Under the pieces are notes generated by a model. It did not search any database. It was not told the origin of the DNA and saw only the letters and a program-made list of their open reading frames with translations. Below, piece after piece: positions 1-48,913 of a stretch of 48,913 nt of DNA. This stretch comes from Modestobacter excelsi (GTDB lineage: Bacteria > Actinomycetota > Actinomycetes > Mycobacteriales > Geodermatophilaceae): the NCBI RefSeq assembly GCF_005930495.1, contig NZ_SJEX01000032.1:1-48913 (forward strand), given 5' to 3'. Position numbers and translations under genes: made by a program. Numbering within the stretch: position 1 is the stretch's first letter; each line of letters begins with the position of its first letter.

Positions 1-1
1 C

Positions 2-73
2 CGACCCGTCACCGACACCGACACCAGCGAGGAGGTGACCGCACAGACCACCATCCCGGCGCTCAGCGCCTGA
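2..73 (+). CDS. C-terminal end of a gene cut by the window edge
   Basis: An open frame enters from the left edge and ends with TGA at 71-73. Only 23 residues are visible, rich in Thr, Asp and Glu and ending in Ala-Leu-Ser-Ala. There is no recognisable domain, so no function is given. A strong hairpin about 100 bases downstream fits a transcript ending here. The frame could also be chance, since only one window edge supports it. Confidence 0.35.
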   Translation, partial: RPVTDTDTSEEVTAQTTIPALSA

Positions 74-173
74 CCAACCAGGAAGATCACGCGGACCCCG
101 TCACACACCACCCCAGCGGACTTGACCCACGGCGCATCGACGGCCTGCCTGCACCGTCACCACTCAACCGAGC

Positions 174-205
174 CGCCGGGGCGGCGCTTGAATCGCCGCC
201 CGGCG
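174..205. terminator. GC-rich hairpin, probable terminator
   Basis: Two 12-base arms (about 175-186 and 194-205) pair almost perfectly around a seven-base CTTGAAT loop, with one bulged G. No T-run follows, which is common for actinobacterial terminators. It lies downstream of the partial gene at the left edge and next to the aldehyde dehydrogenase relic on the other strand. Confidence 0.45.
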
Positions 206-267
206 ACCCAGAACGCGACCATGCGCCCCGCCCAGTTGACGCGCGCGACAGAGTTGGCAAACGCTCT

Positions 268-735
268 GGCGATGCCGTACGTCCTGATGTCGGCGAACTA
301 GCGACCGAAACCGGTCAGTGCTCGCCGGCGGGCTCGGCCGCGGCGAATCGACCGACTGCCCCGCCCCCCGGACCGGGTGGCCGCGGACACTGCGCGGGGA
401 AGGGCGTCAACGCCTTGTTCGACGATGCCGGTACAGGCGCCAGGGGTCCTGACAGCTGGGCGGATCAGTATCGCTTCTGCACGGAGCTGCGGCGGTACAC
501 GCCGATCGTTGTCCTGATGGACGGCGTCGTGATGAGTGAAGAGTCGGTATCTCCGCTCGTGCGGCCATTGCGTCGGATCTCGACGGGCACACCAGGGAGT
601 TGTTGACACCGATCATGCCGTGTCCAGCTGTCCGGCGACCGCACGCGCCTCATCGAGGCCCTCCCCGAACACCGCCACCCAACCCATACTGAGTGTCGTT
701 CGCGAAGTTCCACGGCGGCGCCGGCGGGCCCACCC
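268..735 (-). pseudogene. aldehyde dehydrogenase relic (C-terminal part)
   Basis: Minus-strand pieces match the C-terminal part of the intact aldehyde dehydrogenase at 10437-11834, in order but in different frames. Around 613-720 it reads NDTQYGLGGG and then GEGLDEARAVAGQLDT. Around 540-610 it reads MIGVNN and then VEIRRNGRTSGDTD, matching IEIPFGGTKRSGYGRE of the intact copy. At 268-300 it reads FADIRTYGIA, matching the intact end. The last two pieces are some 240 bases further apart than expected, so unrelated or duplicated DNA sits between them. No start, catalytic cysteine or stop remains. This is an old, non-functional copy. Confidence 0.75.
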
Positions 736-943
736 GAGCTGGCTTTCCCGAGGCGACCCGCACGCTGACGAGCGCTCACCACCCCCTCGTACTGCCGCAC
801 CGTCAGCCCGGCTCCGCGACGCTCTCGACAGGTGCTGCACGGCTGGCCTTACCGCTCTCTCCGAGTGGCTGACGAGCCGAGCGACTGAGTGATCGTCCTC
901 CGGCCACCGTCCAGCGAGCGGCGTCCGGGGCGGCTCCGTTGGC

Positions 944-959
944 AAATGGGTTACTATTC
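944..959. promoter_or_regulatory. weak match to the AACAG-N4-CTGTT operator
   Basis: AAATGG-GTTA-CTATTC resembles the site before the second cupin (AAATGG-TAGC-CTGTTT), and both are preceded by GC. It lies between the aldehyde dehydrogenase relic and the flavin reductase gene, about 275 bases before the latter. The right half is degenerate, so it may be a decayed site. Confidence 0.25.
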
Positions 960-1052
960 GATGTTACGGTGCGGCGGCGAGGCCGTCACAGGCGGCGGGA
1001 TCCGCTGGCGCCTGCGGAGAATTCGGGGGCGTCATGTCCCTCGGCGACGCAT

Positions 1053-1084
1053 GAGGTGAGCCCACCCGCGGGTGGGCTCACCTC
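1053..1084. repeat. perfect 32-base palindrome
   Basis: Two 16-base arms meet at 1068/1069 without a spacer and are perfectly complementary. The left arm begins GAGGTGAGCCCACCC. The palindrome sits in the leader region 150 bases before the flavin reductase start. As RNA it would fold into a very stable hairpin on either strand, so a bidirectional terminator or leader structure is most likely; a protein-binding site or the scar of a lost mobile element is also possible. Confidence 0.6.
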
Positions 1085-1233
1085 GCGCGCGGCTGGAGGG
1101 TCCGAGGTGGGGATCCCGTTCGATGACCCCGCAGAGGTGACCCGACGGATTGCCCGATCACAGTCGCAGTTCAGCTCGCGAGGGTGGCGGACGATCGCAC
1201 ACAAGACAACGGAGACCATCGGAGAGGGAACAC

Positions 1234-2427
1234 GTGACCGCCAGAGCAACTGAGCCGATCGATCCTGCGCTCTTCCGGCAGGTGTTGGGGCAGTACCCGA
1301 CTGGAGTGGTAATCGTCACGGCCATGAGCCCCGAGGGCCAGCCACTGGGGATGACCGTCGGATCGTTCACGTCGGTCTCGCTGGATCCACCCCTCGTAGC
1401 CTTCCTGCCGGACAAGAAGTCGAACTCCTGGCGAGCCATCCGGGAGTCCGGCGCCGCGTTCTGCGTGAACGTCCTGGGAGCGGATCAGGAGCGCGTCTGT
1501 CGGACGATCGCGGTCCGGAAGACCGACAAGTTCGCCGACGTGGACTGGTGGCGGTCACCGGGCGGCAACCCCGTCATCACCGGCTGCGTCGCCTTCATCG
1601 ACTGCACAACCGAGGTGATCCACGACTCGGGGGACCATCACATCGTCGTGGGCCGGGTCCAGCACCTGGACGTCGAAAATCAGTCCCACCCCCTTCTCTT
1701 CTTCCGTGGTGGGTACGGCTCCTTCACACCCCTGTCCTTGGCAGCCGTCGACGCCGATCTGTTGGGCCACCTCCGCCTGGTGGATCTGGCGCGTCCTCAC
1801 ATGGACAGCCTGGCTGCTCGTTTTGCGACCGAGGTCACGGCCGTTGCGCTCGTCCGGGACGAACTCGTGCTTGCGGCTGCCGCCGGGCAAGCGCGCACTG
1901 CCGTGGCACCGACGCGCGTCGGCCTGCGCATGCCCTTCATGCCTCCCCTCGGCAGCGCGCTCGCCGCCTGGGGTGGGGAGTCGGTGCTCCAGCTGTGGCT
2001 CTCCAAGATCCTGAGGTCCGGGGCGCCCGATGACGTGGAGGATGAGTGCCGCAGAGCGGTGCAGCGCGTTCGAGCCCGCGGGTACGCGCTGGCCATCGGC
2101 CACGAGAAGCACGCCCGACTTGAGGAAATATTGGCCCGTTTCGCGGCGGGGGACCCAGATGCATCCCCGACCGCGCTACGCGACGCGATCACGAGGCTGC
2201 TCAGCGAGTACAACCCAGAGGTGCTGGCCGAGGACGAGCCTTACGAGCTGCGACTTCTGTCGGCCCCCGTCTTCCACCCGGACGGCCAGGTCGCGTTCAT
2301 GCTCTCCTTCTGGGGTCCTCCCGGGGTGTTGACCGGAGGGGAGATCGAGCGCTGGGGGGCCGAGCTCCTGGAGACCGCGGCGGCGGCCTCGGCGGCAATC
2401 CGACTCGTCCTGCCCTCAGGGGGTTAG
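1234..2427 (+). CDS. flavin reductase fused to an IclR-type effector-binding domain
   Basis: The GTG at 1234 is chosen because GGAGAGGG lies a few bases upstream and family homology starts soon after; the product has 397 residues. Residues about 10-165 are a flavin reductase-like FMN-binding domain (GMTVGSFTSVSLDPP at 39-53, GDHHIVVGRV at 133-142), the type that supplies reduced FMN to two-component monooxygenases. Residues about 180-395 resemble the effector-binding half of IclR regulators (RVGLRMPFMPPLGSALAAW, RVRARGYAL, LSAPVFHPDGQVAF), with no IclR helix-turn-helix. Free reductases are usually about 160-190 residues, so this is a real fusion. It probably serves the LLM monooxygenases of this window. 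Ligand control of the reductase is inferred. Confidence 0.85.
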   Translation: MTARATEPIDPALFRQVLGQYPTGVVIVTAMSPEGQPLGMTVGSFTSVSLDPPLVAFLPDKKSNSWRAIRESGAAFCVNVLGADQERVCRTIAVRKTDKFADVDWWRSPGGNPVITGCVAFIDCTTEVIHDSGDHHIVVGRVQHLDVENQSHPLLFFRGGYGSFTPLSLAAVDADLLGHLRLVDLARPHMDSLAARFATEVTAVALVRDELVLAAAAGQARTAVAPTRVGLRMPFMPPLGSALAAWGGESVLQLWLSKILRSGAPDDVEDECRRAVQRVRARGYALAIGHEKHARLEEILARFAAGDPDASPTALRDAITRLLSEYNPEVLAEDEPYELRLLSAPVFHPDGQVAFMLSFWGPPGVLTGGEIERWGAELLETAAAASAAIRLVLPSGG

Positions 2428-2655
2428 CCAGACGGTGGAGGCCCGAACCGGCTGACGGGAGCAGTAGATGAAGACCTGGCAGCACCTGACGTCGGGAACG
2501 GCAACCGACCGGCTCGCCGGCAAGGGAGCCATGTGCTGCGGAGCGCCGTAGGACCCGCAATCTCGCTCATGTCCCGGTGTTCGCTGCCATCACCGCCGTC
2601 CGGGGGCTGATGCCGGCGTCCCGGTGCCGATGGTGCCGGTGCCGCTCACCGCCCA

Positions 2656-3015
2656 TTAGATGGGCGTGATGCTGGCCGGCGCGATCCTCAGCGCCCGCCG
2701 CGGCTTCCTGGCGATGCTGCTGTTCTGACCCTGGTCCCGATGGGCCTGCCGGTGCTGGCCGGCGGGCTCGGCCGGCTGGCGATGTCGTCGGTCCCAGCGC
2801 CGGCTTCCTTCACGCGTGGCCGCTCCGCGCAATGGTGTCACCGGCCTGGTCACCGAGCGGTCTGACGGCGGTACAACCTTGCTGGGCGCTGGTGACCACG
2901 CTCGTCGGCGGGAAAGCGGCGGTCTGCGCGGTCGGCATCCGTTTCATCAGCGTCTACACCGCCACCCCGCTGGCACCGCGCTCACCGGCTCGCTGGTGTT
3001 CGTGCCGCACGTCGT
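2656..3015 (+). pseudogene. possible sugar-transporter (MFS) relic
   Basis: Short hydrophobic stretches are spread over several plus-strand frames. The best piece, at about 2880-2990, reads VGGKAAVCAVGIRFISVYTA, which recalls the GK...YTAELYPT segment of MFS sugar transporters. An earlier piece near 2658 (MGVMLAGAILSARRGFLAML) stops after 22 residues. There is no continuous frame. The assignment is weak, and the minus strand of part of this stretch also carries ABC-ATPase-like sequence. Confidence 0.3.
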
Positions 3016-3345
3016 CGTCAGGGTTCGGCGCCGCGGGTCCAGCCGGATTCCGCACTTCGCGCAGAGCTCGAGGACCACAGCTCGCTCATGCCGCCAGCTC
3101 AGGGCCTCACGCACGCGTGCCAAAGGCCGACGGGATCCTGATGTGCTTGGCGACCATGAGCTCGTCGGCGAGCCCGGGGTTCCGGTGGATGACCATGATG
3201 CCCCCGGCGTCGATCGGGAAGGTGAATTCCTCTCCCCACAGGTCGACCACCCCGCCCTCGTCGGAAGTGTGGACACCGGTGAGATCTCGACCAAGGTCGA
3301 CTTCCCGGAACCGTTCTCCCCCGAGCCGTCTCCCGGAGTGCCACG
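3000..3345 (-). pseudogene. sugar ABC transporter ATPase relic
   Basis: On the minus strand a Walker A motif, GENGSGKSTLV, appears near 3330-3295. A frameshift follows, and the next frame reads GVHTSDEGGVVDLWGEEFTF and then IMVIHRNPGLADELMVA (about 3115-3285). These match the N-terminal part of RbsA/MglA-type ATPases. GIRLDPRRR near 3025 may be a further piece. The fragment lacks a start, Walker B and the second ATPase half. It directly follows the stop of the LLM gene at 3444 on the same strand. Confidence 0.6.
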
Positions 3346-3443
3346 TAGGACACCGGGGCGGCGAGCGAAGCTGGACAGGACCTGGTTGCGCGACCACTTG
3401 CCTCCGGTGCCCGAGCAGAGGCGCACCCACCGAGTGGCGTGGC

Positions 3444-4783
3444 TCAGGCAGGGCTGCTCATGACGCGGGGGTCTAGTCCGTACCGCCGCGGCAGCCCCAG
3501 GTGGTCTCGCAGGGTGGTCCCCACGTAGCCGTTCGGGAAGAGACCGCGCTCGCGCAGGATCGGGACGACCTGGTCGACGACGTCGTCGATCCCGTCGTGG
3601 AAGTCGTCCACGCTGAGCATGAAGCCGTCGACGGCGCCGGCTTGGAACCATTCCTGCAGGTGGTCGGCGGCTTGTTCCGCGGTGCCCGTCACGGAGGGGT
3701 GGGGGTCCAGCACCCCGTGGGCGAGGATGTCCCGCGGCGACCACCCGGCGCGCGCCAGTTGGAGCGCCTGAGCCGAACGCGCGCAGCCGGGGTGTGCACT
3801 GGCGAGCGCGAGCTCCGACGGACTCAAAGCTTCGTCGGGCCGAGCGAAGTGCTGGCCCAGCCCGAGCAGTGCGCCCAGCCGAGCCAGCGCCTGCCGCGGA
3901 TCGGCCCGGTCATCGAGCGCACGACGGCGGTCCAGCGCCTCGCGCGTGCTGCCCCCGAGCGCGTAGCCCGTGAACGCGATAAACGTGACCTCATCCGGGT
4001 CGCGCCCTGATGCATCAGCTGGGTGCCGGACGACGTCCCGTTGGGCTCGCCCCTCCTCGACCGTCATCGGCATGCCGATCACGACGTCGGCGTACATGCC
4101 GGCAGCTTGCAGGCCGTACCCGCTGCTGGCCGGCATGACGACGACGGGCTGGCCCTGCTCCGAAGGCGGGACGGGGAGCGGACCACGCGCCGCGACGTGC
4201 CTACCCTGCAGGTCGATCGGGCGGACCTGCGCAGGATCGGCGAACGCGCCGGCCTTGTCCGGTCGGCCCGCCCCCTCCCCCCAACTCCCCCAGAGTGCCT
4301 GCACGATGTGCAGGACCTCGTGCAGGCGTTCGTACTTCTTCTCCCGGGGAGGCAACGGCCGACCGAAGTTGGCGAAGGCATCGGGCTCGTAGCTCGGTAC
4401 GGCGTTCCACCCGGCCCGACCGTGGCTGATGACGTCCAGGGCCTTGAGCTGACGTGCCAGCACGTACGGCTCGGTGAAGGAGGTCGACACGGTCCCGACG
4501 AGTCCGATCCGTTCGGTCGCCTGAGCCAGCGCGGACAGCGTCACGACCGGGTCCATGACGAACACGGGGGGTGCGAAAGCCAGGTCCCCGTGCAGGAAGA
4601 GGCGGTCCGGCAGGAAGACGAACTGCAGTCCCCCCTCTCTGCGGTCAGTGCCTGTCGGACCGCCGCATCGATGTCGGTGAAGGAGCCGACGTCTGCATGC
4701 GGCATGCGCCAGGCCCCCGGATGGCTGCCGAAGTTGTTCCCCATGGCCATGGCCAGGACCATGTGCTCGTTCCGCATACCCAT
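3444..4783 (-). pseudogene. LLM flavin-dependent monooxygenase with one frameshift
   Basis: This is an NtaA/SnaA/DszA-type luciferase-like monooxygenase of about 446 residues, a tandem paralogue of the intact gene at 5035-6375. The N-terminus starts at ATG 4783 (LAMAMGNNFGSHPGAW) and runs to AERG. The frame is then lost in a run of six C on the plus strand at 4630-4635. Adding one base gives AERGGLQFVFLPDRLFLHGD and joins the long frame to the stop at 3444. The rest is well preserved (ISHGRAGWNAV, SEQGQPVVVM, DILAHGVL). Either the gene is inactive, or the homopolymer was misread or slips. Such enzymes need reduced FMN from a separate reductase. Confidence 0.8.
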
Positions 4784-5034
4784 CTCGCTCTCTGCTCGTT
4801 CGGGCCCGAGGCGCCGGGCATCTTCGCGCTCATGACGCTCCGCGCTGCGGCGTCCCTCCGGGCGCGGAACAGGTCGCCTGAGCCGTGCCGCAACCCGCGG
4901 TGTGGACAGGACAGCGCACGAGGTCGGAGCACGGACCCGGCGAACGCCGGCAGAGGTGCGGCAACCGTCCCGACCTCGAGACCGGTTCCTGCCCGGGTGG
5001 CGGCGGCGGCGATGGCCCGGTCCCGGCTACGGAC

Positions 5035-6375
5035 TCAGATGCCCCCTGCAGGGGCGACGCGCGCGTCGAGACCGTACTGCTCAGGCACGCCGAGGTTCTG
5101 GCGCAGGGTCCGGCCCGGGTAGTCCGTCGGGTAGATGCCTCGCTGCTGCAGCAGGGGCACCACCTGGTCGACGAAGGCGTCGACGCCGTCCTCGAACACA
5201 TCCGGGTTGAGCCAGAACCCATCGGCGGCCCCGGCCTCGAACCACCGCTGCAGGTGGTCCGCATGGACCTCAGGAGGTCCGACGGTGACGGGGTGGTAAT
5301 CGATGACGCCGTGCGCCAGGATCTCGCGGACCGTCCACCCCTGCCGCGCCACCTCCAGCGCGGGCACCGAGCGGGGGTCCATGGGCGAAGCGTGGGCCTC
5401 GGCGAGCTGCGCCGGTGACAGCGGCTGGTCGAGCTGGCCGTGGTGGAGCCCGACGCCGAGCATGGCCGACAGGTGCGGCAGCTGCGCGGCTAGTGAGTCC
5501 CCAGCGATCGCCATCCTCCGATCCAGTCCTTCGCGCACGCTGGGAGCAATCGTCGTCATCAGCCCCGGAAAGTACTTGATCTCGTCGGGATCGCGGCCGG
5601 CGTCCTGTGCGGCACGGCGCACCATGTCGCGCTGAGCCCGTCCCTCGTCGATGGTCCACACCTCGCCGATGAAGCCGCTGGCGTAACGGCCTGCGAGGGC
5701 CAGCAGGTGGGGGCTGGGGCCACCGGAGCTGAAGATGACCGGCTGCCCCTGTTCCGAGGGCGGGATGGCCAGGGGGCCACGTGAGGCGACGTACTGGCCC
5801 TGCATGTTCACCGGCTGGAGCCCGTCAAGGTCGATGAACTGCCCGGACTCCTTGTCCTTGATCCAGGCGTCCGCTGCCCAGCTCCCCCACAGGGCCTGCA
5901 CGATCTGGACAGACTCGTGAGCCCGTCCGTACCGCTCGGCGCGGGAGGCGACCGCTCGGCCGTAGTTGGCGGCCACGGCCGGGTCGCTGGTCGTGACGGC
6001 GTTCCAGCCGGCGCGACCGTGGCTCATCACGTCGAGCGCTTTGAACTGACGGGCGTGGTTGAACGGTTCCTGGAAGGTGGTCGAGCCCGTCGCAACCAGA
6101 CCGATGCGGGATGTCGCCTGCGAGATCGCCGTCAGCGACAGCATCGGTTCGATGATGTTGCGGATGGGGCTGGGCCCGACATCAGCCCGCACGGCCGGGA
6201 AGTCGGGCGTGAAGAGGAACGCGAACTTGCCGCGTTCGGCCGCCCGGGCGTACCGGATGTTGGCCGCGATGTCGGTGTAGTTGTCGACCCCGACGTCGGG
6301 CGCGCGCCAGGCGAGGCCCATCGCGCCGTATCCGTCGTTCATCCCCATGCCGAGGATGATCTTCTTGTCCGTCAT
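5035..6375 (-). CDS. LLM-class flavin-dependent monooxygenase (NtaA/SnaA/DszA type)
   Basis: This 446-residue product is full length for the FMNH2-dependent NtaA/SnaA/DszA group. It has a TIM-barrel pattern with the family blocks LGMGMNDGYG at the start, FKALDVMSHGRAGWNAVTTS at about 130-150, SEQGQPVIFSSGG near 230 and ILAHGVIDYHP near 360. Relatives oxidise nitrilotriacetate, streptogramin precursors or dibenzothiophene sulfone, so the family does not fix the substrate. Reduced flavin could come from the reductase fusion at 1234. The gene is divergent from a MerR regulator starting 302 bases away, its most likely controller. The frameshifted paralogue lies 251 bases downstream. Confidence 0.88.
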   Translation of the reverse strand: MTDKKIILGMGMNDGYGAMGLAWRAPDVGVDNYTDIAANIRYARAAERGKFAFLFTPDFPAVRADVGPSPIRNIIEPMLSLTAISQATSRIGLVATGSTTFQEPFNHARQFKALDVMSHGRAGWNAVTTSDPAVAANYGRAVASRAERYGRAHESVQIVQALWGSWAADAWIKDKESGQFIDLDGLQPVNMQGQYVASRGPLAIPPSEQGQPVIFSSGGPSPHLLALAGRYASGFIGEVWTIDEGRAQRDMVRRAAQDAGRDPDEIKYFPGLMTTIAPSVREGLDRRMAIAGDSLAAQLPHLSAMLGVGLHHGQLDQPLSPAQLAEAHASPMDPRSVPALEVARQGWTVREILAHGVIDYHPVTVGPPEVHADHLQRWFEAGAADGFWLNPDVFEDGVDAFVDQVVPLLQQRGIYPTDYPGRTLRQNLGVPEQYGLDARVAPAGGI

Positions 6376-6637
6376 CGTGAGCGCCTCTCGTCGATGGTGC
6401 TTCGTGCAGTCGGATGCTCAGCGCCGGTGGTCCGCGGGCGCGTGCCGAGGCGGGCCCCCGCGGCTGCTCCCGCCCCTCGGTCCCACCCGCGGGAGCCCGG
6501 CGGCGCTGGCGGGCGATGCGACGTCAGGCACCCCGCCACCCGGGCAGCACCTGGGCCCACGGACGGTCCGGGGCCGCCGCACCCTGGACGCCCCCCGTCG
6601 GGATCGAGCAGGCGGGTGGGTCACGCACAGATCGTCG

Positions 6638-6661
6638 GACCTTCACATCCATGTCAGGGTC
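6638..6661. promoter_or_regulatory. candidate MerR operator dyad
   Basis: Two 12-base halves, GACCTTCACATC and CATGTCAGGGTC, are inverted repeats with 9 of 12 positions matching. The dyad ends just before the AAGGAGG ribosome-binding site of the MerR gene and lies in the divergent region shared with the LLM gene. Position and length suit a MerR-type autoregulatory site. No clear -35/-10 pair was fixed around it. Confidence 0.4.
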
Positions 6662-6676
6662 AAGGAGGATGGGCCG

Positions 6677-7069
6677 GTGCAGATTGGTGATCTCTCACAC
6701 AGGACCGGCGTCTCGCCTCGGATGCTGCGGTACTACGAGGACCAGGGGCTCATCACCGTGGGACGGCGGGAGAACGGGTTTCGTGAGTACGACGACTACC
6801 TCGTCGACCGCGTGCGCAAGATCCGCGGGCTCCTCGACTCTGGCATCCCCACGAGGATCATCGCCGACATCCTGCCCTGCCTGAACCGCGAGCAGGTCCT
6901 CGTCGTGGACGCCGACCCACAGCTGCGAGCAGTGTTGATCGACCAGCGGGACAAGATGGAGGAGCGCATCGCGATCCTCCAGCACAACTGTGACGCCCTG
7001 AGCCGCTACATCAAGGCCATGGAGAGGGCGATGACCGGCGGCAGACCTGATGAGCAAGCCAGTAGCTGA
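6677..7069 (+). CDS. MerR-family transcriptional regulator
   Basis: GTG at 6677 follows AAGGAGG at 6662-6668 and gives 130 residues. The first 30 residues hold the MerR winged-helix signature (IGDLSHRTGVSPRMLRYYED followed by GLI). Residues about 75-120 form the dimerising coiled coil (QLRAVLIDQRDKMEERIAIL). There is no cysteine-rich metal site or fused drug-binding domain, so the signal is probably a small organic molecule. It is divergent from the LLM monooxygenase at 5035-6375, and a dyad sits directly before its ribosome-binding site. Control of itself and the LLM gene is inferred. Confidence 0.88.
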   Translation: MQIGDLSHRTGVSPRMLRYYEDQGLITVGRRENGFREYDDYLVDRVRKIRGLLDSGIPTRIIADILPCLNREQVLVVDADPQLRAVLIDQRDKMEERIAILQHNCDALSRYIKAMERAMTGGRPDEQASS

Positions 7070-7554
7070 GGCGGTGCACTACACGGCGTCTGCGGCTCGG
7101 AGGACAGTCCACGGCCTCGGCCCGCTGGACGAGAGGCTGTCCGGGTGGCTCATCCCGGGCCGCCGGGGAACATCCTCGGCGACCCGCCGTGGGGTCTCCC
7201 GGCGCGGACGTGGAGCGCCCGGGAACAGAAAGTGGTCCACATCAGACGGGTGGGGCGCCTCGGGCGGCGCGGCCCGCCATGACACCGCCACCCACGAATT
7301 CCCAGTGTCGGAGTCCTACCGGAGAGGCGCAGGGCGTCGTCGGCACGGGGCGCGCGCCTGGGCGTCCAGGCAACGAACCGGACCCCGTCGGCTGCGGCCA
7401 CGCGGGTTGTTGCTGGCCGTGCGGACTCCTGAACGCATACGGCTGAGGGCCGGTGACAAGTCGAGGCTCGCCAGGTGGCGGGCAGATTCCGCCGACTCGT
7501 GCTCGTCGTCATGCCTGCCCGAGGACAGGCAGTCCATGGAGGACAGCCCGCCTG
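7070..7554. other. gene-free stretch
   Basis: No frame here resembles a known protein and none has a convincing ribosome-binding site. The stretch lies between the MerR gene and an IS-like relic and probably belongs to the same decayed region. Confidence 0.5.
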
Positions 7555-7677
7555 ACCGCTGATCGCGGCTGATGTCTCGCCGTTTCCAGCTGTCTGGCAC
7601 GATCAGCCGCGCCATCCGAAGCCGCTGACGAGGAGTGAGCGCGGCATCAGCGTAGAGCGCGAGGACCTCCGGTGCTT
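7555..7677 (-). mobile_element. possible IS481-type transposase N-terminal relic
   Basis: The minus strand reads ALYADAALTPRQRLRMARLI and then VPDSW. This resembles the usual start of IS481-family transposases (NAxLTPxxRLxLARxIVDDGW). The helix-turn-helix continuation is lost, and no catalytic DDE region or terminal repeats were found. About 40 residues are supported. It would explain local rearrangement, but the match is short. Confidence 0.35.
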
Positions 7678-7873
7678 CGTGGAACGGGTGCCTTCAGCAG
7701 CTCCACTCCACGCCGGGGGTTCTCCCCGGACAAGATCCTCAATCAGACCCTGTCGTCACAGCTCCTCGACCAACGTCTCCAGTCAGTACATCTAAAACCG
7801 CCTCCGGGCGGAGCGTGTCCGGTGTGGCGGGCGCCCCGTCCGCGTCAGTTCGAGTAGGGACCGGTCCCGCCGC

Positions 7874-8845
7874 TCAGCGGTGTCGCATCGCGCGCCGGAG
7901 CACGAGAGCCAGCTGCAACCTGAGCAGGCCGTGCGGCTCGCGCACCTTCCATCCCAGCAATGATTCGGCGTGGGTGAGCCGGTCCTACAAGGTCGAGTGG
8001 TGGACCCGCAGCGTTCGCGCCGCATCCCGCAGGCTGTGAGCGCCGGCGACGGCGTCCAGGGTGGCGAGCACCCATGCACCGGAGATTGACGCTCGCTCGA
8101 GCGCCCGTACGTCGGGATCGGCGCGCGCTCAGCACGGCCGCCCGGACCACAGGGGCAGCGCCCCGAGGTCGTCGGCCCGCACCACGGAGGGGCCGGGATC
8201 GTCGGGGGTACCTGCAGCGGTCAGACTCAACGCCAGCTGGGCGTCCCGCGAGGAGGCCGGCAGCTCACCGACGGTGACCGCTGACCCGAAACCGACCTGG
8301 CCGGGCGGCCACCTCGCAGGCATCGGCGGGCACCACCCGCGGGGGGCGCCATCTGCGACGGCCACAGCGCGGACCATTGGCGGCAGACCCATACGACGAG
8401 CCGCCGGCAACCGGTCAGCCTCGGGGCTGGGGCGTCCAGGAGCACTTCGACCAGGGCGGGGTCGTCGACATTCCGTCCGCGGGTGCGGGCCAGGACCCTG
8501 CGGACGACGGCCGCCGCACGCTCCAGCACCACCGCCCCGGCGGTGCCGGGTGGGCCCGACTGCTCGAGCCAGACTGCGGCACCGTCTCGGTGAGGGACGC
8601 CGAGGGCCACGACTGGTCCGGCTCCCGGTCGGCACCGACAGCGACACCGTCGACCGGGACGCGGACGGCAGCCGCCGGGCGGGGTCGCGGAGCCGGACCG
8701 GGCAACCGGCGAGCACGGCAGCAGCGCGGACGATGGACTGCAGACCGGCGCGGGCCTCCTGCAGGGCGTCGAAGTGGGCGATGACCCGCACTGCCGAGGC
8801 TGCTTCCGGATCGAGCGCAGCGAGCCGGATCGCTAGGTCGTCCAC
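7874..8845 (-). pseudogene. PucR-family regulator, broken
   Basis: The C-terminal 70 residues give a clear PucR helix-turn-helix (LDAVAGAHSLRDAARTLRVH, then HSTL). The next codon is TAG at 7985-7987 in the recognition-helix region, followed by DRLTHAESLLGWKVREPHGL in frame up to TGA at 7874. The N-terminus near 8845 (AHFDALQEARAGLQSIVRAA) resembles that of the intact PucR gene at 16174. The middle is spread over at least two frames. The gene starts 24 bases after the esterase stop, so it was probably co-transcribed with it. With several frameshifts and a stop it should be inactive. Confidence 0.72.
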
Positions 8846-8869
8846 GGGCTCATGGTCCCCGGCCCGGTC

Positions 8870-9883
8870 TCACGGTGCGAGCACCCGCCGCAACCACCGC
8901 AGGCGGACGGCTCCGGCGTCCTGGGAGATCTGGGCGTGCGGCACGGTGGTGGTGAAGCCGTGGAACCCGCCGGGCCAGACGTGCAGCTCGGCCACACCTC
9001 CGGCTTGCCAGATGCGGCTGGCATAGGTGACGTCCTCGTCGCGGAAGGTCTCCGCCGAGCCGACGTCGATGAACGCCGCCGGCAGTCCGGACAGGTCTGT
9101 GGCCCGCGCTGGCGCAGCGTAGGGCGAGACGTCAGGGCCGCCACGGGACTCACCGAGCAAGGCCGTCCAGCCGGTCTCGTTGCTGATTCGGTCCCACATG
9201 CCGATGCCGGCCATCTGCTGCGCGGACACCGTGTCGTTGCGGTCGTCGAGCATGGGGCACATCAGCATCTGAGCGGCCAACGCCGGCCCGCCCCGGTCAC
9301 GCGCCAGCAGAGCCACGGCGGCCGCCAGGCCACCGCCCGCGCTGGACCCGGCGACCACGATCCGGGCCGGGTCGATGCCCAGCTCCTCGGCGTGCTCGGC
9401 GGTCCAGACCAGGCCGGCGTAGCAGTCCTCGACCGGGCCCGGGTGCGGGGTCTCCGGTGCCAGCCGGTACTCCACGGACACGACGGCGAGCTGGAGTTCC
9501 TGGGCCAAGTCGAAGACCTCGGTCATGAGCGCCCGGTTGTCACCGCTGATCAAGCCGCCGCCGTGGATGCTGTAGATCGCAGCGACAGGTGCGGTCGCTG
9601 CAGTCGGCCGGCAGATCAGCAGGGAAATCTCCGGCGCGCCGTCCGGCCCCGGAACTGACCGGTCCTCCACGGTGAACGCCCCGCCGCGGGCCAGTTCCTC
9701 GTCGGTGGGCGAGGGCCAGCCCTCGGTGGTGGCGGTCCGCAGCGTCGCGATCTGGTCGAAGGTCCACGATGGCGACACCACCCCGGCTAGCGCGCTCAGC
9801 ACCGCACCACACTCGGGGTCGAAGGGGGGCGGCGGACCCGTCACCCCGGGCTGGCCGCTGGTGGTCGGCGACGTCGTTGTCAT
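8870..9883 (-). CDS. alpha/beta hydrolase, HSL (lipase IV) family esterase
   Basis: ATG at 9883 has GAGGGG upstream and gives 337 residues. The HSL oxyanion motif HGGG is at 107-110 and the nucleophile motif GSSAGG at 179-184 (Ser181). The acid is probably Glu278 or Asp282 in VGSAETFRDED, and the histidine is His308 in GGFHGF. There is no signal peptide, so it should be cytoplasmic. These enzymes cleave short esters or lactones. Near a Baeyer-Villiger monooxygenase the natural guess is hydrolysis of the lactone or ester it makes. It is followed by the broken PucR gene and preceded by a 550-base gene-free stretch. Confidence 0.88.
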   Translation of the reverse strand: MTTTSPTTSGQPGVTGPPPPFDPECGAVLSALAGVVSPSWTFDQIATLRTATTEGWPSPTDEELARGGAFTVEDRSVPGPDGAPEISLLICRPTAATAPVAAIYSIHGGGLISGDNRALMTEVFDLAQELQLAVVSVEYRLAPETPHPGPVEDCYAGLVWTAEHAEELGIDPARIVVAGSSAGGGLAAAVALLARDRGGPALAAQMLMCPMLDDRNDTVSAQQMAGIGMWDRISNETGWTALLGESRGGPDVSPYAAPARATDLSGLPAAFIDVGSAETFRDEDVTYASRIWQAGGVAELHVWPGGFHGFTTTVPHAQISQDAGAVRLRWLRRVLAP

Positions 9884-10436
9884 GAGAACCCCTCGGATGT
9901 TTGTGGCCGAACGTGACGTCATCACAGGCTGGCGACATGCTTTCGATAGAGCGAGAGCCGAACGGCGGTCTCTCCCTGTCACCTGGCGGGACGCGCAGGG
10001 AGCGGCCGGACGGGGTTGCGATCCATCCGTGGGCTGGATCGATGACGCTGAACGCAACCGACTTCTGAGTTCCGGCACGTACTGGGCCCGGCGACGATTC
10101 CTCGACGACATCGACACCCTGCTCGGGCAGACGATCTCCGCCGGGCGACGGGGCACGGACGAGCCCCGGCCTCTGGGGCCCGGCGCAGTCGCGCCACCAA
10201 CGTGGTGGGGACCGGGCCTGTATCAGTTGGTGTGCTTAGGGGGGTTCCAGAGAACGTGACGCAGTTCGACACGGTCTGATCGGCGGGATGGTCGTACTGA
10301 CCCCAGGAGAGACCTGCAGGGGCGGGGACCTTATGTCGGCCACAGCCGGCTCGGTCGACGAGGCTCCAGGTCCTGCCGGTCCGGGTGACCGGCGCTGTGC
10401 CGGTCCCGCCACGCACGGAGCGGGACCGGCAGACCG
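9884..10436. other. gene-free stretch with esterase promoter region
   Basis: No convincing gene is seen. The esterase promoter must lie near its left end, where a TGACGTCA palindrome occurs at about 9913. The right end, up to the aldehyde dehydrogenase stop, includes GC-rich inverted sequence near 10380-10430 that could end the dehydrogenase transcript. A stretch near 10200-10260 has the feel of an insertion-sequence border, but no repeat partner was found. Confidence 0.4.
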
Positions 10437-11834
10437 TCAGGCGATGCCGTAGGTCTTGATGTTCGCGAACTGGTCCATCGCGGACTTGCCGAGCTCCCGG
10501 CCGTAGCCCGACCGCTTGGTTCCCCCGAACGGGATCTCGATCGGTCCGCCGAGGAAGTTGTTGACTCCGACCATGCCGGTGTCGAGCTGACCAGCGACGG
10601 CGCGGGCCTCCTCGACGTCTTCGCCGAAGACCGTCCCGCCCAGCCCGTAGATGCTGTCGTTGGCCAGCTGGATGGCGCCGTCGGCGTCGGGCACCCGGAA
10701 GATCATCGCGAGCGGACCGAACGCCTCCTCGGAGTACAGCCGCATCTCCGGGGTGATGTCGGTGATCACGGCCGGCTTGAAGTACGCCCCGATACCGTCG
10801 ACCCGGCCGCCCTCCACCAGCACGGTCGCGCCCTTGTCGATGGCGTCCTGGTACTGGTCCTGCAAGAGGTCGACTGCTGCCTGACTGGACAGCGGCCCGA
10901 TGGTCGTCGAGGGGTCGAACGGGTCACCGACCTGCTGGTTGCCGAAGGCAGCGTTGAACTGGGCGATGAAGTCGTCGGCGACCTTCTCGGTGACGATCAC
11001 GCGCTTGGGTGACGCGCACACCTGCCCGCCGAACGCCAGGCGGCATGCCGACGCCGTGCCCGCGGCCTTCGCCACGTCGGCCGAGTCCAGCACCACGAAG
11101 GCATCCGACCCACCCAGCTCCAGCACCGCCGGCTTGATGTGCCGCCCGGCCTGCTCCCCGACGGCCGACCCAGCCCGGTCGGACCCGGTGAGGGTCAGCC
11201 CCCGCACGCGAGCGTCGGAGACCAGGGTCGAGACCTGATCGGTGGAGACGAGCGCGGTCTGGATGACGTCGGCGGGAAAGCCGGCCTGCTCGAACAGGCT
11301 CACCAGGAACAGCGTGGACCCGGCCGTGATCTCCGCCGGCTTCAGCAGGACGGTGTTGCCCAGCATCAGGTTCGGGGCGGCCGCCCGCATGGCCTGGTAG
11401 AGCGGGGCGTTCCACGGCTCGATGGCGAGGATGACCCCCACGGGCTCCCGGCGGGTGACGGCTTGTCTGAAGCCCGGGACCTGGACCTCTTCATCGGCCA
11501 GCAGCGCTTCGCCGTTCTCGGCGAACCAGCCGGCGATGGACGACGCCATACCGGCTTCGTAGACCGCCTGGCCTGCAGGCTTCCCCATCTCCAGGCTCAC
11601 CAGGCGCCCCAGCTCCACCGCGTTGGCCTGGACGAGCTCGGCCAACGTGGAGAAGAGGCCGGCACGCTCGGCCGCTGTGGTGCGACGCCAGCTCAGGAAC
11701 GCCTCGTGCGCGCGCTGGAGAACGGCCTGCGTCTCGGCATCGGTCAGGGACGGGAACTCCTTTACGAGCTCACCCGTCGCCGGGTTGACGGTCACGTAGG
11801 CCCGGGTGTCCGGGCGGGGAAGTGTGCTGGTCAT
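10437..11834 (-). CDS. NAD(P)-dependent aldehyde dehydrogenase (succinate-semialdehyde type)
   Basis: ATG at 11834 gives 465 residues, normal for the family; an in-frame extension upstream has no support. The catalytic cysteine is Cys273 in FGGQVCASPKR and the general base Glu239 in LELGGSD. The cofactor segment IEPWNAPLYQ is at 138-147. The C-terminal block GGPIEIPFGGTKRSGYGRE is typical of the succinate-semialdehyde group. It oxidises an aldehyde to the acid and lies 49 bases downstream of an alcohol dehydrogenase on the same strand, so the two probably convert an alcohol to a carboxylate. A decayed copy of its C-terminal part lies at 268-735. Confidence 0.9.
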   Translation of the reverse strand: MTSTLPRPDTRAYVTVNPATGELVKEFPSLTDAETQAVLQRAHEAFLSWRRTTAAERAGLFSTLAELVQANAVELGRLVSLEMGKPAGQAVYEAGMASSIAGWFAENGEALLADEEVQVPGFRQAVTRREPVGVILAIEPWNAPLYQAMRAAAPNLMLGNTVLLKPAEITAGSTLFLVSLFEQAGFPADVIQTALVSTDQVSTLVSDARVRGLTLTGSDRAGSAVGEQAGRHIKPAVLELGGSDAFVVLDSADVAKAAGTASACRLAFGGQVCASPKRVIVTEKVADDFIAQFNAAFGNQQVGDPFDPSTTIGPLSSQAAVDLLQDQYQDAIDKGATVLVEGGRVDGIGAYFKPAVITDITPEMRLYSEEAFGPLAMIFRVPDADGAIQLANDSIYGLGGTVFGEDVEEARAVAGQLDTGMVGVNNFLGGPIEIPFGGTKRSGYGRELGKSAMDQFANIKTYGIA

Positions 11835-11883
11835 GCCGCTCTCCTCAAGTACGGGTGGACCGGGTGCAGGGACAGTTCTGACG

Positions 11884-13008
11884 TCACTTGTCGAAGCGGA
11901 TGACACCGCGGATGTTCACTCCGCTGCGCATGTCGGCCGCCGCCTCGTTGACCTGGTCCAGGGAGTACTCGCGGGTGACGAGCTCATCGAGCTTGAGCTG
12001 ACCGGCGCGGTACATGTTCAGCAGCATCGGCATGGCCTCCCGCGGGGACTTCATGCCGTACAGCGCGCCCTGGATGCGCTTCTGCATCATCGCGATGATG
12101 AACGCGTTGAGGCCGGGGATGACAGCCTCCTCGTCATCCGGGCCGATGCCGGTCACGACCAGCGTTCCGGCCTTGCGGATGGCCTGAAACGCGGCGCCGA
12201 AGATGTCGTTGTGCACGACGCCGACGCTGAGGATCGCAACGTCTGCGCCCTGACCGTTGGTCAGGTGTCGCACGCGGTCCATGGCCGCGTCGATGGACTC
12301 GTAGGCCTCGCTCGCCCCGAAGTCCATCGCCCACTTGCGCTTGTCCTCGACCGTGTCGATGGCGATGACGTGCGCCGCGCCGCTCGCCCGCGCACCCTGG
12401 ACGGCGTTCATGCCGACGCCACCGACGCCGATGACCAGGACCACGTCACCGGGCTGCACATCGCCGGCCTGGGTCGCTGACCCGTACCCGGTCTGGACGC
12501 CGCACGCCACCAGGCAGGCGATCTCGAGCGGGACGTCCTTCTCGATCTTGACCAGTGACTTCTGGTCGAACACCTGGTGCTCGGAGAAGGTGCCCAGCAG
12601 GCTCAGCGTGGCGACGTCGAGCCCGTCGTCGGTGTGCATCCGGAAGGTACCGTCCAACTGGTCGCCGATCATGACGTGCGCTCCGTTGTCGCACAGGTTC
12701 TGCAGCCCCATGGCGCACCAGCGACACTCACCGCAGCCGGGGACGAAGGCAGTCAGGACGTGGTCGCCCACCGCCAGTCCGCGCACACCCGGCCCCAGCT
12801 CGCGAACGATGCCGGCGCCTTCGTGGCCGCCGACCATCGGCAGGTGACCCGGGTGGACGTCGCCCATGACCACGTGGTCGTCGCTGTGGCACAGACCGGT
12901 CGCGACCATCTCGACCAGGACCTCCCCGTCACGGGGGTCGTCGAGCTCCAGCTCCTCGATGCTCCACGCACCGGGTGCACTACGGAGGACAGCTGCTCGA
13001 GTCTTCAT
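11884..13008 (-). CDS. NDMA-type zinc alcohol dehydrogenase
   Basis: The product is 374 residues, a zinc-dependent medium-chain dehydrogenase. The catalytic zinc ligands Cys40 and His62 lie in GLCHSDDH and GGHEGAG. The structural zinc cysteines are 92, 95, 98 and 106 (CGECRWCAMGLQNLC). The nucleotide loop is VIGVGGVGMNAV near 200. The blocks CRWCAMGLQNLCDNGA and GTFSEHQVF suit the actinobacterial NDMA-dependent group, in which the nicotinamide cofactor stays bound. It should oxidise an alcohol to the aldehyde used by the next gene. A palindromic operator lies 227 bases upstream at 13235. Confidence 0.88.
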   Translation of the reverse strand: MKTRAAVLRSAPGAWSIEELELDDPRDGEVLVEMVATGLCHSDDHVVMGDVHPGHLPMVGGHEGAGIVRELGPGVRGLAVGDHVLTAFVPGCGECRWCAMGLQNLCDNGAHVMIGDQLDGTFRMHTDDGLDVATLSLLGTFSEHQVFDQKSLVKIEKDVPLEIACLVACGVQTGYGSATQAGDVQPGDVVLVIGVGGVGMNAVQGARASGAAHVIAIDTVEDKRKWAMDFGASEAYESIDAAMDRVRHLTNGQGADVAILSVGVVHNDIFGAAFQAIRKAGTLVVTGIGPDDEEAVIPGLNAFIIAMMQKRIQGALYGMKSPREAMPMLLNMYRAGQLKLDELVTREYSLDQVNEAAADMRSGVNIRGVIRFDK

Positions 13009-13333
13009 GTGGGTCGTCCCTCTCCTGATGAGCGCCGGCGACCGCCGGTGCTTGTGCTGGTGCTGTCACTCACTTCGTGGAACCAACCCGGTGGGAGCCA
13101 GCACAGCGCAGCTGCAGCCGGGGTTCGTGGCAAATCCGACCTGGACACTCCTGGTCGGCGCGCTTCGTCGCTCCCAGCTAGCACCGCCGCGGACGCCTTC
13201 CGGGCGGTCCGCAGGTGTGACCGGGAGAACATCAAGACAGTATCCTGTTCTACGTCGGGCCGGAAGATCTGCGCGTGCGCCCGTCGTGCAGCCTCCGCCG
13301 GGCGGCCAGCCCCGGTCCGTCGTGTCGAGTCCG
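13009..13333. other. leader and promoter region of the alcohol dehydrogenase
   Basis: No gene is seen in these 325 bases. They hold the palindrome at 13235-13250 and, nearer the start codon, a hairpin with nine-base arms at 13032-13040 and 13043-13051 (one mismatch). The hairpin could shape the leader of the dehydrogenase mRNA. Confidence 0.5.
13235..13250. promoter_or_regulatory. AACAG-N4-CTGTT operator before the alcohol dehydrogenase
   Basis: AGACAG-TATC-CTGTTC shares spacing, centre and right half with the perfect site at 18230. Only the alcohol dehydrogenase gene reads away from it, so it should control that gene and the aldehyde dehydrogenase behind it. The size and symmetry suit a TetR-family dimer. 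The double-TetR protein at 23368 is the inferred binder. Confidence 0.55.
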
Positions 13334-14302
13334 TCATCGGGGCACCGGCGTGCGCGGCGGTGACCCGTCGAGGACGCATCGGACGTTCTCCACGGCCAGC
13401 CGGCCCATGGCGTCCCTCGTCGCGTCGCCGGCGCTGCCTATGTGCGGCAGCAGGACGACGTTGTCGAGGTGCCGGAGGCCTGGGTGCAACGCCGGCTCGT
13501 CCTCGTAGACGTCAAGCCCAGCACCGGCTATGACGCCGTCCTGCAGGGCAGACACGAGTGCGGCCTCGTCGACGATCGGCCCGCGGGCGGTGTTGACCAC
13601 GATGGCGGTGGGCTTCATCGCGGCCAGCTCCGCGCGACCGATGAGGTGGCGCGTGGCCTCGGTGAGCGGGCAGTGCACGGAGACGACGTCGCTGACGGCC
13701 AGCAACTGCGCCAGCTCCACGGCCTGCACCCCGAGCGCCGCCGCCTCGGAGCCGGCCGCCCGGCTGCCGGTCGCCACGACTCGCATGTTGAACGCTGCGG
13801 CCCGCCGTGCCACCGCCATCCCGATCCGGCCCAGGCCGATGATCCCCAGCGTCGCCCCGGCGCTGACGTCCAGACCCACGAAAGCCTGTGGGCCCCAGAT
13901 CCAGTCGGCACCGCTTCGGATGAACCTGTCCGCCTCGACGAGCCTGCGTGCTGCCGCGAGGATCAGCCCGAAGGTGCAGTCGGCGGTGGCCTCGTCCAGC
14001 ACTCCCGGGGTGTTGGTGACCGCCACTCCCCGGGACATCGCCGCCGAGACTGCGATGTTGTCGTAACCGACGGCGCAGTTCGCGACGATGCGCAGCCCAC
14101 TCCCGGTGGCGTCGAGCAACTCCTCGTCGATCTTCTCCGTGAGCAGCGAGATGATGGCCACGGCGCCGCGCACCGCGTCGAGGAGCTGGCGGCGCGACGG
14201 AGGCGCGTCCGGGTCGTCGTGGACGACCAGCGGATGACCGAGGGAAACGGCCGCCTCCATGGCGCCGGGGCTGAGCTGGCGGCTCACGTAGACGTGGTGC
14301 AC
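13334..14302 (-). CDS. D-2-hydroxyacid dehydrogenase (glyoxylate/hydroxypyruvate reductase type)
   Basis: GTG at 14302 follows GAAGGGG by six bases and fits the usual start (HHVYVSRQL), giving 322 residues. The Rossmann loop is GLGRIG at 156-161. The catalytic triad is Arg240 (NTARGPIVDE), Glu269 (YEDEP) and His287 (LLPHIGSAG). The family reduces 2-oxoacids or oxidises D-2-hydroxyacids with NAD(P). It begins 49 bases after the Baeyer-Villiger monooxygenase stop on the same strand, so the two are probably one transcript. A hydroxyacid released from the lactone may be its substrate; that is inferred. Confidence 0.87.
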   Translation of the reverse strand: MHHVYVSRQLSPGAMEAAVSLGHPLVVHDDPDAPPSRRQLLDAVRGAVAIISLLTEKIDEELLDATGSGLRIVANCAVGYDNIAVSAAMSRGVAVTNTPGVLDEATADCTFGLILAAARRLVEADRFIRSGADWIWGPQAFVGLDVSAGATLGIIGLGRIGMAVARRAAAFNMRVVATGSRAAGSEAAALGVQAVELAQLLAVSDVVSVHCPLTEATRHLIGRAELAAMKPTAIVVNTARGPIVDEAALVSALQDGVIAGAGLDVYEDEPALHPGLRHLDNVVLLPHIGSAGDATRDAMGRLAVENVRCVLDGSPPRTPVPR

Positions 14303-14351
14303 GATGTGCCCCTTCTGGACGACGTCGTCGCTGCACCGGGAGTCGGGTGTC

Positions 14352-15989
14352 TCAAGAGCTGAACTGGAAGCCCGCGTAACCGCTCGCGGCGACCTCGTCG
14401 CACTTCTGCCGGTAAGCGCCCACACCCCCCGCGTAGGGCATGAAGACCCGGGCCTTGCCCGGCACGTTCGCCCCCAGAAACCAGGAGTCGGTCCCCGGGA
14501 ACAGCGTGTAGGAGGCGAGGACGTTGACGTGGTCGACCCATTCGTCCTGCGCGGTCGGGGTTGCCTCGATCGTGGCCAGGCCCCGGCGCTCCATGTACGC
14601 GATCGCGTCGGACACCCAGTCCACGTGCTGCTCGATGGACACCACCATGTTCGACAGCACGGAGGGGCTGCCGGGGCCGGCGATCATGAAGAGGTTGGGG
14701 AAACCGACGGTACCGAGTCCGAGATAGGTCCGCGGCCCGGCCGCCCAGGCCTCCTGCAACGAGACGCCGCCTCGGCCCCGGACGTCGACGCGGGTGAAGG
14801 AGCCCGTCATCGCGTCGAATCCAGTGGCGTACACGATCGCGTCGAGCTCGTACTCGCGTGCCGACGTCCGGATGCCCGCTCCGGTGACCTCCGTCAGGGG
14901 CTCACGCTGCAGGTTGACCAGGCGGACATTGGGTCGGTTGAAGGCGTCGTAGTAGCCGGTGTTCAGGCAGGGCCGCTTGGACCAGAAGGGGTACTGGGGG
15001 GTGAGGTCGGCAGCGGTCTGCAGGTCGGTCGCGGCCTCGGCGATCTTGCGGTGCAGGAACTCCATCGCCAGGGCATTGGCGTCCAGATCCGTCTGGATGT
15101 CGGTGAAGGTGCCGACAAGGGCCGTCAGGCCCCCCGCCTGCCACGCCTCCTCGAAGGCTTGCTCGCGCTCCTCGGCGGAGGCCTCCAGCGCCGACTTGGT
15201 CGGCGGCTCCATCGGGACCCCGAAGCCAGACTCCCTCGCCGCCTTCCGGTAGGCGGGGTAGTCGGACTTCGCCGACGTCCCCTCCCCAGGCCGGAGGGGA
15301 CGGTTGTGAGCCGGGAGGGCGTAGGCGGGAGTCCGCTGGAACACCGTCAGCTCTGCTGCCTGCTCGGCGATGAGCGGGATGACCTGCACGCCGGAGGATC
15401 CGGTACCGATCACCCCGACCCGCTGGCCGGTGAAGTCGACTTCCTCGACGGGCCACTGGGCTGTGTGGTAGCTGACCCCCCGGAAGGACTCCAGGCCGGG
15501 GATCTCGGGCATCTTCGCAGCTGACAGGGAGCCGGTCGCCATCACCAGGAAACGAGTGGTGACCGTGTCCCCCCGCTCGGTGCGCACCTGCCAGCGGCGG
15601 CCACTCTCGTCGTACTGCGCGGAGGTGACGCTGGTGTCGAAGGCGATGTCCTTGCGCAGGTCGAAACGCTCGGCCACGTGCTGGAAGTAGCGCAGCAGCT
15701 CCGGCTGGGTGGCGAAGCGCTCCGACCACTCGAACTCCTGCTCCAGGTCGGGATCGAACGAGTAGGAGTAGCCGAAGCTCTCCACGTCGACCCGGGCACC
15801 GGGGTAGCGGTTGGCGTACCACGTCCCCCCGACATCGCTGTTGGCCTCGAGCACGACGGTGGACAGCCCCTGGGCGCGGAGCTTGTGCAGCATGTACAGG
15901 CCGGAGAGACCGGCCCCGACCACGACGACGTCCACGGTCCGGGGGATCGAACGCCCACCGGACTGAGCCTGGGCAAGGGCAGCAGGCAT
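14352..15989 (-). CDS. Baeyer-Villiger monooxygenase (type I, flavoprotein)
   Basis: ATG at 15989 follows GGAGG and gives 545 residues, normal for cyclohexanone/phenylacetone monooxygenases. The FAD loop is GAGLSG at 25-30 and the NADPH loop GTGSSG at 195-200. The diagnostic fingerprint FxGxxxHxxxWP is at 169-180 (FRGVSYHTAQWP). GGTWYANRYPGARVD near 54-68 is also typical. It inserts oxygen next to a ketone, giving an ester or lactone, using NADPH and O2. A D-2-hydroxyacid dehydrogenase follows and a PucR regulator lies upstream in the same direction. The esterase at 8870 could open the product. Ring size and substrate cannot be told. Confidence 0.93.
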   Translation of the reverse strand: MPAALAQAQSGGRSIPRTVDVVVVGAGLSGLYMLHKLRAQGLSTVVLEANSDVGGTWYANRYPGARVDVESFGYSYSFDPDLEQEFEWSERFATQPELLRYFQHVAERFDLRKDIAFDTSVTSAQYDESGRRWQVRTERGDTVTTRFLVMATGSLSAAKMPEIPGLESFRGVSYHTAQWPVEEVDFTGQRVGVIGTGSSGVQVIPLIAEQAAELTVFQRTPAYALPAHNRPLRPGEGTSAKSDYPAYRKAARESGFGVPMEPPTKSALEASAEEREQAFEEAWQAGGLTALVGTFTDIQTDLDANALAMEFLHRKIAEAATDLQTAADLTPQYPFWSKRPCLNTGYYDAFNRPNVRLVNLQREPLTEVTGAGIRTSAREYELDAIVYATGFDAMTGSFTRVDVRGRGGVSLQEAWAAGPRTYLGLGTVGFPNLFMIAGPGSPSVLSNMVVSIEQHVDWVSDAIAYMERRGLATIEATPTAQDEWVDHVNVLASYTLFPGTDSWFLGANVPGKARVFMPYAGGVGAYRQKCDEVAASGYAGFQFSS

Positions 15990-16132
15990 TGTTGTCCTCC
16001 GACAGCAGGATGGTTCGAGAGGGGGCGGTTCGCCTTGGCAGGTGCTCGTCCGGCCGGGAGTTGCGCGGAGCATCCCGGGCGGCTTGAGGGAGAAGCCTAG
16101 AGACGCGGTGAGACGCAGGTCACCCTCCAATT

Positions 16133-16164
16133 GGCGCCATTCCAGGGCTGGCCGGGCGCCATTC
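16133..16164. promoter_or_regulatory. direct repeats before the BVMO gene
   Basis: GGCGCCATTC occurs at 16133-16142 and again at 16155-16164, 22 bases apart, about two helical turns on the same DNA face. The pair lies in the 184-base gap between the PucR stop and the BVMO start. A PucR-type activator site is a reasonable guess; chance in GC-rich DNA is possible. Confidence 0.35.
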
Positions 16165-16173
16165 GGCGAAGGC

Positions 16174-17283
16174 TCACTCGATAGGAGGTGAGTCCCGGAC
16201 CCGCCGCAGCGCCAGCGCCAGCAGCAACCGGAACCGCCCGTAGGGCTGCGAGGTGGAGAAGCCCAGAGCCCGCTCGGCTGCCTGCAGCCGAGCCGCCACC
16301 GAGTTGTGGTGCAGGTGCACGAGGCTCGCCGCGCGCCGCAGCGACTCGGTCGCGGCCACCGCCTCGAGGACCCGGATCGCCTCCTCCCCTGACTCGAGCA
16401 CGATCCGGTCCAGTGCCTGCACGTCGGGCACACGCGCGATGTCCTCCGCCCGCAGGCCCTCCGCCAGGATCGCGAAGCCTCCTACCCGCTCCCCCGGGAC
16501 GCCCACGGCCTCGTTGTCGGTGTACGGCCCGCTCGCGTGCGTGCTGGGGAGGGCGAAGCGGAACCCCGTACGCGCCTGCTGCCAGGCCTGCGGCGCTTGC
16601 GCCGCGGGCCACGGCACGCTGTAGGCCATGCGGACACCCACCGGGATGTTCCACTGCCCGGGGACGGCGGGCTCCTCGGCGAGGACGGCCGTGACCTGGG
16701 AGAGCGCGGTCGCGTGCACGGTGGGCGAGACGTTCCTGATCTGGTCCACCACGGCTCCCACCGCCGCTGGCGACCCGGACACGGCGAACGCCCGCAGTGT
16801 GGAGTTGCCCGTGAGACGCAGTCTCCGGAGCGCGGGGATCCGGTCGACCTCACCGGTCCGGTCGCTGAGCACCGTGGCCAGCAACGAGTCCCGGTCCTGC
16901 GCGTCCGCCCCCGCGGCGAGCACCAGGCCTGCCACCACGACAAGACGCCTGAGGAGCAGTGCGTCACGGGGCTCAGGACCACCGGCCCGGTCCAACCAGA
17001 CCTCGCCCCCCCGGCGCAGCGGAGACCTCACGGCCCCGGCCGGGACCTGGCTGGCCCCCCGGACACCCGAGGGGCCAGTGCTGATGACCGCGCCCGTCGC
17101 CGTGCGAATCCCGACGGAGCAGCCGGCGAACGACGCCACCTGTCTCACCAGACCGGCCGCGTCCACCTCGTCGTCGAGCAGACCGTCGAAGAAGTCCACG
17201 ACGGCGAGCACGTCCTTGGAGTCGATCGGCTCGTTAGGGCCGCGCTGGTCGGACGTCACGGTAGATAGTCCGTGCGCGGCCAT
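16174..17283 (-). CDS. PucR-family transcriptional regulator
   Basis: ATG at 17283 gives 369 residues; a GTG at 17259 is the alternative, and neither has a clear ribosome-binding site. The N-terminal part (DFFDGLLDDEVDAAGLVRQV onward) is a sensor-like region. The C-terminal 55 residues hold the PucR helix-turn-helix (ESLRRAASLVHLHHNSVAAR, then LQAAERALG). It lies 184 bases upstream of the BVMO gene in the same direction and 67 bases after a deleted LLM gene. A decayed sister copy at 21045-21711 has the same LLM neighbour, so LLM-PucR is an ancestral pair. Control of the LLM or BVMO genes is inferred. Confidence 0.85.
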   Translation of the reverse strand: MAAHGLSTVTSDQRGPNEPIDSKDVLAVVDFFDGLLDDEVDAAGLVRQVASFAGCSVGIRTATGAVISTGPSGVRGASQVPAGAVRSPLRRGGEVWLDRAGGPEPRDALLLRRLVVVAGLVLAAGADAQDRDSLLATVLSDRTGEVDRIPALRRLRLTGNSTLRAFAVSGSPAAVGAVVDQIRNVSPTVHATALSQVTAVLAEEPAVPGQWNIPVGVRMAYSVPWPAAQAPQAWQQARTGFRFALPSTHASGPYTDNEAVGVPGERVGGFAILAEGLRAEDIARVPDVQALDRIVLESGEEAIRVLEAVAATESLRRAASLVHLHHNSVAARLQAAERALGFSTSQPYGRFRLLLALALRRVRDSPPIE

Positions 17284-17350
17284 GCGTCGGGGTGGGCACT
17301 GAGGGCCGCCGCGGGGACGACCTCCCCGGAGCAAGCCCCCAGGGGCCGTG

Positions 17351-17533
17351 TCACGCACCCGCCGCCAACAGTTCGGCGATCTCCATCCACTCCCGCACCG
17401 TCACTGCCTCCGGGCGCTGGGCGAGATCGGCGTCGTGCACCGCCGCCAGCAGCATGTGGTCGGTGGTCGGGTGTACCCACGCACCTCGCGACGTCCTCGT
17501 CGTCGATCCCGGCGCGAACCCAGCGGGAGGCAT
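17351..17533 (-). pseudogene. LLM monooxygenase reduced to its two ends
   Basis: A 60-codon open frame joins the first 35-40 residues of an LLM monooxygenase (MPPAGFAPGSTTRTSRGAWV, then HPTTDHMLL) to its last 20 (VTVREWMEIAELLAAGA). The matching ends of the copy at 21839-23170 are STTRTSLGAWMHPATDQRLL and TLRERMEIAERSSSGA. More than 380 internal codons are therefore deleted and the frame stayed open. The remaining peptide has no active site. The intact PucR gene follows 67 bases later, as in the sister module. Confidence 0.7.
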
Positions 17534-17592
17534 CAGACCAGTGCGCACGTGACCCCCAGACAGTGTGTCCGTCGCCCGTACCAACCGTTGTC

Positions 17593-17608
17593 GGACGGTA
17601 ACCTGCCT
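17593..17608. promoter_or_regulatory. decayed operator before the deleted LLM gene
   Basis: GGACGG-TAAC-CTGCCT followed by CAGGC lines up with GAACAG-TAAC-CTGTTC followed by AGGC at 23240, the site before the sister LLM copy. Symmetry is partly lost and one base is inserted. It stands 60 bases before the remaining LLM start, against 69 in the sister, which supports a duplicated promoter. Confidence 0.4.
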
Positions 17609-17705
17609 CAGGCTCCTGACGGCAGGACTGCGCCGCGGGTCGACCGCCCATCCCCGACGCTCCACCCCGGCCGACGTGCGCGGAGCCAGGCAAGACCGCT
17701 GGCCG

Positions 17706-18200
17706 TCACATGAGGCGGCGCATCGAGCTCACGAAGGTGCATCCCTCGTCGCCGGCCCGCCACCCGTGCGAGGCGGCCTGGAGCACCAGCGCGTCCCCCG
17801 CCCGCAGCGTGACGTCTCCCTCGTCCAGGACCAGCGCCACCTCGCCGCTGATCACGAACAGCAGGTCCAGCGTCGAGGTCGCGTGTGCCTTGGACGTGCG
17901 GCCCGGTCCCCAGATGTGGTACCGCCAGGTCAGACCCTCCGGAGCGGGTTCCATGGTGAACGCCGTCGCGCCGGCGGACAGATCGGTGGCGACGTCCGCT
18001 GCCGCCCCACCCGGGCTCTCCCACAGATGGACGATGACGGCGTCCGAACTGGTCACCTCGTCCGGGATGGTCGCCAACTGCACCGACGGCAACCCGCCAC
18101 CGACCCGGAAGATGACCGGACCTCCGTCCGTCCCCACCGAGGCCTCGCTGATCACGAGGGACCTGCCCGCTTCGTTCGTCCCGGCCACGACGCGTCGCAT
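17706..18200 (-). CDS. cupin-domain protein (copy 1)
   Basis: ATG at 18200 has AGAGGTGG upstream and gives 164 residues. The N-terminus MRRVVAGTNEAGRSLVISE is shared with the equally long copy at 45639-46133. A single cupin barrel spans about 95-150 (STLDLLFVISGEVALVLDEG, then AGDALVLQAASHGWRAGD). His106 and His145 are candidate metal ligands kept in both copies, which could mean an enzyme or a small-molecule sensor. The family's reaction is not known to me. It is divergent from an epimerase gene, and a perfect palindromic operator lies 30 bases before its start. Confidence 0.82.
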   Translation of the reverse strand: MRRVVAGTNEAGRSLVISEASVGTDGGPVIFRVGGGLPSVQLATIPDEVTSSDAVIVHLWESPGGAAADVATDLSAGATAFTMEPAPEGLTWRYHIWGPGRTSKAHATSTLDLLFVISGEVALVLDEGDVTLRAGDALVLQAASHGWRAGDEGCTFVSSMRRLM

Positions 18201-18223
18201 GGAACCACCTCTCTCTACGATGC

Positions 18224-18245
18224 TTGACAAAACAGTATCCTGTTT
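18224..18245. promoter_or_regulatory. divergent promoter with perfect operator palindrome
   Basis: AAACAG-TATC-CTGTTT at 18230-18245 is a perfect inverted repeat around a four-base centre. A consensus -35 box TTGACA at 18224-18229 abuts it on the plus strand, so a bound protein would cover the spacer of a promoter reading toward the epimerase. No strong -10 is seen. The site is 30 bases before the cupin and 57 before the epimerase, so both may be controlled together. Confidence 0.65.
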
Positions 18246-18301
18246 CGAATCGCATAGCCAGACGCATTGGCGCGCCGGGCGGCGGACCGGGAGGGAAGTA
18301 C

Positions 18302-19243
18302 ATGGCCAACGTCCTCGTGACCGGCGGTACCGGACTGATCGGGTGGGCGACGACGGAGCGTCTGGCTCAGGACGGGCACCGCGTCGTCGTCTACGACAAG
18401 AGTCCTGACCTGGACAACCTGGCCACCGTCCGGGACGACGTGGCCGTCGTCCAAGGCGACATCACCGACGTCAACTCCCTGCTCCGGACGGCGAAGAGCC
18501 ACCATGTGGACCACATCGTTCACCTGGCAGCCTTCATCGCCCACGAGGGCGCCGGGCTCCCGGCGGAGTCGATCCACGTCAACGTCCGCGGCCTCGCCAA
18601 CGTCTTCGACATCGCTCTCGCCCTCGACGTCCGGCGGGTGGTCTGGACCAGCTCCATCGCCGCGATGAATGTTGGCCCCGACTACGACGGGACCCCTGTG
18701 GACGAGAGCTTCGTCGCTGCCCCGGTTACCCCGTACGGGATCTCCAAGTACGCCTGCGAGGCAGTGGCCGCCGTCTACAACCGGGCCCGGGGGCTGAGCT
18801 CCGTCGGCCTCCGGCCGCAGATGGCCTACGGCTTCGGTCGGCTCACCGGGCGGGTCGGGGAGTTCAACGCCGCCGTGCGGCAGATCGCCCTGGGCCTCCC
18901 GGCGACGGCTGACTTCGACATGGGCTCCCAGCCGGTCCAGCCGATCTACAACCGGGACTATGGGCGGCTGATCTCCTCGGCGCTGTTCACCTCGACGTCG
19001 CTCTCCTCTCACATCTACAACACCCCGGTCGAGCGGAACTACACCTGGTCGGAGATCGCCGACGAGATCCGGGACCTGGTCCCGGACGCCGACTTCACGT
19101 TGGGGCCCCGCCCCGCCGCCTACGCACGTACACCCGTGACCGACGGTGCCCTCGCCGCCCGGGAGCTGGGCTTTACACCGCAGTACACCCTGCGGGACGG
19201 ACTGACCGAGATGATCCGCCACTACCGGGGAGCGGGACGATGA
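18302..19243 (+). CDS. NAD-dependent epimerase/dehydratase family protein (extended SDR)
   Basis: ATG at 18302 follows GGGAGGGAAG and gives 313 residues. The cofactor loop TGGTGLIG is at 7-14 and the catalytic pair Tyr145/Lys149 in PYGISKY, with Ser117/118 in TSSIAA. This is the extended SDR fold of nucleotide-sugar epimerases, 3-hydroxysteroid dehydrogenases and related reductases. With no sugar genes nearby, it more likely oxidises or reduces a hydroxyl/keto group of the catabolic substrate. Its stop overlaps the ATG of a decayed LLM gene by four bases (ATGA), so the two once formed an operon. The shared operator at 18230 lies upstream. Confidence 0.85.
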   Translation: MANVLVTGGTGLIGWATTERLAQDGHRVVVYDKSPDLDNLATVRDDVAVVQGDITDVNSLLRTAKSHHVDHIVHLAAFIAHEGAGLPAESIHVNVRGLANVFDIALALDVRRVVWTSSIAAMNVGPDYDGTPVDESFVAAPVTPYGISKYACEAVAAVYNRARGLSSVGLRPQMAYGFGRLTGRVGEFNAAVRQIALGLPATADFDMGSQPVQPIYNRDYGRLISSALFTSTSLSSHIYNTPVERNYTWSEIADEIRDLVPDADFTLGPRPAAYARTPVTDGALAARELGFTPQYTLRDGLTEMIRHYRGAGR

Positions 19244-20225
19244 GCACCGAGGACGGTCGACCAGTACCGCTGCGGTTCTCCCTCTTCCCGCCCTGACCCC
19301 CAGCGGACCGGTCGGCGCACCACGGCACCATCCCGGCGCCACCCACTTCGACTTCCTAGACCTCGGCCACCGGACCCGCCTCGTGCAGGCCATGGAGGCC
19401 GCTCGCTTCGACGGGCGTCTTCTGGGCCGACGTCCGCGGTGTCCACGACGTCATCGAGTCCTCACCAGAGGCCTCACGGCGCCACGCGGTCCAGCTCCCG
19501 CTCGGTGACCCGCTCATCGGCACCGCTGCGCCGGCCAGCGCGACGGAGGCGATCGGCTTCGCCTCCAGCGCAGGCGTCATCGAGGACCAGCCGCATGCCT
19601 TCGCGCGTCGGGTGGCCACCCCTGGACCACCTGACCCGCGGGTGGGTCGCCTCGACCATCGTGCCGTCCTACCAGCCTCCGCCCACGCCACCTCAGGTAC
19701 GACACGATGGAGGACTACGCCGAGCGCTACGCCCGGGCGCAGGAGTACGTCGACGTGGTGCACGAGCTCCTCGTCGACTCATGGAGGACGGAGCGGTCGT
19801 CCGGGACGTCGACCGGCGGCTCTACGCCGAGCTCGGCCGCGTCCACCCGTCGATCACGACGACTCCGCTACCGCGGCCCGGGCATCGGGCTGACAGAACC
19901 CTTACCGCAGCGGATGCCCGTGCTCTTCCAGGCCGGCGGCTCTGATGACGGCCTGGACTTCCCGCTCGCACCGCGGAGGCGTCTTTCGTCTCGACCCGCC
20001 ACTTCCGGGTGCCGAGGCGTTCGTGCAGGACGTGGCTGCGCGACTGGAGAGCCACGGACATGCCCGCCCCGACATGCTGATCCTCCAGCGATCGCGTCTG
20101 ACGGTGGTCAGGATCGAGCAGGAGGGGATGCGGGAGAACCAGGAGCTCAACGGCCACCTCGAGCCCAGGCGACGCCGGCCCTCTACAGCTCGACAGCCGG
20201 CACGGACTTCCCGGACAGACTTTGA
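19240..20225 (+). pseudogene. LLM monooxygenase, decayed (relative of the gene at 46716)
   Basis: It begins at an ATG overlapping the epimerase stop. Pieces in changing frames follow the intact 437-residue protein at 46716 block by block: early HPGATHFDFLDLGHRTRL; VQLPLGDPLIGTAA; FARRVATLDHLTRG; YAERYARAQEYVDVV; IGLTEPLPQRMPVLFQAGGS; and ALYSSTAGTDF near 20215. An early stop comes after only 18 codons, there are at least four frameshifts, and the last 125 or so residues are missing. It is plainly inactive. Confidence 0.85.
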
Positions 20226-20334
20226 CCCCCCGGTGGGACGTCGCCACACGCACTCCCGGGGCCTGACGACCCGGGCAGTCCGGCCACCGCACTGTCGCGC
20301 CCGGGGCCGTCGGCGTCCGTTGATCGTCCACCGG

Positions 20335-21028
20335 TCAGCCGCGCAGCAGCAGACAACACCAGGAAGGACGCCGGACGACGTCTGACCGGGATCGAGTGGT
20401 CGGGGCCAGACGTCGCGGAGGCGCCGAACCGTCAGTGTCCGCCCCGGTCGTGGGGGTGACGACGACGTTGATGGCCTTCTCACCGGGCACCTTGTTGGTC
20501 AGCAGGTCGATCGCGTAGGGCAGTTCGTCGTAACCGACCACGTGGGTCCGCATCTTGTGCAGCGGGACCGCCGCCGCCGCGACCAGCTTGGCCGCCGCCG
20601 CGTTGGCGTCGGTGCTCTGGCTCGTCGCACCGATGATGGTGACCCGCTCGGGCGACGACCTTGTCGACCGGGACTCCGTCCATGAGCCGGCTCTTGATGC
20701 CGGCCAGGACGATCCGCCCGCCCGGGCGCAGCACGTCCAGGGCATCGCTGATCGGGGCGGTGGCGCGCGGAGTCGTGTCGACCACCACGTCGACACCGCG
20801 GCCGCCGGTCAGCTCGAGCACCCTGTCCACCGTGCTCTCGGACTCGACGTCGATGACGGCATCAGCACCGAGCTCCAGGGCCAGGTCGAGCTTGTGCCGA
20901 TCAACCGCGAGTCCGGTGGTGATGACCAGGCCGGCGCCCACGCTCCTGGACGCAACAACGTTGGCCAGACCGCGCTGACCGCTCCCCAGGACCAGGACCG
21001 ACGTCCCCAGGCTGACGCCCCTTCTCAT
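20335..21028 (-). pseudogene. medium-chain alcohol dehydrogenase fragment
   Basis: Only the nucleotide-binding half remains. It starts at 21028 (LGTSVLVLGSGQRGLANVV) and continues through VDVVVDTTPRATAPISDALD and PGGRIVLAGIKSRLMDGVPV. One base change near 20650-20660 shifts the frame, and the other frame goes on with RVTIIGATSQSTDANAAAAK to VPGEKAINVVV. The catalytic GroES-like domain with its zinc ligands is missing; PucR-derived sequence takes its place upstream. It is a rearranged, inactive fragment. Confidence 0.75.
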
Positions 21029-21044
21029 CGTCGGTCGGTGGGCG

Positions 21045-21711
21045 TCCCAACGCGGTGCGGGACCCGTAGGGGTGTTCTGCTGCGCCGGGACGGCGGTGGG
21101 CTCCGCGCAGGGATCCCGGTGTCCGACTGGTCAGATCGGCGTCAGTCGGACGCGGTGCGGCATGCCATTCCGCAGGGAGCGCAGCTCCAGGACCCAGGTC
21201 GGGCCTCGTCGACGCGTCGTCACCCGCGGTCGCACGAGCGATACAGGCGGAGGGCAGCCTAGCGAGAGGAACCGATTCACATGCCTCGGCGGAGTACTGC
21301 CCGCCAGTCCGTCCCGGGCAGGTCCGGACAAGTGGCCGCCCACACCACGGACCACGGCGGGCGCCAGGATCGAGACCACTGCACTGCTGAACTTTCCGCC
21401 TCGCCCACCACCTCGGTCGCCAGCCATCCGGGCCTCCCCTGCGCTGGACCGCCGCCCGCACGACGACGACACCGGTGTCCGCAGGTCCAGTCACAGCTCT
21501 CCGCCACGGCGCGACGGTCACGTCGTTGCTCTGGCCGGGATGTGGGGCCGGCTCCGGGCGCCGAGGGGCTTCCGCTGATGACAGCGCCCTGTCGCCGTGC
21601 GGATGCCGACAGCGGATGCCGGTGAACGCCGCCGCGGACCTCTCCAGGACGGCGGCGTCGAACTCTTCGCCGAAGAGCCGGTCGAGAGGGCCAGGACACA
21701 TGCTCGTACAC
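21045..21711 (-). pseudogene. PucR-family regulator, N-terminal relic
   Basis: Scattered frames match the N-terminal half of the intact PucR at 16174-17283. Near 21690 it reads LDRLFGEEFDAAVLERSAAA; then VGIRTATGRCHQ/ATGAVIS (intact VGIRTATGAVIST); and near 21080-21100 AEPTAVPAQQNTPTG, matching EEPAVPGQWNIPVG. The C-terminal helix-turn-helix is lost and a dehydrogenase fragment follows. It lies 127 bases after an LLM stop, the same order as at 16174-17533. Confidence 0.6.
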
Positions 21712-21838
21712 CGACCGGGCCGGTCGTCTCGGTGCCCGTCCGCAGGTTCACGGCAGGCGGACCTACCCGACGGCCCGGCCGGCCGGCGCGTGCTGACCCA
21801 CGCTGCGACCCTCCTGGGGTGGGTTCGCAGCGGCCCTG

Positions 21839-23170
21839 TCAGGCACCCGACGACGACCGTTCGGCGATCTCCATCCGCTCCCGCAGGGTGCCGGCCGAGT
21901 TCGCAGTCCGCGGCAGGCCACGGCGCCGCAGCTCAGGCACGACCAACCGGGTGAAGTCCTCGAAGGACCCGGGGACGTCCGTCGGCATGATCGCGAAGCC
22001 GTCGCACGCGCCACCGGTGAACCACTCCTCCATCTGGTCGGCCACGTCAACGGCGGTCCCGACGAATCGGACACCGCTCTGGATGGTCCGCGCCCGGGCG
22101 AGGTCACGGAGGGTGGCATCTGGACCGAACAGGCTGCGCGCGCCGGCGATGAAGGACTTCATCAGGCCCTGGGAACCAGTGACGACGTCGACCCACTCGT
22201 CCTTGACCGGTTCGTCCATGGGCAGCTGGGAAAAGTCGAAGTTGGTCTGCTCGGACATGAAGATCAGCTGCTCGGTGGGATCGGACAGCGACTGGAAGTA
22301 CGCCTCCTTGGCCTGGGCCATCTCCCGGGTCTCCGCGACGATCGGCATCACCGCGGGCAGGACGGCGACCGTGTCCGGGTCGCGCCCCTCGGCGGTGACC
22401 GCAGCCCGCTGCGCCTCGTAGTGGGTCTGCGCGTCGGCGCGGCCGCGAGGACTGGTGAAGGTCAGGTCGGCCCAGCGCGCGGCGAACCGCATCCCTCGAC
22501 CGGACTGCCCGGCCTGCAGCAGCAGCGGCCATCCTTGCGGTGGGCGGGGGACGGTGAGTGGACCACGAGAGCGGAACCACTGCCCCTCGAAGCCGAGCTC
22601 GCGCACCTTCGTCGGATCCGCGAACACCCCGGTCCCCCGGTCCATCTGGAGGGCGTCACGGTCCCAGGTCTCCCACAACCCGGTCACCACCTCCAGGAAC
22701 TCGTCCGCCCGGTCGTACCGGCCGGCGGGGTCGGTGAACTCGACCCCAACGTTCTCCGCCTCGTTGCTGTTCAGCGAGGTCACGATGTTCCACACAGCCC
22801 GCCCGCCGGACAGGTGGTCGATGGTCGCGAACACCCGGGCCACGTGATAGGGGTTGTGGTAAGTCGTTGAGTACGTCGCGCCGAGCCCGATGGTCGTCGT
22901 GGTCGCCGCGACGCGCCGAGGATGGCGACGAGGTCGAGCTTGACGGCCCGGGCCCCTCGCTCGACGGTCCCGGCCACCGAGTTCCCGTAGGCCCCCGGCA
23001 TGGCGAGGCGGTCGTCGAAGAACACGAGGTCGAAACCGCCGTCCTCCAGGCTCTGCGCCAGGTCGACGTAGTTAGCGCGCCGTCAAGAGTCGCTGGTCGG
23101 TGGCCGGGTGCATCCACGCGCCCAACGACGTCCTCGTAGTCGACGCGGACGCGAACGCGGCAAGAGACAT
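21839..23170 (-). pseudogene. LLM monooxygenase with two frameshifts
   Basis: From ATG 23170 the first frame gives STTRTSLGAWMHPATDQRLL. The frame shifts near 23085 to NYVDLAQSLEDGGFDLVFFD and runs to LDLVAILG. It shifts again near 22915 to VAATTTTIGLGATYSTTYHN and then stays open to the stop at 21839. With both shifts repaired it would have about 443 residues, normal for NtaA/SnaA-type enzymes. The conserved blocks DHLSGGRAVWNIVTSLN and GWPLLLQAGQSGRG are intact, so the damage is recent or partly a sequencing artefact. A perfect operator lies 69 bases upstream. A PucR relic follows. Confidence 0.8.
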
Positions 23171-23238
23171 CGGTCCAGTCCGCACGCAACCCCCAGGGTG
23201 TGTTCCAACGCCGAACACATGACCGGCGCCCGGGCAGG

Positions 23239-23256
23239 TGAACAGTAACCTGTTCA
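23239..23256. promoter_or_regulatory. perfect operator between LLM copy and double-TetR gene
   Basis: TGAACAG-TAAC-CTGTTCA is a perfect 18-base palindrome. It sits 69 bases before the minus-strand LLM gene and 112 before the plus-strand double-TetR gene. A TetR-family regulator next to a palindrome of TetR size suggests autoregulation and identifies the likely binder of the other copies at 13235, 18230 and 46168. Confidence 0.65.
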
Positions 23257-23367
23257 GGCGAACGGGGACCAGAGTGGCATGGCCGCGCCGACCCGTCCTG
23301 GGATGGGTGACCCTCGAGGCGGGCACGCGATGCTGTGTCCCCACATCATCGGCGAGAGGGCTCCTCA

Positions 23368-24531
23368 GTGGTATACAGCACCGAACAGTCCGAGCGGGGA
23401 GCGGCCATCACAGCCGCTGCAGCCAGACTGTTTGCCACCCGCGGTTTCAACGGCGCAGGCATGGACGACATCGGTGCCGCAGTCGGCATGAGCGGGCCGG
23501 CGCTGTACCGCCACTTCCGGAGCAAGCAGGAGCTCCTCGCGGCAGTCGTCGACCAGCTCCAGCGGACCCTCCTCGAGGCCGTCGACGACGACGAGAAGGT
23601 CGACCTCGGCCGGGTGATCGCGGCAGTCATGGCGCACGGCGACGCCCTCGCCGTGGCGCTGCGCCAGGCGCGGCACCTGGATCACCAGCGCGCCCCTGAC
23701 CAGCTGCGGGTCAGGACCGCGCGGCTTCAGGACCTCTGGGCTCGCCATGAGTCCGCCCGTCACCCGCACGAGGACCAACCGACCTCAGCCGTCCGTCTCC
23801 GGGCCGCGGCAGGCGCCGTGGTCGGACTGTCCTTCGCGAAGTCGGGCGCGCTCTCATTGCGGACAGGGCTCGCGGAGGACATCACCAGCCGCATCCTGTC
23901 GATCGACCTGACGGAGCCGCTCACCCCGCCCGATCCCGACCTCCGCGGCGCCCCCCGCGACCTCGCGTCCCTGACCGGGGCGCTGCGGCGGGAGGCGATC
24001 CTCGCCGTCGCCGCCCGGCAGTTCGCCGACAAGGGTTTCCACGGCACGAGCCTCGGTGACATCGGTGCGATGGTGGGGATCACCGGCAGTGCGGTGATGC
24101 GTCACTTCACCAGCAAGGAGGGGTTGCTCGAGGCCTCGTTCTCCCGACTCGCCGACAACATCACCGAGCGCATCTACCGGCAGATCACCGCTGACGTGGC
24201 GCCCCTCGTGCGGCTGTCCCAGATGATCGACGACTACACCGAGCTCGCCCTGCGCAGCGCGGACCTGGTGGTGATCAACATGACCGAACTGCGCTGCCTG
24301 CCGGTCGAGTACCAGCGCGAACGTCGACGCAGCCAGCGGATGTACGTCAACGAACTGGCACAAGCGGTCATCGCCACCCAGCCAGGACTGGATGAGCTGG
24401 AAGCACGGCTACGCGCCCAAGCCGCCTACGCCCTGATCAACGAGGTCGTGGCCGACGAGCGCTTGGTCCACCTGCACGGACTGCGTACCGACCTGCGCGT
24501 CCTCGCCGAGGCCGCCGTCGTCCCGAGCTGA
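23368..24531 (+). CDS. double-HTH TetR/AcrR-family regulator
   Basis: GTG at 23368 follows GAGAGGG and gives 387 residues, about twice a normal TetR protein. Two full TetR DNA-binding domains are present: residues 12-58 (FATRGFNGAGMDDIGAAVGM, ALYRHFRSKQELL) and 206-252 (FADKGFHGTSLGDIGAMVGI, AVMRHFTSKEGLL). Each is followed by a helical ligand-domain-like segment of about 130 residues. One chain may thus act like a covalent TetR dimer. It converges on the thiolase operon and is preceded by a perfect palindrome, its probable own operator. It may control the LLM, cupin and alcohol dehydrogenase genes that carry the same site. Confidence 0.9.
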   Translation: MVYSTEQSERGAAITAAAARLFATRGFNGAGMDDIGAAVGMSGPALYRHFRSKQELLAAVVDQLQRTLLEAVDDDEKVDLGRVIAAVMAHGDALAVALRQARHLDHQRAPDQLRVRTARLQDLWARHESARHPHEDQPTSAVRLRAAAGAVVGLSFAKSGALSLRTGLAEDITSRILSIDLTEPLTPPDPDLRGAPRDLASLTGALRREAILAVAARQFADKGFHGTSLGDIGAMVGITGSAVMRHFTSKEGLLEASFSRLADNITERIYRQITADVAPLVRLSQMIDDYTELALRSADLVVINMTELRCLPVEYQRERRRSQRMYVNELAQAVIATQPGLDELEARLRAQAAYALINEVVADERLVHLHGLRTDLRVLAEAAVVPS

Positions 24532-24551
24532 GCCGGGAGGACGGTGACCAC

Positions 24552-24570
24552 GACGGTGGGGCCACCCGTC
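24552..24570. terminator. hairpin between converging genes
   Basis: GACGGTGG and CCACCCGTC pair around GG with one bulge, in the 53-base gap between the converging double-TetR and thiolase genes. It has no T-run on either side. Position and symmetry suggest a bidirectional terminator. Confidence 0.4.
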
Positions 24571-24584
24571 TCAGGGCGCGTCAG

Positions 24585-25775
24585 TCATCCCAGTTGCGAG
24601 CCCACGATCCCGATGAAGGACACGCAGTCACCCGGCGCGCCCCCCAGGTTGTGGGTCAGCGCCAGGCCTCGATCGGCTGTGGCGATCTGCCGTTCGCCTG
24701 CCTCACCTCTCAGCTGCAACCAGCACTCGAAGAGCATGCGCAAGCCACTCGCCCCGACGGGGTGCCCGAAGCTCTTGAGGCCGCCGTCGCAGTTGACCGG
24801 CAGGTCCCCGTCGTGGTCGAAGGCGCCGGAGAGGACGTCGTCGCAGGCCGAACCGACCTCGGAGAAGCCGAGGTCCTCCATGAGGAGGATCTCGGTCGGG
24901 GTGAAGCAGTCGTGCACCTCGGCGAGGGCGAGCTCACGGCGCGGGTTGGTGATCCCGGCCTGCGCGTACGCGTCGGCTGCCGCCGCGCGCACCTCCGGGA
25001 ACGTCGTGTAGTCGTACGTCGAGTCAATGGGCCCGGCAGCGGAACCCGCCACGAGGGCGAGCGCCTTCACGTACAGCGGCTTGTCGGTGTACTTGTGCGC
25101 GTCCTCCGCCCGGACGACGATCACCGCGGCGGCCCCGTCGGCCACTCCCGAGCAGTCGAGCACGCCCAAGTTGCCTGCGACCAGCGGCGAGTTGGCGATG
25201 GCCTCTTTGGAGATGTTCTTGCGGAACTGGGCCCGGGGGTTGGGCACCCCGTTGGCGTGGTTCTTCCACGCCACGTGCGTCATGGCGTCCCGGAAGGTCT
25301 CGGCGTCCACCCCGTGGCGCGCCTGGTAGGCCGGGCCGAGGAGGCTGAAGCTCGCGGGTGCCGATGTCCCGAACCGCGTGCCGTCGTCCTGGGGACGCGG
25401 CGAGATCAGCCCGGAGTACCCGTTGTCCTTGAGCTTCTCCGCGCCGACGGCCATGGCGACGTCCACGGCGCCGGAGGCCACCGCGTACACGGCGTTGCGG
25501 AATGCGTCCGATCCGGTGGCGCACATGTTCTCGACCCGGGTGACGGGCTTGCCCTCGAGCCGCAGCGGCCGGGACAGGGTGAGCCCGCTGATGCCCGAGA
25601 TGTAGGTGCCCATCCAGTAGGCGTCGATGTCGGCGAAGTCCAGACCCGAGTCCTTCAGCGTTTCGGTGACCGCGTCGACGATCAGGTCATCGATGCTCTT
25701 GTCGAAGTGCTCACCGAAGGGCGTGCACCCCGCACCGATGATCGCGACCCGGTCCTTGAGCGAGTGCGTGGCCAT
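24585..25775 (-). CDS. thiolase (acetyl-CoA acyltransferase / SCP-x type)
   Basis: The product is 396 residues. The nucleophile is Cys85 in VENMCATGSD. The second-site residues lie in HDCFTPTE near 294 and SFGHPVGASG near 338. A final cysteine in GAPGDCVSF is in the usual third position. This is the non-specific lipid-transfer (SCP-x/Ltp-like) thiolase branch, used for branched or ring-derived acyl-CoAs as well as fatty acids. It directly abuts the HMG-CoA-synthase-like/OB-fold gene upstream with no spacer. Similar neighbours form thiolase-OB-fold complexes in other systems. It probably does the final C-C cleavage of the operon's pathway. Confidence 0.9.
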   Translation of the reverse strand: MATHSLKDRVAIIGAGCTPFGEHFDKSIDDLIVDAVTETLKDSGLDFADIDAYWMGTYISGISGLTLSRPLRLEGKPVTRVENMCATGSDAFRNAVYAVASGAVDVAMAVGAEKLKDNGYSGLISPRPQDDGTRFGTSAPASFSLLGPAYQARHGVDAETFRDAMTHVAWKNHANGVPNPRAQFRKNISKEAIANSPLVAGNLGVLDCSGVADGAAAVIVVRAEDAHKYTDKPLYVKALALVAGSAAGPIDSTYDYTTFPEVRAAAADAYAQAGITNPRRELALAEVHDCFTPTEILLMEDLGFSEVGSACDDVLSGAFDHDGDLPVNCDGGLKSFGHPVGASGLRMLFECWLQLRGEAGERQIATADRGLALTHNLGGAPGDCVSFIGIVGSQLG

Positions 25776-27200
25776 TCAGGACTCCTCAGTCGTCGCCACG
25801 GCGTCCGCCGGGCGGGCTTTCCAGAAGTAGTTGCGGATGCCTTCTACGGTGTTGATGAGCCGGAACGTCATCTGGACGACGTTGCCGACGGCGATGCTGT
25901 TCGCGTCCACATCCGTGAGTTCGCACTGGAGTCGACCGCCGCCCTCCAGGTCCAGGACCGCGCCGACGAGCGGTGGGCTGGCGGTGAATGCCAGGCGGTC
26001 GATGGTGTACGTCGCGACCGTGGCGGTGCGGCCGGCCGTCGAGACGTCGTCGAAGTCGTCCATCGCCTTGCAGGACAGGCAGACCCTCGGCCGCGGGAAC
26101 TGCACCGTCCCGCACTTCCGGCAGCGTCCTCCCTGGAGGCCGAACTTGAAGTCGACGTTGCGCGACGCGAACGGCGAGGACGGACGCGTGGGGTCCGGGC
26201 GCCGCGCCGACTCCCCCGCGAAGCGCCCCCTCCAGAGCAGGTACTTGGCGTAGTCGACCTCGATCACCTGCTCCAGCTGCTGCCGGACGGGGAGGGAAGC
26301 GGACGCCGACCGCTCTCCCACCCGCAGGAGCAGGGCATCAGCACCGTCGGCGAGCGAGACGGCCAGGACCAGATCGCCCGCCGACGCCCGCTCGAGCTGG
26401 TCGACCAACTCGACGCCGAACTGTGCCGTCCCCGAGTTGCCAAGCAGGTCCAGCAGGTCCGAGGAGCTTCGCGCGCCACCGACCCGCTTCTGCAAGCCGG
26501 CCGCGTACTGGCGCGCAGCCCGCGCGTTGGGGCTGGTCACCACCACCGCGGCGACGTCGGAGAGAGCGACCTCGGCGCGCTCGAGCACGTCGCGGACCAC
26601 CGCATCGCCCAAGCCGCCGTAGACGCCTTGACCGAAGCGCTCCTCCCAGGTCGTCCCGGTCATGGATCCGGGCAGCCGCCACCGGTCGAGGAACTCGGCG
26701 GACCGAGAGGCCGTCGCGAGGACGGTCGCGGCCGGGTCGCCGTCGTCGGGGGCGAAGGAGAAGGCCGCCGCGAGGTCCGCGCTGTCCTTGTCGTCGGGCC
26801 CGCCGGCCTTGCCCTCCCGGACGTCGGCCATCACCGCGAGCCCACCGGACCGGCTGGCGGCGAGGATCGACGCGAAGCCGGACCGGAAGTTGGCCCCCAG
26901 GTCGTAGGCCGCGGTCTCGCTCGGCAAGCCGAGTGCCGCGTGCACAGCTGTGGCGTTGACCTTGTCCACGTAGGCCGGCGACGTCGTCGCGAACCACAGC
27001 GAGTCGGGCTGCGTCCCGTCGGCGACGATCGGCGCCGCGGCCTCGACCGCCATGGTGGTCGAGTCCTCGTCGAAGTTCGCGATGGCGCGCTTCCCGCGCC
27101 CGGACTGACCGACCAGTGCGCCGATCTGGGCGCGCGAGACGCGGTACTTGGGCACGTAGGCGCTGAACCGGGTCAGCGCGACACTCTTGTCAGTGGTCAT
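25776..27200 (-). CDS. HMG-CoA-synthase-like protein fused to a zinc-ribbon OB-fold (DUF35) domain
   Basis: The product is 474 residues. Residues about 5-310 follow the HMG-CoA synthase/thiolase fold (LTRFSAYVPKYRVSRAQIG at the start). Residues about 350-465 are a DUF35 zinc ribbon and OB fold, with cysteines in CRKCG and CLSCK. Where synthases have the nucleophile (N-A-C-x-G-G) this protein reads LGANFRSGFAS near 102-110, so the cysteine appears to be phenylalanine. It may be a scaffold or channelling partner for the thiolase that follows with no gap, as DUF35 proteins are in archaeal thiolase/HMG-CoA synthase and steroid aldolase complexes. Its exact reaction is unknown. Confidence 0.82.
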   Translation of the reverse strand: MTTDKSVALTRFSAYVPKYRVSRAQIGALVGQSGRGKRAIANFDEDSTTMAVEAAAPIVADGTQPDSLWFATTSPAYVDKVNATAVHAALGLPSETAAYDLGANFRSGFASILAASRSGGLAVMADVREGKAGGPDDKDSADLAAAFSFAPDDGDPAATVLATASRSAEFLDRWRLPGSMTGTTWEERFGQGVYGGLGDAVVRDVLERAEVALSDVAAVVVTSPNARAARQYAAGLQKRVGGARSSSDLLDLLGNSGTAQFGVELVDQLERASAGDLVLAVSLADGADALLLRVGERSASASLPVRQQLEQVIEVDYAKYLLWRGRFAGESARRPDPTRPSSPFASRNVDFKFGLQGGRCRKCGTVQFPRPRVCLSCKAMDDFDDVSTAGRTATVATYTIDRLAFTASPPLVGAVLDLEGGGRLQCELTDVDANSIAVGNVVQMTFRLINTVEGIRNYFWKARPADAVATTEES

Positions 27201-27208
27201 CTCTCCCC

Positions 27209-28396
27209 CTACCGGAGTGCCGAGACGCCGAGGAGCGCGTCACCGATCTGCAGCACCTGGATCTCCGAGGTGCCTTCTGGGATGGTGCTCTCGCGTGCGT
27301 CCCGGAAGAGTCGTTCCACCGGGAACTCCTCCATGAGTCCGGATCCACCGAAGAGCTGGATGGCCTGACTCGTCGCCACCACGGCGGCCTCGCTGCAGAA
27401 GTACTTCGCGATCGAGCACTCCAGCCGACCGGGCTGACCGGCATCCAGGGTGCTCGCAGCGTTCTGGTACAGGAGGCGACCGGCTTGGGTCTGCACCGCC
27501 ATCTTGACGATGAGCTCCTGGACGAGTTGGAAGCCCGCCAGTGGCCGGCCGAACTGCTCGCGGGCAAGCACGTGTCCTTGCGCGGCCTCCAGGGCCGCCT
27601 GCATCAGCCCCACCGCGCCGGCGGCGATGTTCAGACGGCCGCCGTTGACGGCCGACATGGCCACCGAGAGGCCGCGCCCGACCTGCCCGAGCAGGTTCTG
27701 GGCGGGCACGACCACCTCGGTGAGGACGACCTCGCAGCTCGAACTCGCCCGCACCGGCATGTGCGGGATCTCGTTGATCTCGAGACCCGGCGTCGAGGTC
27801 TCCACGAGGAAGGCGCCGATCCCCTTGTGCCCGAGCGACCGGTCGACGGTGGCGAGCACGACCCCGAAGTCGCCGTAGGACGCGTTCGTGATCCACACCT
27901 TCTGGCCGTTCAGCACCCAAGAGCCGTCCTCGCGCTCGGTGGCGCGCGTCCTCAGCGCCCCCGCGTCCGATCCGGACTCCGGTTCGGTGAGCGCAAACCA
28001 GCCGCGGCGCCGTCCCTCCAGGAGAGGGGCCAGGAACCGCTCCTTCTGGTCGTCGGTGCCGTGCTTGGAGAGCAGCTCGGCGACCATCGACAGGATGTTC
28101 AGCGTGGTGCGAAGGCTGCCCCAGCAGCGGCCCGCCTCCTCCATCAGGACGGCAGACTGCAGGTGCGACATGCCGTACCCGCCGTCGTTCTCGGGCAGGC
28201 CACCCCGGACGTACCCGAGTTCGATCAGACCGGGCAAGATGTCTACGGGGAACGTCTTTGTCCGCTCCGCCTCGGCGATCAGCGGCGCCACGTTCTTGTC
28301 CAGGTAGGACCGGACGTCCTTGGTGAACGCGGTGGTGTCGCTGTCCAGCAGACCCAGCGGCCCGTAGCCGCCGCCGTTCGAGATCGTGCTAGGCAA
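27209..28396 (-). CDS. acyl-CoA dehydrogenase
   Basis: TTG at 28396 is chosen: AGGGGGA lies just upstream, no ATG or GTG fits, and it overlaps the SDR stop by eight bases, suggesting coupled translation. This gives 395 residues. Family blocks include FALTEPESGSDAGALRTRA, VWITNASYGDFG and REQFGRPLAGFQLVQE. The C-terminal RDARESTIPEGTSEIQV carries the usual catalytic glutamate (PEGT). It uses FAD to make a 2,3-enoyl-CoA and passes electrons to ETF. Within the operon it would start a beta-oxidation round completed by the hydratases, SDR and thiolase. Confidence 0.9.
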   Translation of the reverse strand: MPSTISNGGGYGPLGLLDSDTTAFTKDVRSYLDKNVAPLIAEAERTKTFPVDILPGLIELGYVRGGLPENDGGYGMSHLQSAVLMEEAGRCWGSLRTTLNILSMVAELLSKHGTDDQKERFLAPLLEGRRRGWFALTEPESGSDAGALRTRATEREDGSWVLNGQKVWITNASYGDFGVVLATVDRSLGHKGIGAFLVETSTPGLEINEIPHMPVRASSSCEVVLTEVVVPAQNLLGQVGRGLSVAMSAVNGGRLNIAAGAVGLMQAALEAAQGHVLAREQFGRPLAGFQLVQELIVKMAVQTQAGRLLYQNAASTLDAGQPGRLECSIAKYFCSEAAVVATSQAIQLFGGSGLMEEFPVERLFRDARESTIPEGTSEIQVLQIGDALLGVSALR

Positions 28397-29153
28397 AACG
28401 TCCCCCTGAGACGTGGATGACCTCACCGGTGATGAAGCCCGAGGTGGGTGATGCGAGGAAGGCGACTGCTCCGGCGACGTCGTCGGCCGTCCCCAGTCGC
28501 TTGATGCTCGAGGCCTTGATCGCCCGGTCCTGAATGGACTCGAACGTCGGCAGCTTGCGGAGGGACTCGGTGTCCACCAGTCCCGGGGCAAGGGAGTTCG
28601 CGGTGATGCCGTACCGGCCCAGCTCCTTGGCCACCGAGCGCGTGAGCCCCACCACACCGGCCTTGGCCGCCGAGTAGTTGGCCTGACCCGGATTCCCGTG
28701 CCACGCGCGGGAAGCAAGGGTGATGATGCGCCCGTACCCGGCCTCGATCATGGGTCGCGCCGCGCTGCGCAGCGTGTAGAAGGTGCCGGTCAGGCAGACG
28801 TCGATCACCGACGCCCAATCGGCGTCGGACATGTCCACCAGCCGCGCGTCCTTGGGAAACCCATGGCTGGTGAGGACGACGTCGAGCCGACCGTGACGGG
28901 CCAGCACCTCGTCGACCGCCTGGTCGACACTGCCGGAGGCGCAGACGTCGACAACCCGCGCCTCGGCGGTGACACCCTCGGTCGCAAGCCACTGCACGAC
29001 CGTCTCCAGCCGCTCCTTGTCCACGTCCGCCAGGACGACAGCTGCGCCCTGCGACCCCAGCGTCAGTGCCGCCTGGCGTCCCAGTCCGCCGCCACCTCCG
29101 GTGATCAGCGCGACGTGACCGCTCAACGCCGCCCCTTCAAGACCTGATGTCAT
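28389..29153 (-). CDS. short-chain dehydrogenase/reductase (3-hydroxyacyl-CoA dehydrogenase-like)
   Basis: The product is 254 residues, a classical SDR. The cofactor loop GGGGGLG is near 19-25, and Tyr/Lys are in NYSAAKAG near 158-165. Ser is in ITLASRAWHG. The usual NNAG block reads TSHG, a tolerated variant. The C-terminus ASPTSGFITGEVIHVSGGRF is FabG-like. Its ATG overlaps the stop of the MaoC-like gene upstream (ATGA). Between hydratases and a thiolase, it is best placed to oxidise the 3-hydroxyacyl-CoA. Confidence 0.88.
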   Translation of the reverse strand: MTSGLEGAALSGHVALITGGGGGLGRQAALTLGSQGAAVVLADVDKERLETVVQWLATEGVTAEARVVDVCASGSVDQAVDEVLARHGRLDVVLTSHGFPKDARLVDMSDADWASVIDVCLTGTFYTLRSAARPMIEAGYGRIITLASRAWHGNPGQANYSAAKAGVVGLTRSVAKELGRYGITANSLAPGLVDTESLRKLPTFESIQDRAIKASSIKRLGTADDVAGAVAFLASPTSGFITGEVIHVSGGRFA

Positions 29154-29617
29154 CTCGCTCCTCTTAGCGCAGTCTCGTTTGCCGACCTGCCATCTCCGAC
29201 GGGCACCGCGACGCGCGCGGTCCCCACCACCACCCTGGTCCCGTCATCGCGGGTGGCGTCCACCGCGAGCTCCACCACGTCTTCCGGTTCGCCGACCGAC
29301 CGGTCGGCCACCGTGATCGTGACGTCCAGCGACGAGTTGACCGACGTCACGGCGGCGAACCGCACCGTGAAAGCGCGGATAAGGGACGGATCAACGACGC
29401 GGCGGAGGTGGTTGCCGACCAGGGCCATGACGTACATGCCGTGCACGATCACGTCGTCGTGGCCGGCGGCGACCGCCGCGTCCCGATCCAGGTGGATCGG
29501 GTTGTGGTCCCCGGAGGCTTGCGCGAACTCGGCGATCACCTCGCGGGTGATGACCGGCCCGCGAACACGCGTCAGAACCTCACCGGGCTGCAGGGGCACC
29601 TCCCCAGGGGCCGTCAC
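29150..29617 (-). CDS. MaoC-like dehydratase subunit
   Basis: GTG at 29617 overlaps the preceding stop (GTGA), giving 155 residues; a longer frame upstream runs through that gene and is rejected. The hot-dog fold hydratase motif is clear: FAQASGDHNPIHLDRDAAVA and HGMYVMAL, with Asp and His of the R-hydratase motif in GDHNPIH. It hydrates 2-enoyl-CoA to 3-hydroxyacyl-CoA, most likely together with the next gene upstream. Two-subunit MaoC hydratases are typical of actinobacterial steroid and branched-acid degradation. Confidence 0.87.
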   Translation of the reverse strand: MTAPGEVPLQPGEVLTRVRGPVITREVIAEFAQASGDHNPIHLDRDAAVAAGHDDVIVHGMYVMALVGNHLRRVVDPSLIRAFTVRFAAVTSVNSSLDVTITVADRSVGEPEDVVELAVDATRDDGTRVVVGTARVAVPVGDGRSANETALRGAR

Positions 29618-30069
29618 GCGGACACCGCCTGTCGGACGACCAGCACGTTGCGGAGCACGGCGACGGTCCCCCCGTCTCGCTCCACCGTCGTCTCGCGCTC
29701 GAGGAACCGCAGGGCGCCGCCCTTGCGGACGTAGTCGTCGGTCATCCGGGGCGAAAAGGTGAGGGTGTCCCCCGCGACGCACGTCGCGAGGTAGGTGAAG
29801 GACTGCTCGCCGTGCAGCATCTGTCCGCGGTCCAGACCGAGCACGTCGAGGACGGCGTACGGATCGGGCCGGCGCAGCTCAAGGGAGAACAGGTAGGTCG
29901 AGGGCAGGGGCAGGTCGCGGTGACCCGCGGCGGCCGCCGCCTCCACGTCGATGGACCGCGGGTCGTCGTCGCCGGTCGCGCGGGCGAAGCGGCGCAGCTC
30001 CTCCCGGTCAACCGTGACGGTGAACCGCGGGAGCTCGATCTCCCGTGCACTCTGCGCACGTACGGACAT
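29614..30069 (-). CDS. MaoC-like N-terminal (FAS1-type) dehydratase partner
   Basis: ATG at 30069 gives 151 residues; an in-frame ATG 15 bases earlier is possible. It shows the N-terminal hot-dog domain pattern (FARATGDDDPRSIDVEAAAA, PSTYLFSLE, LHGEQSFTYLATCVAGDTLT) without the GDHNPIH active site of the partner gene. In heteromeric hydratases this subunit makes room for bulky acyl chains, which fits a ring-derived substrate. It is the first gene of the minus-strand beta-oxidation operon; the divergent region upstream holds two repeat boxes. Confidence 0.8.
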   Translation of the reverse strand: MSVRAQSAREIELPRFTVTVDREELRRFARATGDDDPRSIDVEAAAAAGHRDLPLPSTYLFSLELRRPDPYAVLDVLGLDRGQMLHGEQSFTYLATCVAGDTLTFSPRMTDDYVRKGGALRFLERETTVERDGGTVAVLRNVLVVRQAVSA

Positions 30070-30191
30070 CAGGACTGTCCTCACTCGTCTGCCCGGGGCC
30101 GCAGTGGCAGCACCGGCTCGCCGACACCTGGGGGACGCACGTCGACCCGCACGTCTTCTCTCCCGAGGCTAAGACCCTGGCCTTCAGCATG

Positions 30192-30295
30192 TCAACACTC
30201 GTTAACTACGAGCCTATTGAGGTCTTATTTGGTGATGCCTTCCTCGGTTCTTGGTTGTGTTACGTGTCCATCCTCGTTAACTTGCCTAGTGTTGA
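30192..30295. promoter_or_regulatory. divergent promoter region with paired repeat boxes
   Basis: This locally AT-richer stretch separates the MaoC operon (minus) from the aldolase gene (plus). CTCGTTAACT occurs at 30198-30207 and again, up to its last base, at 30273-30282. The first forms the inverted repeat CTCGT-TAACT-ACGAG. TCAACACT at 30192 and AGTGTTGA at 30288 are inverted copies at the outer edges. One box per promoter is a natural reading. The binder is unknown: the sites differ from both the AACAG and the AATAG palindromes. Confidence 0.5.
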
Positions 30296-30328
30296 GTCGG
30301 ATGTCGGAGCACGCCGGTGGGAGTCGAG

Positions 30329-31117
30329 ATGTTGGGTACTGGAGCTCGCTCCCCCTTGCAGAGGTCGCGCGAGGACGGGAACGTGCCCGCCGGGATGATC
30401 GTCAGCTCGTCGGACCCTGCCCTCACCGAGATAGTCGCGCTGGCCGGCTACGAGTTCGTCGTCATCGACGGCGAGCACGCCCCTCTCGGGCCGGCCGAGT
30501 GGGTGGCGCACGTCCGGGCGGCCGAAGCCCGCGGGACGATCCCGATGGTGCGCGTCCCGGAGAACCGGGCCGTCCTGATCCAGCAGGCGGTCGACGTCGG
30601 CGCTCAGGCCGTCGTGGTCCCCCACGTCGAGACGGCCGCCGACGCCGAGGCAGCCGTAGCAGCGCTCCGGTTGCCCCGGGCGGGGTCACGCGGACGGTGC
30701 TCGTCCATCCGTGCTGCTGGCTTCTCCCGTCAGGGCTGGGAGGAGCACAGCCGCCTCGTCGACGCAGAGGTCCTCGTGATCCCGATCGTCGAGTCTGAGC
30801 TCGCGGTGCACAACCTCGAGGCCATCCTCGATGTCGATGGGATCGACCACGTCCAGTTCGGCCCGGGCGACCTCTCCGTGGACCTCGGGGTCGACATGGA
30901 CTCGCCGGTCATCACCCAGTCATACGAGCGCGTCCTGACGCTCGCCCGAGCACGCGACAAGCACGTCATCGGAGTCGATGTGATCCCACCCCCTCCTGGC
31001 GCCCGCCCGTCCGCGGTCCTGCAGAGCGCTGACCTGCTCCATGTGGCCACCCTGATGAAGCAACTGCGGGGGGCTCTCGCCGACCAGTTCGCGGACGCCG
31101 CGGGAGCAGGCCGATGA
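30329..31117 (+). CDS. HpcH/HpaI aldolase family protein
   Basis: ATG at 30329, six bases after GGTGGGA, is preferred over GTG at 30317 and gives 262 residues. The catalytic histidine is His50 in VVIDGEHAPLGP. Later family blocks are VVVPHVETAADAEAAV, IPIVESELAVHNLEAI and VQFGPGDLS, with the metal-binding Glu and Asp. These class II enzymes split or form 4-hydroxy-2-oxoacids or related compounds with a pyruvate-like enolate. It overlaps the next gene by four bases (ATGA). A product of the carboxylation branch may be cleaved here; that is inferred. Confidence 0.86.
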   Translation: MLGTGARSPLQRSREDGNVPAGMIVSSSDPALTEIVALAGYEFVVIDGEHAPLGPAEWVAHVRAAEARGTIPMVRVPENRAVLIQQAVDVGAQAVVVPHVETAADAEAAVAALRLPRAGSRGRCSSIRAAGFSRQGWEEHSRLVDAEVLVIPIVESELAVHNLEAILDVDGIDHVQFGPGDLSVDLGVDMDSPVITQSYERVLTLARARDKHVIGVDVIPPPPGARPSAVLQSADLLHVATLMKQLRGALADQFADAAGAGR

Positions 31118-31917
31118 GCCACCACGAAGGGGTTGGTCGCCAGCACCTCCTGGTGGATCGGGACGGCGGGGCCACTCGACTCACCCTCAACCGACCCGAT
31201 CGTCTGAACGCGGTCACCAACGGGCTGCTGCGAGCTCTCGCCGATGAGGTCGAGCGGGCCAGCGCCGACGACGACTGCCGAGTCATCGTCATCACCGGCG
31301 CCGGCCGCGGCTTCTGCTCGGGCGCGGACCTCGTCGGGTTCAACGACGTGGACAGCACCGAGCCGGCGGGCGTGGACGCCATGGCGGCAGCCAGCCGCAT
31401 CGCCCGGGCGGTCGCCCGGGCTCCCAAGCCGGTGATCGCGCTGCTCAACGGGCCGGCGGCCGGTATAGGCGCAGCCCTGGCGCTGTCCTGTGACCTCGTC
31501 CTCGCCGCCGAGTCGTCATTCCTCAAGCTGGGGTTCGACCAGCTGGGAATCATGCCCGACGGTGGGGCCACGGCCTTTCTCACGGTCAGCCTCGGTCGGC
31601 ACCGGGCCATGCAGTACGCCCTGCTCGGGGACCGGCTCCCGGCTCACGACGCCCAACGGTTCGGCCTCGTCGCCCGGGTGTGGCCCGATGACCGGTTCCT
31701 CGAGGAAGCCGCGACCGTCGTGCACCGCTTCGCCACCGGGCCGGTCATGGGCATCGCCGCGACCAAGCGTGCGATCAACTCGGTAGCGCTGCCCGGCCTG
31801 GACGAAGCACTCGAGTACGAGTCGGCCACGCAGGTGGTCCTGCTGCAGACCGCAGACTACGCGGAAGGTGTCGCGGCCTTCCAGGACAAGCGTCCGCCGA
31901 CGTTCACCGGGCAGTGA
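31114..31917 (+). CDS. enoyl-CoA hydratase/isomerase family protein (1)
   Basis: The product is 267 residues of the crotonase fold. The oxyanion-hole blocks are GRGFCSGADL and NGPAAGIGAALALSCD. Where many hydratases carry a second catalytic glutamate it reads IMPDGGAT, so Asp replaces Glu, which may mean isomerase or hydrolase chemistry. It is coupled by ATGA to the aldolase gene upstream. Its stop is six bases from the stop of a converging second crotonase gene. Confidence 0.88.
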   Translation: MSHHEGVGRQHLLVDRDGGATRLTLNRPDRLNAVTNGLLRALADEVERASADDDCRVIVITGAGRGFCSGADLVGFNDVDSTEPAGVDAMAAASRIARAVARAPKPVIALLNGPAAGIGAALALSCDLVLAAESSFLKLGFDQLGIMPDGGATAFLTVSLGRHRAMQYALLGDRLPAHDAQRFGLVARVWPDDRFLEEAATVVHRFATGPVMGIAATKRAINSVALPGLDEALEYESATQVVLLQTADYAEGVAAFQDKRPPTFTGQ

Positions 31918-31923
31918 GAGCGA

Positions 31924-32712
31924 TCAAGAGAATCGTGGGTCCCGCTTCTCCGCGAACGCCCGTGCCGCCTCGGCGTAGTCTGCGCCCTGCATGGTGGCGG
32001 ACTCCGCCGCAACCGCGACCGGCATCACGAGGTTGGCGATGGCTCGCAGCTGGGCATTGACCCCCACCTTGGAGGCGGCGATGGCCTGTTGTGATCCGCG
32101 TGCCAGCCGCTCGGCCAGGGCGAGGGTGGCATCCAGGAGGTCGTCGTCGTCCACGACGAAGTTGACCAACCCGAGGCGCTGGGCGTCGTCGGCCGTCACC
32201 GGGTCACCGGTCATCAGGTAGTACTTGGCGCGGTTGGGTCCGATCAGCAACGGCCACAGGAACTGACCACCGTCACCGGCCCCGAGGCCCATTTTGACGT
32301 GTGTGTCGGCGAACACCGCCGATCTGCCGGCGTAGACCACGTCGGCGAGGAGGGCCACCGTGGCCCCCAGTCCGAGGGCGTGCCCCCGGACGGCGGAGAT
32401 GATCGGCTTCTCGCACCCGAGGAAGTCGTCGACGATCAGGCGCACCTCCTTCCACAGCACCGATCCGGGCGAGGTGTCGAGCCCGCCGTCGGGGCTCACG
32501 TCACCGCCCGCGCTGAACGCGCGGCCGGCGGAGGTGAGGACCAGCACCCGGACCTCGCTGTCCAGGTGTGCCTCACGGGCGATCCGGGCCAGCTCCGAGT
32601 GCATGGTGGCATCGACCGCGTTGAGCCGGTGCGGCCTGTTCAGCGTTGCGACGGTGACGCCGCTCGCCCTCTTGTCGATCTCGATGGCCTGGTATGTCTC
32701 GGGACGGATCAC
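31924..32712 (-). CDS. enoyl-CoA hydratase/isomerase family protein (2)
   Basis: GTG at 32712 overlaps the stop of the gene before it (GTGA) and gives 262 residues. Crotonase blocks are GRAFSAGGDVSPDGG, VRGHALGLGATVALLADVVY and VKMGLGAGDGGQFLWP. The usual second glutamate position is DGG, so full hydratase activity is uncertain. It is the last gene of the carboxylase operon. Three different crotonases within 3 kb suggest distinct steps rather than redundancy. Confidence 0.87.
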   Translation of the reverse strand: MIRPETYQAIEIDKRASGVTVATLNRPHRLNAVDATMHSELARIAREAHLDSEVRVLVLTSAGRAFSAGGDVSPDGGLDTSPGSVLWKEVRLIVDDFLGCEKPIISAVRGHALGLGATVALLADVVYAGRSAVFADTHVKMGLGAGDGGQFLWPLLIGPNRAKYYLMTGDPVTADDAQRLGLVNFVVDDDDLLDATLALAERLARGSQQAIAASKVGVNAQLRAIANLVMPVAVAAESATMQGADYAEAARAFAEKRDPRFS

Positions 32713-33500
32713 GTCGCTCCTCGTTCCTGACCCGTCGCGGTGGTGGTCCACGGTGCGGGCCGCTTCTCCCGGAATGCCTGCATGCCCTCCCGGGCCTCCT
32801 CCGAGCTGAACAGCCGCGCCGACAGGTCGGCGGCCCACTCGAAGGCGTCTTCGCGGCTTCGGCGCGGGACCTCCCGGACCAGCTCCTTGACGGCCATGAG
32901 CGCGGACGGGCCTCCCGCCAGCAAGTCGGTGAGGACGGCGTCGACCCGGCCGTCGAGCTCTTCAGCATCGGTGGCCTCGGTGATCAGCCCGATCGCGGCG
33001 GCCCGCGTGGCATCGATCCGTCGGCCGGTCAGGAAGAGGTCCAGGGCGTCGGCCCGGCTGAGCTTCTCCAAGCAGACCACGGAAATGATCGCGGGGGCCA
33101 CGCCGATGCGCACCTCGGTGAAGCCGAACTTGGCGCTCTCCACGGCCACGGAGATGTCACACGCTGCAGCGATCCCGATGCCGCCGGCCATGCAGCTGCC
33201 CCCGATGCGGGCCACCGTCGGCTTGGGGTAGTCCATGATCGTCGAGATGACGTCGACCACCCGGTGCCGGCGCTCCTCGCCGTCGGTCGCGGACCGCTTG
33301 AGGTCCGCGCCCGCGCAGAAGGTCCGCCCGGCGTGCGTGATGACGACCACCTTGACACGCGGGTCGTCGCGGCACTGCGCCAAAAAGTCGCCCAGCAGGT
33401 TGACCAGCCCGATGCTGAGCGTGTTGTGCTGGTCGGGGCGGTTCAGGGTCAGCGTGGCGACCCCTCGCTCCACCGACATCAAGACCTCGTCAGCCATCAT
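32709..33500 (-). CDS. enoyl-CoA hydratase family protein (3), AtuE/LiuC-like by context
   Basis: ATG at 33500 overlaps the preceding stop; the adjacent ATG at 33497 has equal claim. The product is 263 residues. Blocks are GRTFCAGADLKRSA, IGGSCMAGGIGIAAACDISV and FTEVRIGVAPAIISVVCL. The shift from PExGG to APAIIS is typical of the methylglutaconyl/isohexenylglutaconyl-CoA hydratase side of the family, which fits its position behind a biotin carboxylase and an AtuA-like gene. Confidence 0.85.
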   Translation of the reverse strand: MMADEVLMSVERGVATLTLNRPDQHNTLSIGLVNLLGDFLAQCRDDPRVKVVVITHAGRTFCAGADLKRSATDGEERRHRVVDVISTIMDYPKPTVARIGGSCMAGGIGIAAACDISVAVESAKFGFTEVRIGVAPAIISVVCLEKLSRADALDLFLTGRRIDATRAAAIGLITEATDAEELDGRVDAVLTDLLAGGPSALMAVKELVREVPRRSREDAFEWAADLSARLFSSEEAREGMQAFREKRPAPWTTTATGQERGAT

Positions 33501-34288
33501 CGTCCTCTCTGCGTCGTGGTGGCCGGACCGGCGAAGCACTGGGCGATCCTCATCCACTCGTGGGCGTCCGCACCGACCACCTGGAGGTCCACGTCCTCGA
33601 CGTTCCGCCGCTGCGTCACCACCAGGGCGAAGTCGAGAGCGGACCCCGCGATGGACTCGCGCGCGTCCGCCGGGCCCCAGTCCCACACCGCTCCCGAGGG
33701 TGCGGTCAAACGGACCCGGACGGGGGTGTCCGGTGCCGTCCGGCCCTGGTTGGCGTAGCTCCACGCCCGGGTGATGAAACCCAGCTGCGCGGTGTGCTTG
33801 AGCCGGTCGGTCGCCGGGAGAGACACCCCCACGGCCTGCTGGACGTCCCAGCCGTGGACCCAGGTCTCCATGAGCCGGGCGGTCGCGAACGAGCGGGCCG
33901 ACATCGAGGGCCCCCACCACTCGATCCGGTCCTTGGGGCCACGCGACCTCAGGGTGTCCAGGACCAACCCGCGGTTGGCGTGCCACCAGCTCAGCGTCTG
34001 CACGCGGGACGCCTGCTCGGCCAGCACCAGCTCCCGGGACCGGGAGCCGGCGACGTCGGCCTGCCAGGCGTCACGGCGCTCGCGGAAGGCAACCGGGTCC
34101 GTGACCGACAGCGCGCCCAGCTCGTCGAACCGGGCGAGGTGGAAGACCTGGTCGCGGACCTTCCAGCCCTCGGCGGCCGTGTCGCGTGCCCACTGCTCGT
34201 CGTCGAGGCCGTCGAGCACGACGGCCAGTTCCTGCTGCTCGGCCCGGAGGTCGTCGAGCAGGCCGGCGTACGCATCAGGACCGGTCAT
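33497..34288 (-). CDS. TIGR03084-family (maleylpyruvate isomerase/DinB-like) protein
   Basis: ATG at 34288 overlaps the AtuA-like stop (ATGA) and gives 263 residues; a longer in-frame opening is rejected because it lies inside the AtuA gene. The four-helix N-terminal part (LDDLRAEQQELAVVLDGLDD, WKVRDQVFHLARFDE) and METWVHGWDVQQAVG are typical of the mycothiol-dependent isomerase/DinB-like superfamily. His residues in VFHLARFDE and WVHGWD could bind metal. The molecular function is unknown; the gene often accompanies acyl-CoA genes in actinobacteria. Confidence 0.82.
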   Translation of the reverse strand: MTGPDAYAGLLDDLRAEQQELAVVLDGLDDEQWARDTAAEGWKVRDQVFHLARFDELGALSVTDPVAFRERRDAWQADVAGSRSRELVLAEQASRVQTLSWWHANRGLVLDTLRSRGPKDRIEWWGPSMSARSFATARLMETWVHGWDVQQAVGVSLPATDRLKHTAQLGFITRAWSYANQGRTAPDTPVRVRLTAPSGAVWDWGPADARESIAGSALDFALVVTQRRNVEDVDLQVVGADAHEWMRIAQCFAGPATTTQRGR

Positions 34289-36056
34289 GCCGGACCCCCC
34301 TCGGGCAGCAGTTCGACCGGGATGTCCAGGACCCGCGCCCGCACGACCTCTCCCAGGCTCTTGGCCTGCGGGTCGTAGCGCACGCTGGAGGCCACGCCCT
34401 CGCCGAGGAGACCCCGGATGACGAAGTTGAGCCCGCGGATGTTGGGGAACACGAATCGGTCGATCGGGTAGCCGGCGAACTCCGGGTAGAGCTCGACGAA
34501 GGCCTCGGTCGTCAGGGTGTGGCACAACCAGGCCCACTGCTCGTCCCGGCCCACCCAGAGGCCGAGGTTGGCGTTCCCCCCCTTGTCCCCCGACCGTGCC
34601 GCGACGATGGCCCCCAGCGGGCTGGGTCGCGTCGGGCCGTGGTCCTCCCGGGGCGGGAGCGAACCTGCGGGGATCTCCCCTGCGGTCACCGCGGGGGTCA
34701 CCGCGGAGACCTCGAAGGTCTCCCCGTCGAACTCCACCTGCGCGGAGCACAGCGTCGCCGGGAGGAGGGCGGGCCAGTGGACCGCGTACGCCGTGGGCTT
34801 GCTCGGGGCGCTCTGGGTGAACTTCCCCGCGTACGTCGACAAGGACATCTCGTTGACCACGCGGACGAAGCGCGCCACCTTCGCCGCGTCGGCGTCCTTG
34901 ACGTACAGGGACAACTGGGCGCTGGGGATGTCGCCGAACTCCCCCGTCCGGTCGGAGACCCACCGCAGGCGCGAGCCCGCCACGTCGAAGTGGTCGGTGC
35001 CGCCGTCGAAGGCAGCCCAGATCTGACGCTCGGCCAGCGCCGCCTTCTCCTCGATCTGCAGGCCCATCATCCCGAACGTGGCACCTGACCGGTACCCGCC
35101 GTGACGGTTGATCGAGACCTTCACGTCCGGGGGCGCCGGCTCACCCCGGGCACCGCTGATCCGGACCCGGTCAGGTCCTTCCTGCTCGAGCACCACCGTG
35201 TCGAAGCGGGCCACGACGTCCGGGTTGGGGTACCGGGGCCCTTCGATCTCGTAGAGGAACTGCGCAGTGACCGTCCCCACCGTGACGGCGCCGCCGGTCC
35301 CCTCGTGCTTGGTGATGACCGCGGATCCGTCGGCGGCGATCTCGGCGATGGGGAAGCCCGGCCGCTCCAGCCCCGGCACCTCGGTGAAGAAGGCGTAGTT
35401 GCCCCCGGTGGCCTGACAGCCGCACTCGATGACGTGACCCGCGGCGCACGCACCGGCCATCGCGTCCCAGTCCGACCGCTCCCACCCGTGGTACCAGGCG
35501 GCCGGACCGATGACGACCGCGGCATCGGTGACCCGCCCCGTCACCACGATGTCCGCACCCCGCCCCAGGGCCTCGGTGATGGCCCATCCTCCGAGGTAGG
35601 CGTTGGCACTGACGGGGACGACGTCGCCCAAGGGTGCACCGGTGTCCATGTGCGCCAGCGGATGACCGTCGGCCTGCAGATCTGCGATCCGCGGCAGGAT
35701 GTCGTCGCCTGCGACCACGGCGATGCGTGGCGAGAGCCCTTGCCGTTCCGCGACCTCGCGCAACGCGTCGGCACATGCCTGGGGGTTGAGCCCACCGGCG
35801 TTGCTGACGACCTTGATGCCCTTCTCGAGGCACGTGCCCATGACGGCTTCCATCTGCCGCACGAAGGTGCGCGCATACCCACCGCGGGGGTCCTTCTTGA
35901 GATCCCGGGACAGGATGAACATCGTCAGCTCGGCGAGCCAGTCGCCGGTGAGGACGTCGATCTGCCCGCCGTCCACCATCTCCCGAGCGGCCTCGAAGCG
36001 GTCCCCGTAGTAGCCGCTGCAGTTCGCGATCCGGACGGGGCGCTTCTCCGCCCCTG

Positions 36057-36060
<4 letters not shown>
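34285..36060 (-). CDS. AtuA-like acyclic terpene utilisation family protein
   Basis: The product is 591 residues. The N-terminal 450 or so follow DUF1446 (IANCSGYYGDRFEAAREMVD, VVSNAGGLNPQACADALR, ADIVVTGRVTDAAVVIGPAA). The last 110 form the AtuA-like ferredoxin-fold part (AARSGDKGGNANLGLWV, VFPNIRGLNFVIRGLLG). In Pseudomonas, AtuA is required for citronellol/geraniol growth, but its reaction is unproven. Here it is coupled by four-base overlaps to a biotin carboxylase upstream and a TIGR03084-type gene downstream, the same company as in the atu cluster. Confidence 0.87.
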
Positions 36061-38002
<1,942 letters not shown>

Positions 38003-38003
<1 letters not shown>

Positions 38004-39640
38004 CACAGTCTGAACACCCCGTAGGTCCGGGTGCCCTCGACAGCCGCGTTCGCGCTGACCGACAGGCACATGCCGATGACGTCCCGGGTGTCCCGGGGGT
38101 CGATGATTCCGTCGTCGCTCACCGCGCCGGTGGCCTCGAGGGCCAGCGAAGCCCGTTCCTGACGTGCTTCGGCGGCCGCCACGAGTTGACGGTCCTCGTC
38201 TTCGTCGAACGGCCGACCGGCCCGGGCAGCCTGCTCACGGCGCACGATGGACATGACCCCGGCGATCTGCTTCGGTCCCATCACGCCGATCCGGGCCGAG
38301 GGCCACAGGAAGGTGAAGCGGTTGCCGAACGACCGGCCCGACATCCCGTAGGTGCCCGCGCCGTAGGAGGCACCGATGATGACGGTGACGTGCGGGACCG
38401 CCGAGGTCGAGACGGCATTCACCAGCTGCGAGCCCTTCTTGATGATGCCGTCCCGCTCGAAGTCGCGTCCGACCATGAACCCCGTGAGGTTCTGCAAGAA
38501 CACCAGCGGGACGTCCACCTGGTTGCACAGCTGGATGAACTGCGCGCCCTTGGACGCGGAGTCGGGCAGGATCACCCCGTTGTTCCCCAGGATGCCCACC
38601 CGGTAGCCGTGGATGGTGGCCCACCCGCACACCAGCGTGGACCCGTACTCGCGCTTGAACTCCTCGAACCGGGATCCGTCGGCGATCCGCGCGATGACGT
38701 CCCTGACCTCCACCGGCGTCGCCAGGCCCTCACCGAACAGGCCGAGCAACTCTTCGGGATCTGAGCGCGGTGCCTCTGCCTGGGCGATGGGCGCGGGGCC
38801 CTGCTTGCGCCAGTTGAGGTGACTCACGACCTCTCGGCACATCCGGATCGCGTCGGGTTCGTCCTTGGCGAGGTAGTCGGCCAGGCCGGAGACCTCCGCG
38901 TGCATCCGGGCACCGCCCAGCGTCTCGTCATCGGACTCCTCGCCGGTCGCCATCTTGACCAGGGGAGGACCGGCGAGGAACGCCTTGGACTTTCCCTCGA
39001 TCAGGATCGTGTAGTCGGACATCCCCGGTTGGTAGGCGCCGCCGGCGGTCGCAGAGCCGAACACCACGCATATCGTCGGGATCCCGGACTTGGACAGCTG
39101 TGCCATGTCGTGGAAGTAGCGCCCGGTCTCGGCGAAGTGACTCGTCCTGATCTCCGAGCCCGGGTCCGCGCCACCCCCCCGGCGCAGGTCCGCCCCCGCC
39201 GACTCGACGAAGCTCACGTAAGGGATGCGGTTCGCGCGCGCGATCTCCAGGGCGCGCATCCACTTCTTGGTGGAGTACGGCTGCAGTGCGCCGCCCACCA
39301 CCGTGGGGTCGTTGCCGCAGATCACGCACTCCACGCCGGCGATCACACCGATGCCGACGACGAACCCGCCGCCGATGGCGTAGGGCGACTCCCACGCCGC
39401 GAGTGGGCTGATCTCCAGGAAGGGTGCGCCCGGGTCGAGCACCAGCGAGATGCGCTCCCGGATCGACAGCTTTCCCCGGGCCGCGTGCCGCTGCTGTGCC
39501 TTCACGCCCCCGCCGAGCGCGGCCTGGTCCAACAGCTCCTGCAGCCCCTCGAGGCGGTCGAGCATGAACTCGCGGTTCTCTCGGAACATCTCGCCTCGGG
39601 TGTCCAGCTCCGAGACGAGTGCGCGCACGTCGTTGACCAT
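38003..39640 (-). CDS. acyl-CoA carboxylase beta subunit (carboxyltransferase)
   Basis: The product is 545 residues, typical of methylcrotonyl/geranyl-CoA carboxylase beta chains. N-terminal blocks: ARGKLSIRERISLVLDPGAP and ICGNDPTVVGGALQPYSTKK. C-terminal half: GILGNNGVILPDSASKGAQF, FLQNLTGFMVGRDFE and GASYGAGTYGMSGRSF, the oxyanion-forming glycines. It transfers carboxyl from biotin to the acyl-CoA. It is the first gene of a six-gene operon with one- to four-base overlaps. A palindrome at 39863, shared with the GntR promoter, lies 223 bases upstream. Confidence 0.93.
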
Positions 39641-40119
39641 GGGCTCGCTCTCGTGGGCAGTCGATGGGTTCGAGAAGTGACGGTGGGGTGCTTTTACCGA
39701 GTGGCAGTGGCACCGGGGGGACGATCAGGGCCGCAGCGACGCAGGATCGGGCCCGGCACGGCTCGCAGGTGCCGGCCTCGCTCGGCCGACGGACGTACTG
39801 CCGGACTCCACGTACCGGCCGTCGAGCGCGTGTGCCAGGCACGCCTCTCAGGTCCGGTCGTGAATAGACTCCTATTAAAGACCATGAACTATGCGGTGTC
39901 CACCACCCCGACAACACGAGGGCGGCGGCCCCCGCACACCGACGCCGACGAGGTCGACCGCGGAGCGGCGACCCGGTGAACCGCCGGCAGCGGGCGGGCC
40001 GCACGCCGCCGGCGCCGCGGGGTCACCGGCTCACGATGCGCCGACGGGGCGACGAGCACCCACGTATCCGGCCGAGCGGCGCTGGTCGACGGACCCTCGA
40101 CCGCTACCGCGCGTGGGGA
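39641..40119. other. gene-free region before the carboxylase operon
   Basis: No gene is seen in these 480 bases. They hold the carboxylase promoter and the palindrome at 39863-39876, embedded in a short AT-rich patch (about 39860-39895) that stands out from the GC-rich surroundings. The GntR gene ends at the far side. Confidence 0.5.
39863..39876. promoter_or_regulatory. AATAG-N4-CTATT palindrome before the carboxylase operon
   Basis: AATAG-ACTC-CTATT is a perfect inverted repeat followed by AAAG. Read on the other strand it is CTTTAATAGGAG, nearly the same as CTTTAATAGGCC at 41165 in front of the GntR gene. Two matching sites beside a FadR-type gene suggest that regulator as the binder. Confidence 0.55.
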
Positions 40120-40968
40120 CTAGCGGGCTGTCCGGACCTCGCTCAGCGGGAGCCAGCTCTCGAACCGCGACCAGTCCGCCGAGAGGAAGAACCGCTCCTG
40201 TGCGTCCAGGTGACGCAGCATGCGACGCCGCGCCACCTCGGCGTCGCCGGCGATGATCGCCTCGACGATGCGCTCGTGCACGTGGCTGCCCTCGGCGCTG
40301 GCGTCACGGATTTCCTCGGCGCCGTGTCCGGCGGCCCAGGTGAAGAGGAGGTCACTGAACATCCGGGCGGACACGTCGCCGAAGAGCCGAATCATCGGGT
40401 TCCCGCTGAGTTCGGCGATCAGTACATGGACGTCGTGGAACCCCGGGGACCTGGGCCCACCCACCTGCCGACGCTCCAGGTCGTCGGCGTACTGCTGCTC
40501 GCTCGACACCGCCTCCCTCAAGCGGGCCGCGCCGGCGGGGTCGATGCGGCTGGCTGCGAGCTCCACCGCGGTCACCTCTATGGACTTACGCGCTTCGAAG
40601 AGATCGGCGATGCTCGCGCCCTGGTACTGCAGGAGGAGTGCCAGCGAGCGGACCGCGCTGTAGGAGTCCGGCTCCGTGACCATCAGTCCCCCGCCACGCC
40701 CACGACGTGACCGGGCCACGCGATGGTGCTCCAGCAGCCGGATTGCTTCGCGCAGGACACCCCGACTCACGCCGTAAGTCTCCAGCAGCTCGGCCTCGGT
40801 CGCGAACAGCTCACCGACGGGCCACCCGCGGGCCACGATGTCCCGCTCGATTCGCATGGCGATCTCCTCGCCGAGCTTCAGATCGTGCGACCGCTCGTCG
40901 GGGACTCTCTGCACCACGGGCGCAACTCCATCCGATCCGTTGCCGGCTGACGCCTCGGGGCTGCCCAT
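40120..40968 (-). CDS. GntR-family regulator, FadR/FCD subfamily
   Basis: ATG at 40968 gives 282 residues; no strong ribosome-binding site is seen and the first 25 residues are low-complexity. The winged helix spans about 30-97 (ATEAELLETYGVSRGVLREA, LLEHHRVARSRRGRGGGLMV). The C-terminal all-helical FCD domain has FEARKSIEVTAVELAASRI, a conserved His in FHDVHVLIAELSGNP and HVHERIVEAIIAGDAEVARR. Such domains bind carboxylates, often through a metal. It is divergent from the CoA ligase and downstream of the carboxylase promoter; the shared palindrome suggests control of both and of itself. Confidence 0.9.
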   Translation of the reverse strand: MGSPEASAGNGSDGVAPVVQRVPDERSHDLKLGEEIAMRIERDIVARGWPVGELFATEAELLETYGVSRGVLREAIRLLEHHRVARSRRGRGGGLMVTEPDSYSAVRSLALLLQYQGASIADLFEARKSIEVTAVELAASRIDPAGAARLREAVSSEQQYADDLERRQVGGPRSPGFHDVHVLIAELSGNPMIRLFGDVSARMFSDLLFTWAAGHGAEEIRDASAEGSHVHERIVEAIIAGDAEVARRRMLRHLDAQERFFLSADWSRFESWLPLSEVRTAR

Positions 40969-41548
40969 GTCGTCATGAGAATAGACCACGGCCGGCGGCC
41001 CGAGACGTGTCGACTCGGGATCCTCCCCGGCCGCGGCAGTGGCGCGCTCGACGTGCGGGTCCGCCAGCGACGCGGCGGCCGACACCACTTCGGACAGACG
41101 CCTCAGGCACCCATCGCCGACGAGCGGCAGGACGGCGTGGGCTGGACATCACCATCACGGTCACCTTTAATAGGCCCCTGTTCCGATCCGACGGAGTGAC
41201 TCATGACCGCCCCTCCCCCGCGCACTGACTGCCCGCCTGCGGAATGGACCTGTGTGGTGCCGGGGGGTCGTCACACGGGGCATCCGTACGCCCCGCTCCC
41301 CGGCCCGCGGCGGCCAGCCACTCGGGCGAGGGTCGGTGAAGGCCGGCACGGTGGTGTGCATGCGGGAAACCGGCCCGGGACCGTACCGGGTCTCCGGCCG
41401 AGAGCAGGCGCAGGTAGACCGCGCCGCAGAGGTCAGTCGTCGTGGGCCGCGGGCTGACCAGCCGGTGTCCTGACCTGCCGACGCCACGCTGGTGCATCCG
41501 AGCCACCGCACGCCCCACACCACAGCCGAGACCACAGGAGAGTCCGCC
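40969..41548. other. divergent region between GntR and CoA ligase genes
   Basis: Promoters for both genes should lie here. The AATAG-type palindrome at 41169 is 201 bases before the GntR start and 380 before the ligase. Short open frames around 41200-41470 have no recognisable content and are not called. Confidence 0.5.
41169..41182. promoter_or_regulatory. AATAG-N4-CTGTT site in the GntR/ligase divergent region
   Basis: AATAG-GCCC-CTGTT, preceded by CTTT, matches the site at 39863 in nine of the ten arm positions. It would allow autoregulation of the GntR gene and control of the ligase. Confidence 0.5.
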
Positions 41549-43183
41549 GTGTCCCCCAGACCAGCGTGGAGCCGTGTCGCGACATTGGGCGACGTCCTCG
41601 TCGAGGCCTCGAACCGGTGGCCCGACGAGCTTGCCGTGGTCGACGACACCTCGCGCAGCACCTACGCGGAACTTGTCACCGCCGCGGAGCTCGTCGCCGA
41701 CCAGCTCCTGGACGCGGGTGTCGGTCCGGGCTCACGGGTGGCCGTCGTGGCGCCGAACTCCCTGGCGGCCGTCCAGGTGCTCTTCGGCAGTGCCTTCGTC
41801 GGCGCCCTGACCGTCGTGGTCAACACGCGGTTCGCGGCGCGAGAGCTCCGGCATGTCCTCACCGACTCCCGCCCCGACGTCGTCCTGGTGTCCGGCATGC
41901 GGAACGACCGCGTGGACTTCGAGCGCCAGGTCCGCGAGGCCCTGCCCGCCGACTTCTCGGTGCCGGTGCTCGTCATCGGTCGCGCCTCCGACCACGGCTT
42001 CGGCGAACTGCGCATGGACGTGCGCGACCTCTCGCCGCAACTGCGCGCACGCGTCGATGCGGCGCGTGCCCGGGTGCCGGTCCGATCCTCCGCGATCATG
42101 ATCTACACGTCCGGGACCACCGCACTGCCGAAGGGCTGCTCGATCAGCCACGAGGCTGTGGTCCGCACGGCGACGTCGATCGGCACCTGTCGGTTGCGCG
42201 TGCAGCAGCACGAGCGGATCTGGGCCCCGCTCCCGGTGTTCCACATCGGGTTCTTCATCCCGATGGTGGGCGCCTTCTCAGCGGGCGCCGCGATCGTCAC
42301 CCAGTCGCACTTCGTGCCCGAGCGCGCGGTGGCGGCCCTGGTCCGCGAGCAGGTCACGATCACGTGGGCGGGTTTCCCCGCGTTCAACGACGCGATCGTG
42401 CGCGCGCGGCGGGAGGACCCGTCGCTGTTCGCGGACCTGAGGGTCATGCTGTCCGTCGCGAACCCCAGCACCATGCGTGAACTGCAGGACGAGATGCCCG
42501 AATCCACCGTCATCGGGTGCTACGGCAGCACCGAGACGGGCGGGGTCTGCGTCGTCAGCGAGCTCGAGGACGACGTGGAGAGCCGGATGGTCACCCAGGG
42601 CAGACCTCTGGACGGCGTGGAACTGGTCGTCCTGGACCCAGCGACCGGAGAGGTCCTCGACCAGGGTGCCGTCGGCGAGATCGCCGTCCGAGGCTGGAGC
42701 ACCTTCGACGGCTACTGGGGAGACACGGCCCAGACTGCGTCGGTGCGGACGCCGGAGGGCTTCGTGCGTACCGGTGACCTGGGCGTGGTCGACCACGACG
42801 GGCGACTCACGTTCACCGGTCGACTGAAGGACATGATCAAGGTCGGCGGGGAGAACGTCGCCGCCCTGGAGGTGGAGACCGTCCTGGTGTCCCACCCAGC
42901 GGTCCACATGGCGGCCGTGGTGGGCGTGCCCGACGCGCGACTGGGCCATGTGCTCGCTGCTTTCGTGGAACTGGTGCCCGGATCGGTCGTGGACCCCGAG
43001 GAAATCCTGGCGCACTGCCGGCGGGAGCTGGCGCGCTACAAGGTGCCGCGACACCTGCGGTTCACGACGGAGTGGCCGATGTCGGCCACGAAGATCAGGA
43101 AGACCGATCTGCTCCAGAGGCTGCAGGACGAGCTGTCCGAGGCGCTCTCTGCTGATGAGCGAGCCGCCACACCGCCTGGGTGA
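41549..43183 (+). CDS. AMP-dependent acyl-CoA synthetase/ligase
   Basis: GTG at 41549 follows AGGAGA and gives 544 residues. Adenylate-forming motifs occur in order: the P-loop MIYTSGTTALPKG near 185, GCYGSTETGG near 330, TGDLG near 410 and GRLKDMIKVGGENVA near 427. The C-terminal lysine is in SATKIRKTD near 518. It activates a carboxylic acid to acyl-CoA with ATP, so it can feed the two acyl-CoA operons. The substrate is not predictable. It is followed by a lyase and a SnoaL-like gene on the same strand, with 140-210-base gaps. Confidence 0.92.
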   Translation: MSPRPAWSRVATLGDVLVEASNRWPDELAVVDDTSRSTYAELVTAAELVADQLLDAGVGPGSRVAVVAPNSLAAVQVLFGSAFVGALTVVVNTRFAARELRHVLTDSRPDVVLVSGMRNDRVDFERQVREALPADFSVPVLVIGRASDHGFGELRMDVRDLSPQLRARVDAARARVPVRSSAIMIYTSGTTALPKGCSISHEAVVRTATSIGTCRLRVQQHERIWAPLPVFHIGFFIPMVGAFSAGAAIVTQSHFVPERAVAALVREQVTITWAGFPAFNDAIVRARREDPSLFADLRVMLSVANPSTMRELQDEMPESTVIGCYGSTETGGVCVVSELEDDVESRMVTQGRPLDGVELVVLDPATGEVLDQGAVGEIAVRGWSTFDGYWGDTAQTASVRTPEGFVRTGDLGVVDHDGRLTFTGRLKDMIKVGGENVAALEVETVLVSHPAVHMAAVVGVPDARLGHVLAAFVELVPGSVVDPEEILAHCRRELARYKVPRHLRFTTEWPMSATKIRKTDLLQRLQDELSEALSADERAATPPG

Positions 43184-43325
43184 GCCGGGTCGTCACAGCC
43201 ATCGTCGTCGGCCAGCAGGGCCGCGGCGGGGCACGAACCGTCCTGCCCAGGGGACGGCACCTCGCCGGAGGAGACCTGGGCTCACGATCGTTCGGGCTGT
43301 CGCCCGGGATGGGTACTGGTGAGTC

Positions 43326-44276
43326 GTGGGCATACGGACCGATGACGTTGCAGGACGGGCTCCGCGCTCCCCGGGGTTGATCTCACGGCTCGGGGAGGGT
43401 GTGCACGGTGCCGGCGTTTACGACGCGATGACGGCGAAGATCGTGGAGACCGTCGGGATGGACTTCGCGTTCCTCTCCGGGTTCGCCCTGGAGGCCTCCC
43501 AGCTGGCGGCGCCGGACGTCGGACTGGTCACGTGCACCGAACTGGTCGGACAGCTGTCTCGCATCACCTCGGCGGTCGACCTGCCGGTGCTCTGCGACAT
43601 CGACGCTGGATTCGGCGGACTGAACAACGTGTGGCGGACCACCCGTGAGGTGCATCGCGCCGGTGCGGCCGGCCTCCAGGTGGAGGACCAAGCCAATCCC
43701 AAGCGCTGCCCCGTGCTCCCAGGACGCATCGTCACCTCGCGGTCGGAGGGGGTGGACCGGGTCGCCACCGTCGTCGACGCCGCTGACGACGAGGAGTTCC
43801 TCGTGATCGCCCGGACCGACGCCGACGAGCTGGGTCTGGACGAGGTCGTCGAGCGGTGCAACCTCTACCTGACGGCGGGCGCGCAGGTGGTCCTTCCCAT
43901 CATGCAGACGTTCGAAGGCCGAGCACGGCGGTCCCTGGCGCCCGACCGCCAGATGGAGATCCTGGCCGAGCTGGCCACGGCGATCGACGGCCCGTTGGCG
44001 ACCACCGCCCCGCCGGAGGGCTACACGGCGACGGACATGACCACCATCGGGTTCTCGATGGTGATCCACCCGACGGAACTCCTCGAGGCCTCGATGACGG
44101 CCATCCACCAGGTTGCGGCCGTCCTGGCGACCACCGGGAAGGCAAGCGGCTACTTCGAGTCCCACCCCAGCGTGCACTCGGGGGCACGGGCGATCCTCGA
44201 ATACTTGGACGCCGATGCCCACGTCGCGCGGGAGACACCGCGCTCGGACGACCGGGGTGCCAGCACGTCGCAGTGA
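43326..44276 (+). CDS. isocitrate lyase/PEP mutase superfamily protein
   Basis: GTG at 43326 gives 316 residues; a later start is possible because conserved sequence begins near residue 18. The substrate and Mg2+ loop blocks are GVYDAMTAKIVETVG, LPVLCDIDAGFGGLNNV and AGLQVEDQANPKRC, and VIARTDADELGLDE is also typical. Members split C-C bonds of 2-methylisocitrate, oxaloacetate or 2,3-dimethylmalate-like acids. The active-site PKRC in place of K(K/R)CGH makes the exact reaction unclear. Between a CoA ligase and a SnoaL-like gene, it may act on a dicarboxylate intermediate. Confidence 0.85.
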   Translation: MGIRTDDVAGRAPRSPGLISRLGEGVHGAGVYDAMTAKIVETVGMDFAFLSGFALEASQLAAPDVGLVTCTELVGQLSRITSAVDLPVLCDIDAGFGGLNNVWRTTREVHRAGAAGLQVEDQANPKRCPVLPGRIVTSRSEGVDRVATVVDAADDEEFLVIARTDADELGLDEVVERCNLYLTAGAQVVLPIMQTFEGRARRSLAPDRQMEILAELATAIDGPLATTAPPEGYTATDMTTIGFSMVIHPTELLEASMTAIHQVAAVLATTGKASGYFESHPSVHSGARAILEYLDADAHVARETPRSDDRGASTSQ

Positions 44277-44484
44277 GGCCCGGGCCGGCTTCCTATCCGT
44301 CGCGGAACGGGCTGCACCCGGACGCGCAGACGGGGCCCAGGTCCCACCTCCCGACCGTGTCGTCACCGACCTGTCCACCAGGGGCGTTGGCGAGGGGCAG
44401 CACTGGATGGGCGACATGACCCGCTCACGCCCGCGGGTGCACAGACGACGAGCAAGAACGACCAAGATCAACGAAAGGGCGACC

Positions 44485-45018
44485 ATGACCGACTCACTGT
44501 CCGCGACCGAGGTGACGGCCCTCCGCGAGCTCCTGGACAAACAGGCCATCCAGGACGTCATGACGCGCTATGCGCGACTCATCGACCGCAGGGATCCGCA
44601 GCTGAGCAGAACGATCTTCTGGGAGGAGGGGACCGACGACCACGGCCTGCACAAGGGCTCCGCGGAGGGCTTCCTGGCATCCGTGCTCGCGAACCCCCGA
44701 GGGATCCTGACGGCGTACCACAACCTCGGCCCCGCATCCGTCGAGTTCGTGGGTGGTCACCAAGCCAAGGTCGAGTCCTACTTCCTGTACGTCTGCACCC
44801 GAGAGTGGAACGAGGGGTTGGCGCTCGGCACGCTCACCGGTCGATACCGCGACCTCTTCGAGAAGCGCAACGGGGAGTGGCGGGTCCTCCACCGGACCGT
44901 CGTGTACGACACGTCGTCTTTGACGCCGTACGAGCCGGCGTGGAAGTCCTTCGGCATGGAGAAGGCGCGACACTCGGCGGCCGCTCCAGACGATCCGATC
45001 TACGAAGCGTCCTGGTGA
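44485..45018 (+). CDS. SnoaL-like nuclear-transport-factor-2-fold protein
   Basis: ATG at 44485 follows GAAAGGG and gives 177 residues. The N-terminal helix pattern LLDKQAIQDVMTRYARLIDR followed by RDPQL is typical of SnoaL_4-type proteins. Later strands are SVEFVGGHQAKVESYFLYV and RYRDLFEKRNGEWRVLHRTV. The cone-shaped fold serves dehydratases, isomerases and hydroxylase partners for ring compounds. The family does not fix a reaction; isomerising or dehydrating a ring intermediate is a fair guess. Confidence 0.85.
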   Translation: MTDSLSATEVTALRELLDKQAIQDVMTRYARLIDRRDPQLSRTIFWEEGTDDHGLHKGSAEGFLASVLANPRGILTAYHNLGPASVEFVGGHQAKVESYFLYVCTREWNEGLALGTLTGRYRDLFEKRNGEWRVLHRTVVYDTSSLTPYEPAWKSFGMEKARHSAAAPDDPIYEASW

Positions 45019-45638
45019 GGGGTCGGGACGTCCCTTTTAGGGCCCGTGCGCATGCCGCCACTGCGCGGAGGTCACCCCGGTCCACCTCCGCGGTGAGCGG
45101 TGCTGCTGTCAGCGCAACTGGGCAACGGGTGTCCTGTGCTGGGCGAGCACGAAGCGCCCTCAGGGGACTCGTACGGCTTCGGTCATGCGCGACGACGGCT
45201 CGCCCCGAGAGGCCGCTGGGCGCCGAGGGGACGGCGAGCCGGTGCTGATCCCACAGGCACGAGGTCTCCGCCCGGTGTGCCTGCCGACTCTGGGCGCGGA
45301 GCGGTTCATCGGCTCGGACTGCCCGCGCTCCGGGGGGCCGATCCCGCTGACGACCGCCGTGCTGGGGCCCTACAGGCACGAAACCCGGCCGACCCCGCAG
45401 ATCACGGGTTCTGACCACGGTCCTCCACGCGGCCACAGCGGCGCCCGAGTCGTCAGTCGCCGTACGAGGATCCAAGGACGCACGCGCCCGGTCCGCCTCG
45501 CTGGGGAGGACCGAGCAACGGTCCGCCGACCATCGTCCTCACGGCGCCGGGTGGATCTCGCCCCGCTCGGACCGCGTGGAGGCGAAGACGTAAGAGACAG
45601 CGTCGAGCCCTCCCACTCCGCTCTGTTGCAGCGCGCCG
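45019..45638. other. gene-free stretch between SnoaL-like and cupin genes
   Basis: No gene is recognised in these 620 bases between two converging genes. Short frames on both strands have arginine- and proline-rich shadow-like composition and no ribosome-binding sites. A small terminator-like hairpin lies at its left end. Confidence 0.45.
45025..45038 (+). terminator. short hairpin followed by four T
   Basis: GGGA-CG-TCCC is directly followed by TTTT, seven bases after the SnoaL-like stop. The stem is short, but it is one of the few hairpins here with a T-run, so it may end that transcript. Confidence 0.3.
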
Positions 45639-46133
45639 TCACTCCAGTGCGCGCATCAGGTGCACGAACGTGCAGCCCTGGTCCCCGGCCTTCCAGCCGT
45701 GCTGGGCAGCTTGCAAGACGAGGGCGTCTCCCGCCTGGAGGGTGACGTCCCCCGTGTCCAGGCGCAGCGTGATGTCTCCACTCAGCACGTGCATCAGGTC
45801 GAGGGTGTTGGTCTTGTGCGGCTCGGCGGTGTGACCTGCCCCCCAGACGTGGTACCTCCAGTAGAGCCCGCCGGCTCCGGGTTCCATGGCGAAGTCGGTC
45901 GCATCAGACGCCTCGTCGACGGCCACGTCGGCCGCGGCCGAGCTGCCGCTCTTCCACAGGTTGACGATCAGTACGTCCTCGGTGCGGATCTCCTCGGGGA
46001 TGCCGGGGACCTTGACGTTCGGCAGACCACCACCGACGCGGAAGGCGGCCGGACCGTCCGCGCTACCCACCACGGATTCGCTCAACACGAGCGACTTGCC
46101 TTCTTCGTTCGTCCCTACGACCACGCGTCGCAT
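45639..46133 (-). CDS. cupin-domain protein (copy 2)
   Basis: ATG at 46133 gives 164 residues, the same length as the copy at 17706. The start MRRVVVGTNEEGKSLVLSE and the blocks FRVGGGLPNV, WRYHVWGAGHT and AGDALVLQAAQHGWKAGDQG are nearly identical to copy 1. The cupin barrel spans about 95-150, with His near 106 and 145 as likely metal ligands. It is divergent from an intact LLM monooxygenase starting 582 bases away; copy 1 was likewise near an LLM gene of the same subfamily, now decayed. A variant of the AACAG-type operator lies 35 bases before its start. Confidence 0.83.
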   Translation of the reverse strand: MRRVVVGTNEEGKSLVLSESVVGSADGPAAFRVGGGLPNVKVPGIPEEIRTEDVLIVNLWKSGSSAAADVAVDEASDATDFAMEPGAGGLYWRYHVWGAGHTAEPHKTNTLDLMHVLSGDITLRLDTGDVTLQAGDALVLQAAQHGWKAGDQGCTFVHLMRALE

Positions 46134-46167
46134 CAGGTGCTTCCTCCTTGGTGCGCATGTTGACCGC

Positions 46168-46183
46168 AAATGGTAGCCTGTTT
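46168..46183. promoter_or_regulatory. operator before cupin copy 2
   Basis: AAATGG-TAGC-CTGTTT keeps the spacing and right half of the palindrome at 18230. GC before and GC after extend the symmetry to 20 bases (GCAAA...TTTGC). It lies 35 bases before the cupin start, very like the 30 bases for copy 1. Confidence 0.5.
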
Positions 46184-46715
46184 GCAGCACATCGGCGATA
46201 CGACCCGCACGGGGGGGGCTCATGGGAGGCCGTGCAGCGCCGGTTCCTCCTGCAGGAGCGGCCTCGACGAGCTGGCGACCACGCCCGGTGACCCAGGACA
46301 GGGACGTCCGTCGGGCCGCGGAGCGCCGGTGGGGATGGGACATCAAGAGTTTTGGCTGTCACATCATGGCGGGTCGAGCTCGCGGCAGGCCGGATCCCAG
46401 TCGCCATGGCTACGAGCGTCGGCGAGCCCTCTGCACGTCTGGGGCGCCCCTGCTCCCGACCTGCGCCAGGACCAGCCGCCCGAGCGCAGGACAACGGCCA
46501 GACATCCTCCGCAGGGGCTATGTCGAGGCATCGACCCGCGAGGCGCGAGCCCGCGTCCTCAGCACCCGGGGCTCGGACGCAGAGCCAGCCGGTTCGCGGT
46601 GCTCGAGCACGAAGACAACGAGCACCGCGCTGGTGCCTGACGGCCCAGATCGTGACAACCGTACGCCGCTCGAGGCGCACGAGGACATGTCCAACAAGCA
46701 CGGATCGGAGCAACG
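46184..46715. other. gene-free region before the LLM gene
   Basis: No convincing gene lies between the cupin operator and the LLM start. The epimerase that separates the cupin and LLM copies at 18302 has no visible remnant here. The LLM promoter must lie within it, and GGAG stands six bases before the LLM ATG. Confidence 0.45.
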
Positions 46716-48029
46716 ATGACAACGACGCAGCGACCCGATTTGAGGTTCTTCCTCTTCACGGCCTTCACCCCAGGTGGACCCGTGGGCGCACCCTGGCACC
46801 ACCCTGGGGCGGTGGGGTTCGATTACCTCAACCTCGACCACCAGACAAGGCTGGCGCAGGCCCTCGAAGTCGCATGCTTCGACGCGATTTTCTGGGCGGA
46901 CTTCAGCGGGGTCCACGACATCTACAAGAGTTCGCCCGACACCGCGATTCGGGAAGCCGTGCAGTTTCCCCTCGGCGACCCGCTCATCCTGACCGCTGCT
47001 CTCGCAGGCGCGACGGAGAACCTCGGCTTCGCGTTCAGTTCGAACATCATCCAAGATCACCCGTACGCGTTCGCTCGACGCGTCGCGACGCTCGACCACC
47101 TCACGAAGGGCAGGGTGGCGTGGAACGTCGTCACCTCTTACCAACAATCCGCCTGGCGCAACCTGGGCTTCGATTCTCTCGAGGCGCACGCCAACCGTTA
47201 CGGTCGTGCGCAGGAGTACATCGATGTCGTCCGGAAGCTGCTGACCGAGTCCTGGGAGGACGGGGCCGTCGTCCGGGACACCGAGCGGCGGGTCTACGCG
47301 GACCCCTCCCTCGTCCACCCGATCGCGCATGCCGGAGAGCGTTTCCGAGTCCCTGGCATCGCGTTGACCGAGCCTTCTCCGCAGCGCATGCCCGTCGTCG
47401 TCCAGGCCGGGACGTCAGACGATGGGCGCGACTTCTCCGCTCGCAACGCCGAGGCCATCTTCGTCGGCTCGCGCAGCCCGGAAGGCGCCGAGAAGCTGCT
47501 GAACGACATGGCTGGCCGGCTGGAGGCGAACGGCCGCACGCGGGCCGACCTGCTGGCGTTCCAGTACCTGAGCATGAGCGTCGCGAGCACGGAGGACGAG
47601 GTGAAGCGTAAGAACGAGGAGCTGGATGAGCACCTCAGCTCGGAGGCTGCGCTGGCGTTCAACAGCTCGACCATGGGCACCGACCTGTCGCAGATCGACC
47701 TGGACAAGCCGATCGGGGACTTCAAGACCGACGGGCTGCAGGGGTCTTTCAAAATGCTCGCGGAGGCTGCCAGCGACAAGACCTGGACGTTCCGCGACGT
47801 CGTCTCGCGCATCGGCACGATGCGATTCATCGGCACCCCACCGCAAGTCGCTGACGAGCTGGAAAAGTGGCGCGCAGCTGGCGTTGACGGGATCAACCTG
47901 AGCTGCCTCGACGGTGTGCAGGGCACGTACGACTTCATCGAGCAGGCGGTGCCCGTCTTGCAGGAGCGGGGTCTGATGCAGCGGAACTACAGCAGCGGAA
48001 CGCTGCGCGACAAGCTGTACCGACGCTGA
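46716..48029 (+). CDS. LLM-class flavin-dependent monooxygenase (second subfamily)
   Basis: The product is 437 residues, full length for NtaA/SnaA/DszA-type enzymes. Blocks: FFLFTAFTPGGPVGAPWHHP at the start, ATLDHLTKGRVAWNVVTSYQ near 120, RYGRAQEYIDVVRKLL near 155, ITLTEPSPQRMPVVVQAGTS-like block near 220 and LRDKLYRR at the end. It differs clearly from the 5035 and 21839 types but matches the pseudogene at 19240 throughout. It needs reduced FMN from a separate reductase, for which the fusion protein at 1234 is the only candidate here. The divergent cupin may be functionally linked. Substrate unknown. Confidence 0.88.
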   Translation: MTTTQRPDLRFFLFTAFTPGGPVGAPWHHPGAVGFDYLNLDHQTRLAQALEVACFDAIFWADFSGVHDIYKSSPDTAIREAVQFPLGDPLILTAALAGATENLGFAFSSNIIQDHPYAFARRVATLDHLTKGRVAWNVVTSYQQSAWRNLGFDSLEAHANRYGRAQEYIDVVRKLLTESWEDGAVVRDTERRVYADPSLVHPIAHAGERFRVPGIALTEPSPQRMPVVVQAGTSDDGRDFSARNAEAIFVGSRSPEGAEKLLNDMAGRLEANGRTRADLLAFQYLSMSVASTEDEVKRKNEELDEHLSSEAALAFNSSTMGTDLSQIDLDKPIGDFKTDGLQGSFKMLAEAASDKTWTFRDVVSRIGTMRFIGTPPQVADELEKWRAAGVDGINLSCLDGVQGTYDFIEQAVPVLQERGLMQRNYSSGTLRDKLYRR

Positions 48030-48113
48030 GCACCCAGGGGGCTGCTTCCTGAGCGGCAGCATCCGTGACAGGGGAAGGGTGCCGTGGCTGGCCGCGAGCC
48101 ATCCTGGTGACAT

Positions 48114-48156
48114 CCCGCTGGTCGTGCAGCGCGTGACCGGCTGCACAACCAGCGGG
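48114..48156. terminator. long hairpin after the LLM gene
   Basis: Two 17-base arms at 48114-48130 and 48140-48156 pair with a single mismatch around a nine-base loop (GCGTGACCG). It lies 85 bases after the LLM stop and has no T-run. The length and near-perfect pairing make it the best terminator candidate of the window. Confidence 0.6.
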
Positions 48157-48913
48157 TACCGAGCGTGCACGAATGAGGGTCGCTGCGGACTAGTGCCGTC
48201 GTCGGTGGTGGGTCGTCCGTGCGGGACTGCCAGAGGGTTCGCGGGCGGGTCTTGCCGTCCCAGTACTACCTCGGGTTCGATCGCGACGGCTCACGAGATG
48301 CGGCTCGGGGCGACGGTCGTGTTGCTCCGACGTCGGGGGGAGCGTGGTCCGAGCTGCCTCGCCGACGAGCGAAGCAAGATCCGTTCGCGCGGGCTTCACC
48401 CGCGACGCCCCCGAGGCGGCAGGTCGGGTCCTTGCTGCTCGTGCCGGAACGTGACGGTCTGCCTCGGCGCGCCTGAGGGCACTTTGCGCTGAACTGTCGA
48501 CCAACGGAATGATGTTGCAGACCTACCACCGCCGAGAGCGGGCCGACGCCCGCGCGCGGATCGCGGACGTGCACTCCCGCCGCGCGCAAGTCGGCCGCCG
48601 GGCGGAGCCTGTGGCCGGCGCGCTGCGGTCGGCAGCGCACCGACCTGCCTGCGGTGACCGACGCCGGCGGAGCCCGGTGTCCGTGGGCGGAGTGTCACGA
48701 CAGGTCGTCGTCACACTGCCGGCGCCAGCTCAGCTCAGGAGACCTGGATGGCACGCGTTCGACGTCACTCACTTGTGTCACGGCGGAGGGCGCTGACGCG
48801 TGCGGCGATGTGATGGCGCAGCCGGCCTGGGAGTAGGCGCGCTCGGCGTGGCTGTGGAGTCGGCCCGTGTAGCGGCCACGCTCGTTCCGCCCGTCCGCCG
48901 CCGTCGCGAATCC
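48157..48913. other. right-end stretch without a recognised gene
   Basis: No protein family is recognised up to the window edge. A 95-codon frame from 48509 (MMLQTYHRRERADARARIAD at its start) has no clear ribosome-binding site and is not called. A gene continuing beyond the edge cannot be excluded. Confidence 0.4.

Follow-up and report, generated by a model that had tools for sequence, protein, structure and literature searches.

Does a short inverted repeat, AACAG-N4-CTGTT, that recurs before catabolic genes on one contig of Modestobacter excelsi mark a local regulon, and which protein would bind it? The stretch analyzed here (contig NZ_SJEX01000032.1, 48,913 nucleotides, hereafter the window) had been described in a first-pass annotation that named four good copies, a decayed fifth and a weak sixth, and proposed a neighboring double-TetR gene as the source of the binder. 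The best reading is that the palindrome forms a local operator set at which the double-TetR protein acts as repressor, to which we assign a probability of roughly 0.65.

Candidate operators in the window

The following sites were considered, with matrix scores from a hold-out matrix that was built from the three best sites only (13236, 18231, and 23241) and whose chance level was taken from 150 shuffles.

945–958, plus strand: weak candidate site AATGGGTTACTATT, upstream of the flavin reductase gene; hold-out score 14.9
13236–13249, minus strand: candidate operator AACAGGATACTGTC (sense strand), 227 bp upstream of the alcohol dehydrogenase start
17594–17607, minus strand: rejected decayed site GGCAGGTTACCGTC; matrix score 10.7, not above chance
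18231–18244, minus strand: candidate operator AACAGGATACTGTT, 30 bp before the cupin1 ATG across a purine-rich stretch; also upstream of the divergent epimerase gene
23241–23254, minus strand: candidate operator AACAGGTTACTGTT, between the double-TetR gene and LLM1
46169–46182, minus strand: imperfect candidate site AACAGGCTACCATT, 35 bp before the cupin2 ATG, likewise across a purine-rich stretch; hold-out score 15.2

Three of the four copies described as good, placed at 13235, 18230, and 23239, are real and strong: in the letters of the window they read GACAGTATCCTGTT (13236), AACAGTATCCTGTT (18231), and AACAGTAACCTGTT (23241), a near-identical trio of 14 bases. The last of these was said to be perfect over 18 bases, which is correct, as the arms TGAACAG/CTGTTCA match without exception at 23239–23256 (7+4+7 bases). 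Calling the copy at 46168 good was generous, since the site, reading AATGGTAGCCTGTT at 46169, has two mismatches within one arm; it is nevertheless supported by its hold-out score, only 0.19 chance matches per window being expected at scores of at least 15 (2.7 at ≥11 and 5.3 at ≥10). The weak site given at 944 (here 945) is plausible. The supposed decayed copy at 17593 (here 17594) is noise and was dropped, as its score falls where several chance matches per window are expected.

The remaining five sites all fit AAYRGGNTACYRTY when read on the strand of the neighboring gene, a strand that was assigned by choice for the three of them that lie between divergent genes. The genes concerned are as follows.

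1150–2427, plus strand: one reading frame with a flavin reductase domain and, after it, a weak IclR_C match
10437–11906, minus strand: aldehyde dehydrogenase, overlapping the alcohol dehydrogenase gene
11884–13008, minus strand: zinc-binding alcohol dehydrogenase (ADH)
17706–18200, minus strand: cupin1, starting at the ATG common to cupin2
18302–19243, plus strand: NAD-dependent epimerase/dehydratase family protein, start chosen in curation
19284–20250, plus strand: broken LLM2 copy, spread over shifted frames
21839–23170, minus strand: LLM1, luciferase-like monooxygenase with a frame-shifted N-terminal part, putative start ATG at 23170
23368–24531, plus strand: double-TetR regulator and proposed binder, 387 aa (398 aa if started at 23335), two TetR_N domains
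45639–46133, minus strand: cupin2
46716–48029, plus strand: LLM2, intact luciferase-like monooxygenase, whose best plasmid matches are named as NtaA/DmoA family

All five sites lie outside the curated genes. Curation moved the starts of cupin1 and cupin2 to the ATG common to both and the epimerase start to the in-frame ATG at 18302; with uncurated starts, reading frames that are too long cover the sites at 18231 and 46169. As in a TetR-type operator set or regulon, the inverted repeat is found by position in putative promoters upstream of several genes including the regulator's own, and the distance of 227 bp at 13236 makes for a long leader.

The sites at 18231 and 46169 are not independent, because both precede duplicated cupin genes, the products of which are 62% identical. 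Since, in addition, the broken LLM2 copy comes after the epimerase gene, a unit of cupin, operator and LLM was probably duplicated, with subsequent decay of one copy. The stretch from 19284 to 23170, which holds the broken LLM2 copy, an ADH fragment (20480–21028) and the frame-shifted LLM1, appears as decaying. The statement that the 23239 site stands before an LLM gene is right as to position, as it adjoins LLM1; LLM1 itself, however, has its coding sequence spread over shifted frames and is therefore either a pseudogene or misassembled.

Frequency in the window and in the genome

A first statistic based on palindrome families was uninformative, its top family being a GC-rich word (CGACG), and was replaced by an unbiased scan of all 14-mers. 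In that scan, AACAGGATACTGTT was the most over-represented 14-mer of the window, with a log10 tail of −10.4, compared to −7.5 for the next unrelated 14-mer and −7.0 for the best of 40 dinucleotide shuffles. Counts were then extended to the whole genome (5,255,906 bases in 178 contigs, the window being contig C106). Both genomic copies of exact AACAG-N4-CTGTT lie in the window, as do all three matches to AACAGTANCCTGTT at no more than one mismatch and all five to the degenerate AAYRGGNTACYRTY (control 0), a pattern that was derived from these five sites and is therefore partly circular. For AAYAGN4CTRTT, four of five genomic matches fall in the window (control 0).

Looser forms are common throughout the genome and not particular to the window. 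If one arm mismatch is allowed and the center is left free, the genome has 57 sites (29 for the reversed control), of which four lie in the window; at three mismatches the genomic count (130+111) is at control level (127+130). Two mismatches in the arm pattern gave 10 matches in the window where 6.0 were expected, which is weak evidence, as nine of 100 shuffles equaled it. Eight of the 13 two-mismatch matches outside the window are situated in coding-like frames and one (C36) is doubtful, judged from codon bias by eye, whereas another, at C142:30294, has an operator-like placement 36 bp before an unrelated GHMP-kinase-like gene. A loose matrix is therefore unworkable at the scale of the whole genome.

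The palindrome is real and not due to chance. Mere chance similarity would agree with the three-mismatch genome counts and with the shuffles that equaled the two-mismatch window count; yet with strict and degenerate forms confined to this contig, four of five AAYAGN4CTRTT matches located here, and the 14-mer tail far beyond that of the best shuffle, it is a highly improbable explanation. The suggestion of a local regulon is well supported by the restriction of strict and degenerate forms to this contig and by the position of all five sites outside curated genes.

A double-TetR protein as putative binder

The protein encoded at 23368–24531 belongs to the double-TetR class, having two TetR_N stretches in one chain of about 400 residues and full-length matches to PDB 9b7y, and its predicted fold is that of an M1–M2 pseudo-dimer within a single chain. 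Its gene adjoins the best palindrome of the window (23241), and it is the sole TetR-domain protein among the 40 window reading frames scanned, a subset of all frames. Its predicted fold, its location and the lack of any other TetR domain in these 40 frames are consistent with a role as putative binder. Other TetR proteins are likely to be encoded elsewhere in the genome, in which a TetR query gave 43 first-look candidates.

We infer the following mechanism. AACAG-GNTA-CTGTT would serve as operator for a locally encoded repressor, the likeliest candidate being the double-TetR protein, whose TetR units M1 and M2 would fold on each other in a single polypeptide and read two half-sites, with centers 9 bp apart, by their two recognition helices. 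The targets of this protein would be the alcohol/aldehyde dehydrogenase unit, cupin1 and the epimerase gene divergent from it, cupin2, LLM1 and its own gene, perhaps joined by the flavin reductase gene. Binding of a pathway compound or an acyl-CoA to the ligand domain might release the repressor, and release would switch on the oxidative entry steps of the catabolic island. Several findings tell against this proposal, namely the non-palindromic sites of Mce3R, the Rhodococcus stretches devoid of the motif, the 57 genomic sites with one arm mismatch, the poor −35 boxes, the distance of 13236 from ADH, the common origin of 18231 and 46169, and the lack of matrix sites above the chance range near LLM2 and before the beta-oxidation genes.

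The sites could instead be operators of another regulator, namely the PucR-type (16174–17358), GntR/FCD (40120–41088) or MerR (6281–7069) protein, all of which are encoded in the window, or a TetR protein encoded elsewhere, given that an inverted repeat of this TetR-like kind is nothing unusual and that the genome holds the 43 candidates mentioned. We regard this as rather unlikely, as the double-TetR gene has the best palindrome next to it and the confinement of strict forms to the contig argues for a local, co-inherited regulator.

Relation to putative promoters

Bacterial −10 boxes follow the pattern TAnnnT, and the TACnnT found in all five sites fits it. The putative operator of the double-TetR protein would overlap the −10 region of putative promoters. 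Upstream of TACnnT no good −35 box was seen, the best candidates matching at three of six positions, and a sigma-70 promoter scan of 12900–24000 found none. 

TACnnT in every site might also be taken to mean that the word is primarily a promoter or cis element (a common −10 region or an activator site) or a remnant of a duplicated segment, its symmetry being secondary; the two cupin genes are indeed duplicates, as are the regions upstream of them. Against this, the flanks of 13236, 18231, and 23241 show no evident likeness by eye, a −10 box has no need of conserved arms of five and seven bases, and a common promoter element would be expected throughout the genome, which is not the case for AAYRGGNTACYRTY. 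This explanation consequently seems improbable.

Returning to repression by the double-TetR protein, a more specific version can be put forward only tentatively. In contrast to Mce3R, the pseudo-dimer may read a near-perfect palindrome whose asymmetric center (GGNTA) lies over the −10 box, and its two non-identical heads may dock in a fixed direction. Copies of such a polar repressor-promoter unit would then be spread over a catabolic island that undergoes decay and duplication.

Relatives and conservation

At E≤1e-20 the regulator had matches in 53 of 146 genomes including its own, the best non-self match being 39% identical (this and weaker double-TetR matches correspond to loci L005–L026); at E≤1e-45 it was found only in its own genome among 396 of the phylum. 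A first contig scan revealed no relatives. A second one retained 80 loci with 28–42% identity, most of which match for some 470 bases, the length of one TetR unit, with four longer matches (L036, L037, L079, and L083); none of the 80 was accepted as an orthologue.

The motif was present in its own genome only among 394 genomes of the class, and the same applies to the cupin among 298 genomes of the order (1/298). A cupin search against 5.8 billion proteins, which required short exact words and yielded 283 candidates, gave only the two copies of this contig at E≤1e-3. Cupin relatives with 33–34% identity were found on three Rhodococcus plasmids, which also encode double-TetR proteins of 28–30% identity; on the WAY2 plasmid the cupin gene adjoins those of an NAD(P)-dependent oxidoreductase and an aldehyde dehydrogenase. 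The motif, at up to two mismatches, is absent from the three stretches around these cupins (L131–L133), including that of R. opacus (L131), which also covers the gene of the 28% double-TetR relative. This absence speaks against an old, shared operator, as far as proteins so distant allow the comparison. The R. opacus stretch contains one two-copy palindrome family, with ACATCG arms. LLM2 relatives on a Rhodococcus DMU1 plasmid (55%) and a Sphingobium plasmid (52%), as well as the plasmid matches of the FAD oxygenase, were uninformative on the motif.

Comparison with known systems

The literature drawn on here is PMC11667970, PMC3511530, PMC3920632, PMC2277422, and PMC4482099. Mce3R (Rv1963c) of Mycobacterium tuberculosis is a double-TetR repressor (PDB 9b7y) that binds two asymmetric, non-palindromic 25-bp sites; the paper on it presents its structure as the first of a double-TetR protein and quotes 204 putative members of this kind predicted in Actinomycetes. 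Compared to this operator, the candidate sites of the window are near-perfect palindromes, and their binder is a predicted one. Mce3R orthologues proper adjoin an mce/yrbE operon, whereas no member of the mce/yrbE family was found among the 40 window frames scanned, which included the neighbors on both sides; because none lies beside the gene, the protein is not classified as Mce3R itself. BkaR/Fad35R (Rv2506), in turn, is a TetR repressor with one unit per chain, in contrast to the two found here, and binds as a dimer; its core GTTANTN4ANTAAC is unlike AACAGN4CTGTT. AtuR is described as a TetR-like repressor of a divergent neighbor in acyclic terpene utilization (PMC3511530). The window resembles this system in having an AtuA family gene adjacent to those for biotin carboxylase and carboxyltransferase, and differs from it in that the 40 frames scanned contain no single-unit TetR protein.

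A search of the open-license PMC literature gave no second characterized double-TetR operator among the matches listed. Control of catabolic genes by a TetR regulator is commonplace; a double-TetR protein with a palindromic operator would be new, because that of Mce3R is non-palindromic. If the proposal is correct, this would be a second double-TetR system, with a short, symmetric and repeated operator, and might help to understand how a fused heterodimer reads DNA, for which the three strong and two weaker sites are a ready test set. It would also join the LLM oxygenases, the cupins and the dehydrogenases in one inducible response and thereby aid in finding their substrate.

Other genes and palindromes of the island

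Neither near LLM2 nor before the beta-oxidation genes (24585–39640) was a matrix site above the chance range detected, apart from palindromes of a different, AATAG type. The genes from 24585 to 39640 encode AtuA, a biotin carboxylase, a carboxyltransferase, three enoyl-CoA hydratases, an HpcH-type lyase and a thiolase, and further a ChsH2-type OB-fold protein, an acyl-CoA dehydrogenase, an SDR and MaoC, and resemble a breakdown set for terpenoids or branched acids lacking the main palindrome. Two palindromes AATAG-N4-CTRTT (39863–39876 and 41169–41182) flank the GntR/FCD regulator gene (40120–41088), upstream of the carboxyltransferase gene and an AMP-ligase gene. This form has one further copy only in the genome (C28:5578), near ABC-transporter and periplasmic-binding genes, and may belong to another regulator. 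On the plus strand at 41143–41171, TGGACA-N17-TTTAAT resembles a good promoter by eye and runs into the palindrome at 41169.
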